The position numbers and the translations under genes are program-made. A stretch of 64,000 nucleotides of DNA from the NCBI RefSeq assembly GCF_023150065.1, contig NZ_JAKLLN010000006.1:186001-250000 (forward strand). The letters run 5' to 3'. The notes under the pieces were generated by a model, which saw only the letters and a program-made list of their open reading frames with translations, searched no databases and was not told where the DNA came from. Below are positions 1 to 64,000 of the stretch, in pieces (position 1 is the first letter of the stretch; the number at the start of each line of letters is the position of its first letter). Source of the stretch: Zoogloea sp. (GTDB lineage: Bacteria > Pseudomonadota > Gammaproteobacteria > Burkholderiales > Rhodocyclaceae).

Positions 1-1407
1 GGCGCCCTGGCCGGCCTGTCGAGCGGCTTTGCGGTGTGGCTGTATACCCTGCTGCTGCCGTCCTTCGCCAAATCCGGCTGGCTGCCCATCGAGTTCCTGC
101 AGACCGGCTTTCTGGGCCTGGAGCTGCTGCGCCCCCAGGAGCTCTTCGGCCTGAAGGGCCTCGATCCGATCGCCCACAGCCTGTTCTGGAGCCTTCTCGC
201 CAACCTGGGGGCCTATGCCTGCGTGTCGCTGATGCGCTCCCCCAACGCCATCGAGGCCGGCCAGGCGACGCTGTTTGTCGATGTCTTCAAGCAGAGCCGG
301 CCCGCCGGCGGCGCCTTCTGGCGCGGTAGCGCCCAGATCGGCGACCTGTTGCCCCTGATCGGCCGCTTCATCGGGCCGGAGCGGGCGCGCAACGCCTTTG
401 CCGAATACGCCCGCAAGCGCGGGGCGGCGTCGGTGGAAGTGCTGCCGGCCGACGCGGGGCTGGTGCACTTTGCGGAGACAACCCTGGCGGGGGCCATCGG
501 CAGCGCCTCGGCCCGGGTGATGGTGGCCTCGGTGGTCAAGGAGGAGCCCCTGGGGCTGGATGAGGTGATGAACATCCTCGACGAGGCCTCCCAGGTGCGG
601 GCCTACTCCAAGCGCCTGGAGCAGAAGTCCCTCGAGCTCGAGGCCGCCACCGCCGAGCTGCGCAGCGCCAACGAGCGCCTCAAGGAGCTCGACCGCCTGA
701 AGGACGACTTCATGTCCTCGGTGACCCACGAGCTGCGTACGCCGCTCACCTCGATCCGCGCCTTCTCCGAGATGCTGCTCGACGATCCGCGCATCGACCT
801 GACCGAGCGCAAGCGCTTCCTGGGCATCATCGTCAGCGAGACCGAGCGCCTGACCCGCCTGGTGAACCAGGTGCTGGACATGGCCAAGATCGAATCCGGC
901 CACGCCGACTGGCATAACGGCGAGGTCAGCCTGGTCGAGGTGGTCGAGCAGGCCGCGGCCTCCACCAGCCAGCTCTTCAAGGACAAAGGCGTCGCCCTGG
1001 AGATGGCACTGCCCGATGAAGTACCCATCTTGCTGGCCGACCGGGACCGGCTGATCCAGGTGATGCTCAACCTGCTCTCCAATGCGGTCAAGTTCGTGGA
1101 TGCGGGCCGCGGGCAGGTGTGGGTCAGCCTTGCCGGGACGGAGGAGGGCCTGCGTGTGGATGTGCGCGACAACGGCCCGGGCCTGACCCCCGAAGAGCAG
1201 CGGGTGGTGTTCGAGAAGTTCCGGCAGGGCGGCAACACCATGACCGACAAGCCCCAGGGCACCGGTCTGGGCCTGCCGATCAGCCGCCAGATCGTGGAGC
1301 ACTATGGCGGTCGGCTGTGGGTGGAGAGCGCGGCCGGTGAAGGCGCATGTTTCTCGTTTCTGATGCCTTGCGGCAAATCAACAGAAACGAAAGATGAGGC
1401 AGGATAA
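1..1407 (+). CDS. Transporter-type sensor histidine kinase (SLC5-STAC-HisKA-HATPase), 5' truncated
   Basis: The reading frame is open from base 1, so the start lies outside the window. What remains is the last membrane segments of a sodium/solute-symporter (SLC5-like) sensor (to about base 245), a STAC-like linker (about 280-590), a coiled coil (about 600-690), a HisKA domain and a HATPase domain. The phosphoacceptor His is codon 727-729 within VTHELRTPL. The N-box (LLSNAVKF) starts near 1075, the G1 box (DNGPGL) near 1165 and the G2 box (GTGLGLPIS) near 1258. The architecture is that of CbrA/CrbS-type kinases, which sense nutrient state. The acetate-type symporter downstream makes a CrbS-like role in acetate or carboxylate control plausible, but that is inference. 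It is followed by a receiver gene 76 bases on. Confidence 0.88.
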   Translation, partial: GALAGLSSGFAVWLYTLLLPSFAKSGWLPIEFLQTGFLGLELLRPQELFGLKGLDPIAHSLFWSLLANLGAYACVSLMRSPNAIEAGQATLFVDVFKQSRPAGGAFWRGSAQIGDLLPLIGRFIGPERARNAFAEYARKRGAASVEVLPADAGLVHFAETTLAGAIGSASARVMVASVVKEEPLGLDEVMNILDEASQVRAYSKRLEQKSLELEAATAELRSANERLKELDRLKDDFMSSVTHELRTPLTSIRAFSEMLLDDPRIDLTERKRFLGIIVSETERLTRLVNQVLDMAKIESGHADWHNGEVSLVEVVEQAAASTSQLFKDKGVALEMALPDEVPILLADRDRLIQVMLNLLSNAVKFVDAGRGQVWVSLAGTEEGLRVDVRDNGPGLTPEEQRVVFEKFRQGGNTMTDKPQGTGLGLPISRQIVEHYGGRLWVESAAGEGACFSFLMPCGKSTETKDEAG

Positions 1408-1483
1408 ACTACGAAGAATCACGCCCCGGGATGAGGCTTGCATGCCGCTGTCTCGACCGGGGTGAGGATGGGGAGGGGACCGA

Positions 1484-1858
1484 ATGACCAAAAAAATATT
1501 GATCGCCGACGACGAACAGAACATTGTCATTTCACTTGAATTCCTGATGAAGCGCGAAGGCTTCGCGGTGTGCATCGCCCACGACGGCCAGGAGGCCCTC
1601 GACAAGGCACGCAGCGAGACCCCCGATCTGGTCCTGCTGGACGTGATGATGCCGCGCAAGAACGGCTACGAGGTGTGCCAGGAGATCCGGGCCGAAGCCG
1701 CGCTGCAGGGCACGCGCATCCTGATGCTCACCGCCAAGGGCCGTGAGACCGAGGTCACCAAGGGGCTGGCGATGGGGGCGGATGCCTACATGACCAAGCC
1801 CTTCTCCACCAAGGAGTTGGTGGCCAAGGTGAAATCCCTGCTGGACGTGCCGGCGTGA
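1484..1858 (+). CDS. Single-domain response regulator (CheY-like receiver)
   Basis: This 124-residue protein is a receiver domain only. It has the acidic pair D9/D10, the phosphorylation site D53 in LVLLDVMMP, the conserved Thr in MLTAKG and the Lys in MTKPFS. There is no DNA-binding or enzymatic output domain, whereas CrbR-type partners of SLC5/STAC kinases carry a LuxR-type helix-turn-helix. It lies directly downstream of the kinase and its stop overlaps the GTG start of the next gene by four bases, so translational coupling is likely. It probably relays phosphate to another protein or acts by protein contact. Confidence 0.9.
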   Translation: MTKKILIADDEQNIVISLEFLMKREGFAVCIAHDGQEALDKARSETPDLVLLDVMMPRKNGYEVCQEIRAEAALQGTRILMLTAKGRETEVTKGLAMGADAYMTKPFSTKELVAKVKSLLDVPA

Positions 1859-4020
1859 GCGTCAAATCGCGGCAGGCACTGGCGATTGCCACGGCCTGCC
1901 TGCTGGTGGTGGGCGTCATGGCGGCGGCAGGCATCGCCGTGTGGCGCGATCTGAGCCCGGAAGAGCGGGATGCCATCGAGCCCATCCTCAATCCGCGCCT
2001 GGGGCTCCTCTTCATGATCACCATGGTCGGCGCCGGTGCCGCGGCCGTGCTGATGAAGTCCTTCGCCCAGGATCATCTCCTCGGCCCCTCGCTGCTGGCA
2101 GACGAGCTCGGGCTGATTGTCAGCACCGATCCGTCCCGGCGCCTCAAGCCCGGCGGTTCCCCCGAGCTCACGCGCATTGCCGAGTCGGTCAACGCCCTGG
2201 CCGATCAGCGCCGCAGCCTGCAGGAAGACGTGGAGGTCCGCATCCGCGAGGCCCGCCTGTCCGTCGAGGAGGAGCGCAACCGGCTGGCGGCGCTCATGTC
2301 CGAGCTCAACCAGAGCGTGGTGGTGTGCAACCTCGACGGTCGCATCCTGCTCTACAACAGCCGGGCCCGCCTGCAGTTCCGGGCCCTCTCCGACGCGCCC
2401 ACGGCGGCCGGCGGTGGCGAGATCATCGGCCTGGGACGCTCCATCTACGCGGTCTTCGAGCGCAGCCTGATCGTGCATGCCCTGGAGAGCATCCAGGAGC
2501 GCATCCGCCGCCAGAGCGCCCAACCCATGGCCAACTTCGTCACCACCACCCGGGCCGGGCAGCTGCTGCGGGTGCACATGGCACCAGTGATGTCCTCGGG
2601 GGCCGACGACACCGAGCCGACGGTGTCGGGCTTCGTGCTGATGCTGGACAACATCACCCGCAACTTCGAGGCCGAGACCAAGCGCGACCAGATGCTCCAC
2701 ACCCTCACCGAGGGCAGCCGCTCGTCCCTGGCCAACCTGCGGGCCGCGGCCGAGATGCTGGAATACCCCGACCTGGACGCCGAGCTCAAGGAGCGCTTCC
2801 TGAGCGTGGTGCGTGACGAGGTGCAGGGCCTCAGTAAGCGCCTCGACGAGACCGCCAACGAGTTTGCCGACTCCCTCAAGACCCGCTGGCCCCTGGACGA
2901 GATGCTCGGGGCCGATCTGGTGGCGGCAGCCCAGCGGCGCATCGAGAAGAAGCTCGAACTGCGCACCAAGATCGAGGACGTGGACCCGGAAGTGTGGGTC
3001 AAGGTGGACAGCTTCTCGCTGCTCCAGGCCGTTGGCTATCTGGTCAGCCGCCTGTCTGACGAGTTCGAGGTGCGTGAAGTGCGCCTGCGCCTCACTTCCG
3101 CCGGGCGTCTGGTGCACCTCGACCTGATCTGGTCCGGCCAGGCCATGAGCACCGAGACCGTGATGGCCTGGGAGCTGGAGCCCATGACCTTCGCCGGCGA
3201 GAGCTCGCCCCTCACCGTGCGCGACGTCATCGAGCGCCACGACGGCGAGATCTGGCTGCAGCGCGAGAAAACCCAGCACCGGGCCTTCTTCCGCCTGCTG
3301 CTGCCGTCGGCGGCGCCCCAGGACCAGGTCGACGCGGGCACCTTCCTCAAGGGCGAGAGCCGGCCCGAGTACTACGATTTCGACCTCTTCAAGCAGACCG
3401 AGGCCAGCCACGCCCTGGACGACCGCCTGCTGTCCGAGCTGACCTTCACGGTCTTCGATACCGAGACCACCGGCCTCAACCCCTCCGAGGGCGACGAGAT
3501 CATCCAGATCGGCGCCACCCGCATCGTCAATGGCAAGCTGCTCAGGTCCGAGTCCTTCGACCAGCTCGTCGACCCCCTGCGGGAGCTGCCCGAGGCCTCC
3601 ACCAAGATCCACGGCATCACCCCCGAGATGCTGGTGGGCCAGCCGCCCATGGCCAAGGTGCTGCCGGCCTTCCATGCCTTTGCCGAAGACACCGTGCTGG
3701 TGGCCCACAATGCCGCCTTCGACATGCGCTTCCTGCAGCTCAAGGAAGAGGGCACCGGTATCCGCTTCTCCCAGCCGGTGCTCGACACCCTGCTGCTGTC
3801 GGCGGTGATCCACCCGGCCCAGGAGTCCCATCGCCTGGAGGCCATCTCCGAGCGCATGGGGGTGAACATCATGGGGCGGCACACGGCCATGGGAGACGCC
3901 ATCGTCACCGGCGAGGTCTTCCTGCGCATGATCCCGTTGCTGGCGGAGATGGGCATCCGGACCCTCGGCGAGGCCCGGCAGGCCTCGGAAAAAACCTACT
4001 ACGCCCGCGTCAAGTACTGA
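1855..4020 (+). CDS. Degenerate histidine-kinase-like membrane protein fused to a DEDDh 3'-5' exonuclease
   Basis: The 721-residue protein has two N-terminal membrane segments (about residues 8-28 and 50-68), a coiled HAMP-like region, a PAS-like domain (about 145-270), a region resembling the HisKA/HATPase layout (about 280-490) and a C-terminal DnaQ/PolC epsilon-like exonuclease (about 528-700). The usual His-Glu H-box is replaced by EGSRSSLANLR and the ATP-binding boxes are not recognisable, so the kinase part looks inactive. The nuclease keeps ExoI (D535 and E537 in FDTETTGL), ExoII (HNAAFD) and ExoIII (HTAMGDA). The GTG start overlaps the receiver gene stop. Similar fusions accompany acetate-type symporter operons; the substrate of the nuclease is unknown. 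Confidence 0.8.
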   Translation: MSVKSRQALAIATACLLVVGVMAAAGIAVWRDLSPEERDAIEPILNPRLGLLFMITMVGAGAAAVLMKSFAQDHLLGPSLLADELGLIVSTDPSRRLKPGGSPELTRIAESVNALADQRRSLQEDVEVRIREARLSVEEERNRLAALMSELNQSVVVCNLDGRILLYNSRARLQFRALSDAPTAAGGGEIIGLGRSIYAVFERSLIVHALESIQERIRRQSAQPMANFVTTTRAGQLLRVHMAPVMSSGADDTEPTVSGFVLMLDNITRNFEAETKRDQMLHTLTEGSRSSLANLRAAAEMLEYPDLDAELKERFLSVVRDEVQGLSKRLDETANEFADSLKTRWPLDEMLGADLVAAAQRRIEKKLELRTKIEDVDPEVWVKVDSFSLLQAVGYLVSRLSDEFEVREVRLRLTSAGRLVHLDLIWSGQAMSTETVMAWELEPMTFAGESSPLTVRDVIERHDGEIWLQREKTQHRAFFRLLLPSAAPQDQVDAGTFLKGESRPEYYDFDLFKQTEASHALDDRLLSELTFTVFDTETTGLNPSEGDEIIQIGATRIVNGKLLRSESFDQLVDPLRELPEASTKIHGITPEMLVGQPPMAKVLPAFHAFAEDTVLVAHNAAFDMRFLQLKEEGTGIRFSQPVLDTLLLSAVIHPAQESHRLEAISERMGVNIMGRHTAMGDAIVTGEVFLRMIPLLAEMGIRTLGEARQASEKTYYARVKY

Positions 4021-4032
4021 GCGGAGGTGGAC

Positions 4033-5463
4033 ATGACATCCTCCGGGATGGACACCCGCCCCTTTGCCACCGCCGGCCTGGGCGGGCTGCTGCGCCGGCC
4101 TCCGGTGGGGGCGTTGCCCGATGTGACAGTGCGCGACGCCCTGCGCCGGATGATGGCAGAGCGGGTTGGCAGCGTGGTGGTGATCGACGACCAGGCCGCA
4201 CGCCCCCTTGGCGTGCTCACCCAGCGGGATGTCATCGAGCGCGTCGTGCTGCCCGGTGGTGACCTCGAGGAGGCCGTGGTGGGTGTGATGACGGGGGGCG
4301 TCGTGTCCCTGCCGCTGGCGGCAAGCGCCCACCAGGCTCGCCTGAGCCTGGCGCGCCACGACCTGCGTCATCTGGTGGTGGTGGACGCTGACGGGGCCTT
4401 CGCCGGCGTCGTGTCCCGGGGGGATCTCTACGCCAGCCGCAGCCTCGACGGGGAAGACCTGGTGGAGGCCATCCACGCCGCCGGCACCATCGATGCCCTG
4501 GCCGCCGCGGCGCGCCGGATCCGCGAGGCCGCCGGACGCATGGTGGAGGAGGGGGCGAGCGCCGGCCACGTGTGCGAGTGGATCGCCATTCTCAATGACC
4601 TGGTGGTGCTGAGTGCCGTCGATCTGGCCGAGGCCGAGTTCGACCTGCCCCTGGTGCCCTGGTGCTGGCTGGCCTTCGGTTCCGAAGGGCGGCTGGAGCA
4701 GACCCTCGATACCGACCAGGACAACGGCCTCGTCTTCGTGCCCGAGACCGAGGCCGACACCGAACCCCTGCGCCAGCGCTTCCTGCCCTTCGCCCGGCGG
4801 GTCAATGCCCTGCTCGATGCCTGCGGCTTTCCCCTGTGCAAGGGCGAGGTGATGGCGGGCAACCCGCGCTGGTGCCTGTCCATGACCGAATGGCGCGGGC
4901 AGTTTGCCGGCTGGATCAGTTCGGCAATGCCCGATGACCTGCTCAACGCCACCATCTTCTTTGATTTCCGGGCCGTCGCCGGCGATGTCGGCCTGGCCGC
5001 GTCGCTCCAGCGCTGGCTTCTGGCCAGCACCGGCGACAACGCGCTCTTCCTGCGCTTCATGGCCGACAACGCCCTGCGCGGTGGGCCGCCCCTGGGGCGC
5101 ATCCGCGACTTCGTGGTGGACAAGGAGAGCGGCCTGCTTGATCTCAAGCGCGACGGCAGCCGGATCTTCGTGGACGCGGCGCGCATCCTGGCCCTGGCCC
5201 TCGGTATTTCCGATACCGCCACCGCGGGGCGCCTGCAGGCCGCCGGCAGCCTGCTCGGTTGGCCGCGGCGCGAGGTGGATGCCTGTGTGGAGGCCTTTGA
5301 TTTCATCCAGCAACTGCGCCTCCGTGGTCAGCAGGAGAAGGCCGGTCCGCCCAACCGGATCGCCCCCGCCGCCCTCAATGAGCTCGAAAGGGCCTTCCTC
5401 AAGGAGTCCTTCCGCCAGGCCCGCAAGCTCCAGCACCGGCTCCAGCTGCGTTACCAGTTGTGA
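4033..5463 (+). CDS. CBS-pair / DUF294 nucleotidyltransferase-like signalling protein
   Basis: Two CBS domains (about residues 15-135) precede a DUF294 nucleotidyltransferase-like domain with FGSEGRLEQ followed by DTDQDNG, the GlnD-like GS...D.D signature, and a DUF294 C-terminal domain. CBS pairs bind adenine nucleotides; proteins of this type are thought to sense or modify partners in acetate/symporter operons. The start was taken as ATG 4033 because GGAGG at 4023-4027 sits five bases upstream; an in-frame GTG at 4027 is the alternative. The gene begins 12 bases after the exonuclease fusion and is probably in the same operon. Confidence 0.8.
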   Translation: MTSSGMDTRPFATAGLGGLLRRPPVGALPDVTVRDALRRMMAERVGSVVVIDDQAARPLGVLTQRDVIERVVLPGGDLEEAVVGVMTGGVVSLPLAASAHQARLSLARHDLRHLVVVDADGAFAGVVSRGDLYASRSLDGEDLVEAIHAAGTIDALAAAARRIREAAGRMVEEGASAGHVCEWIAILNDLVVLSAVDLAEAEFDLPLVPWCWLAFGSEGRLEQTLDTDQDNGLVFVPETEADTEPLRQRFLPFARRVNALLDACGFPLCKGEVMAGNPRWCLSMTEWRGQFAGWISSAMPDDLLNATIFFDFRAVAGDVGLAASLQRWLLASTGDNALFLRFMADNALRGGPPLGRIRDFVVDKESGLLDLKRDGSRIFVDAARILALALGISDTATAGRLQAAGSLLGWPRREVDACVEAFDFIQQLRLRGQQEKAGPPNRIAPAALNELERAFLKESFRQARKLQHRLQLRYQL

Positions 5464-5483
5464 GGCCGCAGCCTGGCGGGCGC

Positions 5484-5489
5484 TATACT
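5484..5489 (+). promoter_or_regulatory. Possible -10 element before the symporter pair
   Basis: TATACT lies in the 52-base gap between the DUF294 gene and the small symporter subunit. No good -35 box is seen at a normal distance (TTGTGA is 20 bases upstream), so an activator-dependent internal promoter is possible. Confidence 0.3.
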
Positions 5490-5515
5490 CGCAGCCGTCG
5501 AGAGGGGAATACAGA

Positions 5516-5779
5516 TTGAGCGATATCCGCGCAAGGCAGCGGGCGTACTGGCGGGCCACCCTGCGACTGACCTGGGTCCTGTTGCTGGCCTGGGCTGCGG
5601 CCAGCTTCCTGCCCGGCTGGTTTGCCGACGACCTGAACGCCTTCAGCTTCTATGGCTGGCCCCTCGGTTTCTACATGGCGGCCCAGGGTGCGCTGATCAT
5701 CTTTCTGCTGATCGTGTGGATCTACGACCGCTGGATGACCCGGCTGGAACGGCGCTATGGCCTGTATGACGAAGACTGA
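5516..5779 (+). CDS. DUF4212-type small membrane subunit of a sodium/solute symporter
   Basis: This 87-residue protein has two transmembrane helices (about residues 17-35 and 48-68) and a charged C-terminus, matching the small subunit that precedes VC_2705-type symporters. The start is inferred to be TTG at 5516, because AGAGGGG at 5501-5507 lies at proper spacing and the protein then begins MSDIRARQRAYW, typical of the family. It ends six bases before the large subunit, so the two are surely co-translated. Its small size and rare start make it easy to miss. Confidence 0.8.
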   Translation: MSDIRARQRAYWRATLRLTWVLLLAWAAASFLPGWFADDLNAFSFYGWPLGFYMAAQGALIIFLLIVWIYDRWMTRLERRYGLYDED

Positions 5780-5785
5780 GCGCCA

Positions 5786-7840
5786 ATGACGACCACGCCC
5801 GCCCTGTTCCGCCGCCTCGGGCGCTACTACGCCTTCTACGCGGTGGGTTTCGTGTGCCTGGTGGTCCTGCTGGCGGTGGCCGAGCAGTTCGGCCTGAGCC
5901 CGCGCTGGATCGGCCAGATCTTCCTGTTCTCCACCATCGCCATCTACGCCGCCATCGGCGTGATGAGCCGCACCTCCGACGTCTCCGAGTATTACGTGGC
6001 CGGCCGGCGGGTGCCGGCCCTGTTCAACGGCATGGCCACCGCCGCCGACTGGATGAGCGCGGCCTCCTTCATCGGCCTGGCCGGCACCCTGTACTACACC
6101 GGCTTCGTCGGCCTGGCCTTCGTCACCGGATGGACCGGGGGCTACGTGCTGGTGGCCCTGTTGCTGGCCCCCTTCCTGCGCAAGTTCGGCCAGTTCACCA
6201 TCCCCGACTTCCTCGGCGCCCGTTACGAGGGGCACTTCGCGCGGGTCGTGGGCGTGTTTGCCGGCGTGCTCGCCAGCTTTGTATATGTGGTGGCCCAGAT
6301 CTACGGGGTCGGGCTCATCACCAGCCGCTTCATCGGCATCGAGTTCGAGATCGGCGTCTTCGTCGGCCTGGCCGGCATCCTGGTGTGCTCCTTCCTGGGG
6401 GGCATGCGCGCCGTCACCTGGACCCAGGTGGCCCAGTACCTCATCCTCATCATCGCCTACCTGGTGCCGGTCACCATCCTCTCCTACAAGGTCACCGGCG
6501 TGCCGGTGCCCCAGGCCGTCTATGGTGAGGTCCTGCGTGACCTGGGGGTCAAGGAGCTGGAGCTCTTCTCCGAGCCCCGGGAGAACGAAGTCCGCAACCA
6601 GTACCGCTACCGGGCCGATGAGTACGCCCGCAAGATCGCCGACCTGCCCGAATCCCTCGCCGCCGAGCGTACCGGCCAGGTCGAGCGGGTCACCGAGTTG
6701 CGCACCCAGGGCGCCCCCGCCCGCGAGATCGCCGCCGCCGAGCGCACCCTGCGGGATCTGCCGCGCACACCCGACGAAGCCCGCCTCAAATGGGAGCGCG
6801 CCCGCCAGGACAGCCTGGCCCGCTCGGTCCACCCGCCCCCCCATGCCGAAGCCCACCCGGGCAACGACCAGGCCGCCAAGGACAGCGCCCGCAACAACTT
6901 CATCGCCCTCACCTTCGTGCTGATGGTGGGCACCGCCGCGCTGCCCCACATCCTGATGCGCTACTACACCACGCCCAGTGTGCGTGAGGCCCGGCGCTCG
7001 GTGTTCTGGTCACTGTTCTTCATCTTCCTGCTGTACGTCACGGCCCCGGCCTATGCGGTGTTTGCCAAGTGGGAGGTGTACAGCAACCTCATCGGTACCG
7101 ACATCGGCAGCCTGCCCGGCTGGGTCGCGTCCTGGGGCAAGGTCGGGCTGGTGAAGGTCGAGGACATCAACGGCGACGGCATCCTGCAGTTGGCCGAACT
7201 CACCATCAACAGCGACGCCATCCTGCTCATCATCCCCGAGATCGCCGGCCTGCCTTACGTGGTGTCGGGCCTGGTGGCGGCGGGGGGGCTGGCGGCGGCC
7301 CTGTCCACGGCCGACGGCCTGCTGCTGACTATCTCCCATGCCCTGTCCCACGACCTCTATTACAAGATGGTCAATCCCCAGGCCTCCACCCAGCGTCGCC
7401 TCGTGATCACCAAGTCCCAGTTGCTGGTGGTGGCGGTGGTGGCGGCATGGGTGGCGTCCCTGCGGCCGGACAGCATCCTCTTCATGGTCGGCCTGGCCTT
7501 CTCCATCGCCGCCTCGGCCTTCTTCCCTGCCCTGGTGCTGGGCATCTTCTGGAAACGCGCCAACAAGTGGGGGGCCGTGGCCGGCATGCTGGCAGGGCTC
7601 GGCATCACCCTGTACTACATCATGCGCACCCATCCCTTCTTTGGGGGCAGCATGGGCGATGCCTGGTTCGACATCCACCCCATCTCCTGCGGTGTTTTCG
7701 GTGTGCCGCTGGGTTTCATCGTGATCGCCGTGGTCAGCCTCCTCACCCCACCCCCACCCCTGGAGGTTCAGGCCCTGGTGGACTTCGTTCGCATGCCCGA
7801 CCAAAGGCGGCAGGCCAGCGCATTTGAAAATAACCTTTGA
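5786..7840 (+). CDS. Sodium/solute symporter large subunit (ActP-like, VC_2705 subfamily)
   Basis: The 684-residue protein has about 13 predicted membrane helices of the SLC5 fold, including the conserved region SDVSEYYVAGRRVPALFNGMATAADWMSAAS split over residues about 55-90. A long hydrophilic insert (about residues 245-365) and an EF-hand-like loop (residues 460-471, bases 7163-7198) are typical additions or elaborations of this subfamily. Known ActP proteins import acetate and other short carboxylates with sodium; the exact substrate here is not shown. It follows its DUF4212 partner by six bases and closes the signalling/transport islet that starts with the STAC kinase. Confidence 0.85.
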   Translation: MTTTPALFRRLGRYYAFYAVGFVCLVVLLAVAEQFGLSPRWIGQIFLFSTIAIYAAIGVMSRTSDVSEYYVAGRRVPALFNGMATAADWMSAASFIGLAGTLYYTGFVGLAFVTGWTGGYVLVALLLAPFLRKFGQFTIPDFLGARYEGHFARVVGVFAGVLASFVYVVAQIYGVGLITSRFIGIEFEIGVFVGLAGILVCSFLGGMRAVTWTQVAQYLILIIAYLVPVTILSYKVTGVPVPQAVYGEVLRDLGVKELELFSEPRENEVRNQYRYRADEYARKIADLPESLAAERTGQVERVTELRTQGAPAREIAAAERTLRDLPRTPDEARLKWERARQDSLARSVHPPPHAEAHPGNDQAAKDSARNNFIALTFVLMVGTAALPHILMRYYTTPSVREARRSVFWSLFFIFLLYVTAPAYAVFAKWEVYSNLIGTDIGSLPGWVASWGKVGLVKVEDINGDGILQLAELTINSDAILLIIPEIAGLPYVVSGLVAAGGLAAALSTADGLLLTISHALSHDLYYKMVNPQASTQRRLVITKSQLLVVAVVAAWVASLRPDSILFMVGLAFSIAASAFFPALVLGIFWKRANKWGAVAGMLAGLGITLYYIMRTHPFFGGSMGDAWFDIHPISCGVFGVPLGFIVIAVVSLLTPPPPLEVQALVDFVRMPDQRRQASAFENNL

Positions 7841-7864
7841 CTTTTTTCAGTTCTGGTATATAGT
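7837..7864 (+). promoter_or_regulatory. Sigma-70 promoter of tRNA-Ser
   Basis: TTGACT (7837-7842) and TATAGT (7859-7864) are separated by 16 bases, placing transcription start near 7871, seven bases before the tRNA. The -35 box overlaps the stop codon of the symporter gene. Confidence 0.75.
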
Positions 7865-7877
7865 GCCGCCTCCACTT

Positions 7878-7968
7878 GGAGAGGTGGATGAGCGGTTTAA
7901 GTCGCACGCCTGGAAAGCGTGTTCAGGGTAATACCCTGACGCGGGTTCGAATCCCGCCCTCTCCGCCA
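7878..7968 (+). tRNA. tRNA-Ser(GGA)
   Basis: The acceptor stem GGAGAGG (7878-7884) pairs with CCTCTCC (7958-7964), followed by discriminator G and an encoded CCA (7966-7968). The anticodon stem CACGC/GCGTG encloses the loop CTGGAAA, giving anticodon GGA at 7912-7914, which reads UCC and UCU serine codons. The T-loop GGTTCGAATCC is present and the long variable arm (CAGGGTAATACCCTG) is the class II feature expected of tRNA-Ser. Confidence 0.97.
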
Positions 7969-7982
7969 AATACAAAGCAAAG

Positions 7983-8004
7983 ACGCCCCTTTCGGGGCGT
8001 TTTT
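7983..8004 (+). terminator. Rho-independent terminator after tRNA-Ser
   Basis: Stem ACGCCCC/GGGGCGT with loop TTTC is followed by a run of T (8000-8004). It ends the tRNA transcript. Confidence 0.88.
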
Positions 8005-8047
8005 GCTTTCTGCCCCACAATCACCCGGTCTTGCATCGGCGTGGGGA

Positions 8048-8072
8048 GGCCGAGTCAATTCGACCCCACGGG
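8048..8072 (-). repeat. Short dispersed intergenic repeat, copy 1
   Basis: On the minus strand this reads CCCGTGGGGTCGAATTGACT followed by CGGCC. A second copy at 58023-58047 matches 22 of 25 bases. Both lie just beyond the 3' end of a gene. Confidence 0.45.
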
Positions 8073-8084
8073 CAGGCTCCCGCC

Positions 8085-8351
8085 TCAGCGTCGCCCTACC
8101 AGATAGCGCACACCCTCCGGGCCGTAGCTCTCCGCATGGGGCTGCTCCGCCGCCAGGTGAAAGACACCGCCCACCCGGTACAGCCGGCTCTCCCCGTCCG
8201 CGACGATGCGGATTTCGCCGGCCAGGATCAAGGCCAGGGCTTCGAAAGGGTGGGTGTGCAGGTCGAGCTGACCGTGGGCCTCGCGTTCGACGATCACGGT
8301 CTGGCTGAAGCCTTCGTCGCGAAGGCGGTTCTCGAAGGTGTTCTGGTCCAT
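8085..8351 (-). CDS. Small cupin-fold protein
   Basis: The 88-residue protein is a single cupin domain: LDLHTHPFEALALILAGE carries the first histidine motif, and a shortened second motif ends in QPHAESYG. These histidines could bind a metal. It starts 54 bases downstream of the aminotransferase gene on the same strand and is probably co-transcribed with it. The precise function is unknown; small cupins of this type are often described as cysteine-dioxygenase-like or sugar-binding without proof. Confidence 0.75.
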   Translation of the reverse strand: MDQNTFENRLRDEGFSQTVIVEREAHGQLDLHTHPFEALALILAGEIRIVADGESRLYRVGGVFHLAAEQPHAESYGPEGVRYLVGRR

Positions 8352-8405
8352 GGTGACCTCCGGGCGGAACTGGGGCGGACGCCGGGCGGCGTCCGCCGGT
8401 GGTGC

Positions 8406-9587
8406 TTACTGCCCCAGCAGCGCGTCCAGCATCTCGATCATCTGGTCGATCTCGCCCTCGCTCACATTGAGCGCCGGCATGAAGCGCAGCAGGTTGGGGC
8501 GGGGGGAGTTCAGGAGCAGGCCGACCGGGTTCTGCTCGAGGGCCGCCTTGACCAGGGCCGGGCCGCGGTCGCTGTCGAGCACCAGGGCGCGCAGCATGCC
8601 GCTGCCCCGTTCGCCGCCCAGGCTGTGGCGGGCGGAGAGCTCGAGCAGGCGCTTCGACAGGTATTCGCCCCGGGCGCGCACGCCGGCCAGGAAGCCGTCG
8701 GCCAGCAGGGTGCGCAGCACGGCCACGCCCACGGCGCTCATCAGCGGGTTGCCGTTGTAGGTGCCGCCCTGGTCGCCGGGCACGAAGCAGCAGATCTCTT
8801 CGCGGGCGAGGAGGGCGGCCAGGGGCACGCCGCCGCCGATGCCCTTGCCCAGGGTCATGATGTCGGGCTCGATGCCGGCGTGCTCGTAGGCAAACAGGCT
8901 GCCCGTGCGGCCGATGCCGGACTGCACTTCGTCCACGATCAGCAGCAGGCCGTGTTCGCGGGTGAGCTGGCGCAGGGCCTGCAGGAAGGCCGGGCTGGCG
9001 GGGATGACGCCGCCTTCCCCCTGCACGGGTTCGAGCATGATGGCCACGGTGCGCTCGTTGATCAGGGCCTTCACCGACTCGATGTCGTTGAGCCCGGCCT
9101 TGGGGAAGCCCGGCACCTGGGGGGCGAACAGGGTGTCCCAGCCGGCCTTGCCGGAGGCCGACATGGTGGCCAGGGTGCGGCCGTGGAAGCTGTGGTCGAA
9201 GGTGATGATCTCGTAGGCGCCGCCCTTGTGCACCTGGCCCCACTTGCGGGCCAGCTTGATGGCGCCCTCGTTGGCTTCGGCTCCGGTGTTGGCAAAGAAC
9301 ACCCGGTCGAACACCGAGTTGGCGGTGAGGAGGCCGGCCAGCTCGATCATCGGGCCGTTGTAGAAGGCCGGGCTGGGGTTGAGCAGGGTGCCGGCCTGGC
9401 GCACCAGGGCGTCGCGGATCTGGGGCGGACAGTGGCCGAGGCAATTGACGGCCCAGCCCTGGATGAAGTCCAGGTAGGACTTGCCCTGATGGTCGAACAG
9501 CCAGCTGCCTTCGCCTCGCACGAAGACGAGGTCGGGCCGGTTGGTGATGGTCATGAGGGCGTCGGTACTGTGGTCGCCGTAGTGCAC
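8406..9587 (-). CDS. Class III aminotransferase (acetylornithine/ornithine type)
   Basis: This PLP enzyme of about 393 residues has the fold-type I class III signature: the substrate/PLP region [19 protein letters not shown], the Asp of [14 protein letters not shown], and the PLP lysine in [10 protein letters not shown]. It resembles the beta-proteobacterial acetylornithine/aspartate aminotransferase family protein of similar length. The start is placed at GTG 9587, preceded by GGAG, because the resulting N-terminus (12 residues to the conserved Met in [11 protein letters not shown]) fits that family; an ATG at 9602 would add five residues. Its likely role is in arginine/ornithine metabolism, but substrate specificity in class III is hard to read from sequence. 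Confidence 0.8.
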
Positions 9588-9651
9588 TGTTCTACTCCGC
9601 ATTCTTGGGGGTTGAGGGCAATGGGGTGCCCGAGGCCGAAAAGTGTAAACC

Positions 9652-10185
9652 TTAAGGCTTGGCCGTTGCGCGCGTATTGCTGCGGGGGGCGCGTTTGCGC
9701 TTCTCGGTGGCGCCGGGGGCCGGGCTGGCCGATGGCAGGCTGATGCGCTCCACCGGGCCGTGGGGGCCGGTGATGACCTTGTCGAGCACGGTGTACAGCT
9801 CGTCGATCAGCTCGCGCCCGAGGGCCTCCTCGAGCTTGCGGTACTGGGCCTGGATCAGCGGGGCGATCTCCTCCACCAGCTCGCTGCCCCGGGGGCTCAG
9901 GCGGACGATCACCCGGCGCTGGTCTTCGGGCACCCGGCTGCGGCTGATCACGCCCATGTCGTCCATGCGGGCCAGCACGCCGGCCAGGCTGGGGCTGAGG
10001 ATCTGGCAGATGTCGCAGATCTCCCAGGGTTCGAGCTGCTCGCGCTCGCTCAGCACGCGCAGGATGCGCCACTGCTGCTCGGTGAGCCCGAAGTGGTTGA
10101 GGATGGGGCGGAAGTGGCAGATCAGCTCCTCCCGGGCTTTCAGGAAAAGCTGGGGCAGGTTGCGGTAGGAAATCCTGCTCTGCAT
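9652..10185 (-). CDS. hpaR: MarR-family repressor, HpaR-like
   Basis: The protein has the MarR winged-helix core (about residues 30-135): [30 protein letters not shown] (recognition helix) and the wing [17 protein letters not shown]. The start [13 protein letters not shown] is typical of HpaR, the repressor of homoprotocatechuate/4-hydroxyphenylacetate operons, whose ligands are the arylacetates. The start was set at ATG 10185 ([11 protein letters not shown]); the frame is open further upstream but without family support. It is transcribed divergently from the HpaA-like activator, and the shared gap holds a copy of the putative operator. TATCAT on the minus strand (10239-10244) may be its -10. 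Confidence 0.88.
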
Positions 10186-10248
10186 GGGGTGTCGTGCTCC
10201 TGTGATGGGGGAGCGGAGGCTCCCGTGACCAACGCCCAATGATACCTG

Positions 10249-10272
10249 TTGACTCCCTAACATCGGAGTGAT
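10249..10272 (+). promoter_or_regulatory. Putative HpaR operator, site A, between hpaR and hpaA
   Basis: TTGACT (10249-10254) is followed directly by CCCTAACATCGGAGTGAT. The inner inverted repeat ACTCC/GGAGT (10252-10256 and 10265-10269) fits a MarR dimer site. The same layout recurs at 29525 and 35481. Position in the divergent gap suggests autoregulation of hpaR and control of hpaA. Confidence 0.6.
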
Positions 10273-10283
10273 CTTCTTGCGGC

Positions 10284-11228
10284 ATGTCCGCCGTTGATCC
10301 TGCCGGCCGCTCCGTGGAGCGCCCCCCGTCCATCCCCGACATCCACATCACCCGGATCTACGAGGGGGATCCGGAGTGCGACGTGCATTACGAGACCTTC
10401 GGCCGGCTGGCCGAGATCTTCGGGCGCAACACGTCGGCCCACCGCCACTCGCGCTTCTACCAGGTACATCTGCTGGTGCGCGGCAGCATCAGCCTGCAGC
10501 TGGACGACCAGGCCTATTTTGCCGAGGCGCCGCTGGTCTTCATCACCCCGCCGGCCATCCCCCACGCGTTTTATTCCGAAGAGCACACCGACGGCCACGT
10601 GATCACCGTGCGCCAGGACGTGGTGCGGGCCTGGTACGCGTCCCTGCCCGGGCAGTGGCCGGAGGCCCAGCTGCGCGAGCCGGCTTTTCTGCCCCTGGGC
10701 GGGGCGGCCGGCGAAGTGCAGGCCGAGGCCGCCCGCCTGGTGCAGTTGGCCGAGCTGCTGCAGCAGGAGTTCGGCGGGCGCGGCAAAGGGCGCTCGGCGG
10801 CGGTGCAGGCCCTGGGCCTGTGCTTCTTCATCAGCCTCAACCGCCTGCTCGCCAGCCACGTGCCTGCGCAGCCTCTCAAGCGTGAGCGGGGCGAGGATCT
10901 GCGCATCTTCCTGAGCTTCTGCGACCTGGTCGAGGTGAGCTTCCGCGATCACCTGACCCTGCCTGACTACGCCCGCCAGCTGGCCGTCACCGAGGCCCGC
11001 CTCAACGATGTGTGCCGGCGCATGGCCAACCTGCCCTCCAAAGAGGTGGTCCACGACCGCCTGCTCCAGGAGGCGCGGCGCCTGCTGCGCTTCTCCACCA
11101 CCCCGGTCGGCGAGCTGTCCTACCAGCTCGGTTTTGCCGACCCGGCCTACTTCTCGCGCTTCTTCACCCGGCGGGTGGGCACCACGCCCAGCCAGTTCCG
11201 CATTCAGCACCAGGATCAGATCCGCTGA
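10284..11228 (+). CDS. hpaA: AraC-family activator with cupin sensor, HpaA-like
   Basis: The 314-residue protein has an N-terminal cupin ligand domain (about 20-140; RHSRFYQVHLLVRG, ITPPAIPHAF) and a C-terminal AraC double helix-turn-helix (about 210-310; LPDYARQLAVTEARLNDVCRR, ELSYQLGFADPAYFSRFF). HYETFGRLAEIFGRN near residue 37 is characteristic of HpaA, the 4-hydroxyphenylacetate-responsive activator of the hpaBC hydroxylase in enterobacteria. Here the next genes, 136 bases downstream, encode a phenol hydroxylase rather than HpaBC. No good ribosome site precedes ATG 10284; a GTG at 10314 is an alternative start. Confidence 0.85.
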   Translation: MSAVDPAGRSVERPPSIPDIHITRIYEGDPECDVHYETFGRLAEIFGRNTSAHRHSRFYQVHLLVRGSISLQLDDQAYFAEAPLVFITPPAIPHAFYSEEHTDGHVITVRQDVVRAWYASLPGQWPEAQLREPAFLPLGGAAGEVQAEAARLVQLAELLQQEFGGRGKGRSAAVQALGLCFFISLNRLLASHVPAQPLKRERGEDLRIFLSFCDLVEVSFRDHLTLPDYARQLAVTEARLNDVCRRMANLPSKEVVHDRLLQEARRLLRFSTTPVGELSYQLGFADPAYFSRFFTRRVGTTPSQFRIQHQDQIR

Positions 11229-11246
11229 TCCAGCCATAAACACCCC

Positions 11247-11302
11247 TGGCTTTGAAAAGTACAAGCCAAGGCGCTGATCGTCCATTCACTAACATATTAC
11301 TG
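11247..11302 (+). promoter_or_regulatory. Control region of the phenol hydroxylase operon, with putative operator site B
   Basis: Two signals lie in the 136-base gap. TGGCTT (11247-11252) and AAGCCA (11263-11268) form an inverted repeat that could bind an AraC-type activator. CACTAACATATTACTG (11287-11302) resembles the HpaR-type motif seen at 10255, 29531 and 35487, with two or three changes in its second half. No sigma-54 (-24/-12) element, as used by DmpR-type systems, is seen. Confidence 0.45.
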
Positions 11303-11364
11303 TTTGCTCTAATGCCCCCATGCCGGCGCGTTCGATGCCGGCCGTGCAACCAGGAGGCGGGGCC

Positions 11365-11613
11365 ATGGAAGACCAGCAGTTCGACGTGACGCGCAAGTTC
11401 GTGCGGGTGACCGGTGAGCGTGACGGCGGCCTGGTCGAGTTCGAGTTTTCGGTGGGGGAGCCCGAGCTGGCGGTGGAGCTGATCATGCCCCGCGCCGCCT
11501 TTGAGGCCTTCTGCGCCGACAACCGGGTGACCGTGCTGGACGCGGCATCGGCCCGCCCCGAGGGCGACTTTGCCTGGAACCTCCACGACGCCACCCACCA
11601 GCGCTTCCGCTGA
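11365..11613 (+). CDS. dmpK: Phenol hydroxylase assembly protein DmpK-like
   Basis: The 82-residue protein matches DmpK/PoxA/PhhK, the small subunit needed to assemble active iron-containing oxygenase. It has the family ending DFAWNLHDATHQRFR. The start is ATG 11365, seven bases after AGGAGG (11352-11357); a longer frame from 11320 has no ribosome site. It opens a compact six-gene operon ending at a terminator at 16031. Confidence 0.88.
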   Translation: MEDQQFDVTRKFVRVTGERDGGLVEFEFSVGEPELAVELIMPRAAFEAFCADNRVTVLDAASARPEGDFAWNLHDATHQRFR

Positions 11614-11662
11614 GCCCGCCCCAGGCCCCCGCTACCCGACACCCGAGGAGTAGGAGAACACA

Positions 11663-12655
11663 ATGAGCATGGATCTTCGCACCATCACCATCGAGCCCCT
11701 ACGGCAGACCTTCGGCCACCTGGCCCGGCGCATGGGGGCCGACAAGCCGGCCTCCCGCTACATGGAAGGCACGATGGACCTGCAGCCGGTGGAGAACTAC
11801 CACTACCGCCCCACCTGGGACCCGTCCCACGACATCTTCGACCCCACCCGCACCCGCGTCACCATGAAGGACTGGTACGCGCTCAAGGACCCGCGCCAGT
11901 TCTTCTACGGCGCCTGGACCCTGGCCCGGGGCCGCATGCAGGAGACCGCCACCGCCGACTTCGACCTGGCCGAGGAGATGGGCCTCGCGGCGGGCTACCC
12001 CGCCGACGGCAAGGCCGTGGTCAATCAGGTGCTGCTGCCCCTGCGCCATGTGGCCTGGGGTTCCAACATCAACAACTCCTACATCGCCGCCTACAGCTAC
12101 GGCATCGCCATCTCCCAGGCCACCGCCTACGCCTGCATGGATCAGCTCGGCATCGCCCAGTTCATCACCCGCCTGGCCATCTCCCTGGACGAGATCGACG
12201 CCCTGGCCGAGGCCAAGCAGGCCTGGCTGAAGGCACCGGCCTGGCAAGGGCTGCGGCATTACATCGAGGACCAGATGGTCATGGATGACTGGTTCGAGCT
12301 CTTCGTGGCCCAGAACTTCGCCCTCGAGGGCCTGCTCTTTCCGCTCATCTACGACAAGCTCAACGACCGGCTCAACGCCGCCCACGGCCCGGTGATGACC
12401 CTGCTCACCCGCTTTCAGCGCGAGTGGTACGCCGAAAACGTGAAGTGGGTGGACGCCGTGCTCAAGGCTGCCGCCGCCGACAACCCCGCCAACAAGGCCC
12501 TGCTGGGCGAGTGGATCCGCGCGGCCCGCCAGCGCTCCATCGAGGTGCTCACCCCGGTGGCCGAACTGGGCTTCGGTGCCGAGGGCGCCGCCGTCCTGGA
12601 CGAGGTCGTCCAGCAACTCGATGCCCGCGCCGCCAAGGCCGGCATCCCCCTGTAA
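11663..12655 (+). CDS. dmpL: Multicomponent phenol hydroxylase, beta oxygenase subunit
   Basis: This 330-residue protein is the non-catalytic beta subunit (DmpL/PhhL, P1) of the alpha2-beta2-gamma2 bacterial multicomponent monooxygenase. The helical ferritin-like fold is shown by blocks such as NYHYRPTWDP, QVLLPLRHVAWGSNINNSY and WFELFVAQNFALEGLLFPLIYD; the diiron ligands are absent, as expected of this subunit. It is 49 bases after dmpK and 11 bases before dmpM. Confidence 0.93.
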   Translation: MSMDLRTITIEPLRQTFGHLARRMGADKPASRYMEGTMDLQPVENYHYRPTWDPSHDIFDPTRTRVTMKDWYALKDPRQFFYGAWTLARGRMQETATADFDLAEEMGLAAGYPADGKAVVNQVLLPLRHVAWGSNINNSYIAAYSYGIAISQATAYACMDQLGIAQFITRLAISLDEIDALAEAKQAWLKAPAWQGLRHYIEDQMVMDDWFELFVAQNFALEGLLFPLIYDKLNDRLNAAHGPVMTLLTRFQREWYAENVKWVDAVLKAAAADNPANKALLGEWIRAARQRSIEVLTPVAELGFGAEGAAVLDEVVQQLDARAAKAGIPL

Positions 12656-12666
12656 AGAGGCTCCCC

Positions 12667-12939
12667 ATGACATCCAACGCCTTCATCGCGTTTCAGAAGA
12701 ACGAAGAGACCCGCTGCATCGTCGAGGCCATCGTCGAGGACAACCCCGCTGCCGTGGTGGTGGATCAGCCCGCCATGGTCAAGGTGGACGTGCCTGGCCG
12801 CCTGGTCATCAAGCGCGCCACCGTGGAAGAAAAGATGGGTCGCGACTTCGACCTGCAGGAGCTGCAGCTCCACCTGATCACCATCTCCGGCCACCTGGAC
12901 GAGAGCGACGACGAGTTCGTCCTGTCCTGGCAGCGCTGA
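12667..12939 (+). CDS. dmpM: Phenol hydroxylase regulatory (effector) protein
   Basis: The 90-residue protein is the cofactor-free coupling protein (DmpM/P2), which binds the oxygenase and tunes the diiron centre. It carries NAFIAFQKNEETRCIVEAI and the block MGRDFDLQELQLHLITISG typical of the family. The start at ATG 12667 follows AGAGG by seven bases; the open frame runs far upstream inside dmpL and should not be used. Confidence 0.92.
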   Translation: MTSNAFIAFQKNEETRCIVEAIVEDNPAAVVVDQPAMVKVDVPGRLVIKRATVEEKMGRDFDLQELQLHLITISGHLDESDDEFVLSWQR

Positions 12940-12962
12940 ACCGACACCCAAGGAGAGACAGC

Positions 12963-14507
12963 ATGGACATGAAAGTTGCCAAGAAGCTCGGCCTCAAGGA
13001 GCGCTACACCATGATGACCCGGGATCTGGCCTGGGACACCACCTTCCAGCCGATGGACAAGGTCTTCCCCCAGGTGGGCTACGAAGGCATCAAGATTCAC
13101 GACTGGGACAAGTGGGAAGACCCCTTCCGCCTGACCATGGACGCCTACTGGAAATACCAGGCCGAGAAGGAGCGCAAGCTCTACGCCATTCTCGATGCCT
13201 TCAACCAGAACAACGGCCACCTGTCGGTTACCGACGCCCGCTACATCAACGTGCTCAAGCTCTTCCTGGGCTCCACCCCGCCGCTGGAACTGATGGCTGC
13301 CCGCGGCTTCAGCATGGTGGCCCGCCAGATGGTCGGCGCCGGCCCCCGCGTGGCCTGCATGATGCAGTCGGTGGATGAGTACCGCCACTTCCAGACCCAG
13401 ATCCACTCCATCAGCAACTACAACCGCTTCTACAACGGCCTGGACGAGTTCGCCCACCAGCAGTCGCGCATGTGGTACCTGTCGGACGGCAAGTCCTTCT
13501 TCGACGACGCCATCACCGCCGGCCCCTTCGAGTTCATGGTGGCCATCGGCTTCGCCTTCGAATACGTGCTGACCAACATCCTGTTCGTGCCCTTCATCTC
13601 GGGTGCCGCCTACAACGGCGACATGGCCGCCATGACCGTGGGCTTCTCGGCCCAGTCGGACGAGGCCCGCCACATGACCCTGGGCCTGGAGTGCATCAAG
13701 TTCATGCTCGAACAGGACCCGGACAACCTGCCCATCGTGCAGCGCTGGATCGACAAATGGACCTGGCGCGGCACCCGCAAGCTGGCTTCGGTGGGCATGA
13801 TGATGGACTACATGCTGCCCAAGCGGATCATGAGCTTCAAGGAAGCCTGGGAGATCTACTTCGAGCAGAACGGCACCGCCCTGTTCACCGATCTGGCCCG
13901 CTACGGCATCAAGGTGCCCAAGTGCTTCGAGCAGACCATCGAGGAGAAGGAGCACATCACCCACCAGTCGTGGATCGGCTTCTACATGAAGCCCGACGCC
14001 ACCCCCTTCCATACCTGGATGCCCCAGCCGGAAGAGCTCGACTGGCTGTCCGAGAAATACCCCAACACCTTCGACAAGTACTACCGCCCGGTGTACGAGT
14101 ACTGGATCGAGCAGGAGAAGGCCGGCAACCGCTTCAACAACAAGACCCAGCCCATGAACTGCCAGGTCTGCGTGTCCACCATCAAGTTCAACGAGCCCGG
14201 CGACCCGATGGAGATGTGCTTCCGCGAGACGGAGTACAAGGGCGAGAAGTTCCACTTCTGCTCCGACCACTGCAAGGAGATCTTCGAGGACGAACCCGAG
14301 AAGTACGTGCAGACCTTCATCTCGTCCCACGCCGCCCTGCAGGGCAAGTGCGAGCCTGAAGGCACCGACGTGAATGCCCACGACTACCGCCCGGGCGCCC
14401 GCATGCACGCCTACTGGCGCATGGACAAGCGCGCCAGCGGCGACTTCAACGGCTCGGAAGACCAGAAGAACTTTGCCAAGTGGCGCGCCCAGGCCACCCG
14501 GAACTGA
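12963..14507 (+). CDS. dmpN: Multicomponent phenol hydroxylase, diiron alpha subunit
   Basis: The 514-residue catalytic subunit carries both carboxylate-bridged diiron motifs, DEYRH (about residue 138) and DEARH (about residue 235). A C-terminal YHS-type zinc site (MNCQVCV and FCSDHCKEIFEDEPEKYV) is also present, as in DmpN. It hydroxylates aromatic rings with molecular oxygen, using electrons from DmpP and coupling by DmpM. The start is ATG 12963 after AGGAGA; the frame extends upstream only by chance. Its context beside HpaA-like and hpa genes suggests a phenolic arylacetate or arylamine rather than simple phenol as the natural substrate. Confidence 0.95.
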   Translation: MDMKVAKKLGLKERYTMMTRDLAWDTTFQPMDKVFPQVGYEGIKIHDWDKWEDPFRLTMDAYWKYQAEKERKLYAILDAFNQNNGHLSVTDARYINVLKLFLGSTPPLELMAARGFSMVARQMVGAGPRVACMMQSVDEYRHFQTQIHSISNYNRFYNGLDEFAHQQSRMWYLSDGKSFFDDAITAGPFEFMVAIGFAFEYVLTNILFVPFISGAAYNGDMAAMTVGFSAQSDEARHMTLGLECIKFMLEQDPDNLPIVQRWIDKWTWRGTRKLASVGMMMDYMLPKRIMSFKEAWEIYFEQNGTALFTDLARYGIKVPKCFEQTIEEKEHITHQSWIGFYMKPDATPFHTWMPQPEELDWLSEKYPNTFDKYYRPVYEYWIEQEKAGNRFNNKTQPMNCQVCVSTIKFNEPGDPMEMCFRETEYKGEKFHFCSDHCKEIFEDEPEKYVQTFISSHAALQGKCEPEGTDVNAHDYRPGARMHAYWRMDKRASGDFNGSEDQKNFAKWRAQATRN

Positions 14508-14518
14508 GGAGCACGATC

Positions 14519-14881
14519 ATGACCCAGCTGAAAACCCTGGCCCCCTACGACTTCCCCTCCAGCGACGCTGTCGACAACTACGCCGGCCGCCAGCTGCTGT
14601 ACATCAACTGGGAGCGTCACCGCATGTTCTCCCGGCCCTTCGTGCTGGCCCTGCCGCCGGAGACCCTGTTTGGCGAGATCATCGACACCCACATGACAGA
14701 CTGCTTCAGCTATCACCCCGACTGGGCGCAGATCGACTGGAGCGCGGTGCAGTGGCTCAACGGCAGCCGCCCGGTCGTGCTCGATCGCAACAAGAGCCTG
14801 GCGGACAACGGCATCGGTCACAAGGACCTGATCCGCTTCATCACCCCCGGTCTCGACGGCATCGCCGGCTCGGGCTACTGA
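14519..14881 (+). CDS. dmpO: Phenol hydroxylase gamma subunit
   Basis: The 120-residue protein is the small gamma subunit (DmpO/P4) of the oxygenase. It shows KTLAPYDFPSSDAVDNYAGRQLLYINWERH and the ending RFITPGLDGIAGSGY-like C-terminus in split blocks typical of the family. ATG 14519 lies seven bases after GAGGAG. It is 11 bases downstream of dmpN and 10 bases upstream of dmpP. Confidence 0.92.
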   Translation: MTQLKTLAPYDFPSSDAVDNYAGRQLLYINWERHRMFSRPFVLALPPETLFGEIIDTHMTDCFSYHPDWAQIDWSAVQWLNGSRPVVLDRNKSLADNGIGHKDLIRFITPGLDGIAGSGY

Positions 14882-14891
14882 GGACGGCAGC

Positions 14892-15953
14892 ATGAGTTAC
14901 GAGCTGACCATCGAGCCCCTCGGCCGCAGCATCGAGGTCGAGGAGGGCCAGACCATCCTCGACGCCGCCCTGCGCGCCGGCATCTTCCTGCCCCACGCCT
15001 GTGGCCAGGGCTACTGCGCCACCTGCAAGGTCACCGTGACCGATGGCGAGGTGGACCAGGGCAACGCCTCCAACTTCGCCCTGATGGACTACGAGCGTGA
15101 CGAAGGCAAGGTGCTGGCCTGCTGCGCAAAGCTCGAGTCCGACCTGGTCATCGAGGCCGAGATCGAGACCGACGACGACGCCCGCGACATCCCGGTGCGG
15201 GACTATCACGGCGTGGTGAGCCGCATCGAAGACCTGACGCCCACCATCAAGGGCGTGTGGATCACCCTCGATGACGGTGAGCACCTGGACTTCCAGGCCG
15301 GCCAATATGTGAACCTGCAGCTGCCCAATGACATGGGCGTGCGCGCCTTCTCCCTGGCCAACCCGCCTTCGGCGGGCAACGAGGTGGAGCTGAACATCCG
15401 CATCGTCCCCGGCGGGGCAGGCACCACCTGGATCCACCAGTCTCTCGGGGTGGGAGACCGCCTGTCTCTCAGCGGGCCCTACGGGCGCTTCTTCGTGCGC
15501 CGCTCGGCAGGCCTGCCGTCCCTGTTCATGGCTGGTGGTTCCGGCCTGTCGAGCCCGCGCTCCATGATCCTCGACCTGCTGGAAAGCGGCAGCCCCGAGC
15601 CGATCACCCTGGTCTACGGCGCCCGCAACCAGGCCGAGCTGTACTACCACGACGCCTTCCTGGCTCTGGCGGCGCAGCACCCGGGCTTCAGCTATGTGCC
15701 GGCCTTGTCCGAGGAGCCCGCCGACAGCGACTGGAGCGGCTTCCGCGGCTATGTGCATGAGGCCGCCCGGGCCCACTTCGACAATGACTTCCGCGGCCAC
15801 AAGGCCTACCTGTGCGGCCCCCCGATCATGATCGAGGCCTGCATTTCGACGCTGATGCAGGGGCGCCTGTTCGAGCGGGACATCTACACCGAAAAGTTCT
15901 TTTCCGCCGCCGACGCCCAGCAGGTGCGCAGCCCCCTGTTCAAACGCGTCTGA
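14892..15953 (+). CDS. dmpP: Phenol hydroxylase reductase (2Fe-2S/FAD/NADH)
   Basis: The 353-residue electron-transfer component has an N-terminal plant-type ferredoxin with cysteines in CGQGYCATC (about residues 37-45) and a fourth in LACCAK (about 77). The FAD domain (about 105-205) has RAFSLANPP and the NAD domain (about 210-340) has LFMAGGSGLSSPRSMI and YLCGPPIMIEA. It passes electrons from NADH to the diiron alpha subunit. It is the last gene of the operon: no dmpQ ferredoxin or dmpB catechol dioxygenase follows. Confidence 0.95.
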   Translation: MSYELTIEPLGRSIEVEEGQTILDAALRAGIFLPHACGQGYCATCKVTVTDGEVDQGNASNFALMDYERDEGKVLACCAKLESDLVIEAEIETDDDARDIPVRDYHGVVSRIEDLTPTIKGVWITLDDGEHLDFQAGQYVNLQLPNDMGVRAFSLANPPSAGNEVELNIRIVPGGAGTTWIHQSLGVGDRLSLSGPYGRFFVRRSAGLPSLFMAGGSGLSSPRSMILDLLESGSPEPITLVYGARNQAELYYHDAFLALAAQHPGFSYVPALSEEPADSDWSGFRGYVHEAARAHFDNDFRGHKAYLCGPPIMIEACISTLMQGRLFERDIYTEKFFSAADAQQVRSPLFKRV

Positions 15954-15993
15954 TCTCCCTCCCTGTTCCGTCCTCTCCCGGGACGGCTTGAAT

Positions 15994-16031
15994 CGGGTAT
16001 CCGCCCTGGTGGTGGATACCCGTTTTTTTTT
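15994..16031 (+). terminator. Rho-independent terminator of the dmp operon
   Basis: A perfect nine-base stem CGGGTATCC/GGATACCCG (15994-16002 and 16014-16022) is followed by nine T residues. It fits directly after dmpP, and confirms that the operon has six genes. Confidence 0.93.
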
Positions 16032-16224
16032 GGCTTTTCCCCTTGCGGGCTCTCCAGCCCGCCCTGCCGCCTTCTTCTGGTGCAGCGGGCGCCTCCCTGG
16101 TGCTCCGACCCCCCGGGCTTCCGTACGCAGATCTCAAAAAATCAACACCTTAGGGATCAGGCACGCTCCGCGTTCCGCTTGGACGGCTTCTTGCTTTGTT
16201 GCGCTGCACATTGACGAATCCGCC

Positions 16225-16246
16225 CATATTACTAATATGTTAATAA
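16225..16246 (+). promoter_or_regulatory. AT-rich palindrome, putative operator site C
   Basis: CATATTACTAATATG (16225-16239) is a perfect 15-base palindrome in an otherwise GC-rich gap. Read on the minus strand, 16229-16246 gives TTATTAACATATTAGTAA, close to site B and to the HpaR-like motif. It lies 35 bases before the EutR-like regulator. The rest of the 15954-16280 gap holds only the dmp terminator. Confidence 0.45.
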
Positions 16247-16280
16247 TTAAACATGACGTAACCGCTTTCGGAGAGCGTAA

Positions 16281-17279
16281 ATGAACCTGATCCTTGAATC
16301 TGCCGTCGGGCATGGCGCGGTCCGGTACCGCGAGAGCCGCAACGCCGATGTGGACCAGCAGGCCGCTGCGCTCATCTACGAGCGCTGGGGGCAGCGTTAC
16401 GACCAGCTCTCCCCGGGGCGCTTCGCCGGCTCCATGGACGAGATCCAGCTGCCCGCCCTGACCCTGATCCGCGAGACCAGCAACCGGGTGATCCTGCAGA
16501 AGGGCTGCACGCCGCCGGGGGTGTTCGCCATCGGCGCCGTGCTCAGCCAGGAGGATCACGGCTATCACTGCGGCGAGCTCATGCGGCCGCGCTCGGCGGC
16601 CCTGCTCGACCCGAAGACCGAGTTCGAGATCCGGACCCCCGAGAGTTTCGACCTGGTGGCGGCCGTGTTCTCGCCGCGGGAGCTGTGCGCCCATCTCGAC
16701 GACCCGACCATCGATCACCGGGAGCTTGAGAACGACCTGCTCAAGAGCGCCAAGATCATCGATCGGGCCTACCCGGGCCTGCTCGCCGATTTTCTGCTGC
16801 GGGCCTTCGAGAGCAGCCGCGAGAACTCGGAATACCTGCTGATCCCCTCCAACCTCAAGCAGCTGGCGGAGGAGTTCTATGCCCTGCTCAACGAAACGGT
16901 CAGCGCGGGGCAGGGGGCGCAGGCTGCCGGGGTGTGCCCCAACCGGGAGCGCATCGTGCGCCGGGTGCGGCGCTTTCTGGATGCCAACCCCGAGTCGGCC
17001 CTCAGCATCACCGACATCTGCGACGAGGTCGGGGTGACGCGCCGGACCTTGCAGAACGCCATCCAGGAGGTCTTCGGCATCTCGCCCCAGCACTACCTCA
17101 AGGCGATCCGCCTCAACGGCTTCCGCCGCGCCCTCAAGGCCCGCGACCCCCTGCGCGAATCCATCGGCGACGTGGCGGCGCACTGGGGCTTCTGGCACCT
17201 GTCCCAGCTGGCCCAGGACTATCGCCGCCTGTTCGGCGAACTGCCGTCCCAGACGGGCACCCGCCGGCTCCATTCCTGA
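16281..17279 (+). CDS. AraC-family regulator, EutR-like
   Basis: The 332-residue protein has an N-terminal sensor domain without an evident cupin and a C-terminal AraC double helix-turn-helix (about 225-325: ALSITDICDEVGVTRRTLQNAIQEVFGISPQHYLKAIRLNGFR in split form and HWGFWHLSQLAQDYRRLFGELPS). The HTH resembles EutR, the ethanolamine-responsive activator, so an amine ligand is plausible. It is 92 bases upstream of the aromatic amine dehydrogenase operon in the same direction, which makes it the prime candidate activator of that operon. ATG 16281 was chosen; the frame begins there. Confidence 0.82.
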   Translation: MNLILESAVGHGAVRYRESRNADVDQQAAALIYERWGQRYDQLSPGRFAGSMDEIQLPALTLIRETSNRVILQKGCTPPGVFAIGAVLSQEDHGYHCGELMRPRSAALLDPKTEFEIRTPESFDLVAAVFSPRELCAHLDDPTIDHRELENDLLKSAKIIDRAYPGLLADFLLRAFESSRENSEYLLIPSNLKQLAEEFYALLNETVSAGQGAQAAGVCPNRERIVRRVRRFLDANPESALSITDICDEVGVTRRTLQNAIQEVFGISPQHYLKAIRLNGFRRALKARDPLRESIGDVAAHWGFWHLSQLAQDYRRLFGELPSQTGTRRLHS

Positions 17280-17371
17280 CGCCCGTTTTTTTCCAATTCT
17301 TGATACAGCCTCCCGGGAGCGCCGCCAGATACTGACCCCGCATTCTCAACAGAGTCGAGCGAGGTCGGAAG

Positions 17372-18559
17372 ATGCACAAGAACACCATCCTGATCGCCCT
17401 GATCCTGCAAGCCGCGCTTGCGGGAAGCAGCGCGGCGGGCGAGGCCGGGCGCCCACCCCCAACCCAAGCCCCAACCCAAGCCCCGTTACCGGAAGAGGAA
17501 ATCACCGTCGAGCGCCTGGCGCCGGCCGACGGCAACCGCCTCTACGTCATCGACCCGGCCTTCGGGCACATGGTGGATGGCCGCACCCACGTGCTGGACG
17601 GCGCCAGCGGGCGCTTCCTGGGCATGATCGGCACCGGCTTCGGCGCCCTCATGCTCCCGTCCCGGGACGGCCGCAGCCTCTACGCGGTCACCACCTACCA
17701 CCCGCGCCTGTCCCGCGGGCCGCGCACCGACGTGGTGGAGATCCATGATGCCCAGAGCCTTGAGCTGAAGGCCGAGATCGACATCCCGCCGCGCCGCGCC
17801 CAGGGCATCTCCTACCGCAGCATGCTGGCCAGCAGTGCCGACGGGCGCTTCCTGTACATCCAGAACGCCACCCCGGCCACCTCGGTGGGCATTGTCGATC
17901 TGGTGACGAAGAAGCACGTGGGCGAAGTCCAGACCCCCGGCTGCTGGTCCATCCAGGCCTGGGAGCAGGGCTACCGCTTCTCCGCCATCTGTGGCGACGG
18001 CACCCTGCTCACCGTGACCCTCGACGACGCAGGGCAGGCCGTGTCCCGGGAGCGCAGCGGCAAGTTCTTCGACCCGGACACCGATCCCATCTACATCCAC
18101 CCGGAGATCAGCGGAGACCAGCGTTACTTCGTGTCCTACACCGGCAATGTCTATGGTGTGCGCCTGAGCGGCGATGCGCCGGCCTTCAACGCCCCCTGGC
18201 CCTTGCTCGACGCCCGTGACCGCAAGCAGGCCTGGCGCCCGGGCGGCCTGCAGATCAGCGCCCTGCACCGGGCCAGCGACACCCTGTTCGTGAACATGCA
18301 CGACAAGGGCGCCGAGGGCACCCACAAGAACCCCTCGAAGGAGATCTGGGCCTTCGACCTGAAGACCCGCAAGCGCACCGCCCGCCTGCCCTCCAACCAT
18401 GCCGTGTCGCTGGCGGTGAGCCAGGGCGCCCAGCCCCTGCTCTACAGCCTCAACCTGGAGGCGGCCACGGTGCAGGTCCGCCGCGTGGCGCCGGGCTATC
18501 CCAAGGTCCGGGACATCACCGGCGTGGGCGAGACTTCGATGTTCATGGAGGTGAAGTGA
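17372..18559 (+). CDS. aauB: Aromatic amine dehydrogenase heavy (beta-propeller) subunit
   Basis: The 395-residue periplasmic protein has a signal peptide (about residues 1-22), a Pro/Gln-rich spacer (PTQAPTQAP) and a seven-bladed propeller with repeated blocks such as NRLYVIDPAFGHMVDGRTHVLD, split here, and DGRFLYIQNATP. It is the heavy subunit of the amine dehydrogenase family shared by MauB and AauB. In these enzymes it holds two light chains and shapes the substrate funnel. Assignment to the aromatic rather than methylamine type rests on overall resemblance and on the surrounding arylacetate genes. Confidence 0.88.
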   Translation: MHKNTILIALILQAALAGSSAAGEAGRPPPTQAPTQAPLPEEEITVERLAPADGNRLYVIDPAFGHMVDGRTHVLDGASGRFLGMIGTGFGALMLPSRDGRSLYAVTTYHPRLSRGPRTDVVEIHDAQSLELKAEIDIPPRRAQGISYRSMLASSADGRFLYIQNATPATSVGIVDLVTKKHVGEVQTPGCWSIQAWEQGYRFSAICGDGTLLTVTLDDAGQAVSRERSGKFFDPDTDPIYIHPEISGDQRYFVSYTGNVYGVRLSGDAPAFNAPWPLLDARDRKQAWRPGGLQISALHRASDTLFVNMHDKGAEGTHKNPSKEIWAFDLKTRKRTARLPSNHAVSLAVSQGAQPLLYSLNLEAATVQVRRVAPGYPKVRDITGVGETSMFMEVK

Positions 18560-18560
18560 C

Positions 18561-19106
18561 ATGGGCCCCGATTCTCTTGCCATCGACCCGGTCGTCCTGC
18601 GCGGCGTGGCGGCGGCTCTCAGCGTCGTGCTGATCCTCGGTGCCCTGGTCAAGCTGCGCGACATGGAGCTGTTCCGCTACGCGGTGGACAACTACCGCCT
18701 GCTCCCCGACGCCCTGGTACCCGGCTTCGCCTGGGGCTTCGCGCTCTCCGAACTGGCCGCCGGCGTCGGGCTGCTCTTCCCGGCCAGCCAGGGCGGGGCG
18801 GCGTGGCTGGCCCTGGCGGTGCTGGGCCTGGCCAGCGCCGGGGTGCTCATCAACCTGAGCCGGGGCATCGACCGCATCGAATGCGGCTGCGGCACCGGCG
18901 GGCAGCGCATCTCGGCGGGGCTGGTGGCCCGCAACGGGGTGCTCGCCGCCCTGGTGGCCCTGTGCGCCACCGACGAGCTGCCGCGCGCCCTCGGCCTCAT
19001 CGATCACTTCAGCGTCGCCGGCATCGCCCTCGTGCTGCTCGCCCTCTATGCCAGCGCCAATCAGCTGCTGGCCAATCAACCCCTTCTCAAGGAGATTCAC
19101 TCATGA
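18561..19106 (+). CDS. aauE: MauE-like membrane protein for amine dehydrogenase maturation
   Basis: The 181-residue protein has four to five transmembrane helices and a C-G-C-G segment (IECGCGTGGQRIS, about residue 110). MauE-type proteins, related to DoxX, are required for a stable, correctly disulfide-bonded TTQ light chain. It starts one base after the aauB stop and overlaps the next gene by four bases, so the whole set is translationally coupled. Confidence 0.87.
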   Translation: MGPDSLAIDPVVLRGVAAALSVVLILGALVKLRDMELFRYAVDNYRLLPDALVPGFAWGFALSELAAGVGLLFPASQGGAAWLALAVLGLASAGVLINLSRGIDRIECGCGTGGQRISAGLVARNGVLAALVALCATDELPRALGLIDHFSVAGIALVLLALYASANQLLANQPLLKEIHS

Positions 19107-19717
19107 GCGATCCGCTGATGATTTCCGTTGTTGCCCTGTGGGTGCTGGTGCTGGCCCTGGGCGTGTGCGTGCTGGCCCTGTCGCGGCAGATCGGCATCCT
19201 GTATGAACGCGTGGCCCCCATGGGCGCGCTGATGATGGACAACGGCCCCAAGGTGGGCGAGCCCGCCCCGGTGGTGGAGGTGACCGACTGGAACGGCCGC
19301 GCCCTGAGCGTGGGTGGCCCCATGGCCAGGAGCAACCTGGTGTTCTTCCTGTCGCCCACCTGCCCGGTGTGCAAGAAGCTGCTGCCCATCATCCGCTCGG
19401 TGCAGGCCCGGGAGGGCCGGTGGCTGAACGTGGTGCTGGCCTCGGACGGCGATCGTACCGAGCACGCCGAGTTTCACGCCAAGCACCGGCTGGGGGAATT
19501 CACCTACGTCCTGTCCCAGCCCCTGGGCATGACCTACCGCATTGCCAAGCTGCCCTACTGCGTGCTGCTGGATGCCGGCGGCACCGTGCGCGCCAAGGGG
19601 CTGGTCAACTCCCGCGAGCAGGTGGAGAGCCTGCTCAGCGCCTACGAGCACGGGGTGGCCTCGGTGCAGGAGCACATCGACCGCCGCGTCATCGACGCCG
19701 TGCCGGAGCGGGGGTGA
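19103..19717 (+). CDS. aauD: MauD-like thioredoxin-fold disulfide protein
   Basis: The 204-residue protein has one N-terminal membrane anchor (about 5-27) and a periplasmic thioredoxin-like domain with the redox pair CPVC in FFLSPTCPVCKKLLPII (about residue 92). MauD homologues assist formation of the six disulfides of the TTQ light chain. The ATG at 19103 overlaps the mauE-like stop (ATGA). Confidence 0.9.
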   Translation: MSDPLMISVVALWVLVLALGVCVLALSRQIGILYERVAPMGALMMDNGPKVGEPAPVVEVTDWNGRALSVGGPMARSNLVFFLSPTCPVCKKLLPIIRSVQAREGRWLNVVLASDGDRTEHAEFHAKHRLGEFTYVLSQPLGMTYRIAKLPYCVLLDAGGTVRAKGLVNSREQVESLLSAYEHGVASVQEHIDRRVIDAVPERG

Positions 19718-19720
19718 GCC

Positions 19721-20257
19721 ATGAACTTCCTCAAACTCTTTGACAGCCTGGCCGAGCGCAGCACCCGGGGCGTGGCCCAGCGCTCGGCGCGGCGCGGCTT
19801 TCTGGTGGGCGTCAGCAAGATGCTGGTGGCCGGGGCCTTTGCCCTGCCGGTGCTGCCCTTCGACCGCACCGTGCAGGCCGCCGGCAATGCCGGCCGCAAG
19901 AAGGCCGAGCCCACCGACACCGACTGCGATTACTGGCGTTACTGCAGCGTCGATGGTTTTCTGTGTTCGTGCTGCGGCGGCAGCATGACCACCTGCCCGC
20001 CGGGTACCACGCCGTCGGCCGTGTCCTGGGTGGGCACCTGTCACAACCCCGCCGACGGCCGCGACTACCTGGTCAGCTACAACGACTGCTGCGGGCGGAC
20101 CACCTGTGGCCGCTGCGGCTGCAACACCAACATCCGCGAGCGGCCGGGCTACCGCATGGGCGTGCACAACGACATCAACTGGTGCATGGCCAACCAGAGC
20201 AGCCTCTATCACTGCACGGTGTCCATCATCGTCGGGCTCGAGGAGGGGCAGTCATGA
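19721..20257 (+). CDS. aauA: Aromatic amine dehydrogenase light subunit, TTQ-bearing
   Basis: The 178-residue precursor has a long twin-arginine-type leader (RRGFLVG at about 24-30) and a Cys-rich mature domain. By the fixed 51-residue spacing of the family, W103 (in VSWVGTC) and W154 (in DINWCMA) should form the tryptophan tryptophylquinone cofactor, and D122 (in NDCCG, 19 residues after W103) matches the catalytic base. The enzyme oxidises primary arylalkylamines such as tyramine, phenylethylamine and dopamine to aldehydes in the periplasm, releasing ammonia and passing electrons to azurin or cytochromes. All key residues are intact. Confidence 0.93.
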   Translation: MNFLKLFDSLAERSTRGVAQRSARRGFLVGVSKMLVAGAFALPVLPFDRTVQAAGNAGRKKAEPTDTDCDYWRYCSVDGFLCSCCGGSMTTCPPGTTPSAVSWVGTCHNPADGRDYLVSYNDCCGRTTCGRCGCNTNIRERPGYRMGVHNDINWCMANQSSLYHCTVSIIVGLEEGQS

Positions 20258-20721
20258 GCGCCCCCGGTCAGGGCGCCGCCCACCGGTTTGCCCTGGCCCT
20301 GCTGGTTGCGGCAGCGGCGTCGGCCGGCGCGGCCGATGGCAAGGCGGTCTATGACGCCCACTGCGCGGCCTGCCACCAGCCGGACGGGGCCGGCGCCCTG
20401 GGGCTGGCGCCGCCCCTGGCCGGCACGCTGGGCAAGCGCATGTCCGCTGGTGCCGGCCGTCAGTATTTGCCGGGCATCCTCATGTCGGGCCTCGCCGGCA
20501 GGATGGAGTCGAAGGGGGTGGTGTACACCGGGGTGATGCCCTCGTGGCAGCAGCTCTCCGACGACGAACTGGCGGCAGTGGCCAATCATGTGCTTGCCGC
20601 TTTCAATGGGGCCAGCCTTCCGGCCGATCACCAGCCCTTCACGGCAGCGACCTTCTCGGCGCTGCGCGACAGCAAGCCCACCGCCAAGGCCCTGCGGGCC
20701 TGGCGGGCCGAATCCGACTGA
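20254..20721 (+). CDS. Periplasmic c-type cytochrome (first of two)
   Basis: The 155-residue protein has a signal peptide (about 1-30) and one haem-binding motif CAACH in YDAHCAACHQPDGAG, with a likely Met ligand in GVMPSW. Its ATG overlaps the aauA stop by four bases. It is a candidate electron acceptor for the dehydrogenase or a helper in cofactor formation; only one haem motif is seen, so it is not a diheme MauG. Confidence 0.85.
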   Translation: MSAPGQGAAHRFALALLVAAAASAGAADGKAVYDAHCAACHQPDGAGALGLAPPLAGTLGKRMSAGAGRQYLPGILMSGLAGRMESKGVVYTGVMPSWQQLSDDELAAVANHVLAAFNGASLPADHQPFTAATFSALRDSKPTAKALRAWRAESD

Positions 20722-20733
20722 GGAGGGCGCTCC

Positions 20734-21165
20734 ATGTCCCTGCGTCAACGTCTGGCGGGTGGCCTGCTGGCCCTGGCCGCCTGCAGCACCCTGGGGGCCA
20801 CTGAGGTGGAGAAGAAGAACTACCGCCTGTACTGCATGGGCTGCCACCAGCTGGACGGGGCCGGCTCGCCGGTCAATGGCATCCCGGCCATGCGCGACCA
20901 GGTGGGGCACTTCTTGCGGGCGCCCGGGGGGCGCGCCTACCTGTCCCAGGTGCCCGGCACCCTCAACACGCCCCTGGGAGACAAGGACACGGCGGCCCTG
21001 CTCAACTGGGTGCTGGTCAACATCGGTCGCGGCAGCCTGCCCGCCGATTTCACCCCCTACAGCGCCGACGAGGTGGCCCGCTACCGCGCCTCCGTCCCCG
21101 AGGATGTTCCGGGGCTGCGCGCCCGGTTGATGGATTACCTGGAGCGCCAGGAGAGGGGCCGTTGA
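20734..21165 (+). CDS. Periplasmic c-type cytochrome (second of two)
   Basis: The 143-residue protein has a signal peptide (about 1-21) and one haem-binding motif CMGCH in LYCMGCHQLDGAGSP, close after the mature N-terminus. It begins 12 bases after the first cytochrome gene and is probably in the same operon. The two cytochromes are not close copies of each other. A role in electron transfer from the amine dehydrogenase is inferred from position. Confidence 0.83.
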   Translation: MSLRQRLAGGLLALAACSTLGATEVEKKNYRLYCMGCHQLDGAGSPVNGIPAMRDQVGHFLRAPGGRAYLSQVPGTLNTPLGDKDTAALLNWVLVNIGRGSLPADFTPYSADEVARYRASVPEDVPGLRARLMDYLERQERGR

Positions 21166-21367
21166 CGGCCAGGGCGGCCAGTGCCCCAACTGCCATGGCA
21201 GATCCGGGCCGACATGTCCTTGATCGGCGCTAAGTGACCGCCGTCGGGGAGAAAAGTTGCCGATTTTTGATAACGAGCGGCACCCCCCGATTTCTACACT
21301 CGATTCCACCAATCAAGCAGTCCGGGCCCGGCGGGATGCCGCCTCCCTCACCCCACAGGAGGTTCAC

Positions 21368-22750
21368 ATGTTCAAGATGCGAAAGGTGGGCGCCGTGCTG
21401 GCCGCCCTGTCAGCCCTCACCGGCAGTGTTCAGGCGGCCACCGAGGCCGATGCGGCAAAACTGGGCAAGGAACTCACCCCCGTGGGCGCCGAGAAGGGCG
21501 CCAACAAGGATGGGTCGATCCCCGCCTGGCAGGGTGGCGACGCGGCCACGCCGGGCTGGGCCTATGGCAAGAGCCGGGCCGCCCACTTCAAGTATCAGGG
21601 TGACAAGCCCCTCTACAGCATCGACGCCACCAACGTGGATAAATACGCCGACAAGCTGTCGCCGGGCCAGATCCAGCAGATCAAGCAGGCCAAGGGCTAC
21701 AAGATGGATGTCTATCCGTCTCGCCGTACCTGTACCAACCCCGATTTCGTGACCGAGAACACGAAGAAGAACGTCACCACCGCCAAGCTCGGCCCCGATG
21801 GCTGGAGCCTCAAGGAGGCCACGGTGCCGGGCATCCCCTTCCCGCTCCCCAAGAGCGGTACGGAGGTGATGTGGAACGTGAAGATGAAGTACGCGGGCGC
21901 GGGCTTCGAGCTGCCTACCCTGTACACCGCCCTGTCGCCGCGCCAGGGGGCCAGCGAGTGGATCGCCGCCACCTCCACCCAGACCTATTACTTCCCCTGG
22001 GGCAAGAAGGGCTCGACGGCCCTGTCGTCCCTGCCGCCGGTGGAGTACTTCACCTACTTCTCCTACAAGTCGCCCACGGCGCTGGCGGGGCAGTCCCTGG
22101 CCATCACCAACTACCTCGACAAGACCAACGAGGTTTACTACTACTTCCCGGGCCAGCGCCGCGTGCGCCGCATGCCCACCTATGCCTACGACGCGCCGCA
22201 GATCGGCTTTGAAAACCAGTACACGATGGATGAGCCGCGCATGTTCAACGGCACCATCGAGCGCTTCGACTGGAAGCTGGTGGGCAAGAAGGAGCTGATC
22301 GTCGGCTACAACGCCTTCGGCATGTATGACCCGAGCGTCAAGTTCAACGACGTGGCCAAGGACACCGGCGTGAACAGCGCCAACCGCCGCTACGAGCAGC
22401 ACCGGGTGTGGGTGGTCGAGGCCACCGTCAAGCCGGGCGTCCGTCACGTCGCCCCCAAGCGCACCTTCTATGTGGACGAGGATAGCTGGGCCATCGTGGT
22501 GGCCGACGACTACGACGCCCAGGGCAAGCTGTGGAAGCTCCGTGAAGGCTTCGTCATCCCGGTGTATGAGACCGGCAGCTGCGACAACCCGTCCTTCGTC
22601 CAGTACAACCTGATCGACAACCGCTACCTGCTGGACCAGGGCCCCCTGGGCGGTGGCAAGGACATGCGCTGGTTCGTCGAGGCCAACGATCCCAAGCTCA
22701 AGGAGGGCTTCTACACCTCCGACAACCTGCGGGCCATCAGCGAGCGCTGA
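21368..22750 (+). CDS. DUF1329 outer-envelope protein
   Basis: The 460-residue protein has a clear signal peptide (MFKMRKVGAVLAALSALTG, cleavage near QAA at about 24) and the DUF1329 fold, related to LolB-like lipid-binding proteins. Landmarks include VYPSRRTCTNPDF and the C-terminal FYVDEDSWAIVVADDYDAQG. ATG 21368 follows AGGAGG by seven bases. DUF1329 genes nearly always sit beside DUF1302 and an RND transporter, as here; the set is thought to move hydrophobic compounds across the envelope. Confidence 0.87.
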   Translation: MFKMRKVGAVLAALSALTGSVQAATEADAAKLGKELTPVGAEKGANKDGSIPAWQGGDAATPGWAYGKSRAAHFKYQGDKPLYSIDATNVDKYADKLSPGQIQQIKQAKGYKMDVYPSRRTCTNPDFVTENTKKNVTTAKLGPDGWSLKEATVPGIPFPLPKSGTEVMWNVKMKYAGAGFELPTLYTALSPRQGASEWIAATSTQTYYFPWGKKGSTALSSLPPVEYFTYFSYKSPTALAGQSLAITNYLDKTNEVYYYFPGQRRVRRMPTYAYDAPQIGFENQYTMDEPRMFNGTIERFDWKLVGKKELIVGYNAFGMYDPSVKFNDVAKDTGVNSANRRYEQHRVWVVEATVKPGVRHVAPKRTFYVDEDSWAIVVADDYDAQGKLWKLREGFVIPVYETGSCDNPSFVQYNLIDNRYLLDQGPLGGGKDMRWFVEANDPKLKEGFYTSDNLRAISER

Positions 22751-22784
22751 TCCGGATACCTGACCCCCCAAGGAGAACCCTTCC

Positions 22785-24413
22785 ATGCGCAAGGTATTCA
22801 GGATGACAGCCGCGGCTGTCCTGGCCGGTGCCGCCGGCTCTGCTGCTGCCGTGACCTTCGAGACCGAGAGTGTATCGGGCAGCTTCGATTCCACCATCAG
22901 CTTCGGCCTGGGTGTGCGCACCCAGGACCCGTCCTGCAACCTGGTGGCGGCCGGGGCCAGCGGCAAGAACGCCCCCGCCGGCTGCACCACCGTTGCTGGT
23001 GTCGGTGACCAGGGCAACATCAACTACGCCAAGGGCGACGCCTTCACCACCTATCTCAAGGGCACCCACGAGCTGCTGCTCAAGATGCCCGACGACTGGA
23101 AGTTCATGGGCCGCGTGAGCTGGCTGCGGGATTTCTCCGCCACCCACACGACCGGGGCGGTCAGCGCCGCCACCGGCCCCAACGGCTACACCGCCTCCCT
23201 GTCGGACGAGGCCGAGAAGGATCTGCGCTTCAAGGCCCGCCTGCTGGATTTCTGGGTGAGCAAGGAGTTCTCCGTCGGCGAGCAGCGGGCCCGGGTCCGC
23301 GTTGGCAACCAGGTGATCAGCTGGGGTGAGAGCCTCTTTCTGCCCGGCGGCATCAACCAGACCAATGCGCTGGACATCATGCGCCTGTCCCAGCCGGGCA
23401 CCCAGCTGAAGGAGGTCTTCCTGCCGGCGCCCATCGTCAGTTTCGCCACCGGCCTGGGCAAGGGTGTCAACGTCGAGGCCTATTACCAGACCAAGTGGAA
23501 CGACAACTACTTTCCGCCCACCGGCAGCTACTGGTCGATGGTGAACGGTCTGGGTCGGGGTGACGGCACCTACGGCCTGCCCCGGCGCAAGGCCAAGGAC
23601 TCGGGCCAGTACGGCGCCGCCGTGCGCTGGCAGCCCGAAGGCACCCAGATGAACCTGGGCTTCTACGCCATGGCCTACCACGACAAGGCGCCCCAGCTGA
23701 GCTTCGAGAAGGGGCCCGAGTGGGTGTATGCCCAGGACCGCCGGGTGTATGGCGTGTCCGCCAACATGCCCGTCGGCGACTGGGCCGTGGGCACCGAGCT
23801 GTCCTACCGCCCGAAGGACGCGGTGTCCCTCAACCCCAACCTCGATGGCTGCGCCGCCAACAACGGGCGCTGCTGGGTGGACGAGAAGAAGTACCAGTGG
23901 CATCTCACCGGCATCCTGAGCATGACCCCGGGCGACTACGGCGGCATCCTCGGCCTGCTCGGCAACGCCTCCACCGCCACCCTGATGGTCGAGGGCGTCG
24001 CCACCTGGTATCCGGGCCTGCGCAAGCACTACAAGGGCGAGCCCATCGGCGCCGGGGTGTGGGGCTGGGGCCAGGAGTTCGATCTGGGCGGCACCGCCCA
24101 GGCCGTGGGCGACAAGCTTTCGGCGGGCTACAACCTGGACTTCAGCTGGGTGTACGACGGCAGCCTGATCCCGGGCTGGCAGGTGATCCCCGAGGTGTAT
24201 TTCTTCCACGCCGTCACGGGTCGCACCCCCAACTCGTCGGGCCTGTTCATGGAAGGGGCGAAGTCGGCCAACTTCATCGTCACCTTCATGCAGAACCCGG
24301 CCAACTGGCAGTTCGGGCTCAACTACGCCAAGTTCTGGAGCGGCTCGCGGGTGTTTGACCAGCCCTACGCAGACCGCGACTTCGTCGGCGCCTACGTGTC
24401 GCGCAACTTCTGA
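22785..24413 (+). CDS. DUF1302 outer-membrane beta-barrel protein
   Basis: The 542-residue protein has a signal peptide (cleavage near AAAVT at about 24) and a beta-barrel-like pattern ending in aromatic VGAYVSRNF, a typical outer-membrane C-terminus. It belongs to DUF1302, porin-like proteins found with DUF1329. The gene is 34 bases after DUF1329 with AAGGAGA just upstream. It probably serves as an outer-membrane channel for aromatic or other hydrophobic molecules; direction of transport is unknown. Confidence 0.85.
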   Translation: MRKVFRMTAAAVLAGAAGSAAAVTFETESVSGSFDSTISFGLGVRTQDPSCNLVAAGASGKNAPAGCTTVAGVGDQGNINYAKGDAFTTYLKGTHELLLKMPDDWKFMGRVSWLRDFSATHTTGAVSAATGPNGYTASLSDEAEKDLRFKARLLDFWVSKEFSVGEQRARVRVGNQVISWGESLFLPGGINQTNALDIMRLSQPGTQLKEVFLPAPIVSFATGLGKGVNVEAYYQTKWNDNYFPPTGSYWSMVNGLGRGDGTYGLPRRKAKDSGQYGAAVRWQPEGTQMNLGFYAMAYHDKAPQLSFEKGPEWVYAQDRRVYGVSANMPVGDWAVGTELSYRPKDAVSLNPNLDGCAANNGRCWVDEKKYQWHLTGILSMTPGDYGGILGLLGNASTATLMVEGVATWYPGLRKHYKGEPIGAGVWGWGQEFDLGGTAQAVGDKLSAGYNLDFSWVYDGSLIPGWQVIPEVYFFHAVTGRTPNSSGLFMEGAKSANFIVTFMQNPANWQFGLNYAKFWSGSRVFDQPYADRDFVGAYVSRNF

Positions 24414-24490
24414 AGACCGCCGCCGGGGGGCACCCAGCCTCCCGGCCAGCCGGCGCCCGCGCGAACACGAACCCCAGTGGATGACAGAGC

Positions 24491-26884
24491 ATGATCAACC
24501 TATTCAGCGTCGATGACGTGGACCACCTGCTGACCCGCACGCTCAAGGGTCTGGAGGATTTCTGCTTCCGGTACCGGACGCCCTTCCTGATCTGGCTGGC
24601 GGTGTTTACCGCCGTGATGGGCTACTTTGCCCTGCAGCTGCGTATGGAGGCGGGCTTCGAGAAGCAGATGCCCACCGGCCACGAGTACATCGAGACCTTC
24701 AAGGAATACCGCAACGACGTGCTCGGGGCCAACCGCCTCAACATCGTCGTCAAGGCCCGCAAGGACACCATCTGGACCCAGGCCGGCCTGACCCGCCTGT
24801 ACGAGGTGACCCAGGCCGTGATCTACCTGCCCAGCGTCGACCGCCTGGGCGTGCAGTCCCTGTGGACCCCCAACAGCTTCGTCAACGAGATCACCGAGGA
24901 GGGCTTCCGGGCCGATCCGCTGATCCCCGGCACGGTGATGCCGGCGCAGCTCAACCCGGAGATCATCGCCGGCATCCAGCGTTCGGCGGGGCAGGGCGGC
25001 TTTGTCGGCACCCTGGTGTCCCGCGACCAGACCAGCGCCATGATCGTGGCCGAGCTGGCCGAGGTGGACAAGGACGGCAAGCAGATCGACTACGTGGCCT
25101 ACAACCAGCAGCTCGAAGCCCTGCGCGCCAAGTTCGAGGACGCCGACTTCGAGATCCAGATCATCGGCTTCGCCAAGCAGATCGGCGACATCGCCGACGG
25201 CGCCGCCTCGGTGCTGGAGTTCTGCGCCGTGGCCCTGGTGCTCACTGCCCTGGCGGTGTACTGGTATTGCCACTCCCTGCGCTTCACCCTGCTGCCCATC
25301 GTGTGCTCCTTCACCTCGCTGGTGTGGCAGTTCGGTGCCCTGCGCCTGCTGGGCTTTGGCCTTGATCCGCTGGCCGTGCTGGTGCCCTTCCTGGTGTTCG
25401 CCATCGGGGTGTCCCACGGGGTGCAGCAGATCAACTTCATCGTCCGCGAGCTGTCCCACGGCAAGACCACCGAAGAGGCGGCCCGCGCCAGCTTCTCGGG
25501 GCTGCTCATCCCGGGCGTGCTGGCGCTGGTGACGGCCTTCGTGTCCTTCATCACCCTGATCATGATCCCCATCCCCATGGTGCGGGAGCTGGCGATCACC
25601 GCGTCCCTGGGGGTGTTCTTCAAGATCACCACCAATCTGGCCATGCTGCCCATCGCGGCCTCGTACTTCCACTTCACCAAGGCCTACGCCCAGGAAGCCA
25701 TGGTCAAGCGAGACCGGCGCGCCCGCTGGCTGCGCACCCTGGCCCGGGTGGCCGAGCCGCGCAACGCCCTGGTGGTGATCGTCATCACCACCGCCGTGTT
25801 CGGCGTATCGGTGTGGCAGAGCAGCGACCGGGTGATCGGCACCCTGCAGCCCGGCGCCCCCGAGCTGCGCCCCGAGGCCCGCTTCAACCGCGACGCGGTG
25901 GCCATCTCGGAAAACTACGACACCGGCCTCGACTGGCTCACCGTGGTCTTCGAGGCGCCCGCCGGGGCCTGCGAGAACGTGGCCCTGGGTGCCTACCAGG
26001 ACCGCTTCGTGTGGGACCTGCAGAACACCGAGGGCGTGCTGTCGGCGATCTCCTTCTCGGGGCAGCTGCGCACCTACAACGAGGGCTACAACGAGGGCAA
26101 CCCGAAGATGTCGGCCATCCCCATCGACCCGGGCAACTACGCCGCCCTGGCCACCGAGATCGGCCGGATGCGCGGCTTCATGCGCAAGGACTGCAGCATG
26201 ACGGCGGTGCATCTTTTCCTCACCGACCACAAGGCCACCACCATCAGCCGCGTCATCGACAAGGTCAAGGCCTTCCGGGCCGCCCACCCCATGGAGGGGG
26301 TGAGCATCCGCCTGGCCTCCGGCAACGCCGGCGTGCTGGCCGCGGTGAACGACGAGGTGGAGCACAGCGAGATGCCCATGATGCTCTACGTCTATGGCGC
26401 CATCATCATCCTGGTGGCCCTGGTGTACCGCGACTTCCGGGCCGTGATCGCGTGCTGCCTGCCCCTCACGGTGGGCACCTTCATCGGCTACTGGTTCATG
26501 AAGGAGCTGGAGATCGGCCTCACGGTGGCGACCCTGCCGGTGATGGTGCTGGCGGTGGGCATCGGCGTGGATTACGCCTTCTACATCTACAACCGCCTGC
26601 AGATCCACATGGCCCAGGGCGAGGACATCGTCAAGGCGCTGGAGCACTCCATCCTGGAGGTGGGCACCGCCACCATCTTCACCGCCATCACCCTGGCCGT
26701 GGGCGTGGCTACCTGGGCCTTCTCCGACCTCAAGTTCCAGGCCGACATGGGCAAGCTGCTGGCTTTCATGTTCATGGTCAACATGGTCATGGCCATGACC
26801 GCGCTGCCGGCCTTCGCCGTGTGGCTCGAGAAGCTCTTTCCCCGGCGGGGCCCGGTGCGGGCGCCCGGCATCCTGGCCCACTGA
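24491..26884 (+). CDS. RND/MMPL-family inner-membrane transporter
   Basis: The 797-residue protein has the RND layout: one N-terminal helix, a large periplasmic loop (about 60-225), a block of five to six helices (about 230-400), a second helix with loop (about 425-620), and a final helical block (about 630-780). The transmembrane motifs FLVFAIGVSHGVQQINF and VLAVGIGVDYAFYIYNR are sterol-sensing-domain-like signatures of the HAE2/MMPL class. It is the proton-driven partner of the DUF1329/DUF1302 pair upstream and of the propeller protein downstream. Confidence 0.88.
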   Translation: MINLFSVDDVDHLLTRTLKGLEDFCFRYRTPFLIWLAVFTAVMGYFALQLRMEAGFEKQMPTGHEYIETFKEYRNDVLGANRLNIVVKARKDTIWTQAGLTRLYEVTQAVIYLPSVDRLGVQSLWTPNSFVNEITEEGFRADPLIPGTVMPAQLNPEIIAGIQRSAGQGGFVGTLVSRDQTSAMIVAELAEVDKDGKQIDYVAYNQQLEALRAKFEDADFEIQIIGFAKQIGDIADGAASVLEFCAVALVLTALAVYWYCHSLRFTLLPIVCSFTSLVWQFGALRLLGFGLDPLAVLVPFLVFAIGVSHGVQQINFIVRELSHGKTTEEAARASFSGLLIPGVLALVTAFVSFITLIMIPIPMVRELAITASLGVFFKITTNLAMLPIAASYFHFTKAYAQEAMVKRDRRARWLRTLARVAEPRNALVVIVITTAVFGVSVWQSSDRVIGTLQPGAPELRPEARFNRDAVAISENYDTGLDWLTVVFEAPAGACENVALGAYQDRFVWDLQNTEGVLSAISFSGQLRTYNEGYNEGNPKMSAIPIDPGNYAALATEIGRMRGFMRKDCSMTAVHLFLTDHKATTISRVIDKVKAFRAAHPMEGVSIRLASGNAGVLAAVNDEVEHSEMPMMLYVYGAIIILVALVYRDFRAVIACCLPLTVGTFIGYWFMKELEIGLTVATLPVMVLAVGIGVDYAFYIYNRLQIHMAQGEDIVKALEHSILEVGTATIFTAITLAVGVATWAFSDLKFQADMGKLLAFMFMVNMVMAMTALPAFAVWLEKLFPRRGPVRAPGILAH

Positions 26885-26895
26885 AGGTGCGCATC

Positions 26896-27912
26896 ATGAC
26901 TCCTCTTTCACGTTTCTCCCGCACGCGGCCATCCTTGCTGCTGACCCTGGCGCTGGGCCTCCTGGCCGGCCCGGCCCTTGTCCTGGCCCAGGCGCCCGGG
27001 GGAGGGGGCACAGCCCTGACGCCGTCGCCCGCCGTGCGCTCGTCGGCGGCCACCCAGGCGCCCATGCTGGGTGCCGCCCGGGCCGGCAAGCGCATCGTTG
27101 CCGTGGGGGACTACGGCACCATCCTGCTCTCGGATGACGACGGCCAGCACTTCCGTCAGGCGGGCAGCGTCCCCGTCTCGTCGACCCTGACTGCGGTCAG
27201 CTTTGCGGATGAGCGCCAGGGCTGGGCGGTCGGCCACTGGGGCGCCATCCTGCACACCGCCGATGGCGGCGAGACCTGGTCGGTGCAGCGCACCGACACG
27301 GCGGAAGACCGGCCGCTGTTCTCTGTGCACTTCTTCGACGCCCGGGAGGGGGTCGCCGTGGGCCTGTGGTCCCTGGTCCTGAAGACCCGGGATGGGGGCA
27401 ATACCTGGACCCCCGTCGAGCTGCCTGCGCCCCCCGAGGGCGGCAAGGCGGACCGCAATCTCTTCAAGCTCTTTGCCTCCGCCCGGGGCAGCCTGTTTGT
27501 GGCTGCCGAGCGGGGAATGGTCCTGCGCAGCGACGACCACGGGGACACCTGGCGTTACCTCAACACGGGCTACAAAGGCTCCTTCTGGTCGGGAACGGCC
27601 CTCGCCAACGGCAGTCTGCTGGTGGCGGGGCTGCGCGGGACCCTGTACCGCAGCACCGACGACGGCCGTAGCTGGGCCCCCGTGGCCACCGGGAGCAAGA
27701 GCTCCCTGACCGACCTGGTCGCCGTGGGTGGCCGGGTGGTCGGTGTCGGGCTGGATGGCGTCCAGATCGAGAGTACCGACAGCGGCGCCAGCTTCAGCTG
27801 GACCCAGCGCGACGACCGCCTGTCCATGACGGCGGCGGTGGCTGCCGGGGCCGATGGGCTGGTGCGTTTCTCGAAGCGCGGTGTTGTCCAGCCTGGCCCG
27901 ACCCATAACTGA
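26896..27912 (+). CDS. Ycf48/Hcf136-like beta-propeller exported protein
   Basis: The 338-residue protein has a signal peptide (about 10-33) and repeated BNR/Ycf48 blades: VGDYGTILLSDDDGQHFR, VGHWGAILHTADGGETWS, GLWSLVLKTRDGGNTWT, AERGMVLRSDDHGDTWR and GLRGTLYRSTDDGRSWA. Such propellers often accompany DUF1329/DUF1302/MMPL clusters and probably act as a periplasmic adaptor. The start is ATG 26896, 12 bases after the transporter stop. Confidence 0.82.
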   Translation: MTPLSRFSRTRPSLLLTLALGLLAGPALVLAQAPGGGGTALTPSPAVRSSAATQAPMLGAARAGKRIVAVGDYGTILLSDDDGQHFRQAGSVPVSSTLTAVSFADERQGWAVGHWGAILHTADGGETWSVQRTDTAEDRPLFSVHFFDAREGVAVGLWSLVLKTRDGGNTWTPVELPAPPEGGKADRNLFKLFASARGSLFVAAERGMVLRSDDHGDTWRYLNTGYKGSFWSGTALANGSLLVAGLRGTLYRSTDDGRSWAPVATGSKSSLTDLVAVGGRVVGVGLDGVQIESTDSGASFSWTQRDDRLSMTAAVAAGADGLVRFSKRGVVQPGPTHN

Positions 27913-27943
27913 TCACGCATCAAACCAGACCAGAGGAGCAGAG

Positions 27944-29386
27944 ATGGAGACCTACATGATGAGCATCGGCGGTCAGCCGGTGCAGGCCGAGCGCACTTTC
28001 GGGGTCGTCAACCCGGCGACAGGCGAGGTGTTTGCCCGGGTTCCGGCGGGCAACACGGCACACCTGGACAGCGCCGTGGCCGCTGCGCGGGCGGCCTTTC
28101 CGGCCTGGAGCCGGACGCCCGATGCCGACCGCCAGGCCGCCGTGCATGCCCTGGCCGGCGTGCTTGAGCGCCACATGCCCGAGCTGATGGACCTGGTGAC
28201 CCGGGAGACCGGCAAGCCCCTGGGGGGGCTCAACGGCGTCGGCGCCGGTATGGAAGTGGGCGGAGCGATCGCCTGGACCCATGTGACCGCCGATCTGTCG
28301 CTGCCCGTCGAGGTGATCCAGGACAACGAGCAGGCGCGCATCGAGGTGCATCGCAAGCCCCTGGGCGTGGTGGGCTCCATCACCCCCTGGAACTGGCCGC
28401 TGATGATCGCCATCTGGCACGTCATGCCGGCCCTGCGGGCGGGCAACACGGTGGTGCTCAAGCCCTCCGAGCTGACTCCGGTGGCCACCCTGCGCTTTGT
28501 CGAGCTGGCCGGCGGAGTGCTGCCGCCGGGCGTGCTCAACGTCATCTCGGCCGAGCGCGAGGCCGGTGTCGGTGAGGCCATGGCCACCCACCCCGGCATC
28601 GACAAGATCGTATTCACCGGCTCAACGCCCACCGGCCGCCGCATCATGGCCGCCGCCGCCGGCAATCTCAAGCGCCTGACCCTGGAGCTCGGCGGCAACG
28701 ACGCCGGCATCGTGCTCCCCGATGCTGCCCCCGGGGCCGACCCCGAGGCCCTGGCGGCCCGGCTGTTTGGCGTGGGCTTTCACAACAATGGCCAGACCTG
28801 CGCCTGCCTCAAGCGCCTTTACGTGCACGACAGCCTTTACGAGCCCCTGTGCCAGGCCCTGGCCCGCCTGGCCCGGGACGCGGTGGTGGGCGACGGCCTG
28901 CAGGCCGATACCCAGCTCGGCCCGGTGCAGAACGCCCGCCAGCGTGACTACGTGCATGCCCTGGTGGAGGACGCCCGGGCCCAGGGCGCCCGCGTGCTGT
29001 CGGGCGGCCAGCTGCCGGAAGGCGCCGGCTACTTCTATCCGCCCACCGTGCTGGCCGACGTGCGCGACGGCATGCGCGTGGTGGACGAGGAGCAGTTCGG
29101 CCCGGTGCTGCCGGTGATCCGCTACAGCGACATCGACGAGGTGATCGCCCGGGCCAACGACAACCCCAACGGCCTCGGCGGTTCCCTGTGGTCCTCCGAT
29201 CCGGCCGGGGCGGCCGCGCTGGCGCTGCGCCTGGAGTGCGGGTCGGTGTGGATCAACGAGCACGGCGCCATCCAGCCCGACGCACCCTTCGGCGGGGTCA
29301 AGCAGTCGGGCATCGGCGTGGAGTTCGGGCGTTACGGGCTGGAGGAGTACACGACCATCCAGACCGTGAAGATCATGAAGGGCTGA
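27944..29386 (+). CDS. NAD(P)-dependent aldehyde dehydrogenase
   Basis: The 480-residue enzyme has the complete ALDH signature: WNWPLMIA, FTGSTPTGRRI (cofactor), LELGGN with the general-base Glu, and the nucleophile Cys in NNGQTCACLK. ATG 27944 follows GAGGAG. It is the last gene of the run that begins with the amine dehydrogenase, so it most likely oxidises the arylacetaldehyde product (for example 4-hydroxyphenylacetaldehyde) to the arylacetate. The substrate is inferred from context only. Confidence 0.87.
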   Translation: METYMMSIGGQPVQAERTFGVVNPATGEVFARVPAGNTAHLDSAVAAARAAFPAWSRTPDADRQAAVHALAGVLERHMPELMDLVTRETGKPLGGLNGVGAGMEVGGAIAWTHVTADLSLPVEVIQDNEQARIEVHRKPLGVVGSITPWNWPLMIAIWHVMPALRAGNTVVLKPSELTPVATLRFVELAGGVLPPGVLNVISAEREAGVGEAMATHPGIDKIVFTGSTPTGRRIMAAAAGNLKRLTLELGGNDAGIVLPDAAPGADPEALAARLFGVGFHNNGQTCACLKRLYVHDSLYEPLCQALARLARDAVVGDGLQADTQLGPVQNARQRDYVHALVEDARAQGARVLSGGQLPEGAGYFYPPTVLADVRDGMRVVDEEQFGPVLPVIRYSDIDEVIARANDNPNGLGGSLWSSDPAGAAALALRLECGSVWINEHGAIQPDAPFGGVKQSGIGVEFGRYGLEEYTTIQTVKIMKG

Positions 29387-29430
29387 GCCCTGCACCCACC
29401 GGATCGTCTCTCCCTGTGCCGGGCTGCCGC

Positions 29431-29459
29431 CCGGCCATTGATGGATGGCCGGTTTTCTT
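29431..29459 (+). terminator. Rho-independent terminator after the aldehyde dehydrogenase
   Basis: CCGGCCAT/ATGGCCGG (29431-29438 and 29445-29452) forms an eight-base stem with a six-base loop, followed by TTTTCTT. Confidence 0.85.
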
Positions 29460-29524
29460 GCTTGGGCCGCCCCATGCGGCAAGCGCCTTCCCGAGCCGGT
29501 CAGAAAATATAAGTGTTGCCTCCG

Positions 29525-29569
29525 TTGACTCACTAACATCGTAGTGATTTAATTTGCTTCGATGTTAGT
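29525..29569 (+). promoter_or_regulatory. Promoter and twin HpaR-like operators of the ABC importer operon (site D)
   Basis: TTGACT (29525-29530) and TTAATT (29549-29554) are 18 bases apart; the spacer is itself the operator (ACTAACATCGTAGTGA at 29532-29547). An inverted second copy (TTGCTTCGATGTTAGT, 29554-29569) follows after six bases. A repressor bound here would block RNA polymerase. The start of transcription would be near 29562, leaving a leader of about 130 bases. Confidence 0.65.
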
Positions 29570-29691
29570 AAATAAGACCCGTGCGCCATGCATCCGCTGG
29601 ACGAATGGGACCGAAAAGCCAAAGGAGGCAAGATGACCGGCATGTTTTTGACCACGCATCGTGTGCGTGGCGCAAGGCAGGGAGGCGGCTG

Positions 29692-30567
29692 ATGTTCTCG
29701 CAGCTCGTGCAGTTCCTGCTCTCGGGGGTGACCGTCGGTGCGACCTACGCACTGGCCGCGCTGGGCTTCACCCTGATCTACAACGCCAGCAACGTGATCA
29801 ATTTCGCCCAGGGCGAATTCATCATGCTGGGCGGCATGCTGGCGGTGTTCTTCTTGAAGGCCGGCCTGCCGCTTCCGGCGGCTCTGCTGCTCGCCATCAT
29901 CGTCCCGGCGCTGGTCGGGGTGCTGGTCGAGAAGCTGGCCATCGAGCCGGTCAAGGGCGCCGAGACGGTGACCCTGATCATCATCACCATCGGCGCCTCG
30001 CTGGTCATCCGCGGTCTGATTCAGGTCTGGCTCGGCAAGGGCACCTTCAGCCTGCCGGCTTTCTCGGGCGACGAGCCGATCCAGATCCTCGGCGCCACGC
30101 TGCTGCCCCAGAGCCTGTGGGTGCTCGGTGTCACCGCCGTGGTGGTGCTTGCCCTGTGGTACTTCTTCAACCGCACGCTGCAGGGCAAGGCCATGCTCGC
30201 CACCTCCTACAACCGGGTGGCGGCCGAGCTGGTGGGGATCAACACCAACGGGGTGCTCTTCATGAGCTTCGCGATGTCGGCGGCCCTGGGGGCGCTGGGC
30301 GGCATCCTGGTCACGCCCATCACGCTGACCTCCTACGACGTCGGCATCATGCTCGGCCTCAAGGGCTTCGTGGCCGCGGTGGTGGGCGGCCTCGGCAACG
30401 GCCTGGGGGCGGTGGTGGGCGGCCTGCTGGTGGGCGTGCTGGAGGCGATGGGCGCGGGTTACATCTCGTCCAACTACAAGGACGCGATCCCCTTCGTGCT
30501 GATCCTCTTCATTCTCTTCTTCATGCCGCGCGGCCTCTTCGGCGGCAAATCGACGGACCGGGTGTGA
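29692..30567 (+). CDS. livH: Liv-type ABC transporter permease (LivH family)
   Basis: The 291-residue protein has about eight transmembrane helices and the LivH blocks GATYALAALGFTLIYNASNVINFAQGEF (split) and VGGLGNGLGAVVGGLLVGVLE. ATG 29692 lies six bases after GGAGG; the frame is open upstream without support. First gene of a five-gene importer operon. Liv-type systems carry branched amino acids but many carry aromatic acids, and this one has an hpa-type operator. Confidence 0.88.
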   Translation: MFSQLVQFLLSGVTVGATYALAALGFTLIYNASNVINFAQGEFIMLGGMLAVFFLKAGLPLPAALLLAIIVPALVGVLVEKLAIEPVKGAETVTLIIITIGASLVIRGLIQVWLGKGTFSLPAFSGDEPIQILGATLLPQSLWVLGVTAVVVLALWYFFNRTLQGKAMLATSYNRVAAELVGINTNGVLFMSFAMSAALGALGGILVTPITLTSYDVGIMLGLKGFVAAVVGGLGNGLGAVVGGLLVGVLEAMGAGYISSNYKDAIPFVLILFILFFMPRGLFGGKSTDRV

Positions 30568-31504
30568 TGATGAACAAGAACGCCTACGCCGGCCTGCTCA
30601 TCGTCATGGCCATCCTCGTGGTGCTGCCCTTCGTGCTGCCCAACAGCTTCTATCTCGACCTGGCCATCCGCATGGCCATCAATGCGGTGATCGTCCTCGG
30701 TCTCAACCTGCTGATCGGCTTCGCCGGCCAGATCAGCCTGGGCCATGCCGGCTTTCTGGGCATCGGCGCCTACGCCTCGGCGGTGCTGCCTACCCACTTC
30801 GGCTGGCATCCGCTGCTGGCCATGGGGGCGGGGGCTGCCGCTGCCGGCCTGTTGGCCGCCCTGGTGGCGCGGCCGATCTTCAAGCTCAAGGGGCACTACC
30901 TGGCCATGGCCACCCTGGGCCTGGGCATCATCCTGAGCATTGCCATCCGCAACGAGGCGCAATGGACCGGGGGGCCGGACGGCATGCCGGTGCTGCCGCT
31001 GGGGTTGTTCGGCTTCGAGCTGGCGAACGACAGGCAGTGGTACTGGGCCATTGCGCTGCTGCTCTCGATCAGCGTGTGGGCCTCCCTCAACCTCATCGAT
31101 TCGCCCTTCGGACGGGCGCTGCGGGCCCTGCATGGTTCCGAGGTGGCGTCCCAGGTGGTTGGGGTGAACGTGGTCCGCTACAAGGTCGCCATCTTCGTGC
31201 TGTCAGCGGTCTTTGCCAGCCTGATGGGCAGCGTCACCGCCCATTACGTGGGCTTCGTGACCCCCAACCTGGCTGATTTCTTCCACTCCATCGAGCTGGT
31301 GACCATGGTGGTGATCGGTGGCATGGCCTCGGTGTATGGATCCCTGGTCGGCGCCGTGCTGCTCACTGCGCTCCCCCAGATTCTGGTCGCCTTCGAGGGC
31401 TGGGAGACGGTGGCCTTCGGCGCCATCCTGATGTTCTGCATGATCTTCCTGCCCAAAGGCCTCGTGCCCACGCTGGCAGCGAAGCTGGGCAAAGGGGATC
31501 AAGC

Positions 31505-31508
<4 letters not shown>
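30567..31508 (+). CDS. livM: Liv-type ABC transporter permease (LivM family)
   Basis: The 313-residue protein has eight to nine helices and the LivM signature GLNLLIGFAGQISLGHAGFLGIGAYASA in split form plus VTMVVIGGMASVYGSLVGA. Two adjacent ATG codons are possible starts (30567, overlapping the livH stop, or 30570). It pairs with LivH to form the membrane channel. Confidence 0.88.
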
Positions 31509-32266
<758 letters not shown>

Positions 32267-32278
32267 CAGGGAGAGAAC

Positions 32279-33592
32279 ATGGAAACTCTGCGCATCATCA
32301 CCGAAGAACACCAGAACCTGTGGCGCATCGCCATCACCGTGGATCTCGTGGCCGATGAACTGGAGGCCGGTGGCAAGGTGGATCCGGCCTTCTTCAACTC
32401 GGTGTTCGACTATATCGAGCAGTTTGTAGACCGGGTTCATCACCCGAAGGAAGACGACTTCCTGTTCCGCGTGCTGCGCCAACGCTCTGCTGCGGCGGCG
32501 GAGATCCTGGATCGCCTGCAGGCCGAGCACCGGAGCGGGCCCGGGCACCTCGAGGCGCTGCGCCAGGCCCTGGCCGCCTCGGCGACGGGCGCGTCGGGCA
32601 ACCGTGACTTCGCCGCCGCGCTGCGGGCCTACACCCAGGGCCTCAAGGCGCATATCCGCTGCGAGGAGAAGGACGTCATGCCCCTCGCCCGGCAGGTCCT
32701 CAGCGCGGATGACTGGGCCGGCATCGACCGCGCTTTTCTCGACAACGACGATCCCGTGTTCGGGGGCAGGGCCAAGGCGGAGTTTCGCGAGCTGTTCCAT
32801 CGCATCGCCGCGCTGGCGCCCGAATCGGTCGGCCTGGGGGCACACAGTGCCGGCGAGTTGCGGCCCGGCAGCCAGCCGGTTGGCGAGGTGTTGCTGAAGG
32901 TGGCGGGCATGGAGAGCTGCTATGGCCGTATCAAGGCCCTGAAGGGCATCGACCTGGAAGTGCGCCGTGGTGAGACGGTGGCCCTGGTGGGTTCCAACGG
33001 CGCCGGCAAGACCACCTTCCTGCGCACCCTGTCGGGGGTGCAGCCGATGAGTGCCGGCAGCCTGCATTTCGCCGGCGAGGATATCTCCCGCCTGCGTTCC
33101 GACATGCGCATGCGCCGGGGCATCTGCCAATCACCGGAGGGGCGCCAGGTGTTCGGCCCCTTGTCCATCGAGGACAACCTGCGCCTGGGCGCCTACACCC
33201 AGCCCAAGGGGCATGTCGAGGAGGACATGGAGAAGATCTTCGCGATGTTCCCGATCCTCAAGGAAAAGCGTCGCTTGCCGGCGGGCACGTTGTCTGGCGG
33301 CCAGCAGCAGATGCTGGCCATCGGCCGCGCCCTGATGGGCCGGCCCAAGCTGCTGCTGCTGGACGAGCCGTCGATGGGTTTGGCCCCTCTGCTGGTGCAG
33401 GAGGTGTTCAACGTGGTGAGGGCCCTGAAGGAGCAGGGCATGACGATCATCCTGGCCGAGCAGAACGCCTTTGCCGCCCTGGCCATCGCCGATCGCGGCT
33501 ATGTGCTGGAGACCGGCTCCGTCACCCTTTCCGGCTCGGGGCAGGAACTCATCAGCAACGAACAGGTGCGCGCCGCCTATCTGGGCATGTGA
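32279..33592 (+). CDS. Hemerythrin-domain / LivF-type ABC ATPase fusion
   Basis: The 437-residue protein joins an N-terminal hemerythrin (HHE) four-helix domain (about 1-180) to a LivF-like ATPase (about 202-437). Likely diiron ligands are H11, H54, E58, H84, H125 and E129, the usual H...HxxxE...H...HxxxE spacing. The ATPase has Walker A GSNGAGKT (238-245), LSGGQQQM, Walker B LLLLDEPSMGLAP and a switch His replaced by Gln in ILAEQN, which is usual in LivF. Ordinary LivF is about 235 residues, so roughly 200 residues are extra. The frame is continuous with no internal stop. Oxygen or redox control of import is a plausible but untested role. Confidence 0.88.
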   Translation: METLRIITEEHQNLWRIAITVDLVADELEAGGKVDPAFFNSVFDYIEQFVDRVHHPKEDDFLFRVLRQRSAAAAEILDRLQAEHRSGPGHLEALRQALAASATGASGNRDFAAALRAYTQGLKAHIRCEEKDVMPLARQVLSADDWAGIDRAFLDNDDPVFGGRAKAEFRELFHRIAALAPESVGLGAHSAGELRPGSQPVGEVLLKVAGMESCYGRIKALKGIDLEVRRGETVALVGSNGAGKTTFLRTLSGVQPMSAGSLHFAGEDISRLRSDMRMRRGICQSPEGRQVFGPLSIEDNLRLGAYTQPKGHVEEDMEKIFAMFPILKEKRRLPAGTLSGGQQQMLAIGRALMGRPKLLLLDEPSMGLAPLLVQEVFNVVRALKEQGMTIILAEQNAFAALAIADRGYVLETGSVTLSGSGQELISNEQVRAAYLGM

Positions 33593-33678
33593 GCGCCGTG
33601 GTTTTCAATGGCTCGGACCTGGCCAAAGCCATCACAGGTTCTCGGTTTGCACACTAAAAACCCTGGAGGAGATCATCC

Positions 33679-34824
33679 ATGAAAAAAAGCATCAAGAAAC
33701 TCGTTGCCGGAACCGCCCTCATGCTTGGGGCCTTTGGCGCATTCGCCGCCGATCCGATCAAGATCGGCTCCGTCTTGTCGGTGACCGGGCCGGCGGCCTT
33801 CCTCGGCGAGCCCGAACTGCAGACGCTGCAGATGTACGTGGACGACATCAACAAGAACGGCGGCGTCATCGGCCGTCCACTGCAACTGGTCCACTATGAC
33901 GACGGCAGCGATGCCAACAAGGCCAACGGCTTTGCCAAGCGCCTGATCGAAGATGACAAGGTGGACGCGATCATCGGCGGCACCACGACCGGTGCCACCA
34001 TGTCGATGGTGCCTCTCATCGAGCGGGCTGGCGTGCCCTTCATCTCCCTGGGCGGTGCCGTGGTGATCGTCGAGCCGGTCAAGAAGTTCACTTTCAAGGT
34101 GTCCCACAACGACCGGATGGCTGCCGAGAAAATCTACGAGGACATGAAGCGGCGCGGCATCACCAAGGTCGCGCTGTTTTCCGAGACCTCGGGTTTCGGT
34201 CAATCGGGCCGCAAGGAGTCCGAGGCCATGGCGGCGAAATACGGCATCACCCTGGTTGCCAACGAGACCTTCGGGCCCAAGGACACCGACATGAGCCCGC
34301 AACTCACCAAGATCAAAAACACCCCGGGGGTGCAGGCCGTGTATATCTTCGGCCTTGGTCAGGGGCCGGCGATCGCCACCAAGAACTGCAAGCAGCTGAG
34401 CATCACGCTGCCGATCTACCACTCCCACGGCGTCGCCTCCGAAGAGTTCATCAAGCTCGCCGGCGCGGCCGCCGAAGGCATCCGCCTGCCGGCCTCGGCC
34501 CTGCTGGTGGCCGACAAGCTGCCCGCCAGCGATCCCCAGAAGCCGGTGGTCATGGCCTACACCAAGGCCTTCAACGAAAGGTGGAAGACCGATGTGTCCA
34601 CCTTCGGGGGGCATGCCTACGATGCCCTGATGCTGGTGACCAATGCCATCAAGAAGGCCAACACCACCGACAAGGCAAAGGTGCGCGATGCCCTCGAAGC
34701 CACCAAGGGCTACGTCGGCACCGGTGGTCTGGTGAACATGACGGCCGCGGATCACCTGGGGCTGGACCTGAGCGCCTTCCGCCTGCTGGAGATCAGAAAG
34801 GGTGACTGGAACCTGGTCCAGTAA
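33679..34824 (+). CDS. livK: Liv-type ABC transporter periplasmic binding protein
   Basis: The 381-residue protein has a signal peptide (cleavage after AFA at about 23) and the type I periplasmic binding fold starting KIGSVLSVTGPAAFLGEPEL. ATG 33679 follows GGAGGA. It is 86 bases after the fused ATPase. The ligand is not evident from sequence; the family includes aromatic-acid binders, and its operon shares an operator with the homoprotocatechuate genes. Confidence 0.86.
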   Translation: MKKSIKKLVAGTALMLGAFGAFAADPIKIGSVLSVTGPAAFLGEPELQTLQMYVDDINKNGGVIGRPLQLVHYDDGSDANKANGFAKRLIEDDKVDAIIGGTTTGATMSMVPLIERAGVPFISLGGAVVIVEPVKKFTFKVSHNDRMAAEKIYEDMKRRGITKVALFSETSGFGQSGRKESEAMAAKYGITLVANETFGPKDTDMSPQLTKIKNTPGVQAVYIFGLGQGPAIATKNCKQLSITLPIYHSHGVASEEFIKLAGAAAEGIRLPASALLVADKLPASDPQKPVVMAYTKAFNERWKTDVSTFGGHAYDALMLVTNAIKKANTTDKAKVRDALEATKGYVGTGGLVNMTAADHLGLDLSAFRLLEIRKGDWNLVQ

Positions 34825-34905
34825 GCCGTTGCCGATGGCCGGCGGTGTCTGCGGGCAGACCCCCGCGATGCTTCCGGCCGCCGGCCTGCCGATTGCGAGG
34901 TGAGC

Positions 34906-35421
34906 ATGACCGGATTTCTCATTCCAACCCGCCTGGCGTCCGAAAGGCTGTCCCTGCGAATGTTCCGCGAGGAGGACTGGCGCGCCATGCATGCGCTCTA
35001 TGCCTGTGCGGACGCCACGCGCTACACCCTCGGCCGGGTCCTGTCGGAAGGTGAGAGCTGGCGCATGACGGCCACACTGGCGGGGCACTGGCTGTTGCGA
35101 GGCTACGGGCCGTATGCGCTCGAGGACAGGGCGAGTGGTGTGCTGGTAGGCACGGCCGGGCTCTGGTATCCGGCGGATTTCCCGGAGCGGGAGATCAAGT
35201 GGGCCATCGATCCCGCCTATTGGGGGCGAGGCTACGCCAGCGAGGCGGCGCGCGCCGTCCAGCGGATGGCCGCCGAGGCCTTTCCCGGTCGTCCGCCGAT
35301 CAGCTTCATCCATCAGGGCAACCGGGCTTCGGTGCGGGTTGCGCTCGCGGTGGGGGCGACCCTGGAAGACGAGGTCGATTTCAGGGGGGCGCGCTTCCAG
35401 ATCTATCGCCATCCTGCGTGA
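34906..35421 (+). CDS. GNAT-family N-acetyltransferase (RimJ-like)
   Basis: The 171-residue protein shows the GNAT fold with the acetyl-CoA motif IDPAYWGRGYASEAARAVQRMA (split, about 95-116). It resembles RimJ/RimL-type acetyltransferases. ATG 34906 was chosen, with GCGAGG five bases upstream; GTG 34900 is an alternative. It lies between the importer operon and the hpa promoter; its substrate is unknown and it may be co-transcribed with livK by read-through. Confidence 0.75.
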   Translation: MTGFLIPTRLASERLSLRMFREEDWRAMHALYACADATRYTLGRVLSEGESWRMTATLAGHWLLRGYGPYALEDRASGVLVGTAGLWYPADFPEREIKWAIDPAYWGRGYASEAARAVQRMAAEAFPGRPPISFIHQGNRASVRVALAVGATLEDEVDFRGARFQIYRHPA

Positions 35422-35480
35422 TCCGGTGCCCGAGGCGCGTGCTGGGCAGGGGGCACGCATGGATTCGCCATTTCCGGCTA

Positions 35481-35524
35481 TTGACTTGCTAATATCGTAG
35501 TGATCAAATTACTACTATGTTAGT
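35481..35524 (+). promoter_or_regulatory. Promoter and twin HpaR-like operators of the hpa operon (site E)
   Basis: TTGACT (35481-35486), an 18-base operator spacer (core GCTAATATCGTAGTGA, 35488-35503) and CAAATT (35505-35510) repeat the layout seen at 29525. An inverted second copy, TTACTACTATGTTAGT (35509-35524), follows after five bases. Transcription would start near 35517, about 110 bases before hpaG1. Confidence 0.65.
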
Positions 35525-35630
35525 GAATTGGTTCGGTTCTTCAAGCGCCAAGGGCGCTCGGAACTGCAGAACTGTTTTCCCGCATCGGCTGCCGTCGCCC
35601 AGACGGCGCCGAACAGCCTAGGAGAGAGTG

Positions 35631-36299
35631 GTGGAAGCTCACGAGCCCGCAATCAGCGGAGCGGTATATGGCGTGATCCTGAACGACCGGGACAGCCTCG
35701 AACGGATGGGGGCGGCCCTGGCCGATGCGCCTTACAAGGGCGCACCCAAGGCGCCCGTGCTGTACATCAAGCCGGCCGGCACCCTGGTGGGCCGCGGCAC
35801 CGTGGTGCGCCTGCCGGCCGGCGAGTCCGCCGTCGAGGTGGGGGCCACGGTCGGTATCGTGTTCGGCCAGGGTGCCGCCCGGCTGGCCCCGGAGGCGGTG
35901 CCCGCCGCCATCGCCGGCTACGTGGTGGTGGCCGACCTGAGCCTGCCCCATGCCAGCTATTACCGCCCGGCGATCCGCGAAAAGTGCTTCGACGGTGCCT
36001 GCCCGGTGGGCAGCCGGGTCGTGCCGGCCGCCGAGGTGGGCGACCTGGCTGCGGTCAGCCTGCGCACCTATGTGGATGGCAGCCTGGTGCAGACCCGCAG
36101 CCTCGCCGACCTGCTGCGCGATGTGCCGACCCTGGTCGCCGACGTGTCCGAGTTCATGACCCTGCGGCGCGGCGACACCCTGCTGGTGGGGGTCATCTGG
36201 CAGGCGGCCCAGGCCCGTGCCGGCTCCCGCGTGCGGGTCGAGGCCGATCGTGTGGGTTCCGTGGAATTTGAAATCGCAGCCGGGGAGGGCGCAGCATGA
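35631..36299 (+). CDS. hpaG1: Homoprotocatechuate pathway isomerase/decarboxylase, N-terminal-type subunit
   Basis: The 222-residue protein is an FAH-family enzyme corresponding to the first half of HpaG, which decarboxylates 5-oxopent-3-ene-1,2,5-tricarboxylate and isomerises the product. In enterobacteria both halves are one polypeptide; here they are two overlapping genes. GTG 35631 is five bases from AGGAGA; GTG 35628 is also possible. It is the first gene of the hpa operon and overlaps hpaG2 by four bases. Confidence 0.85.
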   Translation: MEAHEPAISGAVYGVILNDRDSLERMGAALADAPYKGAPKAPVLYIKPAGTLVGRGTVVRLPAGESAVEVGATVGIVFGQGAARLAPEAVPAAIAGYVVVADLSLPHASYYRPAIREKCFDGACPVGSRVVPAAEVGDLAAVSLRTYVDGSLVQTRSLADLLRDVPTLVADVSEFMTLRRGDTLLVGVIWQAAQARAGSRVRVEADRVGSVEFEIAAGEGAA

Positions 36300-37060
36300 G
36301 GTTCGGACGCATCGCCTGGCAGGGCGCCATTCACGAAGTGACCCCGGGCGCGGACGGCCGTGTCCGGCTGGCCGACGGCCGCGAGATCGCCGAAGGGCGC
36401 TTCACCTGGCTGCCGCCGGTGGAGGTGGGCACCGTCTTCGCCCTCGGCCTCAACTACGCCGACCACGCCAGGGAGCTGGCCTTCAAGGCCCCCGAGACGC
36501 CCCTGGTCTTCCTCAAGGGGGCCAACGCCATCACCGGCCACAAGGCCTTCAGCCGCCGCCCGGCTGATGCGACCTACATGCACTACGAGTGCGAGCTGGC
36601 GGTGGTGATCGGCAAGACCGGCTACCGGATCGCCAAGGAAGACGCCATGGAGCACGTGGCCGGCTACAGCGTGGCCAACGACTACGCCATCCGCGACTAC
36701 CTGGAAAACTACTACCGGCCCAACCTGCGGGTGAAGAACCGCGACGCCTGCACGCCGCTGGGCCCCTGGCTGGTGACCCGGGACGAGATCGCCGACCCGA
36801 TGAAGCTGGCCCTGACCACCCGGGTGAATGGCAAGACCACCCAGCAGGGCACCACCGCCGACATGATCTTCGACATCCCGACGCTGATTGCCTACCTGTC
36901 GTCCTTCATGACCCTCAACCCGGGCGACGTGATCCTGACCGGTACCCCCGAAGGCCTGGCCGATGTGAAGGCCGGCGACGTGGTCGAAACCGAGATCGAG
37001 GGCGTGGGCTGCCTCATCAACACCATCGTCGATGACCAGACCTGGTTCGCCAACGCATAA
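36296..37060 (+). CDS. hpaG2: Homoprotocatechuate pathway isomerase/decarboxylase, C-terminal-type subunit
   Basis: The 254-residue FAH-family enzyme has GLNYADHARELAF, PLVFLKGANAITG, the metal-binding Glu pair in YECELAVVIGK and the block GDVILTGTPEGLADVKAGDVV. It is the second half of the HpaG function. The start ATG overlaps the hpaG1 stop and hpaE follows 16 bases on. Confidence 0.9.
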   Translation: MRFGRIAWQGAIHEVTPGADGRVRLADGREIAEGRFTWLPPVEVGTVFALGLNYADHARELAFKAPETPLVFLKGANAITGHKAFSRRPADATYMHYECELAVVIGKTGYRIAKEDAMEHVAGYSVANDYAIRDYLENYYRPNLRVKNRDACTPLGPWLVTRDEIADPMKLALTTRVNGKTTQQGTTADMIFDIPTLIAYLSSFMTLNPGDVILTGTPEGLADVKAGDVVETEIEGVGCLINTIVDDQTWFANA

Positions 37061-37076
37061 GGAAAGCGAGAACAGC

Positions 37077-38531
37077 ATGATTCAGCACATCATCAACGGC
37101 CAGAAGGTCGAGAGCAGCAAGACCTTCCAGACCATCAACCCGGCCACCGGCGAAGTGATCGCCGAGGTGGCCAGCGGCGGCCAGGCCGAAGTGGATGCCG
37201 CCGTGGCCGCCGCCAAGGCCGCCTTTCCGGGCTGGGCCGCGACCCCGGTCAAGGAGCGCGCCCGCCTGGTGAGAAAGCTCGGCGACCTGATCGCCGCCAA
37301 CGTGGCCGAGATCGCCGACCTGGAGACCGCCGACTGCGGCCAGGTCACCAACCAGACCAAGCGCGTGCTGATCCCCCGCGCCTCGGACAACTTCTACTAC
37401 TTCGCCGAGCTGATCCAGCACATGCACGGCGAAACCTACGACTCCGACACCGGCCACCTCAACTACACCCTGTGGCAGCCGGTGGGCGTGTGCGCGCTGA
37501 TCTCCCCGTGGAACGTGCCCTTCATGACCGCCACCTGGAAGACCGCGCCCTGCCTGGCCTTCGGCAATACGGCGGTGATGAAGATGTCCGAGTTGTCGCC
37601 CCTCACCGCTCACCGCCTGGGCGAGCTGGCCCTCGAAGCCGGCATCCCGCCGGGCGTCTTCAACGTGGTGCAGGGCTTTGGTGATACCGCCGGCGAGCCG
37701 CTGGTCAGCCACCCGGACGTGCGCTCGATCTCCTTCACCGGCTCCACCGCTACCGGCAACCGCATCGTCAAGGCCGCCGGCCTCAAGAAGTTCTCGATGG
37801 AGCTGGGCGGCAAGTCGCCCTTCATCATCTTCGATGACGCCGACTACGAGCGCGCCCTCGACGCCGCCATCTTCATGATCTTCTCGAACAACGGCGAACG
37901 CTGCACCGCCGGCTCGCGGATCATCGTGCAGGCCGGCATCTACGACAGATTCGTCGCCGACTTTGCCGCCCGCGCCGCCCGCCTCACCGTGGGTGACCCG
38001 ATGGACCCGAACACCGTGATCGGCCCGATGATCTCCAAGGGCCACCAGGAAAAGGTCAATTACTACATCGAGCTGGGCAAGCAGGAGGGCGCCGAGGTGG
38101 TCTTCGGCGGCGGCACCCCGGTGGTGGACGAGCGCTTCAGGAACGGCTTCTGGGTGCAGCCCACCGTCTTCGCCAACGTGGACAACAAGATGCGCATCGC
38201 CCAGGAAGAAATCTTCGGCCCGGTGCCCTGCATCATCCGCTTCAAGACCGAGGAAGAGGCCGTGGCCATCGCCAACGACACCATCTACGGCCTGTCGTCC
38301 TACCTGTGGACCAACAACACCGGCCGCGCCATCCGCCTGGCCAAGGCCATCGAGTCGGGCATGACCTTCGTCAATAGCCAGAACGTGCGCGACCTGCGCC
38401 AGCCCTTCGGCGGCAGCAAGGCCTCCGGCACCGGCCGCGAGGGCAACCACTACAGCTACGAGGTGTTCTGCGAGGCCAAGAACATCGCCGTGTCCTACGG
38501 GGATCACCACATTCCCCGCTGGGGCATCTGA
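37077..38531 (+). CDS. hpaE: 5-Carboxymethyl-2-hydroxymuconate semialdehyde dehydrogenase
   Basis: The 484-residue ALDH has SPWNVPFMTATWK, FTGSTATGNRIV, the base in MELGGKSPF and the nucleophile Cys in NNGERCTAGSR, a block typical of HpaE. It oxidises the ring-cleavage product of homoprotocatechuate with NAD. ATG 37077 was chosen over an upstream in-frame codon because GGAAAGCGAGAA precedes it and the protein then begins MIQHIINGQ. Confidence 0.92.
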   Translation: MIQHIINGQKVESSKTFQTINPATGEVIAEVASGGQAEVDAAVAAAKAAFPGWAATPVKERARLVRKLGDLIAANVAEIADLETADCGQVTNQTKRVLIPRASDNFYYFAELIQHMHGETYDSDTGHLNYTLWQPVGVCALISPWNVPFMTATWKTAPCLAFGNTAVMKMSELSPLTAHRLGELALEAGIPPGVFNVVQGFGDTAGEPLVSHPDVRSISFTGSTATGNRIVKAAGLKKFSMELGGKSPFIIFDDADYERALDAAIFMIFSNNGERCTAGSRIIVQAGIYDRFVADFAARAARLTVGDPMDPNTVIGPMISKGHQEKVNYYIELGKQEGAEVVFGGGTPVVDERFRNGFWVQPTVFANVDNKMRIAQEEIFGPVPCIIRFKTEEEAVAIANDTIYGLSSYLWTNNTGRAIRLAKAIESGMTFVNSQNVRDLRQPFGGSKASGTGREGNHYSYEVFCEAKNIAVSYGDHHIPRWGI

Positions 38532-38651
38532 CCGAAACCCAGGGGGCAAGGGCGAGCGCATGAGAACCCGCCCGGCCCCCGTCTCCGGCAGAGAGCCGTC
38601 CCCTAGCTTTAGCGGACTCACCCACACCACCGGAATTTGAAGGAGAACACC

Positions 38652-39500
38652 ATGGGCACACTCGCCCTCGCCGCCAAGATCACCCACGTGCCGTCCATGT
38701 ACCTGTCGGAGATGGAAGGCGAACACAAGGGCTGCCGCCAGGCGGCCATCGACGGTCACATCGAGATCGGCCGCCGCTGCCGCGAGCTGGGCGTGGACAC
38801 CATCGTGGTGTTCGACACCCACTGGCTGGTCAACTCGGGCTACCACGTCAATTGCGCGCCGAAGTTCGAGGGCATCTACACCAGCAACGAGCTGCCTCAC
38901 TTCATCCGCAACCTGCCCTTTGCCTACGACGGCAACGAGGCGCTGGGCCACCTGCTGGCCGACGCCGCCACCGCCGCCGGTGTGCGCACCCGTGCCCACT
39001 CCGACACCAGCCTGGCCCCCGAGTACGGCACCCTGGTACCCATGCGCTACATGAACGCCGACCGCCACTTCAAGGTGGTATCGGTGTCGGCCCTGTGCAC
39101 GGTGCACAACCTCGAAGATTCGGTGAAGCTCGGCGCCGCCATGGCCAAGGCCGTCAAGGAGCAGTACGACGGCAAGGTGGCCTTCCTGGCCTCCGGCTCC
39201 CTGTCGCACCGCTTTGCCCAGAACGGCGTGTCCGAGCAGTTCCTGCACAAGATGTGGAGCCCCTTCCTCGAGACCGTCGACCACGCCGTGGTGGAGATGT
39301 GGAAGAACGGCGACTGGAAGACCTTCTGCGCCATGCTCCCCGAGTACGCCGACAAGTGCCACGGCGAGGGCAACATGCACGACACCGCCATGCTGCTGGG
39401 CGCCCTCGGCTGGGATGCCTACCAGGGCAAGGTCGAGGTCGTGACCCCCTTCTTCCCCAGCTCCGGCACCGGCCAGATCAACGCGATCTTCCCGGTCTGA
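38652..39500 (+). CDS. hpaD: Homoprotocatechuate 2,3-dioxygenase (class III extradiol)
   Basis: The 282-residue enzyme begins MGTLALAAKITHVPSMYLSE, nearly the same as enterobacterial HpaD, and belongs to the LigB-type (class III) extradiol dioxygenases rather than the vicinal-oxygen-chelate class. Iron-ligand candidates include the His in ITHVPSM and DTHWLVN and a distal Glu. It opens the 3,4-dihydroxyphenylacetate ring next to the hydroxyls. AAGGAGA precedes the ATG; the 120-base gap after hpaE holds no evident terminator. Confidence 0.94.
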   Translation: MGTLALAAKITHVPSMYLSEMEGEHKGCRQAAIDGHIEIGRRCRELGVDTIVVFDTHWLVNSGYHVNCAPKFEGIYTSNELPHFIRNLPFAYDGNEALGHLLADAATAAGVRTRAHSDTSLAPEYGTLVPMRYMNADRHFKVVSVSALCTVHNLEDSVKLGAAMAKAVKEQYDGKVAFLASGSLSHRFAQNGVSEQFLHKMWSPFLETVDHAVVEMWKNGDWKTFCAMLPEYADKCHGEGNMHDTAMLLGALGWDAYQGKVEVVTPFFPSSGTGQINAIFPV

Positions 39501-39520
39501 GCCCATCCAGGAGCCGCGCG

Positions 39521-39910
39521 ATGCCGCATCTGATCTACGAATACACCGACAACCTGAAGGCCGAGGGCGACATCCCCGGCCTGCTCAGAAAGACCAACCA
39601 GGTCGTCCTGGACCAGGGCGGCGTGTTCCCCAAAGGCGGCATCCGCTCCCGGGCCATCTGCCTTGCCGACTACTGCGTGGCCGATGGCTCGGCCGACGAC
39701 GCCTTCGTGCACCTCACCTTCAAGATGGGGGCGGGGCGCACGGCGGAAGAGAAGCAGAAGGTGGGCGACGAACTCTTCGCCATGCTCAAGGCCCACTTTG
39801 CCGACATCTTTGCCCGCCGCGGCCTGGCCCTCTCGATGGAGATCGTCGAGTTCTCGGAAGCCGGGACCTGGAAGCACAACAACATCCACGCCCGCTTCAA
39901 GAAAAGCTGA
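39521..39910 (+). CDS. hpaF: 5-Carboxymethyl-2-hydroxymuconate delta-isomerase
   Basis: The 129-residue protein begins MPHLIYEYTDNL, so Pro2 would be the catalytic amino-terminal proline of this tautomerase-like family once Met is removed. It isomerises 5-carboxymethyl-2-hydroxymuconate before decarboxylation by HpaG. CAGGAG lies upstream of ATG 39521. Confidence 0.92.
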   Translation: MPHLIYEYTDNLKAEGDIPGLLRKTNQVVLDQGGVFPKGGIRSRAICLADYCVADGSADDAFVHLTFKMGAGRTAEEKQKVGDELFAMLKAHFADIFARRGLALSMEIVEFSEAGTWKHNNIHARFKKS

Positions 39911-39931
39911 GCGTCACAAGGAGAACCCGAC

Positions 39932-40735
39932 ATGCTGAGCACCGACATCCATCTCGACCTGGCGCGCCAGCTGCACGCCGCCGAAAAGGCCCGCGAGCAG
40001 ATCCTCGCCCCGTCCCTGCAGCACCCGGACATCACCATCGAGGACGCCTACGCCGTCCAGAAGACCTGGGTGGGCCTCAAGCTCGCCGAGGGCCGGGTCA
40101 TCAAGGGCCACAAGATCGGCCTCACCTCCCGCGCCATGCAGCAGTCGTCCCAGATCGACGAGCCCGACTACGGCACCCTGCTGGATGACATGTTCTTCCA
40201 TGACGGCGCCGACATCCCCGCCGGGCGCTTCATCGCCCCCATGGTGGAGGTGGAGCTGGCCTTCGTGCTGGGCAAGCGCCTGGAGGGCACCGAGCTGACC
40301 CTGCTCGACGTGATCACCGCCACCGACTACGTGATCCCCGCCATCGAGATCATCGATGCCCGCTGCCATCGGGTGGACCCCGCCACCAAGCGCCCGCGCA
40401 AGGTCTTCGACACCATCTCCGACAACGCCGCCAATGCCGGCATCGTGATGGGCGGCCGGCCCATCAAGCCCATGGACGTGGACCTGCGCTGGGTGTCGGC
40501 GCTGCTCTACCGCAACGGCGTGATCGAGGAGACCGGCGTGGCCGCCGGCGTGCTCAACCACCCGGCCAACGGCATCGCCTGGCTGGCCCGCAAGTTTGCC
40601 CCCCACGGGGTGGCCCTGGAGCCGGGGCAGGTGATCCTCGCCGGCTCCTTCACCCGGCCCGTGCCGGCGCGCCCCGGCGACACCTTCCACGTGGATTACG
40701 GCACCCTGGGTGCCATCACCTGCCGCTTCGGCTGA
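39932..40735 (+). CDS. hpaH: 2-Oxohept-4-ene-1,7-dioate hydratase
   Basis: The 267-residue protein belongs to the MhpD/HpaH hydratase family. Landmarks are [23 protein letters not shown] in split form, [13 protein letters not shown] with metal-binding Glu residues and [16 protein letters not shown] at the C-terminus. It adds water to the dienoate formed by HpaG. AAGGAG precedes it and hpaI follows 16 bases on. Confidence 0.92.
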
Positions 40736-40751
40736 GCCCCGGAGACCCGCC

Positions 40752-41549
40752 ATGCAGATGCCCCAGAACACCTTCAAGCGCGCCCTCCAGGCCGGCGAGA
40801 CCCAGATCGGCGTCTTCCTGGGCCTGTGCGACCCCTACAGCGCCGAGCTGATGGCCGGCACCGGCTTCGACTGGCTGCTGATCGACGGCGAACACGCCCC
40901 CAACACCCCGGAGAGCGTGATGCGCCAGCTCCAGGCCATCGCCAGCTACCCGGTGCGCAGCGTGGTCCGTACCGTCGACCACGACGCCGCCCGCATCAAG
41001 CAGTATCTGGACGTGGGCGTGCAGACCCTGCTGGTGCCCATGGTCGAATCCGCCGACGAGGCCCGCGCCCTGGTGCGTGCCATGCGCTACCCGCCCAACG
41101 GCATCCGCGGCGTGGGCACGGCCCTGGCCCGGGCGGCCCGCTGGAATGGGGTGGAGGGCTACTTCGCCCAGGCCGACGCCGAGATGTGCCTGATCGTGCA
41201 GGTGGAGTCCCGCGCCGGTCTGGCCGCCCTGGATGAGATCCTGGCGGTGGAGGGCATCGACGCCGTCTTCATCGGCCCCGCTGATCTGGCCGCATCCCTC
41301 GGCCACCTGGGCAATCCGGGCCACGAAGAGGTCAAGGCCGTGATCGCCGACGCCCTGGCGCGCATCCGCCAGTCCGGCAAGGGGGCTGGCGTGTTTTCGG
41401 CCGATCCGGCTGCCGCCGCCCGCTACCTGGAAAGCGGCGCGTCCTTCATCGCCGTGGGCGTTGACACCCTGCTGCTGCGCAACGCTGCCGTGGCCCTGGC
41501 TGCCCGCTTCAAGGACGCGGGTGCCGGCAAGGCAGGCGCCGCCTACTGA
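40752..41549 (+). CDS. hpaI: 4-Hydroxy-2-oxoheptane-1,7-dioate aldolase
   Basis: The 265-residue class II aldolase has [11 protein letters not shown], the metal/pyruvate region [15 protein letters not shown] and [17 protein letters not shown]. It splits its substrate to pyruvate and succinate semialdehyde, ending the meta pathway. The start at ATG 40752 follows GGAGA; the frame upstream overlaps hpaH and is not used. Confidence 0.93.
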
Positions 41550-41600
41550 ACTCCGCCGGGGCGGGGATGTCTTCGCCCCGAGCCAAACAAAGGAAACCCC

Positions 41601-43055
41601 ATGCTCGACCTCAAGGACCCCTCCCTGCTGCGGCAGGCCTGCTACATCGACGGCCAGTGGATCGGCGCCGACAGCGGCGAGACCTTTCCGGTGACCAACC
41701 CCGCCACCGGCGCCGTCATCGCCACGGTGCCGCGCTGCGGTGTCGCCGAGACCGAGCGCGCCGTCCAGGCCGCCGACCGGGCCTTTGCCACCTGGCGCGA
41801 GACCACCGCCGCCGAGCGCGCCCGCATCCTGCGCCGCTGGTTCGACCTGATGCTCACCCACCAGGACGACCTGGCCCGCATCATGACCCTGGAGCAGGGC
41901 AAGCCCCTGGCCGAGGCGAAAGGCGAGATCGCCTACGCCGCCGCCTACGTCGAGTGGTTTGCCGAGGAGGCGCGCCGGGCCTATGGCGACGTGATCCCGT
42001 CGCCTCTGCGTGACCGCCAGATCGTGGTCACCAAGGAGCCGGTGGGCGTCTGCGCCGCCATCACCCCGTGGAATTTCCCCTCGGCCATGATCACCCGCAA
42101 GGTGGCGCCGGCCCTGGCTGCCGGCTGCACCATCGTGCTCAAGCCGGCCGAGCAGACGCCCCTGTCGGCCCTGGCTCTGGCCGAGCTGGCCGAGCGCGCC
42201 GGCGTGCCGGCCGGCGTGTTCAGCGTGGTCACCGGCAAGGCCAGCGCCATCGGCGGCGTGATGACCGGCAGCCCGCTGGTGCGCAAGCTCACCTTCACCG
42301 GCTCCACCGGCATCGGCCGCCTGCTGATGGAGCAGTGCGCGCCCACCATCAAGAAGCTGTCCCTGGAGCTGGGCGGCAACGCCCCCTTCATCGTCTTCGA
42401 CGACGCCGACGTGGATGCGGCGGTGGCGGGGGCCATCGCCTCCAAGTACCGCAACGCCGGCCAGACCTGCGTGTGCAGCAACCGCTTCCTGGTGCAGGAC
42501 GGTATTTACGAGCAGTTCGCGGAAAAGCTCGCCGCCGCCGTGGCCCTGCTGAAGGTGGGCAACGGCCTGGAGGAGGGCGTGACCCAGGGGCCGCTGATCG
42601 ACGGGCCGGCCATCGCCAAGGTGGAGAGCCTGGTGAACGACGCCGTGGCCAAGGGCGCCCGGGTGGTCTCCGGCGGCAAGCGCCATGCCCTGGGCGGCAC
42701 CTGGTTCGAGCCCACCGTGCTGGCCGACGTGAGCCGCGACATGGAGGTGGCCCGGGAGGAGATCTTCGGCCCGGTGGCGCCCCTGTTCCGCTTCAAGACC
42801 GAAGACGAGGCCGTCGCCATGGCCAACGACACCGAGTTCGGCCTGGCCGCCTACTTCTACTCGAAGGACCACGCCCGCGTGTGGCGCGTGTCGCGCCGGC
42901 TGGAGTACGGCATGGTGGGCATCAACACCGGCCTGATCTCCACCGAGGTGGCGCCCTTTGGCGGCGTGAAGAGCTCCGGCACCGGCCGCGAGGGCTCCAA
43001 GTACGGCCTGGATGAGTACATGGAAGTGAAATACCTGGCCCTGGGCGGGCTGTGA
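41601..43055 (+). CDS. gabD: Succinate semialdehyde dehydrogenase
   Basis: The 484-residue ALDH has PWNFPSAMITRK, FTGSTGIGRLL, LELGGNAPFIVFDDADVD and the nucleophile in NAGQTCVCSNRF, the pattern of GabD-type enzymes. In this place it converts the succinate semialdehyde released by HpaI into succinate. AAGGAAA precedes ATG 41601 and its stop overlaps the next gene. Confidence 0.9.
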   Translation: MLDLKDPSLLRQACYIDGQWIGADSGETFPVTNPATGAVIATVPRCGVAETERAVQAADRAFATWRETTAAERARILRRWFDLMLTHQDDLARIMTLEQGKPLAEAKGEIAYAAAYVEWFAEEARRAYGDVIPSPLRDRQIVVTKEPVGVCAAITPWNFPSAMITRKVAPALAAGCTIVLKPAEQTPLSALALAELAERAGVPAGVFSVVTGKASAIGGVMTGSPLVRKLTFTGSTGIGRLLMEQCAPTIKKLSLELGGNAPFIVFDDADVDAAVAGAIASKYRNAGQTCVCSNRFLVQDGIYEQFAEKLAAAVALLKVGNGLEEGVTQGPLIDGPAIAKVESLVNDAVAKGARVVSGGKRHALGGTWFEPTVLADVSRDMEVAREEIFGPVAPLFRFKTEDEAVAMANDTEFGLAAYFYSKDHARVWRVSRRLEYGMVGINTGLISTEVAPFGGVKSSGTGREGSKYGLDEYMEVKYLALGGL

Positions 43056-44263
43056 CGCCCGGCCGGGCGGGTACGGCCGGGGAGGGCCGCTTCATCCTGT
43101 TGCTCGGGGCCCTGGTGGCCTTCGGGCCGCTGGCCGTCGACCTCTATCTGCCGGCCCTGCCCGCCATCGCCGCGGGCCTGGGCAGCGGGGCGGAGGCCGT
43201 GCAGGCCACGGTGACGGTGTTCCTGGCGGGCTTCTCCCTGGGCATGCTGGGCTACGGGCCCATTTCCGATCGCTACGGGCGGCGCCCGGTGATGCTCGCC
43301 GGCATTGCGCTGTTCGTGCTGGCCAGCCTGGCCTGCGCGCTGGCGGTGGACGTGGGCAGCCTGGTGCTGGCGCGCTTTCTCCAGGCGCTGGGGGGCGGGG
43401 CGGCGTCGGTGCTGGCCCGGGCGGTGGTGCGCGACGTGTATGCCTCCACCGAGGCGATCCGCAAGCTGTCCCTGATGGCCATGGTGACCGCCATCGCGCC
43501 CCTGCTGGCGCCGCTGGTGGGGAGCCTGGCCCTGGCGGCGGGGGGCTGGCGCGCCACCTTCGCGCTGCTGGTGGTGTGGGGCGTGGCCTGCCTGTACGGG
43601 GTGTGGGCCCATCTGCCGGAAACCCTGGCGCCGGAGCGGCGGGGCCAGCTGGGCCTGAAGGCGGCTTTCGGTGCCTATCTGCAGCTGCTCCGCGACCCGG
43701 TTGCCATCGGCCTGCTGCTGGCGGGGGGCATGTCGTTTGCGGCGATGTTTGCCTACATCACCGGCGGCCCCTTTTACTTCATCACCCTCCACGGCCTGTC
43801 GCCCACCCAGTACAGCCTGATCTTCGCGGCCAACGCGGTGGGCATCTTCCTGGCCAACTTCATCAACAGCCGGCTGGTGAAGCGCCTCGGCCCGCCGGCC
43901 CTGATCGGCGCGGGCTGCCTGCTGGGCCTGGCGGGGGCGCTGGTGTTGCCCCTGGTGGTGGCATCAAACCTGCCGGCGAGCATCGCTGCCCTGTTCGTGG
44001 TGGTCAGCGTTACCGGGCTCCTCGGCGCCAACTGCGTGGGCTTGCTGATGCAGGCCTATCCCCGCAACGCGGGGGCTGCGGCGGCTTTGTTCGGGGCGTC
44101 CCAGTTCGGCTTCGGCATGCTCGCCAGCGGGGCGGTGGGGCTGCTGCACGATGGCACCGGGCGGCCCATGGCGGGGGTCATCGGCGCCGCCGCCCTGCTG
44201 TCGGTCGCGGGCTACCTGCTCCAGCGTTTTCGTCGTGCGGATGGCGCGACCCGTGATACATAG
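43052..44263 (+). CDS. MFS transporter, Bcr/CflA-type
   Basis: The 403-residue protein has 12 predicted helices, the MFS motif A in GPISDRYGRRPVM (about residues 70-82) and the overall pattern of Bcr/CflA drug exporters. The GTG start overlaps the gabD stop by four bases (GTGA), so it belongs to the hpa operon. It could expel toxic catechols or aldehydes, or import a substrate; direction is not shown. Confidence 0.83.
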   Translation: MTPGRAGTAGEGRFILLLGALVAFGPLAVDLYLPALPAIAAGLGSGAEAVQATVTVFLAGFSLGMLGYGPISDRYGRRPVMLAGIALFVLASLACALAVDVGSLVLARFLQALGGGAASVLARAVVRDVYASTEAIRKLSLMAMVTAIAPLLAPLVGSLALAAGGWRATFALLVVWGVACLYGVWAHLPETLAPERRGQLGLKAAFGAYLQLLRDPVAIGLLLAGGMSFAAMFAYITGGPFYFITLHGLSPTQYSLIFAANAVGIFLANFINSRLVKRLGPPALIGAGCLLGLAGALVLPLVVASNLPASIAALFVVVSVTGLLGANCVGLLMQAYPRNAGAAAALFGASQFGFGMLASGAVGLLHDGTGRPMAGVIGAAALLSVAGYLLQRFRRADGATRDT

Positions 44264-44267
44264 GGAC

Positions 44268-45527
44268 ATGTCTGCCATCGATCCGTCCTTTCGCCGTCTT
44301 CCGGGCCCCTTGCGGGCCCTTGAACATCGTAACTTCCGCCTGTATTTCCTGGGCCAGGCCGTGTCCATCCTGGGTTCATGGATCCAGCAGGTGGCCATGG
44401 CCTGGCTGGTCTATCGCCTCACCGGCTCGGCGGCCCTGCTGGGGGTGACCGCCTTCGCCGCGCTGATCCCGCAGCTGCTGGTGGGCCCGCTGGCCGGGGC
44501 GTGGATCGACAAGCACGACAAGCGCCGCTGGCTGCTGCGGGTGCAGGGCCTGCTGGCCGCCCAGGCCCTGGTGCTGGCGGGGCTCACCTGGGCCGGCTGG
44601 GTGGGGCCAGGCCTGCTGGTGGGCATGGCGGTGCTGCTGGGGGTGCTCAACAGCTTCGACACGCCCCTGCGCCAGTCCCTGATCAGTGTTTTCGTGGAGC
44701 GCAGGGAGGATCTGCCCAATGCCCTGGCGCTCAATGCCATGCTCTTCAACACCGGGCGCTTCATCGGCCCGCCGGTGGCGGGGCTGCTGCTCGGCCTCAC
44801 GTCGGAGGCGGCGTGCTTTGCCCTCAATGCCGTCACCTTTCTGGCCCTGTTCGTGGCCGTGGCGTCGGTGAAGGTGCCGGCCACGCCCCGCGCCGAGGGC
44901 TCGGTGGGGGACGTGTTCAAGGAGGGGCTGGCCTACGCCTGGCATACCTGGCCGGTGCGCACGCTCATCGTCGTGCTGATGGCCCTCAACCTGACGGCCT
45001 CGGCCTACGCGGTGCTTCTGCCGGTGTTTGCCGCGGAGGTGTTTGCCGGCGATGCGCGCACCCTGGGCTGGCTATGGGGGGCGGCGGGTTGCGGGGCCTT
45101 CGGATCGACGATCTTCCTGGCCACCCGGCGCTCGGTGCCGGGGCTGATCGGGGCGATCAGCGTGGGGACGGCGGTCAGCGCCGTGGCCTTGCTGGCCTTC
45201 GGGTGGACCCGCCTGCTGCTGGTGGCCATGGCGGCCATGGTGGCCCTGGGGTTCGGCATCTCGGTGTGCAACGTGGGCATCAACATGCTGCTGCAGAGCA
45301 TGGCGCCGGACCGCCTGCGGGGGCGCATCGTGTCCTTCTTCACCTCGGCCCGTTTCGGTTTTGATGCCCTCGGCGGTCTGCTCGCCGGCTTCGTCGCCAG
45401 CGCCATCGGGCCCGGGCGGACGATGATCGTGGAGGGGGTGGTGCTGCTGGGTTTCGTGGCCTTCCTGGCGAGCCGGCGGGCGCGGCTGGCGGGGCATGTG
45501 GCGCGGCACGATTCGGACGCGGGCTGA
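44268..45527 (+). CDS. MFS transporter, EntS-like (MFS_3)
   Basis: The 419-residue protein has about 12 helices and starts with RALEHRNFRLYFLGQAVSILGSWIQQVAMAWLVYRL in split blocks, characteristic of the enterobactin-exporter-like MFS_3 family. ATG 44268 lies four bases after the previous stop with TAGGGA just before it. It is the last gene before a 104-base gap and probably the end of the hpa operon. Substrate unknown. Confidence 0.8.
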   Translation: MSAIDPSFRRLPGPLRALEHRNFRLYFLGQAVSILGSWIQQVAMAWLVYRLTGSAALLGVTAFAALIPQLLVGPLAGAWIDKHDKRRWLLRVQGLLAAQALVLAGLTWAGWVGPGLLVGMAVLLGVLNSFDTPLRQSLISVFVERREDLPNALALNAMLFNTGRFIGPPVAGLLLGLTSEAACFALNAVTFLALFVAVASVKVPATPRAEGSVGDVFKEGLAYAWHTWPVRTLIVVLMALNLTASAYAVLLPVFAAEVFAGDARTLGWLWGAAGCGAFGSTIFLATRRSVPGLIGAISVGTAVSAVALLAFGWTRLLLVAMAAMVALGFGISVCNVGINMLLQSMAPDRLRGRIVSFFTSARFGFDALGGLLAGFVASAIGPGRTMIVEGVVLLGFVAFLASRRARLAGHVARHDSDAG

Positions 45528-45631
45528 GGGGCCTTAGCCTGCAGCCCTGCAGCCCACGGCCTTTTGTCGATTCAGGCCCCGGCTGATCGTCGTATAGTCA
45601 GAGGGACGTCCTCTCCTTTCAGGAAACCATC

Positions 45632-46081
45632 ATGACTGCGACCCATACCGTGACCCTGCAACGCGTGCTGCGTGCGCCCCCGGAACGCATCTACCGTGCC
45701 TTTCTTGACCCCGCCGCGCTGACCAAGTGGCTGCCGCCCCATGGTTTCACCTGCCAGGTCCATGGCATGGATGTGCGGGAGGGCGGCCTGTTCCGCATGT
45801 CCTTCACCAACTTCTCGACCGGGCATAGCCATGCCTTTGGGGGAAAGTACCTCGAGCTGCAGCCCGGGGCGCGGATCCGTTACACCGACGTTTTCGACGA
45901 CCCGAACCTGCCGGGGGAGATGCAGACCACCGTGACCCTGCGGGCGGTGTCCTGCGGCACCGAGCTGGTGGTGGTCCAGGAGGGCATCCCGGGCCTCATC
46001 CCGCCCGAGTCGTGCTATCTCGGCTGGCAGGAGTCCCTGGTGATGCTGGCTCAGCTGGTGGAGGCGGTCGTTCCGGAGTAA
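45632..46081 (+). CDS. SRPBCC (AHSA1-type) ligand-binding protein
   Basis: The 149-residue protein shows the AHSA1/SRPBCC pattern: LRAPPERIYRAFLDPAALTKWLPPHGFTC (split) at the N-terminus and a long C-terminal helix with GWQESLVMLAQLVEA. Members bind hydrophobic ligands and are often of unknown role. TATAGT at 45593-45598 may be a -10 box. It converges with the DUF924 gene, leaving 16 bases between them. Confidence 0.82.
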   Translation: MTATHTVTLQRVLRAPPERIYRAFLDPAALTKWLPPHGFTCQVHGMDVREGGLFRMSFTNFSTGHSHAFGGKYLELQPGARIRYTDVFDDPNLPGEMQTTVTLRAVSCGTELVVVQEGIPGLIPPESCYLGWQESLVMLAQLVEAVVPE

Positions 46082-46097
46082 GGCCGGCGCGCCGGGT

Positions 46098-46652
46098 TCA
46101 GAAGGACGAGCCCGGCGTCTGCAGGAAGGCGATCTCGTCCGCTGTGGATGGGCGGCCGAGGACGGCATTGCGGTGAGGGTAGTGGCCGAAGCGGTCGATG
46201 ATGGCCTTGTGGCACAGCTCGAAATCCAGGTTGCCTTCCAGGCCCGGCTGGCTGAACAGGCTGACGGCGATGTCGTGGATGGCGGCGGATTCGCTGTGCA
46301 TGTAGGGCATGTACAGGAAGGCGCGCTGCACCGGCGGCAGGGCCTGGTCGGCGCCGGCGGCGACGGCGACCTGGGCGAGGGCCAGGGCCAGGCTGTCGCA
46401 GGCAAAGGCGCGGGGGCGGTCCCGGTGGAGATTGCGCGAGAACTGGTCGAGCACGATGATCTCGGCCAGCCGCCCGGCCGGGGTGCTCCGCCAGGCATGG
46501 AGTTCGCAGCGGGCGGCGGCCTCGTGCAGGGCGCCGAAGCGGGCGGCGATCTTCCGGTCGAAGGCGTCGGAGCGGCTCCACCACTGGCGGGGTTCGGTCT
46601 CGTCGAACCAGAAGGCGAGCACTTCGTCGGGGGTGGGCAGGGCGGTGGTCAT
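46098..46652 (-). CDS. DUF924 family protein
   Basis: The 184-residue protein starts LPTPDEVLAFWFDETEPRQWW and contains IIVLDQFSRNLHRDRPRAFA and FLYMPYMHSESAAIHDIAVSLF, the hallmarks of DUF924 (tetratricopeptide-like helical fold). Function is unknown. The start is ATG 46652 after GGAGA on the minus strand. It follows the methyltransferase gene on the same strand by 44 bases. Confidence 0.86.
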   Translation of the reverse strand: MTTALPTPDEVLAFWFDETEPRQWWSRSDAFDRKIAARFGALHEAAARCELHAWRSTPAGRLAEIIVLDQFSRNLHRDRPRAFACDSLALALAQVAVAAGADQALPPVQRAFLYMPYMHSESAAIHDIAVSLFSQPGLEGNLDFELCHKAIIDRFGHYPHRNAVLGRPSTADEIAFLQTPGSSF

Positions 46653-46696
46653 GGGGTGTCTCCTCTTGTGCGCCGTAAAGCCGGTGGCGTTCGCGC

Positions 46697-47869
46697 TCAG
46701 CGTTCGGCCAGTACCAGCAGGTTGCGTGGTGTAAGGGCCCGGTCGCAGAAGGTGCCGACGCGGACAGTGAAGCCGGCTTCTTCGAGGCCCAGGGCCACAT
46801 CCAGCACCAGCCACATCTCCAGCCCGCGGCGGAAGGCATGGCGGATCAGCTCCAGACGGCGCACTTCGCCCCGGCGTTGTTCGCCGATGGCCAGCCAGTG
46901 GGCCCAGTCTACCGTGTCGGGCAGGGGCAGCCCCTCGCGCGCGGCCAGGAAGCGGCCGTAATCGGCGAATTCGCCTGTCAGCCAGGTGGGGGGCACCGGC
47001 CGGAAGGGGCGGATCGCGTCGCCGAGGAGGGCGTTGCGCAGGGCGATGAAGCCGAGCTTCCAGGCCTGGTCGCGGGCCAGGCGCCGACGGATGCGCGGGG
47101 TGGCGGTGACGGTTTCGGTGACGGCCAGGCGCAGGGTGTGGCCGTCGAGGGGCAGGTCGGCATCCCGGTTGAGGGGGTGATAGCCGGCCTGGGCTCCGCG
47201 GTAGTAACAGCAGGGGGCGATCCGGTAGCTGTGGGCGCCGTCGGTGGCGGCGTGGCGTACCAGGGTGCGGTGCAGCTCGCCGCAGGCATGCAGGGCCAGG
47301 ACGGTGTGGTCGCGCACATGCCGGCGGGCGCCGGCTTCGAGGGCGTCGGCGCACAGCACCGTCTGCTGGATGTCGGCCCGGGCGGCCAGGTGGGCGGCAT
47401 GCTCGCACAGCGTCGGGTCGATCTCCACGGAGCTCACCGGCTGCCCGTCGCTCAAGGCCAGGCGTCGGCCCAGGTGCCCCTTGCCGGCACACCATTCCAG
47501 CAGGGGCGCGCCGGCGGCCGGGCCATGGGCAGCGAAGGCCTCGATCTGCTCGCGCTTGCGCTGGGGGATGTGCCAGTTGAACTGGTCGCCGGCTGGCGGC
47601 AGGTCACGGGGCGGCAGGGCGGGGAGGTCGCATAGCGCCTCGAGCCGGGTGGCAACCGGCAGCAGCGGGGTGAGCCAGGCCTGCAAGGCCTCGCCGTTGT
47701 CCGACAGGTGCTCGAATTGGGCCTCGTCCAGCCCCAGGGCCGCTTCGGCCAGGGCCGGCCAGTGGGCGCACCAGACCGGCCGGCGCTCATAGAAGGGCGA
47801 GGCCCGCCACAGGGGCTGGTGGGCGTCGAGAGCAGACTGGAGAGCGAGAAATCTCTGGCGGAGCTGCAT
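46697..47869 (-). CDS. SAM-dependent methyltransferase (Methyltransf_32-like)
   Basis: The 390-residue protein has the SAM motif I in LLEWCAGKGHLGRRLA (about 123-138), the acidic end of strand 2 in SSVEIDP and a later APCCYYRG segment matching the PCC box of PF13679-type methyltransferases. The target is unknown. It reads on the minus strand with the 249-base gap to the divergent kinase on its left showing no clear promoter. Confidence 0.78.
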   Translation of the reverse strand: MQLRQRFLALQSALDAHQPLWRASPFYERRPVWCAHWPALAEAALGLDEAQFEHLSDNGEALQAWLTPLLPVATRLEALCDLPALPPRDLPPAGDQFNWHIPQRKREQIEAFAAHGPAAGAPLLEWCAGKGHLGRRLALSDGQPVSSVEIDPTLCEHAAHLAARADIQQTVLCADALEAGARRHVRDHTVLALHACGELHRTLVRHAATDGAHSYRIAPCCYYRGAQAGYHPLNRDADLPLDGHTLRLAVTETVTATPRIRRRLARDQAWKLGFIALRNALLGDAIRPFRPVPPTWLTGEFADYGRFLAAREGLPLPDTVDWAHWLAIGEQRRGEVRRLELIRHAFRRGLEMWLVLDVALGLEEAGFTVRVGTFCDRALTPRNLLVLAER

Positions 47870-48118
47870 GGGCCGGGGTGTCCCGCTGTACCGGGCGCAG
47901 CGCCGGGGCGGGTGCCGCGGTGCCGCCTGCGCAGGAGGGCGGGGCGCAGGTTAGCACTGATTGCCCCCGGCAGCCTGGCCCCGCCGCGCTGACGGGGTGG
48001 AGCCCAGGGGGCGCTGCATGTCGCGAAGTCGGGCTTTCGGTGGCACCATGGTGCGGGTGCGCCAGGGGGCGCGGCCGTGTCCATCGACGGCCTGGACAGA
48101 TCTTCGCGAAGGAGTGGG

Positions 48119-51115
48119 ATGCGCTACGTTCGTTGGCTGCTGGTACTCGTCGCGTGGATTGTCATCCCCGGCAGCGGGCATGCCCTGGGCCCTGCCGCGC
48201 TGGCGCCGGATACCCGCTGCCTGGCCCTGCGGCCGCACCTGGAGGTGCTCGAGGACCCCACCGGCCAGCTCTCTATCGATGACGTGATGCGCCCCGATAC
48301 GGCTCGCCGCTTTGCTCCGGTGGCGGGGGACAGTGATCTGAACTTCGGCTATTCGGCGTCCACCTACTGGCTGCGCCTGAGGCTCGTCGCCCAGGCCGGT
48401 GCCGCCCGGGACTGGTTGCTGGAGCTGGCCTACCCGTCCCTGGATTTCGTCGACTTCCATTCGGTACAGGGCGGGCAGCGGGTGCATCTGCGTGGCGGCG
48501 ACCTGATGCCCCACGGGGAGTGGCCCTTTGCCCACCGCAACCTGGTGTTTCCGGTGGTGGTGGCGCCCGGGGGCGAGCAGACGGTGTACCTGCAGGTCCG
48601 CTCGGGGGGCAGCCTGACCCTGCCGGCCACCCTGTGGGCACCCCGGGCCCTGCACGAGAATGACCAGAAGGTGTATGGGGTGCTGGCCCTGTACTTCGGC
48701 ATGCTGCTGGCCCTCGGCATCTACAACCTGCTGCTGTACATCTCGCTGCGGGAGCGCATCTACCTGGTGTATGTGGCCTGCGTCGCGTCCATGGCGCTGG
48801 CCCAGCTGTCCATGCTCGGCCTCGGCAACCAGTACCTGTGGCCCAATGCCCCGGGATGGGGCAACGTGGCGCTGCCGGTGGGTTTCTGCCTCACCGGCTT
48901 TTTCGGGGCGATCTTCACCCGCCAGTTCCTGCAGACGGGGCAGACGGCGCCCGGGCTGGACCGCCTGATCCGCATCCTGCAGCTGTGCTTCGTGATCGCT
49001 GGCCTGGTCCCGGTGGTCTACGCCTATCGCCCCGGGGGCGTGGCCACGGCGCTGGTGGGCATAGCGTTTTCTTGCGTCGCGGTGGTGGGCGGGCTGCTGG
49101 CCTTCCAGCGCGGGCAGCCGGCGGCACGCATCTTCCTGACGGCCTGGACCCTGCTGCTGCTGGGCGTTGCCATGCTGGCCCTGCGCACCCTCAACTGGCT
49201 GCCGACCAACCCGCTCACCTCCTACGGCATGCAGATCGGCTCGGCCCTGGAGATGCTGCTGTTCTCCTTTGCCCTGGCCAGCCGCATCCACATCCTGCGG
49301 CGTGACAAGGACCTGGCCCAGGCCGAGGCCCTGGCCGCCGAACGGCTCACCCGGGAGGCCCTGGAAGCGTCGGAGAAGGCCCTGGCGCAGCGCATTGCCG
49401 AGCGGACGGCCGAGCTCGCCGAGTCCACCGACCGTTCGGCCAAGCTGGCGGCGCTGCTGCGCCTGATGTGCGACAACGTGCCGGACATGATCTGGGCCAA
49501 GGACCTCGAGGGGCGCTACCTGTTTGCCAACCAGGCCATGTGCCGCGACTTGCTGTGTGCCGCCGATACGGCCGAGCCGGTGGGCCGCAGCGACCTGTTC
49601 TTCGCCCTGCGCGAGCGCGCGGCCCACCCGGACGACCCGCACTGGCACACCTTCGGCGAGCTGTGCGGGGATACCGACGCCGTCACCCTGGCGCGGGGGC
49701 GTTCCTCCACCTTCGAGGAGCGCGGCAACATCCGTGGCCGTCTGCTGGTGCTGGACGTACGCAAGGCGCCCTTTGTAAACGAGGACGGGGAGATCATCGG
49801 CACGGTGGGTTCGGGCCGGGACGTGACCGAGCGCAAGCAGCTGGACGCCGAGCTGGCGCTGCATCGCCGGCATCTCGAAGATCTGGTCGTCGAACGCACC
49901 GCGGCGCTGTCCATCGCCAAGGAGGCGGCCGAGAGCGCCAGCCGGGCCAAGAGCGCCTTCCTGGCCAACATGAGCCACGAACTCCGGACACCCATGAACG
50001 GCATCATGGGCATGACCGATCTGGCGCTGCGCCGGGCCACCGACCCGAAGCAGATCAATCAGCTGGAGATGGCCAGCCAGGCCTCGCGCCACCTGCTCAC
50101 CGTGATCAACGACATCCTGGACATTTCGAAGATCGAGGCCGAGCGCCTGGTTCTCGAGAGCGTGGACTTCACCCTGGCGGAAATCCTCGACGGCATCACC
50201 GCCCTGATTGCGCCGACGGCTGAAGCCAAGGGCCTGAGCGTGGACGTGGACATCGCGCCCGCCCTGTCCGCGCGGCGCCTGAACGGTGATCCGGTGCGTC
50301 TGGGGCAGATCCTGCTCAACCTGGTCAGCAATGCCGTCAAATTCACCCATCGGGGTGGGGTGACGGTGCGTGTGCTGACCCCGGAGGGCGAGGGCGGCCG
50401 CCTCCTGGTGCGTTTCGAGGTGTGCGACACGGGGATCGGCATCGCCGCCGAAGACCAGAAGCGCCTGTTCCTGGCGTTCGAGCAGTCCGACAACTCGACC
50501 ACGCGCAAATACGGCGGTACTGGCCTCGGGCTGACCATCAGCAAGCGGCTGACGCAGCTGATGGGGGGGCGCATCGGCGTAGACAGCGTGCCGGGTGCAG
50601 GCAGCGTCTTCTGGTTTGCCGTGCCCCTGGCGGCCGCAGACCCCGAGCCCGTTTGCGCCGCCGCCACGGATCCCGATGCTGCCGAGAGTCGCTTGCGCCA
50701 GAGCTGCGGCGGGGCCCGCGTGCTGCTGGTGGAGGACGAGCCGATCAACCGGGAGCTGTCCCGGGAACTGCTGAAGGTGGCCGGCCTGGACGTGGACCTG
50801 GCCGAGGACGGCGCCTGGGCCGTCGAGCTCGCCAGGCTGACCGACTACGATCTGATCCTGATGGACCTGCAGATGCCGAAGCTGAACGGTTTCGAGGCCG
50901 CCCGGGCGATCCGCGCCCTGCCCGGCCGGCAGCACACCCCCATCGTGGCCCTGACCGCCAACGCCTTCGAGCAGGACCGGCTGGCCTGCATCGAGGCCGG
51001 CATGGATGACCACATCGGCAAACCGGTGGGTGCCGAGCCTTTCTACGCCACCCTGCTTCGCTGGCTGCCGCGGGATGGCGGTGGGCGGAGGGCGTGGCGT
51101 GAATCAGGTGGCTGA
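48119..51115 (+). CDS. 7TMR-DISM hybrid sensor histidine kinase with receiver
   Basis: The 998-residue protein has a signal peptide (about 1-23), an extracellular 7TMR-DISMED2 domain (about 25-160), seven membrane helices (about 180-385), a coiled coil (about 395-440), a PAS domain (about 445-575), HisKA with the phospho-His near 619 (ANMSHELRTPMNG), a HATPase domain (GGTGLGLTISKRL), and a C-terminal receiver with the phospho-Asp near 916 (LILMDLQMPKLNG). ATG 48119 was chosen over 48077 since it starts the signal peptide and follows GGAG. The extracellular ligand is unknown; DISMED2 domains resemble carbohydrate-binding folds. It ends overlapping the convergent AraC gene by 12 bases. Confidence 0.88.
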   Translation: MRYVRWLLVLVAWIVIPGSGHALGPAALAPDTRCLALRPHLEVLEDPTGQLSIDDVMRPDTARRFAPVAGDSDLNFGYSASTYWLRLRLVAQAGAARDWLLELAYPSLDFVDFHSVQGGQRVHLRGGDLMPHGEWPFAHRNLVFPVVVAPGGEQTVYLQVRSGGSLTLPATLWAPRALHENDQKVYGVLALYFGMLLALGIYNLLLYISLRERIYLVYVACVASMALAQLSMLGLGNQYLWPNAPGWGNVALPVGFCLTGFFGAIFTRQFLQTGQTAPGLDRLIRILQLCFVIAGLVPVVYAYRPGGVATALVGIAFSCVAVVGGLLAFQRGQPAARIFLTAWTLLLLGVAMLALRTLNWLPTNPLTSYGMQIGSALEMLLFSFALASRIHILRRDKDLAQAEALAAERLTREALEASEKALAQRIAERTAELAESTDRSAKLAALLRLMCDNVPDMIWAKDLEGRYLFANQAMCRDLLCAADTAEPVGRSDLFFALRERAAHPDDPHWHTFGELCGDTDAVTLARGRSSTFEERGNIRGRLLVLDVRKAPFVNEDGEIIGTVGSGRDVTERKQLDAELALHRRHLEDLVVERTAALSIAKEAAESASRAKSAFLANMSHELRTPMNGIMGMTDLALRRATDPKQINQLEMASQASRHLLTVINDILDISKIEAERLVLESVDFTLAEILDGITALIAPTAEAKGLSVDVDIAPALSARRLNGDPVRLGQILLNLVSNAVKFTHRGGVTVRVLTPEGEGGRLLVRFEVCDTGIGIAAEDQKRLFLAFEQSDNSTTRKYGGTGLGLTISKRLTQLMGGRIGVDSVPGAGSVFWFAVPLAAADPEPVCAAATDPDAAESRLRQSCGGARVLLVEDEPINRELSRELLKVAGLDVDLAEDGAWAVELARLTDYDLILMDLQMPKLNGFEAARAIRALPGRQHTPIVALTANAFEQDRLACIEAGMDDHIGKPVGAEPFYATLLRWLPRDGGGRRAWRESGG

Positions 51116-52180
51116 GCCCGGGGGGGCGGGGGCGTCTGGCGTGGCCGGGTTGCGCTCCCGCCAGGCCTGGGGAGGCAGCCCCGTCCAGGCGCGGAAGGCG
51201 CGGGTGAAGCTTTTTTCGTTGGCGAAACCCACCAGGGCCGAGATCTGCTTGACCGACTTGCGGCTGCGGTCGAGGAGGGTCATGGCGTGATCGCGGCGGG
51301 TGTCGTCCTTGATCTGCTGCAGGGACGAGCCTTCGTCCTTGAGCTGCCGGTGCAGGGTGCGCACGGAGACATGGAGGTGTTCGGCGACCTGTTCGGCGGT
51401 GGCGCCCCCCTTGTCGGGGCTGCGCAGGAATTGCCGCACCCCCTCCACCAGCAGGCGGTCGCGCCGGTACTGGAGCACGGTGAGGGGCAGGGCGCGCTGC
51501 AGCATGGCGCGCAGGGCGGCTTCGTCCCGGCGGATGGGCAGGGCCAGGTAGCGGGCGTCGAAGCTGAAGCCGGCCGCGTCGGTGTCGAACAGCACCGGGC
51601 CGGGGAAGAGCAGGGGGTAGGTTCCGGCGTGGGGCGGCGGGGGGAAGGGGAAGCGCGTTTCCTGCAGGGGGATGCGTGAGTCGATGGCCCAGCAGGCGTA
51701 GCCCAGCACGTAGCGCAGCAGGGTGACCAGACAGAACTCGCGCAGCTCGCCCAGATCACGGTGGGGGATGAGGGTGAAGCGGGCCTCGCTGCCGCTCACC
51801 GCCAGGCGCAGGTCGATGTCGTCGGTGAGCAGGCGGTGGTGGCGGCACCAGCGCTTGAGGGCCACCCCCAGGTCGGGCGAGGTGATGGAGGCCCGGCACA
51901 GCATGCCGTAGCTGCCCCAGGGCAGGCGCCGGGAGAACCAGCCCAGGGCCTCGTCGTCGAGCTCCTGCATCGCTGTTCCCGACATGATCTCCATCTGGCT
52001 TGCCGTGACCCGTGCTTCGGGGCGTTCGAGGAGGGCCGGGCTGATGCCGGCACGGGCCAGGGCGTTGGCCGGGTCTGCACCGTAGCGGCGGTATCCGGCG
52101 AGGATTGCCGCGATGAAGGCGATCGGTGTTGCAGCGCGGGATTGGCTGGACAGGCGGGTGTCGGGGGCAGGCTTGGTCAT
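51104..52180 (-). CDS. AraC-family regulator, arabinose-binding-domain type
   Basis: The 358-residue protein has an N-terminal AraC_binding_2 / Arabinose_bd-like domain (about 20-210) and a C-terminal double helix-turn-helix (about 245-345: ATAEQVAEHLHVSVRTLHRQLKDEG and QISALVGFANEKSFTRAFRAWTGLPP). It is divergent from the leucine/isovalerate catabolic genes, with a 154-base gap, and so is the likely local regulator of them; many liu clusters instead use a MerR-type LiuR. Its 3' end overlaps the hybrid kinase gene by 12 bases. Confidence 0.84.
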   Translation of the reverse strand: MTKPAPDTRLSSQSRAATPIAFIAAILAGYRRYGADPANALARAGISPALLERPEARVTASQMEIMSGTAMQELDDEALGWFSRRLPWGSYGMLCRASITSPDLGVALKRWCRHHRLLTDDIDLRLAVSGSEARFTLIPHRDLGELREFCLVTLLRYVLGYACWAIDSRIPLQETRFPFPPPPHAGTYPLLFPGPVLFDTDAAGFSFDARYLALPIRRDEAALRAMLQRALPLTVLQYRRDRLLVEGVRQFLRSPDKGGATAEQVAEHLHVSVRTLHRQLKDEGSSLQQIKDDTRRDHAMTLLDRSRKSVKQISALVGFANEKSFTRAFRAWTGLPPQAWRERNPATPDAPAPPGSAT

Positions 52181-52334
52181 GGCCCCGAAATCTTAGCGCT
52201 TGTGGCGGGTATTCGTGGCACGATCTGCAACCACGATGGCGCCCGGCACGGTGGCCGGGCACGTACTCTGCCGCGTGTTGAAAGGGACTGCCAGGTCCGG
52301 TCCCGCCCTACCTATCTTCCGGAGGAGACAAACC

Positions 52335-53507
52335 ATGAATGTACCCAGCCTCGATTTCCACCTCGGCGAAACCATCGAAGCCCTGCGCGACACCATCCAG
52401 GCCTTCGCGGCCAAGGAGATCGCGCCCCGCGCCGCCGAGATCGACCGGGTGAACGAGTTCCCCGCCGACCTGTGGAAGAAGCTCGGCGACCTGGGCCTGC
52501 ATGGCATGACCGCTCCCGAGGAGTACGGTGGCACCAACATGGGCTACCTCGCGCACATCATCGCGCTGGAGGAAGTCTCCCGCGCCTCGGCGTCGGTGGG
52601 CCTGTCCTATGGCGCCCACTCCAATCTGTGCGTCAACCAGATCCGCCGCAACGGCACCGAGGCCCAGAAGCAGAAATACCTGCCCAAGCTGATCTCTGGC
52701 GACCACGTGGGTGCCCTGGCCATGAGCGAGCCCAACGCCGGCTCCGACGTGGTGAGCATGAAGCTGCGCGCCGACAAGAAGGGCGACCGCTACGTGCTCA
52801 ACGGTTCCAAAATGTGGATCACCAACGGCGGCGACGCCGACACCCTGGTGGTGTACGCCAAGACCGACATCGAGGCCGGCCCGAAGGGCATGACCGCCTT
52901 CATCATCGAGAAGGGCATGAAGGGCTTCACCCACGGCACCCACCTGGACAAGCTGGGCATGCGCGGCTCCAACACCTTCCCGCTGTTCTTCGATGACGTG
53001 GAGGTGCCCGAGGAGAACGTGCTGGGCGGCGTGGGCAACGGTGTCAAGGTGCTGATGAGCGGCCTTGACTACGAGCGCGCCGTGCTGTGTGGCGGCCCGC
53101 TGGGCATCATGGCGGCGTGCATGGATGAGGTCGTGCCCTACCTTCACGACCGCAAGCAGTTTGGCCAGAGCATCGGCGAGTTTCAGCTGATGCAGGGCAA
53201 GCTGGCCGACATGTACTCCACCTGGATGGCCACCCGCGCCTATGTGTACGCCGTCGGCCAGGCCTGTGACCGCACCGACCATGCCCGGACCCTGCGCAAG
53301 GACGCCGCCGGCGCCATCCTGTACTCCGCCGAAAAGGCCACCTGGATGGCCGGCGAGGCGATCCAGACCCTGGGCGGTGTGGGCTATACGAACGAATACC
53401 CGGTCGGCCGCCTGTGGCGCGACGCCAAGCTCTACGAGATCGGCGCCGGTACCAGCGAGATCCGCCGCATGCTGATCGGTCGCGAGCTGTTCTCCGAGAC
53501 GGCCTGA
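52335..53507 (+). CDS. liuA: Isovaleryl-CoA dehydrogenase
   Basis: The 390-residue flavoprotein has the acyl-CoA dehydrogenase motifs [17 protein letters not shown] and [22 protein letters not shown]. The Glu in [15 protein letters not shown] sits where isovaleryl-CoA dehydrogenase places its catalytic base, which distinguishes it from other acyl-CoA dehydrogenases. It makes 3-methylcrotonyl-CoA from leucine-derived isovaleryl-CoA. ATG 52335 follows GGAGGAGA. First gene of the liu cluster. Confidence 0.93.
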
Positions 53508-53521
53508 GCAAGGAAGCCGAC

Positions 53522-55129
53522 ATGAGCGTCATCAAATCCAGCATCAACCCGCGTTCGGCCGAGTTTCAGGCCAACGCGGCCGAAATGGGGCGGATCGTCG
53601 CCGACCTGCGCGAGAAGGCAGCCAAGGTGTCCCTCGGCGGTGGTGAGGCGGCCCGGGCCAAGCATGTGGCCCGCGGCAAGCTGCTGCCCCGCGACCGGGT
53701 GGACCACCTGCTCGACCCCGGCACCGGCTTTCTCGAACTGGGCCAGCTGGCGGCCTACGGCATGTATGGCAACGACGCGCCGTCGGCCGGCGTGATCACC
53801 GGCATCGGCCGGGTCAATGGCACCGAGTGCATGATCGTCGCCAACGACGCCACCGTGAAGGGCGGCACCTACTACCCGATGACGGTGAAGAAGCATCTGC
53901 GTGCCCAGGAGATCGCCCAGGAAAACCGCCTGCCCTGCATCTACCTGGTGGATTCAGGCGGCGCCTTCCTGCCCAAGCAGGACGAGGTCTTCCCCGACCG
54001 CGACCACTTCGGCCGCATCTTCTTCAACCAGGCCAACATGTCGGCCCTGGGCATTCCCCAGATCGCCGTGGTGATGGGCTCATGCACCGCGGGCGGCGCC
54101 TACGTGCCGGCCATGAGCGACGAGACCATCATCGTCAAGAACCAGGGCACCATCTTCCTGGGCGGGCCGCCGCTGGTGAAGGCCGCCACCGGCGAGGTGG
54201 TGACCGCCGAAGACCTGGGCGGCGGCGATGTGCACACCCGCATCTCCGGCGTGGCCGACCACCTGGCCGAGAACGACACCCACGCCCTGCACATCGCCCG
54301 GCGCATCGTCGGCACCCTCAACCGGACCAAGCCGGTGGGGCTGAACCTGCTGGACGCCGAGGCGCCGCTGTATGAACCGGCCGAGATCTACGGCGTCATC
54401 CCCACCGACACCCGCAAGCCCTACGACGTGCGCGAGGTGATCGCCCGCATCGTCGATGGCTCGCGCTTCGACGAGTTCAAGGCGCGCTACGGCACCACGC
54501 TGGTCACCGGCTTTGCCCACCTCTACGGCATGCCCATCGGCATCGTCGCCAACAACGGCATCCTGTTTGGCGAGTCGGCCCAGAAGGGCGCCCACTTCAT
54601 CGAGCTGTGCGCCCAGCGCGGCGTGCCCCTGGTGTTCCTGCAGAACATCACCGGCTTCATGGTCGGCCGCAAGTACGAGAACGGTGGCATCGCCAAGGAC
54701 GGCGCCAAGATGGTGACCGCCGTGGCCACCGCCCAGGTGCCCAAGCTCACGGTGCTGATCGGCGGCAGCTTCGGCGCCGGCAACTACGGCATGTGCGGCC
54801 GCGCCTACAGCCCGCGCTTCCTGTGGATGTGGCCCAACAGCCGCATCTCGGTGATGGGCGGCGAGCAGGCGGCCAGCGTGCTGTCCACCGTGCGCCGGGA
54901 GGGCATCGAGGCCAAGGGCGGCAGCTGGAGCAAGGATGAGGAGGAGGCCTTCAAGTCGCCCATCCGCCAGCAGTACGAAGACCAGGGCCACCCCTACTAC
55001 GCCACCGCCCGCCTGTGGGACGACGGTGTGGTGGACCCGGCCCAGACCCGCCGTGTGTTGGGCCTGTCCCTGTCGGCCAGTCTCAACGCGCCGATCCAGC
55101 CGACGAAGTTCGGCCTGTTCCGGATGTAA
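53522..55129 (+). CDS. liuB: Methylcrotonyl-CoA carboxylase, beta (carboxyltransferase) subunit
   Basis: The 535-residue protein has the carboxyltransferase pair with [45 protein letters not shown] and [15 protein letters not shown]. This pattern is that of MccB. It carboxylates 3-methylcrotonyl-CoA together with the biotin subunit encoded further downstream. It begins 14 bases after liuA. Confidence 0.94.
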
Positions 55130-55138
55130 GGGGGCGCC

Positions 55139-55924
55139 ATGTACGAAACCCTCGAAATCCTGAATGAAGGCGGCGTGGCGACCCTCTGGATGAACCGTCC
55201 GGACGTGCACAACGCCTTCAACGAACTGCTGATCGCCGAACTCACCCGGGCCTGTCAGGCGCTGGATGCCGATGACAGCGTGCGGGTGGTGGTGCTGGCC
55301 GGGCGGGGCAAGAGCTTCTCGGCGGGGGCCGATCTCAACTGGATGCGCCGCGCTGCCGACGCCTCGGTGGACGACAACCTCGCCGACGCCCGCAAACTCG
55401 CCGGCATGCTGCGCACCCTGGCCGGGATGGGCAAGCCGACCATCGCCCGCGTGCATGGTGCGGCGCTGGGCGGGGGCATGGGCCTGGCTTCGGCCTGCGA
55501 CATTTGCATTGCCGGCGAGGGGGCGGTGTTCGCCACCTCCGAAGTCAAGTTCGGGATCATCCCCTCGGCCATCAGCCCCTACGTGATCCGGGCCATCGGG
55601 GCCCGTCAGGCCCACCGCTACTTCCAGACCGCCGAGCGGATCTCCGCCGCGCGGGCCGCCGAACTGGGCCTGGCCCATGAGGCGGTGCCGGCCGAGCAGC
55701 TGGATGCCACGGTCCGGAGCGTGGTCACCGCCCTGCTGCAGGGCGGGCCCAGGTCCCAGGCGGCGGCCAAGGAGCTGATCCGTGCGGTGGCCGATCGTCC
55801 GGTGAGCGACGAGGTCGTTGAGGACACCGCCCGCCGCATCGCCGAGCTGCGCGCCACGCCGGAAGCGAAGGAAGGCCTCGCCGCCTTCCTCGACAAGCGC
55901 CCGGCGGCCTGGGTGCCGGCCTGA
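55139..55924 (+). CDS. liuC: Methylglutaconyl-CoA hydratase (enoyl-CoA hydratase family)
   Basis: The 261-residue crotonase has the oxyanion-hole regions FSAGADLNWMRRAA and HGAALGGGMGLASACDI and the Glu-containing block SEVKFGIIPSAISPYV. Position between MccB and MccA supports hydration of 3-methylglutaconyl-CoA to HMG-CoA. It starts nine bases after liuB; an intergenic palindromic element follows it. Confidence 0.9.
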   Translation: MYETLEILNEGGVATLWMNRPDVHNAFNELLIAELTRACQALDADDSVRVVVLAGRGKSFSAGADLNWMRRAADASVDDNLADARKLAGMLRTLAGMGKPTIARVHGAALGGGMGLASACDICIAGEGAVFATSEVKFGIIPSAISPYVIRAIGARQAHRYFQTAERISAARAAELGLAHEAVPAEQLDATVRSVVTALLQGGPRSQAAAKELIRAVADRPVSDEVVEDTARRIAELRATPEAKEGLAAFLDKRPAAWVPA

Positions 55925-55928
55925 CCCT

Positions 55929-55991
55929 GTAGGGGCGACGTGAGTCGCCCAACCTGAATCGACGTCCGCGGGCGACTGAAGTCGCCCCTAC
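55929..55991. repeat. REP-like palindromic element
   Basis: GTAGGGGCGAC (55929-55939) and its exact inverse GTCGCCCCTAC (55981-55991) bound a nested second inverted repeat TCGCCC (55945-55950) / GGGCGA (55970-55975). The 63-base unit could fold as a double hairpin and sits between liuC and liuD, where it could set mRNA stability or partly terminate transcription. No transposase is adjacent. Confidence 0.72.
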
Positions 55992-56010
55992 AAGAAAGCG
56001 GGAGACAAGC

Positions 56011-58014
56011 ATGTTCAACAAGATCCTCATCGCCAATCGCGGCGAGATCGCCTGCCGGGTCATCAAGACCGCCCGCCGCATGGGCATCAAGACCGTCGCC
56101 GTGTATTCCGAGGCCGATGCCGGTGCGCGGCACGTGCGTCTGGCCGACGAGGCCGTGCTGATCGGCCCGGCGGCAGCCCGGGAGAGCTATCTGGTGATCG
56201 ACCGGATCATCGCCGCAGCCAAGCAGACAGGCGCCCAGGCTATCCATCCGGGATACGGCTTCCTGTCCGAAAACGAGGATTTCTGCCACGCCTGCGACGA
56301 AGCCGGCATCGTCTTCATCGGCCCGCCGGTGTCGGCCATCCACGCCATGGGCTCCAAGTCCGAGGCCAAGAAGCTGATGGAGAAGGCCCGCGTGCCCCTG
56401 ACTCCCGGCTACCATGGGGACAATCAGGAGCCCGGCTTCCTCAACGTCCAGGCCGACGCCATCGGCTACCCGGTGCTGATCAAGGCCGCAGCGGGGGGCG
56501 GCGGCAAGGGCATGCGCCTGGTGGAAAAGAGCGCCGACTTCATCGAGGCGCTCGCGTCGTGCAAACGCGAGGCCGCATCGAGCTTTGGTGACGATCATGT
56601 GCTGGTCGAAAAATACCTGACCCGGCCGCGCCATATCGAGATCCAGGTGTTCGGCGACACCCACGGCAATTATGTGTACCTCTTCGAGCGCGACTGCTCG
56701 GTTCAGCGCCGTCACCAGAAGGTGCTGGAAGAAGCCCCGGCGCCGGGCATGCCCCTCGAGCGCCGCGCCGCCATGGGCAAGGCCGCGGTGGATGCGGCCC
56801 GGGCGGTGGGCTACGTGGGTGCCGGCACGGTGGAGTTCATCGCCAACCAGGACGGAACCTTCTACTTCATGGAGATGAACACCCGCCTGCAGGTGGAGCA
56901 CCCGGTGACCGAGATGATCACCGGCCTCGATCTGGTGGAGTGGCAGCTCCGCGTGGCGTCGGGCGAGCCCCTGCCGCTGGCCCAGGAGCAACTGGCCATC
57001 AACGGCCACGCGCTGGAAGCGCGCATCTACGCCGAAGATCCGTCCAAGGGCTTCCTGCCTTCCACCGGCCGCCTGGTGCACCTGGCGCCGCCGGAGGAGG
57101 GTGTGCATGTACGTGTCGATACAGGCGTGGAGGAGGGGGACGAGATCTCGCCCTTCTACGACCCGATGATCGCCAAGCTCATTGTCTGGGACGTGAATCG
57201 CGACCGAGCCCTGGCGCGCATGCTCCAGGCCCTGGCCGAATACCGGGTCGTGGGCGTGGCCAACAACGTCGAGTTCCTGTCCCGCCTCACCGCCTGCCCG
57301 GCCTTTGCCAATGCCGACCTGGACACCGGCCTGATCGAGCGCGAGAAGGACTACCTCTTCCCCGAGGAGAGTGGTGCGACCCGCGAGGCCTGGCTGGCCG
57401 TGGCCCTGGCGGAGCTGCTGCGGGAGCAGGAGCGCGCCGCCCTGAGCGCCGCCCGCCACCCGGAGCCGGCATCGCCCTGGCATCTGCGGGACGGCTGGCG
57501 GGTCAATGCCGGCGCGGTGCGCAGCCTGATGTTCCGCCTTGGCGATGAGCAGAAGACCCTGCAGGTCGAGCATCTCGGCAAGGCCTTCCGCATCACCGTG
57601 GATGGCAGCGCCAGCACCGTCAGCGGCAGCCTCAACCCCCGTGGCCTGCTGCGGGCCGAGTTCGACGGCCTGCGTACCAGCGCCACCGTGGTGGTGGCGG
57701 GCGAGCGGCGTCATGTCTTCGGTCATGGCCGGGCCTGGCAGTTCGCGGCCGTCGATCCGCTGCATCACAGCGGCGAGGGCGGTGGTGCCGAGGGCGGCCT
57801 GCTGGCCCCCATGCCGGGCAAGGTCATCGCCCTGATCGCCAGCGAGGGCGCGGTGGTGGAAAAGGGCGCCCCGCTGCTGATCCTGGAAGCCATGAAGATG
57901 GAGCACACCATCACCGCCCCGGCCGCCGGCACGGTGAAGGGCTTCAGGTATGGCGTGGGTGACCAGGTGGGCGACGGTGCCGAGCTGGTGGAGTTCGAAG
58001 CCAGCCCGGCCTGA
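56011..58014 (+). CDS. liuD: Methylcrotonyl-CoA carboxylase, alpha (biotin) subunit
   Basis: The 667-residue protein has biotin carboxylase (about 1-445; VYSEADAGARHVRLAD, AAAGGGGKGMRLV, VEFIANQDGTFYFMEMNTRLQVEHPVTE in split form) and a C-terminal biotinyl domain with the target Lys in EAMKMEH (about residue 630). It forms the active carboxylase with LiuB. A GGGAGA ribosome site precedes ATG 56011. Confidence 0.94.
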   Translation: MFNKILIANRGEIACRVIKTARRMGIKTVAVYSEADAGARHVRLADEAVLIGPAAARESYLVIDRIIAAAKQTGAQAIHPGYGFLSENEDFCHACDEAGIVFIGPPVSAIHAMGSKSEAKKLMEKARVPLTPGYHGDNQEPGFLNVQADAIGYPVLIKAAAGGGGKGMRLVEKSADFIEALASCKREAASSFGDDHVLVEKYLTRPRHIEIQVFGDTHGNYVYLFERDCSVQRRHQKVLEEAPAPGMPLERRAAMGKAAVDAARAVGYVGAGTVEFIANQDGTFYFMEMNTRLQVEHPVTEMITGLDLVEWQLRVASGEPLPLAQEQLAINGHALEARIYAEDPSKGFLPSTGRLVHLAPPEEGVHVRVDTGVEEGDEISPFYDPMIAKLIVWDVNRDRALARMLQALAEYRVVGVANNVEFLSRLTACPAFANADLDTGLIEREKDYLFPEESGATREAWLAVALAELLREQERAALSAARHPEPASPWHLRDGWRVNAGAVRSLMFRLGDEQKTLQVEHLGKAFRITVDGSASTVSGSLNPRGLLRAEFDGLRTSATVVVAGERRHVFGHGRAWQFAAVDPLHHSGEGGGAEGGLLAPMPGKVIALIASEGAVVEKGAPLLILEAMKMEHTITAPAAGTVKGFRYGVGDQVGDGAELVEFEASPA

Positions 58015-58022
58015 GTTCTGGC

Positions 58023-58047
58023 CCCGTGGGGTCGAGTTCATTCGGCC
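58023..58047 (+). repeat. Short dispersed intergenic repeat, copy 2
   Basis: CCCGTGGGGTCGAGTTCATT followed by CGGCC matches the minus strand of 8048-8072 in 22 of 25 bases. It starts nine bases after the liuD stop. Confidence 0.45.
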
Positions 58048-58119
58048 CCATGGGTATGAAACTCCGGCAATCCGCGCAGACGGAGCCGGAACGGCACAAC
58101 ACGAGTGTGAGGAGACAGC

Positions 58120-59808
58120 ATGAGTGAAGCGAGTTACGTCCACGGTGCGTCGGACAAACCCTTGATCGGCCAGACCATCGGCCGCTACTTTGATGCGGCC
58201 TGTGCGCTGCATGGCGCGCGGGAAGCCCTGGTGGTCCGCCACCAGGGCGTGCGGCTGACCTACGCGGCCCTGCGCCAGAAGGTCGATGCCCTGGCCTGCA
58301 GCCTGATCCGCCTGGGCCTCAGGCCCGGGGAGCGCATCGGGATCTGGTCCCAGAACAATCTGGAATGGACGCTGACCCAGTTCGCCACGGCCAAGGCCGG
58401 GCTGGTGCTGGTGAACATCAACCCGGCCTACCGGCGCAGCGAGCTCGAGTACGCCCTCAACAAGGTGGGCTGCCGGGCGCTGATCTTGTCACCGGCCTTC
58501 AAGAGCAGCGACTATCTGGGCATGCTGGCCGACCTTGCTCCGGAGCTGAGCCACTGTGAGCCGGCCCTGCTGCGGGCCCACACGTTGCCGACGCTGGAGA
58601 TCGTCATCCGCATGGGCGCCGAGCGCACGCCGGGCATGCTCAACTTCGACACCCTGCTGGCGCCGCCGTCCCGTGATGAGCTGGGCGAGCTGGAACTGCT
58701 GGGTGAGCGTCTGCAGTTCGACGACCCCATCAACATCCAGTTCACGTCGGGCACCACGGGTAACCCCAAGGGCGCCACCCTGTCCCACCACAACATCCTC
58801 AACAACGGCTTCTTCGTGGGCGAGGCCATCCGCCTGGTGCCTGGCGACCGGTTGTGCATCCCCGTGCCGCTCTACCACTGCTTTGGCATGGTGATGGGAA
58901 ACCTGGGCTGCCTGACCCACGGCGCCACCATGGTCTATCCGGCCGAGGCCTTCGAGCCCCTGGCGGTGCTGCAGGCCGTGGCGGAGGAAAAGTGCACCGC
59001 CAGCTACGGCGTGCCGACCATGTTCATCGCCCAGCTCGATCACCCGGACTTTGCCGGCTTCGACCTGTCCAGCCTGCGCACCGGCATCATGGCCGGCAGC
59101 CCTTGCCCCACCGAGGTGATGAAGCGGGTCATCGAACGCATGAACATGCGGGACGTGACCATCGCCTACGGCATGACCGAGACCTCGCCGGTGAGCTTCC
59201 AGAGCGGCACCGATGACCCCATCGCACGGCGGGTGTCCACGGTGGGCCGGGTCCAGCCCCACTGCGAGGTCAAAATCATCGACAACGACGGCCGCATCGT
59301 GCCCCGCGGCACGCCGGGCGAGCTGTGCACCCGCGGCTACTCGGTGATGCTGGGCTACTGGGGCGACGAGGCCAAGACCGCGGAGGCCATCGACCGGGCC
59401 GGCTGGATGCGAACGGGCGACATCGCCGTGATCGACGAGGAGGGCTTCTGCAACATCGTCGGACGCATCAAGGATATGGTGATCCGTGGTGGCGAGAACA
59501 TCTACCCGCGGGAGATCGAGGAGTTCCTGTATCGCCACCCCGGCATCCTGGACGTGCAGGTGGTGGGGGTGCCCGACAAGAAGTACGGGGAGGAGCTGTG
59601 CGCCTGGATCATCGTGCGGGAAGGGCAGCGGCTGTCGGAGGACGACGTGCGGACCTTCTGCCAGGGGCAGATCGCCCACTACAAGATTCCCCGCTACATC
59701 AGCTTTGTCGACAGCTTCCCCATGACGGTGACGGGCAAGATCCAGAAATTCCAGATCCGCGAGAAAATGAAGCAGACCCTCGGCCTGCAAGACGCCGCCA
59801 CCGCCTGA
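58120..59808 (+). CDS. AMP-forming acyl-CoA synthetase
   Basis: The 562-residue ANL-superfamily enzyme has the P-loop-like [13 protein letters not shown] (about 207-219), YGMTETSPV, and the C-terminal hinge/Lys motif [22 protein letters not shown] and [10 protein letters not shown]. It resembles medium-chain or branched acyl-CoA synthetases often encoded in leucine/isovalerate clusters. It could activate isovalerate or acetoacetate; the substrate is inferred from neighbours. GAGGAGA precedes ATG 58120. Confidence 0.86.
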
Positions 59809-59824
59809 GCCCACAAGGAAAGCC

Positions 59825-60736
59825 ATGAACCTGCCCCCCCGCGTCCGCATCGTCGAAGTCGGCCCCCGGGACGGCCTGCAGAACGAGAAGCAGATCGTCA
59901 GCACCGACACCAAGGTCGAACTCATCGCCCGCCTGGGAGCGGCCGGCCTGCCCGCCATCGAGGCCACGTCCTTCGTGTCGCCCAAGTGGGTGCCCCAGAT
60001 GGGCGACAACGCCGAGGTCATGGCCCGCATCGTGCGCCTGCCCGGCGTGGACTACCCGGTGCTGACGCCCAACCTCAAGGGCTTCGAGGCGGCCCTCGCG
60101 GCGGGGGCGCGTGAAGTTGCCGTGTTTGCCGCCGCTTCCGAGTCCTTCAGCCAGAAGAACATCAACTGCTCGATTGCCGAGTCCCTGGCGCGCTTCGAGC
60201 CCGTGATGGACGCGGCCCGGGCCGCCGGCATCCGTGTCCGGGGCTATGTGTCCTGCGTGCTGGGCTGCCCCTACGAAGGTGATATCGCCCCCGATGCCGT
60301 GGCCGATGTGGCAGCGACGCTCTTCGGCATGGGCTGCTACGAGGTCAGCCTGGGGGACACCATCGGTGTCGGAACCCCGGGCAAGACTCGCCGCATGCTG
60401 GATGCCGTTGCCCGCAAGGTGCCGGTAGACCGCCTCGCCGGGCATTACCACGACACCTATGGTCAGGCCCTCGTCAATATCTATGCCTCGCTCGAAGCCG
60501 GCGTCGCCACGTTTGATGCTTCCATCGCCGGTCTGGGCGGCTGCCCTTATGCGGCGGGGGCTTCCGGCAATGTGGCCACGGAAGACGTCGTGTACATGCT
60601 CGACGGTCTTGGCATCGAGACTGGCATCCGCCTGGATGCGCTGGTGGAAACCTCAGCCTGGATCTGTGGGCAGATCGGCCGGACCTGTGGCTCCAGGGTG
60701 AGTCTTGCCCGGGGGGCATGCGCCACTCAGCGCTGA
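59825..60736 (+). CDS. liuE: Hydroxymethylglutaryl-CoA lyase
   Basis: The 303-residue TIM-barrel lyase begins with [13 protein letters not shown], which holds the metal and catalytic residues, and has the family signature [22 protein letters not shown] with the catalytic Cys. It cleaves HMG-CoA to acetyl-CoA and acetoacetate, closing leucine breakdown. It is 16 bases after the acyl-CoA synthetase. Confidence 0.94.
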
Positions 60737-60739
60737 GTC

Positions 60740-60768
60740 TTGTTTTTCTTGCTATTTTGTGCCAGTAT
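60740..60768 (+). promoter_or_regulatory. Candidate sigma-70 promoter of the rpsF operon
   Basis: TTGTTT (60740-60745) and CAGTAT (60763-60768) are 17 bases apart in a T-rich stretch right after liuE. It would give a leader of about 90 bases before rpsF. Confidence 0.45.
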
Positions 60769-60866
60769 CGCCGGCTTGCCCGTTTCATAGCCTGAAGCGG
60801 GAGTCCGGATTTTTACCTTGCCCTACCGTTCGCATGACGGAGGGTTTTGATCCAGAAGGAGATCTC

Positions 60867-61247
60867 ATGCGGCATTACGAAGTCGTATTCATCGTTCACC
60901 CCGATCAGAGCGAGCAAGTTCCCGCCATGATCGAGCGTTACCGTTCCCTCGTGACCGCCCAGGGCGGCCAGGTTCATCGCCTGGAAGACTGGGGCCGTCG
61001 TCAGCTGGCCTACCCGATCGACAAGATCCACAAGGCCCACTACGTGCTGATGAACATCGAGTGCGATCAGCCCACCATCGCCGAGCTGGAGCATGGCTTC
61101 AAGTTCAACGATGCCGTGCTGCGTCACCTGTCCATCCGCATGAAGAAGGCCGTGACCACCCCGTCGCCGATGATGAAGGAAGAAAAGGCTCGCTCCCTGA
61201 CCTCCGCATCCGACGAGGCCAAGCCGGCAGAGCAGCCCGCCGCCTGA
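60867..61247 (+). CDS. rpsF: 30S ribosomal protein S6
   Basis: The 126-residue protein begins [19 protein letters not shown] and carries [25 protein letters not shown] (split), the S6 signature that binds S18 and 16S rRNA. AAGGAGA lies before ATG 60867. The C-terminal 30 residues are a low-complexity Ala/Glu/Pro tail, variable in S6. First gene of the rpsF-priB-rpsR-rplI operon. Confidence 0.97.
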
Positions 61248-61248
61248 T

Positions 61249-61593
61249 TTGCAGGACTCGGGCAGCAATAGTTTTCAGATTGATGGTGTCCTGACCGAAG
61301 TCGGGGCTCTGCGTTACTCCCCCGGCGGTGTGCCGGTGCTGGCAGGGCGTATCGAGCACCGCTCGAAGCAGGTGGAAGCCGGAGTCCCGCGGGAAGTGGG
61401 GCTTGAATTGAGTGTTGTGGCCGTGGGTGAAAAGGCGAGCCTTCTCGCCGCCGCCCATCTCGGTTGTAGCGCCCGGATCACCGGCTTCCTTGCAGCGAAA
61501 AGCCTGCGCAGCAGGACACCTGTATTGCACATCGATACGATCGAATTTTTGGAAGGAACGAATCATGGCATTCAAGCCAGCAATGAAGCGTAA
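61249..61593 (+). CDS. priB: Primosomal replication protein N
   Basis: The 114-residue protein is an OB-fold single-strand DNA-binding protein with [25 protein letters not shown] and the later [19 protein letters not shown] typical of PriB, which helps restart stalled replication forks. The start is a TTG at 61249, one base after the rpsF stop; no ATG or GTG is usable before the OB fold. Its 3' end overlaps rpsR by 29 bases. Confidence 0.88.
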
Positions 61594-61834
61594 GGACGAC
61601 CGTGGCGGTCGCAGCCTCTTCAAGCGTCGCAAGTTCTGCCGTTTCAGCGCAGAGAAGATCGAAGAGATCGATTACAAGGATGTGGACATCCTCAAGGATT
61701 TCATCACCGAAAACGCCAAGATCATGCCGGCGCGCATCACCGGTACCAAGTCCGGCTATCAGCGTCAGCTGTCCACCGCGATCAAGCGTGCCCGCTTCCT
61801 CGCGCTCCTGCCGTACACCGATCTGCACCAGTAA
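61565..61834 (+). CDS. rpsR: 30S ribosomal protein S18
   Basis: The 89-residue basic protein contains [30 protein letters not shown] (split) and [22 protein letters not shown], the S18 signature. ATG 61565 lies within the end of priB, with GGAAGGAA upstream. Confidence 0.97.
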
Positions 61835-61849
61835 TCCCGGAGAGACAGC

Positions 61850-62299
61850 ATGCAAATCATTCTTATGGACAAGGTTGTCAACCTGGGTGGTCTGGGTGAT
61901 GTGGTCAAGGTCAAGGACGGCTACGCCCGTAACTTCCTGATCCCCCAGGGCAAGGCCAAGCGTGCCAACGCCGCCAACCTGGCTGAATTCGAAGCCCGCC
62001 GTGCCGAGCTCGAGCGTCTGGCTGCCGAGCAGCTGGCTGCCGCGCAGGCCGAAGGCGAAAAGCTCGAAGGCACTGCCGTCACCATCAGCCGCAAGGCTGG
62101 CGTGGATGGCCGCCTGTTCGGCTCCGTGACCAACGCCGACGTCGCCGACGCGCTGAAGGCCAAGGGCTTCGCCGTCGAGAAGTCTGCCGTCCGCATGCCG
62201 GAAGGCCCGCTCAAGGTTGTGGGCGAGACCCAGCTGGTGGTCTCCCTTCACACCGACGTCACTGCTACCATCAACGTTGCAGTGGTCGGCGAGAGCTGA
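61850..62299 (+). CDS. rplI: 50S ribosomal protein L9
   Basis: The 149-residue protein begins [30 protein letters not shown] (split), the N-terminal 23S rRNA-binding L9 domain, followed by the long helix and the C-terminal domain. It starts 15 bases after rpsR and is followed by a strong terminator. Confidence 0.97.
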
Positions 62300-62325
62300 T
62301 CGAAGAGGTTTTCTCTTCTTTCGTC

Positions 62326-62354
62326 AAAAAAGGCTGCCTCGTGCAGCCTTTTTT
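62326..62354 (+). terminator. Rho-independent terminator of the rpsF operon
   Basis: AAAAAAGGCTGC/GCAGCCTTTTTT (62326-62337 and 62343-62354) forms a 12-base stem with loop CTCGT. The A/T arms make it potentially bidirectional. Confidence 0.93.
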
Positions 62355-62400
62355 GTTTTCCGGCCGGTCGAGGTCGGTGTTTTTCGATGGTTGATGTCCC

Positions 62401-63786
62401 ATGCGCAATTCTCAAAATCTGCCTGAAGATCCTGTCATGTCGGCCTTGCGCCTGCCCCCCCATTCCATTGAGGCGGAGCAGTCCTTGCTGGGCGGGTTGC
62501 TCATCGACAACACCGTTTGGGAGCGTGTCGGCGATATTGTCAATGAAGCCGACTTCTACCGGGATGATCATCGACGCATCTTCCGCCAGATCGCCCGGCT
62601 GATCGAGCTGGGCAAGCCGGCCGACGTCGTGACTGTCTATGAGGCCCTGGAAAAGAACGGCGAGGCTGAACACGTCGGTGGTCTTGCCTATCTGGGGGAG
62701 ATTGCCAACAGTACGCCGTCCGCTGCCAACGTCCGTCGCTATGGGGAGATCATTCGTGAGCGGGCGATCCTCCGCAAGCTGGTGTCGGTGGGCGACCAGA
62801 TCGCGGCCAGTGCGCTGACGCCTTCGGGCAAGGACGCCAAGACCCTGCTGGACGAGGCGGAGGCCAAGGTGTTCGAGATTGCGGAGGCCGGGGCGCGAAC
62901 CGTGAGCGGCTTTGTGCCCATCCAGCCGATTCTTGGTCAGGTTGTCGATCGTATTCAGGAACTCTATGACCGCGATTCGCCAGCGGGGATTACAGGGGTT
63001 CCCACGGGCCTGGCCGATCTCGACGAGAAGACTTCGGGGCTGCAGCCGTCCGACATGATCGTGCTGGCGGCGCGCCCGGGTATGGGCAAGACATCCCTGG
63101 CGCTCAATATCGCCGAGACGGTGGCCGTCGAGGCCGGGTTGCCTGTCGCCGTGTTTTCAATGGAAATGCCGGGCACGCAGCTGGCAACCCGCTTTCTTTC
63201 CTCCGTGGGGCGGATCGACCAGCACAAGATCCGGACGGGCAAGCTGACCGACGAGGAGTGGCAGCGGCTGACCTACGCTCTGGGCAAGCTGCACGAGGCG
63301 CCGATCTTCATTGATGAGACGCCGGGTCTGAATCCGACCGACCTGCGGGCGCGCTGCCGGCGTTTGCATCGGCAGTGTGGCCGTCTCGGCCTGATCGTCA
63401 TTGATTACCTTCAGCTGATGACTTCCCTGAAGGAGAGTGACAACCGCTCAGCTGAGCTGTCAGAGATCTCCCGCTCCGTGAAATCCCTGGCCAAGGAACT
63501 GCACGTTCCGATCATCGCCCTATCCCAGCTCAACCGCAGTCTTGAGCAGCGTCCGAACAAGCGCCCGGTCGCATCCGACCTGCGTGAGTCTGGCGCTATT
63601 GAGCAGGATGCTGACATCATCATGTTCATTTACCGGGATGAGATCTACAACCCGGACTCGCCGGACAAGGGGATGGCAGAGTTGATCATTTCCAAGCACC
63701 GGAACGGTTCCACGGGAACGGTGCGGATGACTTTTCTCGGAGAGTTCACGCGCTTCGAAAACTACGCGGGCGCGCCGAGTTATTGA
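62401..63786 (+). CDS. dnaB: Replicative DNA helicase DnaB
   Basis: The 461-residue helicase has an N-terminal primase-interacting domain (LRLPPHSIEAEQSLLGGLL, about 16-34) and a RecA-like C-terminal domain with Walker A AARPGMGKTSLAL (about 223-235), FSMEMPGTQLATR, Walker B LIVIDYLQLM and the arginine-rich end. It is the hexameric helicase that unwinds DNA at replication forks. ATG 62401 fits the usual N-terminus of relatives; Met13 is an alternative. Confidence 0.96.
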   Translation: MRNSQNLPEDPVMSALRLPPHSIEAEQSLLGGLLIDNTVWERVGDIVNEADFYRDDHRRIFRQIARLIELGKPADVVTVYEALEKNGEAEHVGGLAYLGEIANSTPSAANVRRYGEIIRERAILRKLVSVGDQIAASALTPSGKDAKTLLDEAEAKVFEIAEAGARTVSGFVPIQPILGQVVDRIQELYDRDSPAGITGVPTGLADLDEKTSGLQPSDMIVLAARPGMGKTSLALNIAETVAVEAGLPVAVFSMEMPGTQLATRFLSSVGRIDQHKIRTGKLTDEEWQRLTYALGKLHEAPIFIDETPGLNPTDLRARCRRLHRQCGRLGLIVIDYLQLMTSLKESDNRSAELSEISRSVKSLAKELHVPIIALSQLNRSLEQRPNKRPVASDLRESGAIEQDADIIMFIYRDEIYNPDSPDKGMAELIISKHRNGSTGTVRMTFLGEFTRFENYAGAPSY

Positions 63787-63824
63787 GTGGAATTGGCGGG
63801 TTTTAATTTTTTTCGAGGAAAGTG

Positions 63825-63857
63825 TTGACTCTGCCGAATTATTGTCTATAATTCGGC
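63825..63857 (+). promoter_or_regulatory. Strong sigma-70 promoter with palindromic -10 region
   Basis: TTGACT (63825-63830) and TATAAT (63847-63852) are 16 bases apart, close to consensus. The -10 lies in a perfect ten-base inverted repeat GCCGAATTAT/ATAATTCGGC (63833-63842 and 63848-63857). The remaining bases to 64000 contain no gene and look like an untranslated leader. The near-consensus boxes suggest a stable-RNA or otherwise highly expressed unit just beyond the window. Confidence 0.7.
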
Positions 63858-64000
63858 CTCTCTTCGCTGCGGCGCACGATGAAGTGCTCCGGAGCGGTGA
63901 AGAGGGTGGTTGGGGCAGGTGGTTGATGTAGAGCTCTGATTGCGGCGTTAAGCGGTTTTGTTTCGGTGTTGGATTTCGGTAGTGACGAAATGATCGAAAC

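What the first reader, a model, noticed from the sequence alone, without database searches (positions are those of the whole stretch)
9652..45527. Complete aromatic-amine-to-succinate supercluster with a phenol hydroxylase in the place of HpaBC
The run holds an amine dehydrogenase (amine to aldehyde), an aldehyde dehydrogenase (to arylacetate), HpaR/HpaA-type regulators and every step from homoprotocatechuate to pyruvate and succinate. The only missing step is 4-hydroxyphenylacetate 3-hydroxylation, normally done by the two-component flavoenzyme HpaBC. Exactly where hpaA would precede hpaBC, it precedes dmpKLMNOP. The hypothesis is that this diiron enzyme hydroxylates 4-hydroxyphenylacetate or tyramine rather than phenol. 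The gene content is seen; the substrate is inferred.
Basis: partly seen in the sequence, partly recalled or inferred. Interest (0 to 1): 0.85.

Follow-up and report, generated by a model that had tools for sequence, protein, structure and literature searches.

The report
Diiron replacement for 4-hydroxyphenylacetate hydroxylase HpaBC
Some soil and water bacteria appear to begin breaking down 4-hydroxyphenylacetate with an iron enzyme related to phenol hydroxylase instead of the unrelated flavin enzyme known for this step; this is inferred from gene neighbours, control sites and evolution and has not been assayed.

Summary
The window (Zoogloea-like) carries hpaR, hpaA, dmpKLMNOP, an aromatic amine dehydrogenase operon, an aldehyde dehydrogenase, an ABC transporter and the homoprotocatechuate pathway. 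In E. coli, hpaA is followed by hpaB; here by dmpK.

This DmpN belongs to one clade (33 rows, SH-aLRT 100). hpaA lies in 31 of 33 clade loci and 0 of 47 controls; a catechol 2,3-dioxygenase in 0 of 33 and 40 of 47. hpaD occurs in 33 of 36 clade genomes. A palindrome resembling the footprinted HpaR operator lies before dmpK, the amine unit, the transporter and hpaG1; relatives have it, controls do not.

Related clusters without amine genes point to 4-hydroxyphenylacetate rather than tyramine. Best reading: a diiron 4-hydroxyphenylacetate 3-hydroxylase that displaced HpaBC. Activity is untested. Absence of HpaB alone is weak evidence, since 7 of 9 hydroxylase-free hpaD genomes in the family sample also lack it.

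The parts
9652..10263 (-). hpaR, MarR-type repressor; true start probably further in, since the HMM match begins at residue 35
   Evidence: TIGR02337 136.3 bits, cut-off 121.2
10256..10269 (+). weak HpaR-like operator (3 mismatches) in the hpaR/hpaA region
   Evidence: at 3 mismatches shuffles also give 0-2 sites per 64 kb
10284..11228 (+). hpaA, AraC/XylS activator
   Evidence: TIGR02297 300 bits, cut-off 274.65; 41% identical to E. coli HpaA
11288..11301 (+). HpaR-like operator ACTAACATATTACT before dmpK
   Evidence: 20 of 32 scanned clade loci have a site within 100 bp before the dmpK match
11320..11613 (+). dmpK-like subunit; a later start (11365) is possible
   Evidence: PF06099 97.4 bits
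11663..12655 (+). dmpL-like beta subunit
   Evidence: PF02332 190.8 bits
12667..12939 (+). dmpM-like effector protein
   Evidence: position; 77-98% identical in clade loci; start
12963..14507 (+). dmpN-like catalytic alpha subunit; diiron ligands E102, E132, H135, E193, E227, H230 (residue 1 = codon at 12984)
   Evidence: PF02332 222 bits, YHS 50 bits; phenol hydroxylase 2inn 676 bits; residues; clade
14519..14881 (+). dmpO-like gamma subunit
   Evidence: position; 55-95% identical in clade loci; start
14892..15953 (+). dmpP-like 2Fe-2S/FAD reductase
   Evidence: BenC, MmoC and AntC families 191-208 bits, all below their cut-offs
15994..16022 (+). terminator-like stem (12 pairs) and T run after dmpP
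16231..16244 (-). HpaR-like operator ATTAACATATTAGT before the AraC/amine unit
16281..17279 (+). AraC-family regulator, role inferred
   Evidence: EutR- and AndR-like matches below cut-off
17372..18559 (+). aauB, aromatic amine dehydrogenase heavy chain
18561..19106 (+). mauE-like
   Evidence: PF07291 78.9 bits
19103..19717 (+). mauD-like, thioredoxin fold
   Evidence: weak thioredoxin matches below cut-off and position
19721..20257 (+). aauA, aromatic amine dehydrogenase light chain
   Evidence: TIGR02659 168.8 bits, cut-off 196.85
20254..20721 (+). cytochrome c, possible electron acceptor of the amine dehydrogenase
   Evidence: PF00034 48.5 bits
20734..21165 (+). second cytochrome-c-like gene
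   Evidence: no Pfam match; CxxCH motif read
27854..29386 (+). aldehyde dehydrogenase, arylacetaldehyde to arylacetate (substrate inferred)
   Evidence: aminobutyraldehyde and phenylacetaldehyde dehydrogenase families 422 and 409 bits, below their cut-offs
29532..29545 (+). HpaR-like operator ACTAACATCGTAGT before the ABC transporter
29581..34824 (+). liv-type ABC transporter, candidate uptake system (substrate inferred)
35511..35524 (-). HpaR-like operator ACTAACATAGTAGT before hpaG1; weaker copy at 35488
35628..36299 (+). hpaG1
   Evidence: TIGR02305 222.0 bits, cut-off 228.65
36296..37060 (+). hpaG2
   Evidence: TIGR02303 370.7 bits
37032..38531 (+). hpaE
   Evidence: TIGR02299 724.6 bits
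38637..39500 (+). hpaD, homoprotocatechuate 2,3-dioxygenase
   Evidence: TIGR02298 476.5 bits
39521..39910 (+). hpaF, by position and size
39932..40735 (+). hpaH
   Evidence: TIGR02312 455 bits
40710..41549 (+). hpaI
   Evidence: TIGR02311 361.6 bits, cut-off 368.8
41601..43055 (+). succinate-semialdehyde dehydrogenase
   Evidence: TIGR01780 749.9 bits

Best explanation
dmpKLMNOP at 11320-15953 encodes a diiron, multicomponent 4-hydroxyphenylacetate 3-hydroxylase that has displaced the unrelated flavin enzyme HpaBC. HpaA senses 4-hydroxyphenylacetate and activates the operon; HpaR represses it together with the amine unit, the ABC transporter and the lower pathway through one kind of palindromic operator. 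DmpP carries electrons from NADH to the diiron centre of DmpN, which with DmpK, L, M and O inserts one oxygen ortho to the phenolic OH. The product, homoprotocatechuate, goes through HpaD, E, F, G1/G2, H, I and SSADH to pyruvate and succinate. Tyramine can enter through the aromatic amine dehydrogenase and the aldehyde dehydrogenase. Shown by calls: genes and order, clade, co-occurrence, lack of an HpaB in this assembly, operator-like sites, conserved ligands. Inferred: substrate, regulation, electron path.
For: Positional swap directly after hpaA. The own genome's one PF11794 protein scores 118 (cut-off 480) and 68 (cut-off 885) against HpaB and is closest to isomerase/dehydratase structures; E. 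coli HpaB finds only that protein, at 23% identity. Of 8 PF01494 flavoproteins found, the 5 I classified are a 2-hydroxybiphenyl-monooxygenase-like one, an MhpA beside MhpR- and MhpD-type genes, two Ubi hydroxylases and a halogenase/QhpG-like one. DmpN clade: 33 rows, SH-aLRT 100, stem 0.58, no bootstrap. hpaA in 31 of 33 clade loci against 0 of 47 controls, catechol 2,3-dioxygenase 0 of 33 against 40 of 47; the hpaA-dmpK gap is under 500 bp in 28 of the 31. hpaD in 33 of 36 distinct clade genomes (30 of 33, plus G112, G147, G222). Family sample: hpaD in 8 of 8 clade genomes and 7 of 64 with other DmpN (Fisher 5e-7, not corrected for kinship). Operator: 54 positions in 32 clade loci (593,777 bp), 0 in 47 control loci (823,576 bp), also in 7 of 9 hpa loci of genomes without the clade DmpN, where no hpaA was seen, and 44 bp before E. 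coli hpaG. HpaR footprints in Yersinia are TTAA-N4-TTAA 'similar to E. coli W' (PMC7180172, passages). The own genome also has a DmpN beside a catechol 2,3-dioxygenase on C111 and PaaA/PaaC on C229, so phenol and phenylacetate have other candidate routes.
Against: No assay, growth test or structure. Absence of HpaB is not specific: of 9 family genomes with hpaD but without the clade DmpN, 7 have no PF11794 protein either, and the hpa clusters read in five of them carry no hydroxylase next to hpaR-hpaG, so an hpa cluster does not by itself demand one. One clade genome (G184 = G257) has an HpaB-2-like protein (650 bits, cut-off 885; best solved match chlorophenol-4-monooxygenase 624 bits, E. coli-type HpaB 602-604), away from hpa genes. 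Leeia oryzae (L049) has the operon with no hpa neighbour, though two hpaD genes in the genome. In L055, L058 and L069 1.4-7.4 kb separates hpaA from dmpK. hpaD was not found in 3 clade genomes, all MAGs. Four of 32 clade loci show no operator at 2 mismatches, and the consensus was read from the window itself. In PMC10364317 the text says HpaA binds 4HPA (28.5 uM) but the table row as held prints 4-hydroxybenzoic acid. Clade loci share one origin, so linkage counts are not independent. No carboxylate-binding residue is shown. The assembly is 97.85% complete.
Confidence: 0.8

Rival explanations
1. It is an ordinary phenol or cresol hydroxylase that happens to lie among hpa genes.
For: By sequence it is a phenol hydroxylase: 2inn 676 bits, classical gene order. 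Hydroxylase-free hpa clusters exist in the family.
Against: hpaA and catechol 2,3-dioxygenase contexts separate cleanly between the clade and its nearest relatives. Long stem and fixed changes beside the ligands. HpaR-like operator before dmpK. The genome has another DmpN beside a catechol 2,3-dioxygenase.
Confidence: 0.08
2. The hydroxylase acts on tyramine or on 4-hydroxyphenylacetaldehyde, before the acid is formed.
For: The amine operon is in the locus in 10 of 33 clade loci and in the window.
Against: Clade loci with the lower pathway and no amine genes in the locus. Terminator and separate operator between the two units. AADH is periplasmic (recalled).
Confidence: 0.05
3. The enzyme mainly takes phenylacetate or 3-hydroxyphenylacetate, perhaps hydroxylating twice.
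For: Related diiron enzymes can hydroxylate twice (recalled). E. coli HpaBC also takes 3-hydroxyphenylacetate (PMC3053370, passages).
Against: PaaA/PaaC for phenylacetate are in the genome. Serratia HpaA did not recognise phenylacetate (PMC10364317, passages). 3-hydroxyphenylacetate as an additional substrate is not excluded.
Confidence: 0.07

Closest known systems
DmpKLMNOP-type phenol hydroxylase
   Same: Gene order, PF02332 subunits, six diiron ligands, the threonine T197, YHS domain, FAD/2Fe-2S reductase.
   Different: Own clade; hpaA/hpaR instead of a catechol 2,3-dioxygenase nearby; T98 in 33 of 33 where 47 controls have I or V, L103 for Y, K266 for V, D168-G169 for V-P.
HpaBC, two-component flavin 4-hydroxyphenylacetate 3-monooxygenase
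   Same: Place directly after hpaA and in the pathway.
   Different: Different enzyme family and cofactor; no HpaB found in the genome.
hpa-meta operon of E. coli and Yersinia with its HpaR operator
   Same: Lower-pathway genes; divergent hpaR; operator arms separated by 4 bp.
   Different: Other upper enzyme; in the window the lower operon starts about 20 kb after dmpP, with amine and transport units between.
Aromatic amine dehydrogenase (AADH) of Alcaligenes faecalis
   Same: Heavy and light chains closer to AADH than to MADH structures.
   Different: Followed by two cytochrome-c-like genes; HpaR-like operator upstream.

Membership tests
Phenol hydroxylase group of bacterial multicomponent monooxygenases | PF02332 alpha subunit with six diiron ligands | tested here: met
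   222 bits; ligands
Phenol hydroxylase group of bacterial multicomponent monooxygenases | K, L, M, N, O, P components in order | tested here: met
   M and O by position and relatives only
Phenol hydroxylase group of bacterial multicomponent monooxygenases | Catechol 2,3-dioxygenase nearby (usual, not strictly defining) | tested here: not met
   0 of 33 clade loci, 40 of 47 controls; no such gene in the window's operon region
Phenol hydroxylase group of bacterial multicomponent monooxygenases | Phenol as physiological substrate | not testable with these tools
   needs an assay
HpaBC | Oxygenase above TIGR02309 or TIGR02310 cut-off | tested here: not met
   118 against 480 and 68 against 885; isomerase-like by structure match
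hpa homoprotocatechuate meta pathway | HpaD, HpaE, HpaG2, HpaH above cut-off | tested here: met
hpa homoprotocatechuate meta pathway | HpaG1 and HpaI above cut-off | tested here: inconclusive
   222.0 against 228.65 and 361.6 against 368.8
hpa homoprotocatechuate meta pathway | HpaF isomerase | tested here: inconclusive
   open frame in the E. coli position; no HMM scan
HpaR regulon | HpaR-like palindrome at the promoters | tested here: met
   pattern in PMC7180172
HpaR regulon | Binding and repression by HpaR | not testable with these tools
   needs footprinting or a reporter
Aromatic amine dehydrogenase | Chains closer to AADH than MADH | tested here: met
   314 against 147 and 203 against 162 bits
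Aromatic amine dehydrogenase | TTQ tryptophans and MauG-type maturation | not tested
   not searched

The most novel reading that the evidence does not exclude
A subfamily of bacterial multicomponent diiron monooxygenases has taken a carboxylated phenol, 4-hydroxyphenylacetate, as its physiological substrate. It replaced the flavin enzyme HpaBC without homology, came under HpaR/HpaA control, and is the only visible candidate for this step in most of the Zoogloea, Dechloromonas, Azonexus and other proteobacterial genomes that carry it.
Probability: 0.77. Interest if true: 0.8.

Novelty: new variant of a known kind. Interest (0 to 1): 0.74.

Why it matters
If true, a textbook step of aromatic degradation, 3-hydroxylation of 4-hydroxyphenylacetate, has a second, non-homologous solution, and the diiron monooxygenase family gains a charged substrate. 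The 2024 review of this hydroxylase describes it as a two-component flavin enzyme, and the words diiron, non-heme and multicomponent do not occur in its main text (PMC10816480, find passages). It would change annotation: these operons read as phenol hydroxylase, so genomes may be credited with phenol degradation and denied growth on 4-hydroxyphenylacetate and tyramine. The 33-against-47 comparison also gives a ready set of residue changes for a substrate switch in an enzyme of biocatalytic interest, and the question can be settled with one deletion and one assay.

Tried and rejected
Considered and rejected. (a) HpaBC elsewhere in the genome. (b) A flavoprotein 4-hydroxyphenylacetate hydroxylase of the kind proposed for B. 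xenovorans LB400 (a FAD monooxygenase only distantly related to E. coli HpaB, PMC3053370): of 8 PF01494 matches, 5 were classified and none fits; 3 weak ones (27-41 bits) were not looked at (one search found no solved relative for the MhpA-like one at E 1e-40). (c) Methylamine instead of aromatic amine dehydrogenase.

Led nowhere or weak. A class-level control was meant to show whether hpaA elsewhere precedes hpaBC: HpaA matched in 2 of 369 genomes, the own genome and G354 (197 bits, under the cut-off), so it gave no comparison; PF11794 matched in 23 of 369 and these were not classified. The hpaA-hpaBC order is thus tested on one E. coli genome only. No structure prediction was made, so pocket statements rest on alignments: T98 pairs with I100 of toluene/o-xylene monooxygenase in both alignments; S269 (30 of 33; L or I in 47 controls) pairs with residue 270 in one and 272 in the other, so its place is unsure. 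A106 and F285 equal the residues of the own toluene-type TmoA, so not every difference is a novelty. That I100 and L272 line the substrate or oxygen channel is recalled.

Three first attempts at gene coordinates were wrong and were corrected, except the last, which was dropped. L090 was left out of the DmpN alignment, tree and operator scan (cut by its contig end) but kept in the context counts. In one search the longest frame was the wrong one for 8 of 35 HpaB-family loci (L125, L132, L138, L141, L143, L148, L157, L158: no real match); of these L125 and L132 were redone, the others not. L125 is called isomerase-like from its low HpaB score only (160 bits).

Papers: searches cover open-licence PMC text only; none listed a diiron 4-hydroxyphenylacetate hydroxylase by title or abstract start. 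Passages were seen in PMC6460240, PMC10816480, PMC3053370, PMC7180172 and PMC10364317; the other papers as listings only. PMC275547 (E. coli HpaR) is not held.
Full report
What is there. hpaR and hpaA stand head to head at 9652-11228, followed by dmpKLMNOP to 15953, an AraC gene and an aromatic amine dehydrogenase operon with two cytochrome-c-like genes, DUF1329/DUF1302/RND genes, an aldehyde dehydrogenase, a liv-type ABC transporter, and hpaG1 G2 E D F H I with succinate-semialdehyde dehydrogenase. Two lower-pathway proteins, HpaG1 and HpaI, fall just under their cut-offs; HpaF, DmpM and DmpO were placed by position and relatives. The amine dehydrogenase is aromatic, not methylamine.

Where hpaBC would be. 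In E. coli WG5 the order is hpaR, hpaG E D, isomerase, H I X, hpaA, hpaB, reductase. In the window hpaA, 41% identical to the E. coli protein, is followed by dmpK.

Is there an HpaBC elsewhere? A PF11794 search of the 5.25 Mb assembly (97.85% complete, 251 contigs) found one protein. It fails both HpaB models by far, matches vinylacetyl-CoA isomerase and the GABA-metabolism dehydratase/isomerase best among solved structures (287 and 274 bits; HpaB 101), and lies beside aspartate ammonia-lyase. E. coli HpaB finds only this protein, at 23%. Since a flavoprotein of another kind has been proposed for B. xenovorans, PF01494 was searched too: 8 matches, 5 classified, none suitable. The one nearest in kind is an MhpA beside MhpR- and MhpD-type genes.

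A separate clade. The nearest 80 loci in named genomes fall into 33 at 84-98% identity and 47 at 67-73%. The quick tree joins the window and 32 clade rows on one branch with SH-aLRT 100 and a stem of 0.58 (L090 left out, no bootstrap). The clade reaches Zoogloea, Dechloromonas, Azonexus, Leeia and an alphaproteobacterial MAG, so transfer is likely.

Context splits with the clade. hpaA is in 31 of 33 clade loci and 0 of 47 controls; hpaR in 29 and 0; catechol 2,3-dioxygenase in 0 and 40. The two without hpaA are L051 (contig too short) and Leeia oryzae L049. In 28 of the 31 the hpaA-dmpK gap is under 500 bp; in L055, L058 and L069 it is 2.0, 7.4 and 1.4 kb. What follows dmpP varies: amine genes in 10 of 33 loci; hpaG2, hpaE or hpaD in the locus in 9 of 33. 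In L050, L054, L068 and L173 (a longer stretch of the L052 genome) three genes that look like a TRAP transporter by eye (no HMM) lie between dmpP and hpaG1, and no aauA/aauB match is in the locus. A hydroxylase that stays with hpaA while the amine genes come and go fits hydroxyphenylacetate, not tyramine, as substrate.

Whole genomes. Of 39 genomes searched for PF11794 (40 handles, L048 not held), 33 have none and 6 have one. Four rows repeat genomes by identical coordinates, leaving 35 distinct: 30 without, 5 with. Of the 5, three are 71-94% identical to the own isomerase-like protein, one (L125) has the same low HpaB score, and one (G184) is HpaB-2-like but under cut-off and away from hpa genes. 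hpaD is in 30 of 33 genomes and in G112, G147 and G222: 33 of 36 distinct. In the family sample, 8 of 8 clade genomes (6 of one genus) and 7 of 64 genomes with other DmpN have hpaD (Fisher 5e-7, without correction for kinship).

Against the simple reading. In the same sample 9 genomes have hpaD without the clade DmpN, and 7 of these also lack any PF11794 protein; G130 and G161 have an HpaB-1-like protein of 354-355 bits (cut-off 480). I read the stretch beside hpaG in five of the nine (L159, L160, L161, L163, L166) and saw transporter or other genes but no hydroxylase; none of the nine loci shows an hpaA match. So lack of HpaB is not by itself evidence for a diiron substitute; the telling contrast is that hpaA and a hydroxylase come together.

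Control sites. TAACATATTA with at most one mismatch occurs three times in 64 kb (0.03 expected): before dmpK, before the AraC/amine unit, and before hpaG1. The longer palindrome ACTAACATANTAGT (2 mismatches) adds a site before the ABC transporter; 10 first-order shuffles gave none. In 32 clade loci it has 54 positions, in 47 control loci none; in 20 of the 32 a site lies within 100 bp before the dmpK match. Four clade loci have no site. It also lies beside hpaR in 7 of the 9 hydroxylase-free loci (L160-L166), which lack hpaA, and as TTAA-CATA-TTAA 44 bp before E. coli hpaG. HpaR footprints in Yersinia are TTAA-N4-TTAA, said to be similar to E. coli W (PMC7180172, passages). HpaR is therefore the likely binder, and dmp the likely target. 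For HpaA, the text of PMC10364317 reports binding of 4-hydroxyphenylacetate (28.5 uM) and none of phenylacetate, although the table row as held names 4-hydroxybenzoic acid.

Residues. All six diiron ligands and T197 are kept. Near them the clade is fixed for T98 (I/V in controls, I100 of ToMO), L103 (Y), A106 (32 of 33; H in 47 of 47), Y133, F136 (32 of 33), D168-G169 (V-P in 47 of 47), I199 and K266. This fits a changed, more polar pocket but does not prove which substrate it holds; no structure was modelled.

Conclusion. It is a member of the phenol hydroxylase family by sequence and works, by inference, like HpaBC. Searches of open-licence papers found no such report.

Noticed in passing
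window 29532-29545 and 29581-34824: The liv-type ABC transporter has its own HpaR-like operator and may be the 4-hydroxyphenylacetate importer, where relatives have TRAP-like genes instead.
   Followed up: partly
L052, L055, L057, L060, L068, L173 and others: Many clade genomes carry two hpaD genes, in tandem in several; the second is 53-55% identical to the window's HpaD. Its role is unknown.
   Followed up: no
L160-L166 (unnamed relatives): hpa clusters with hpaR and TRAP-like genes but neither hpaA nor a hydroxylase nearby; they may serve homoprotocatechuate itself or use a hydroxylase elsewhere.
   Followed up: partly
L049 (Leeia oryzae): Clade dmp operon with no hpa gene in 20 kb, in a genome with two hpaD genes.
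   Followed up: partly
G000 contigs C111, C66, C174, C218: The genome has four multicomponent monooxygenase loci: this one, a catechol 2,3-dioxygenase-linked one, a divergent DmpN beside a periplasmic binding protein, and a toluene-monooxygenase type.
   Followed up: partly
window 20254-21165: Two small cytochrome-c-like genes follow aauA and may take its electrons.
   Followed up: no
window 21257-26884: DUF1329, DUF1302 and RND genes as a block inside the amine region, conserved in several relatives.
   Followed up: no
window 52200-59808: Acyl-CoA dehydrogenase, carboxyltransferase, biotin carboxylase and AMP-ligase genes, probably a leucine/isovalerate pathway.
   Followed up: no
L072: A clade operon in a MAG labelled Ancalomicrobiaceae (Alphaproteobacteria) with hpa genes upstream of hpaA-dmp: transfer or a binning error.
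   Followed up: no
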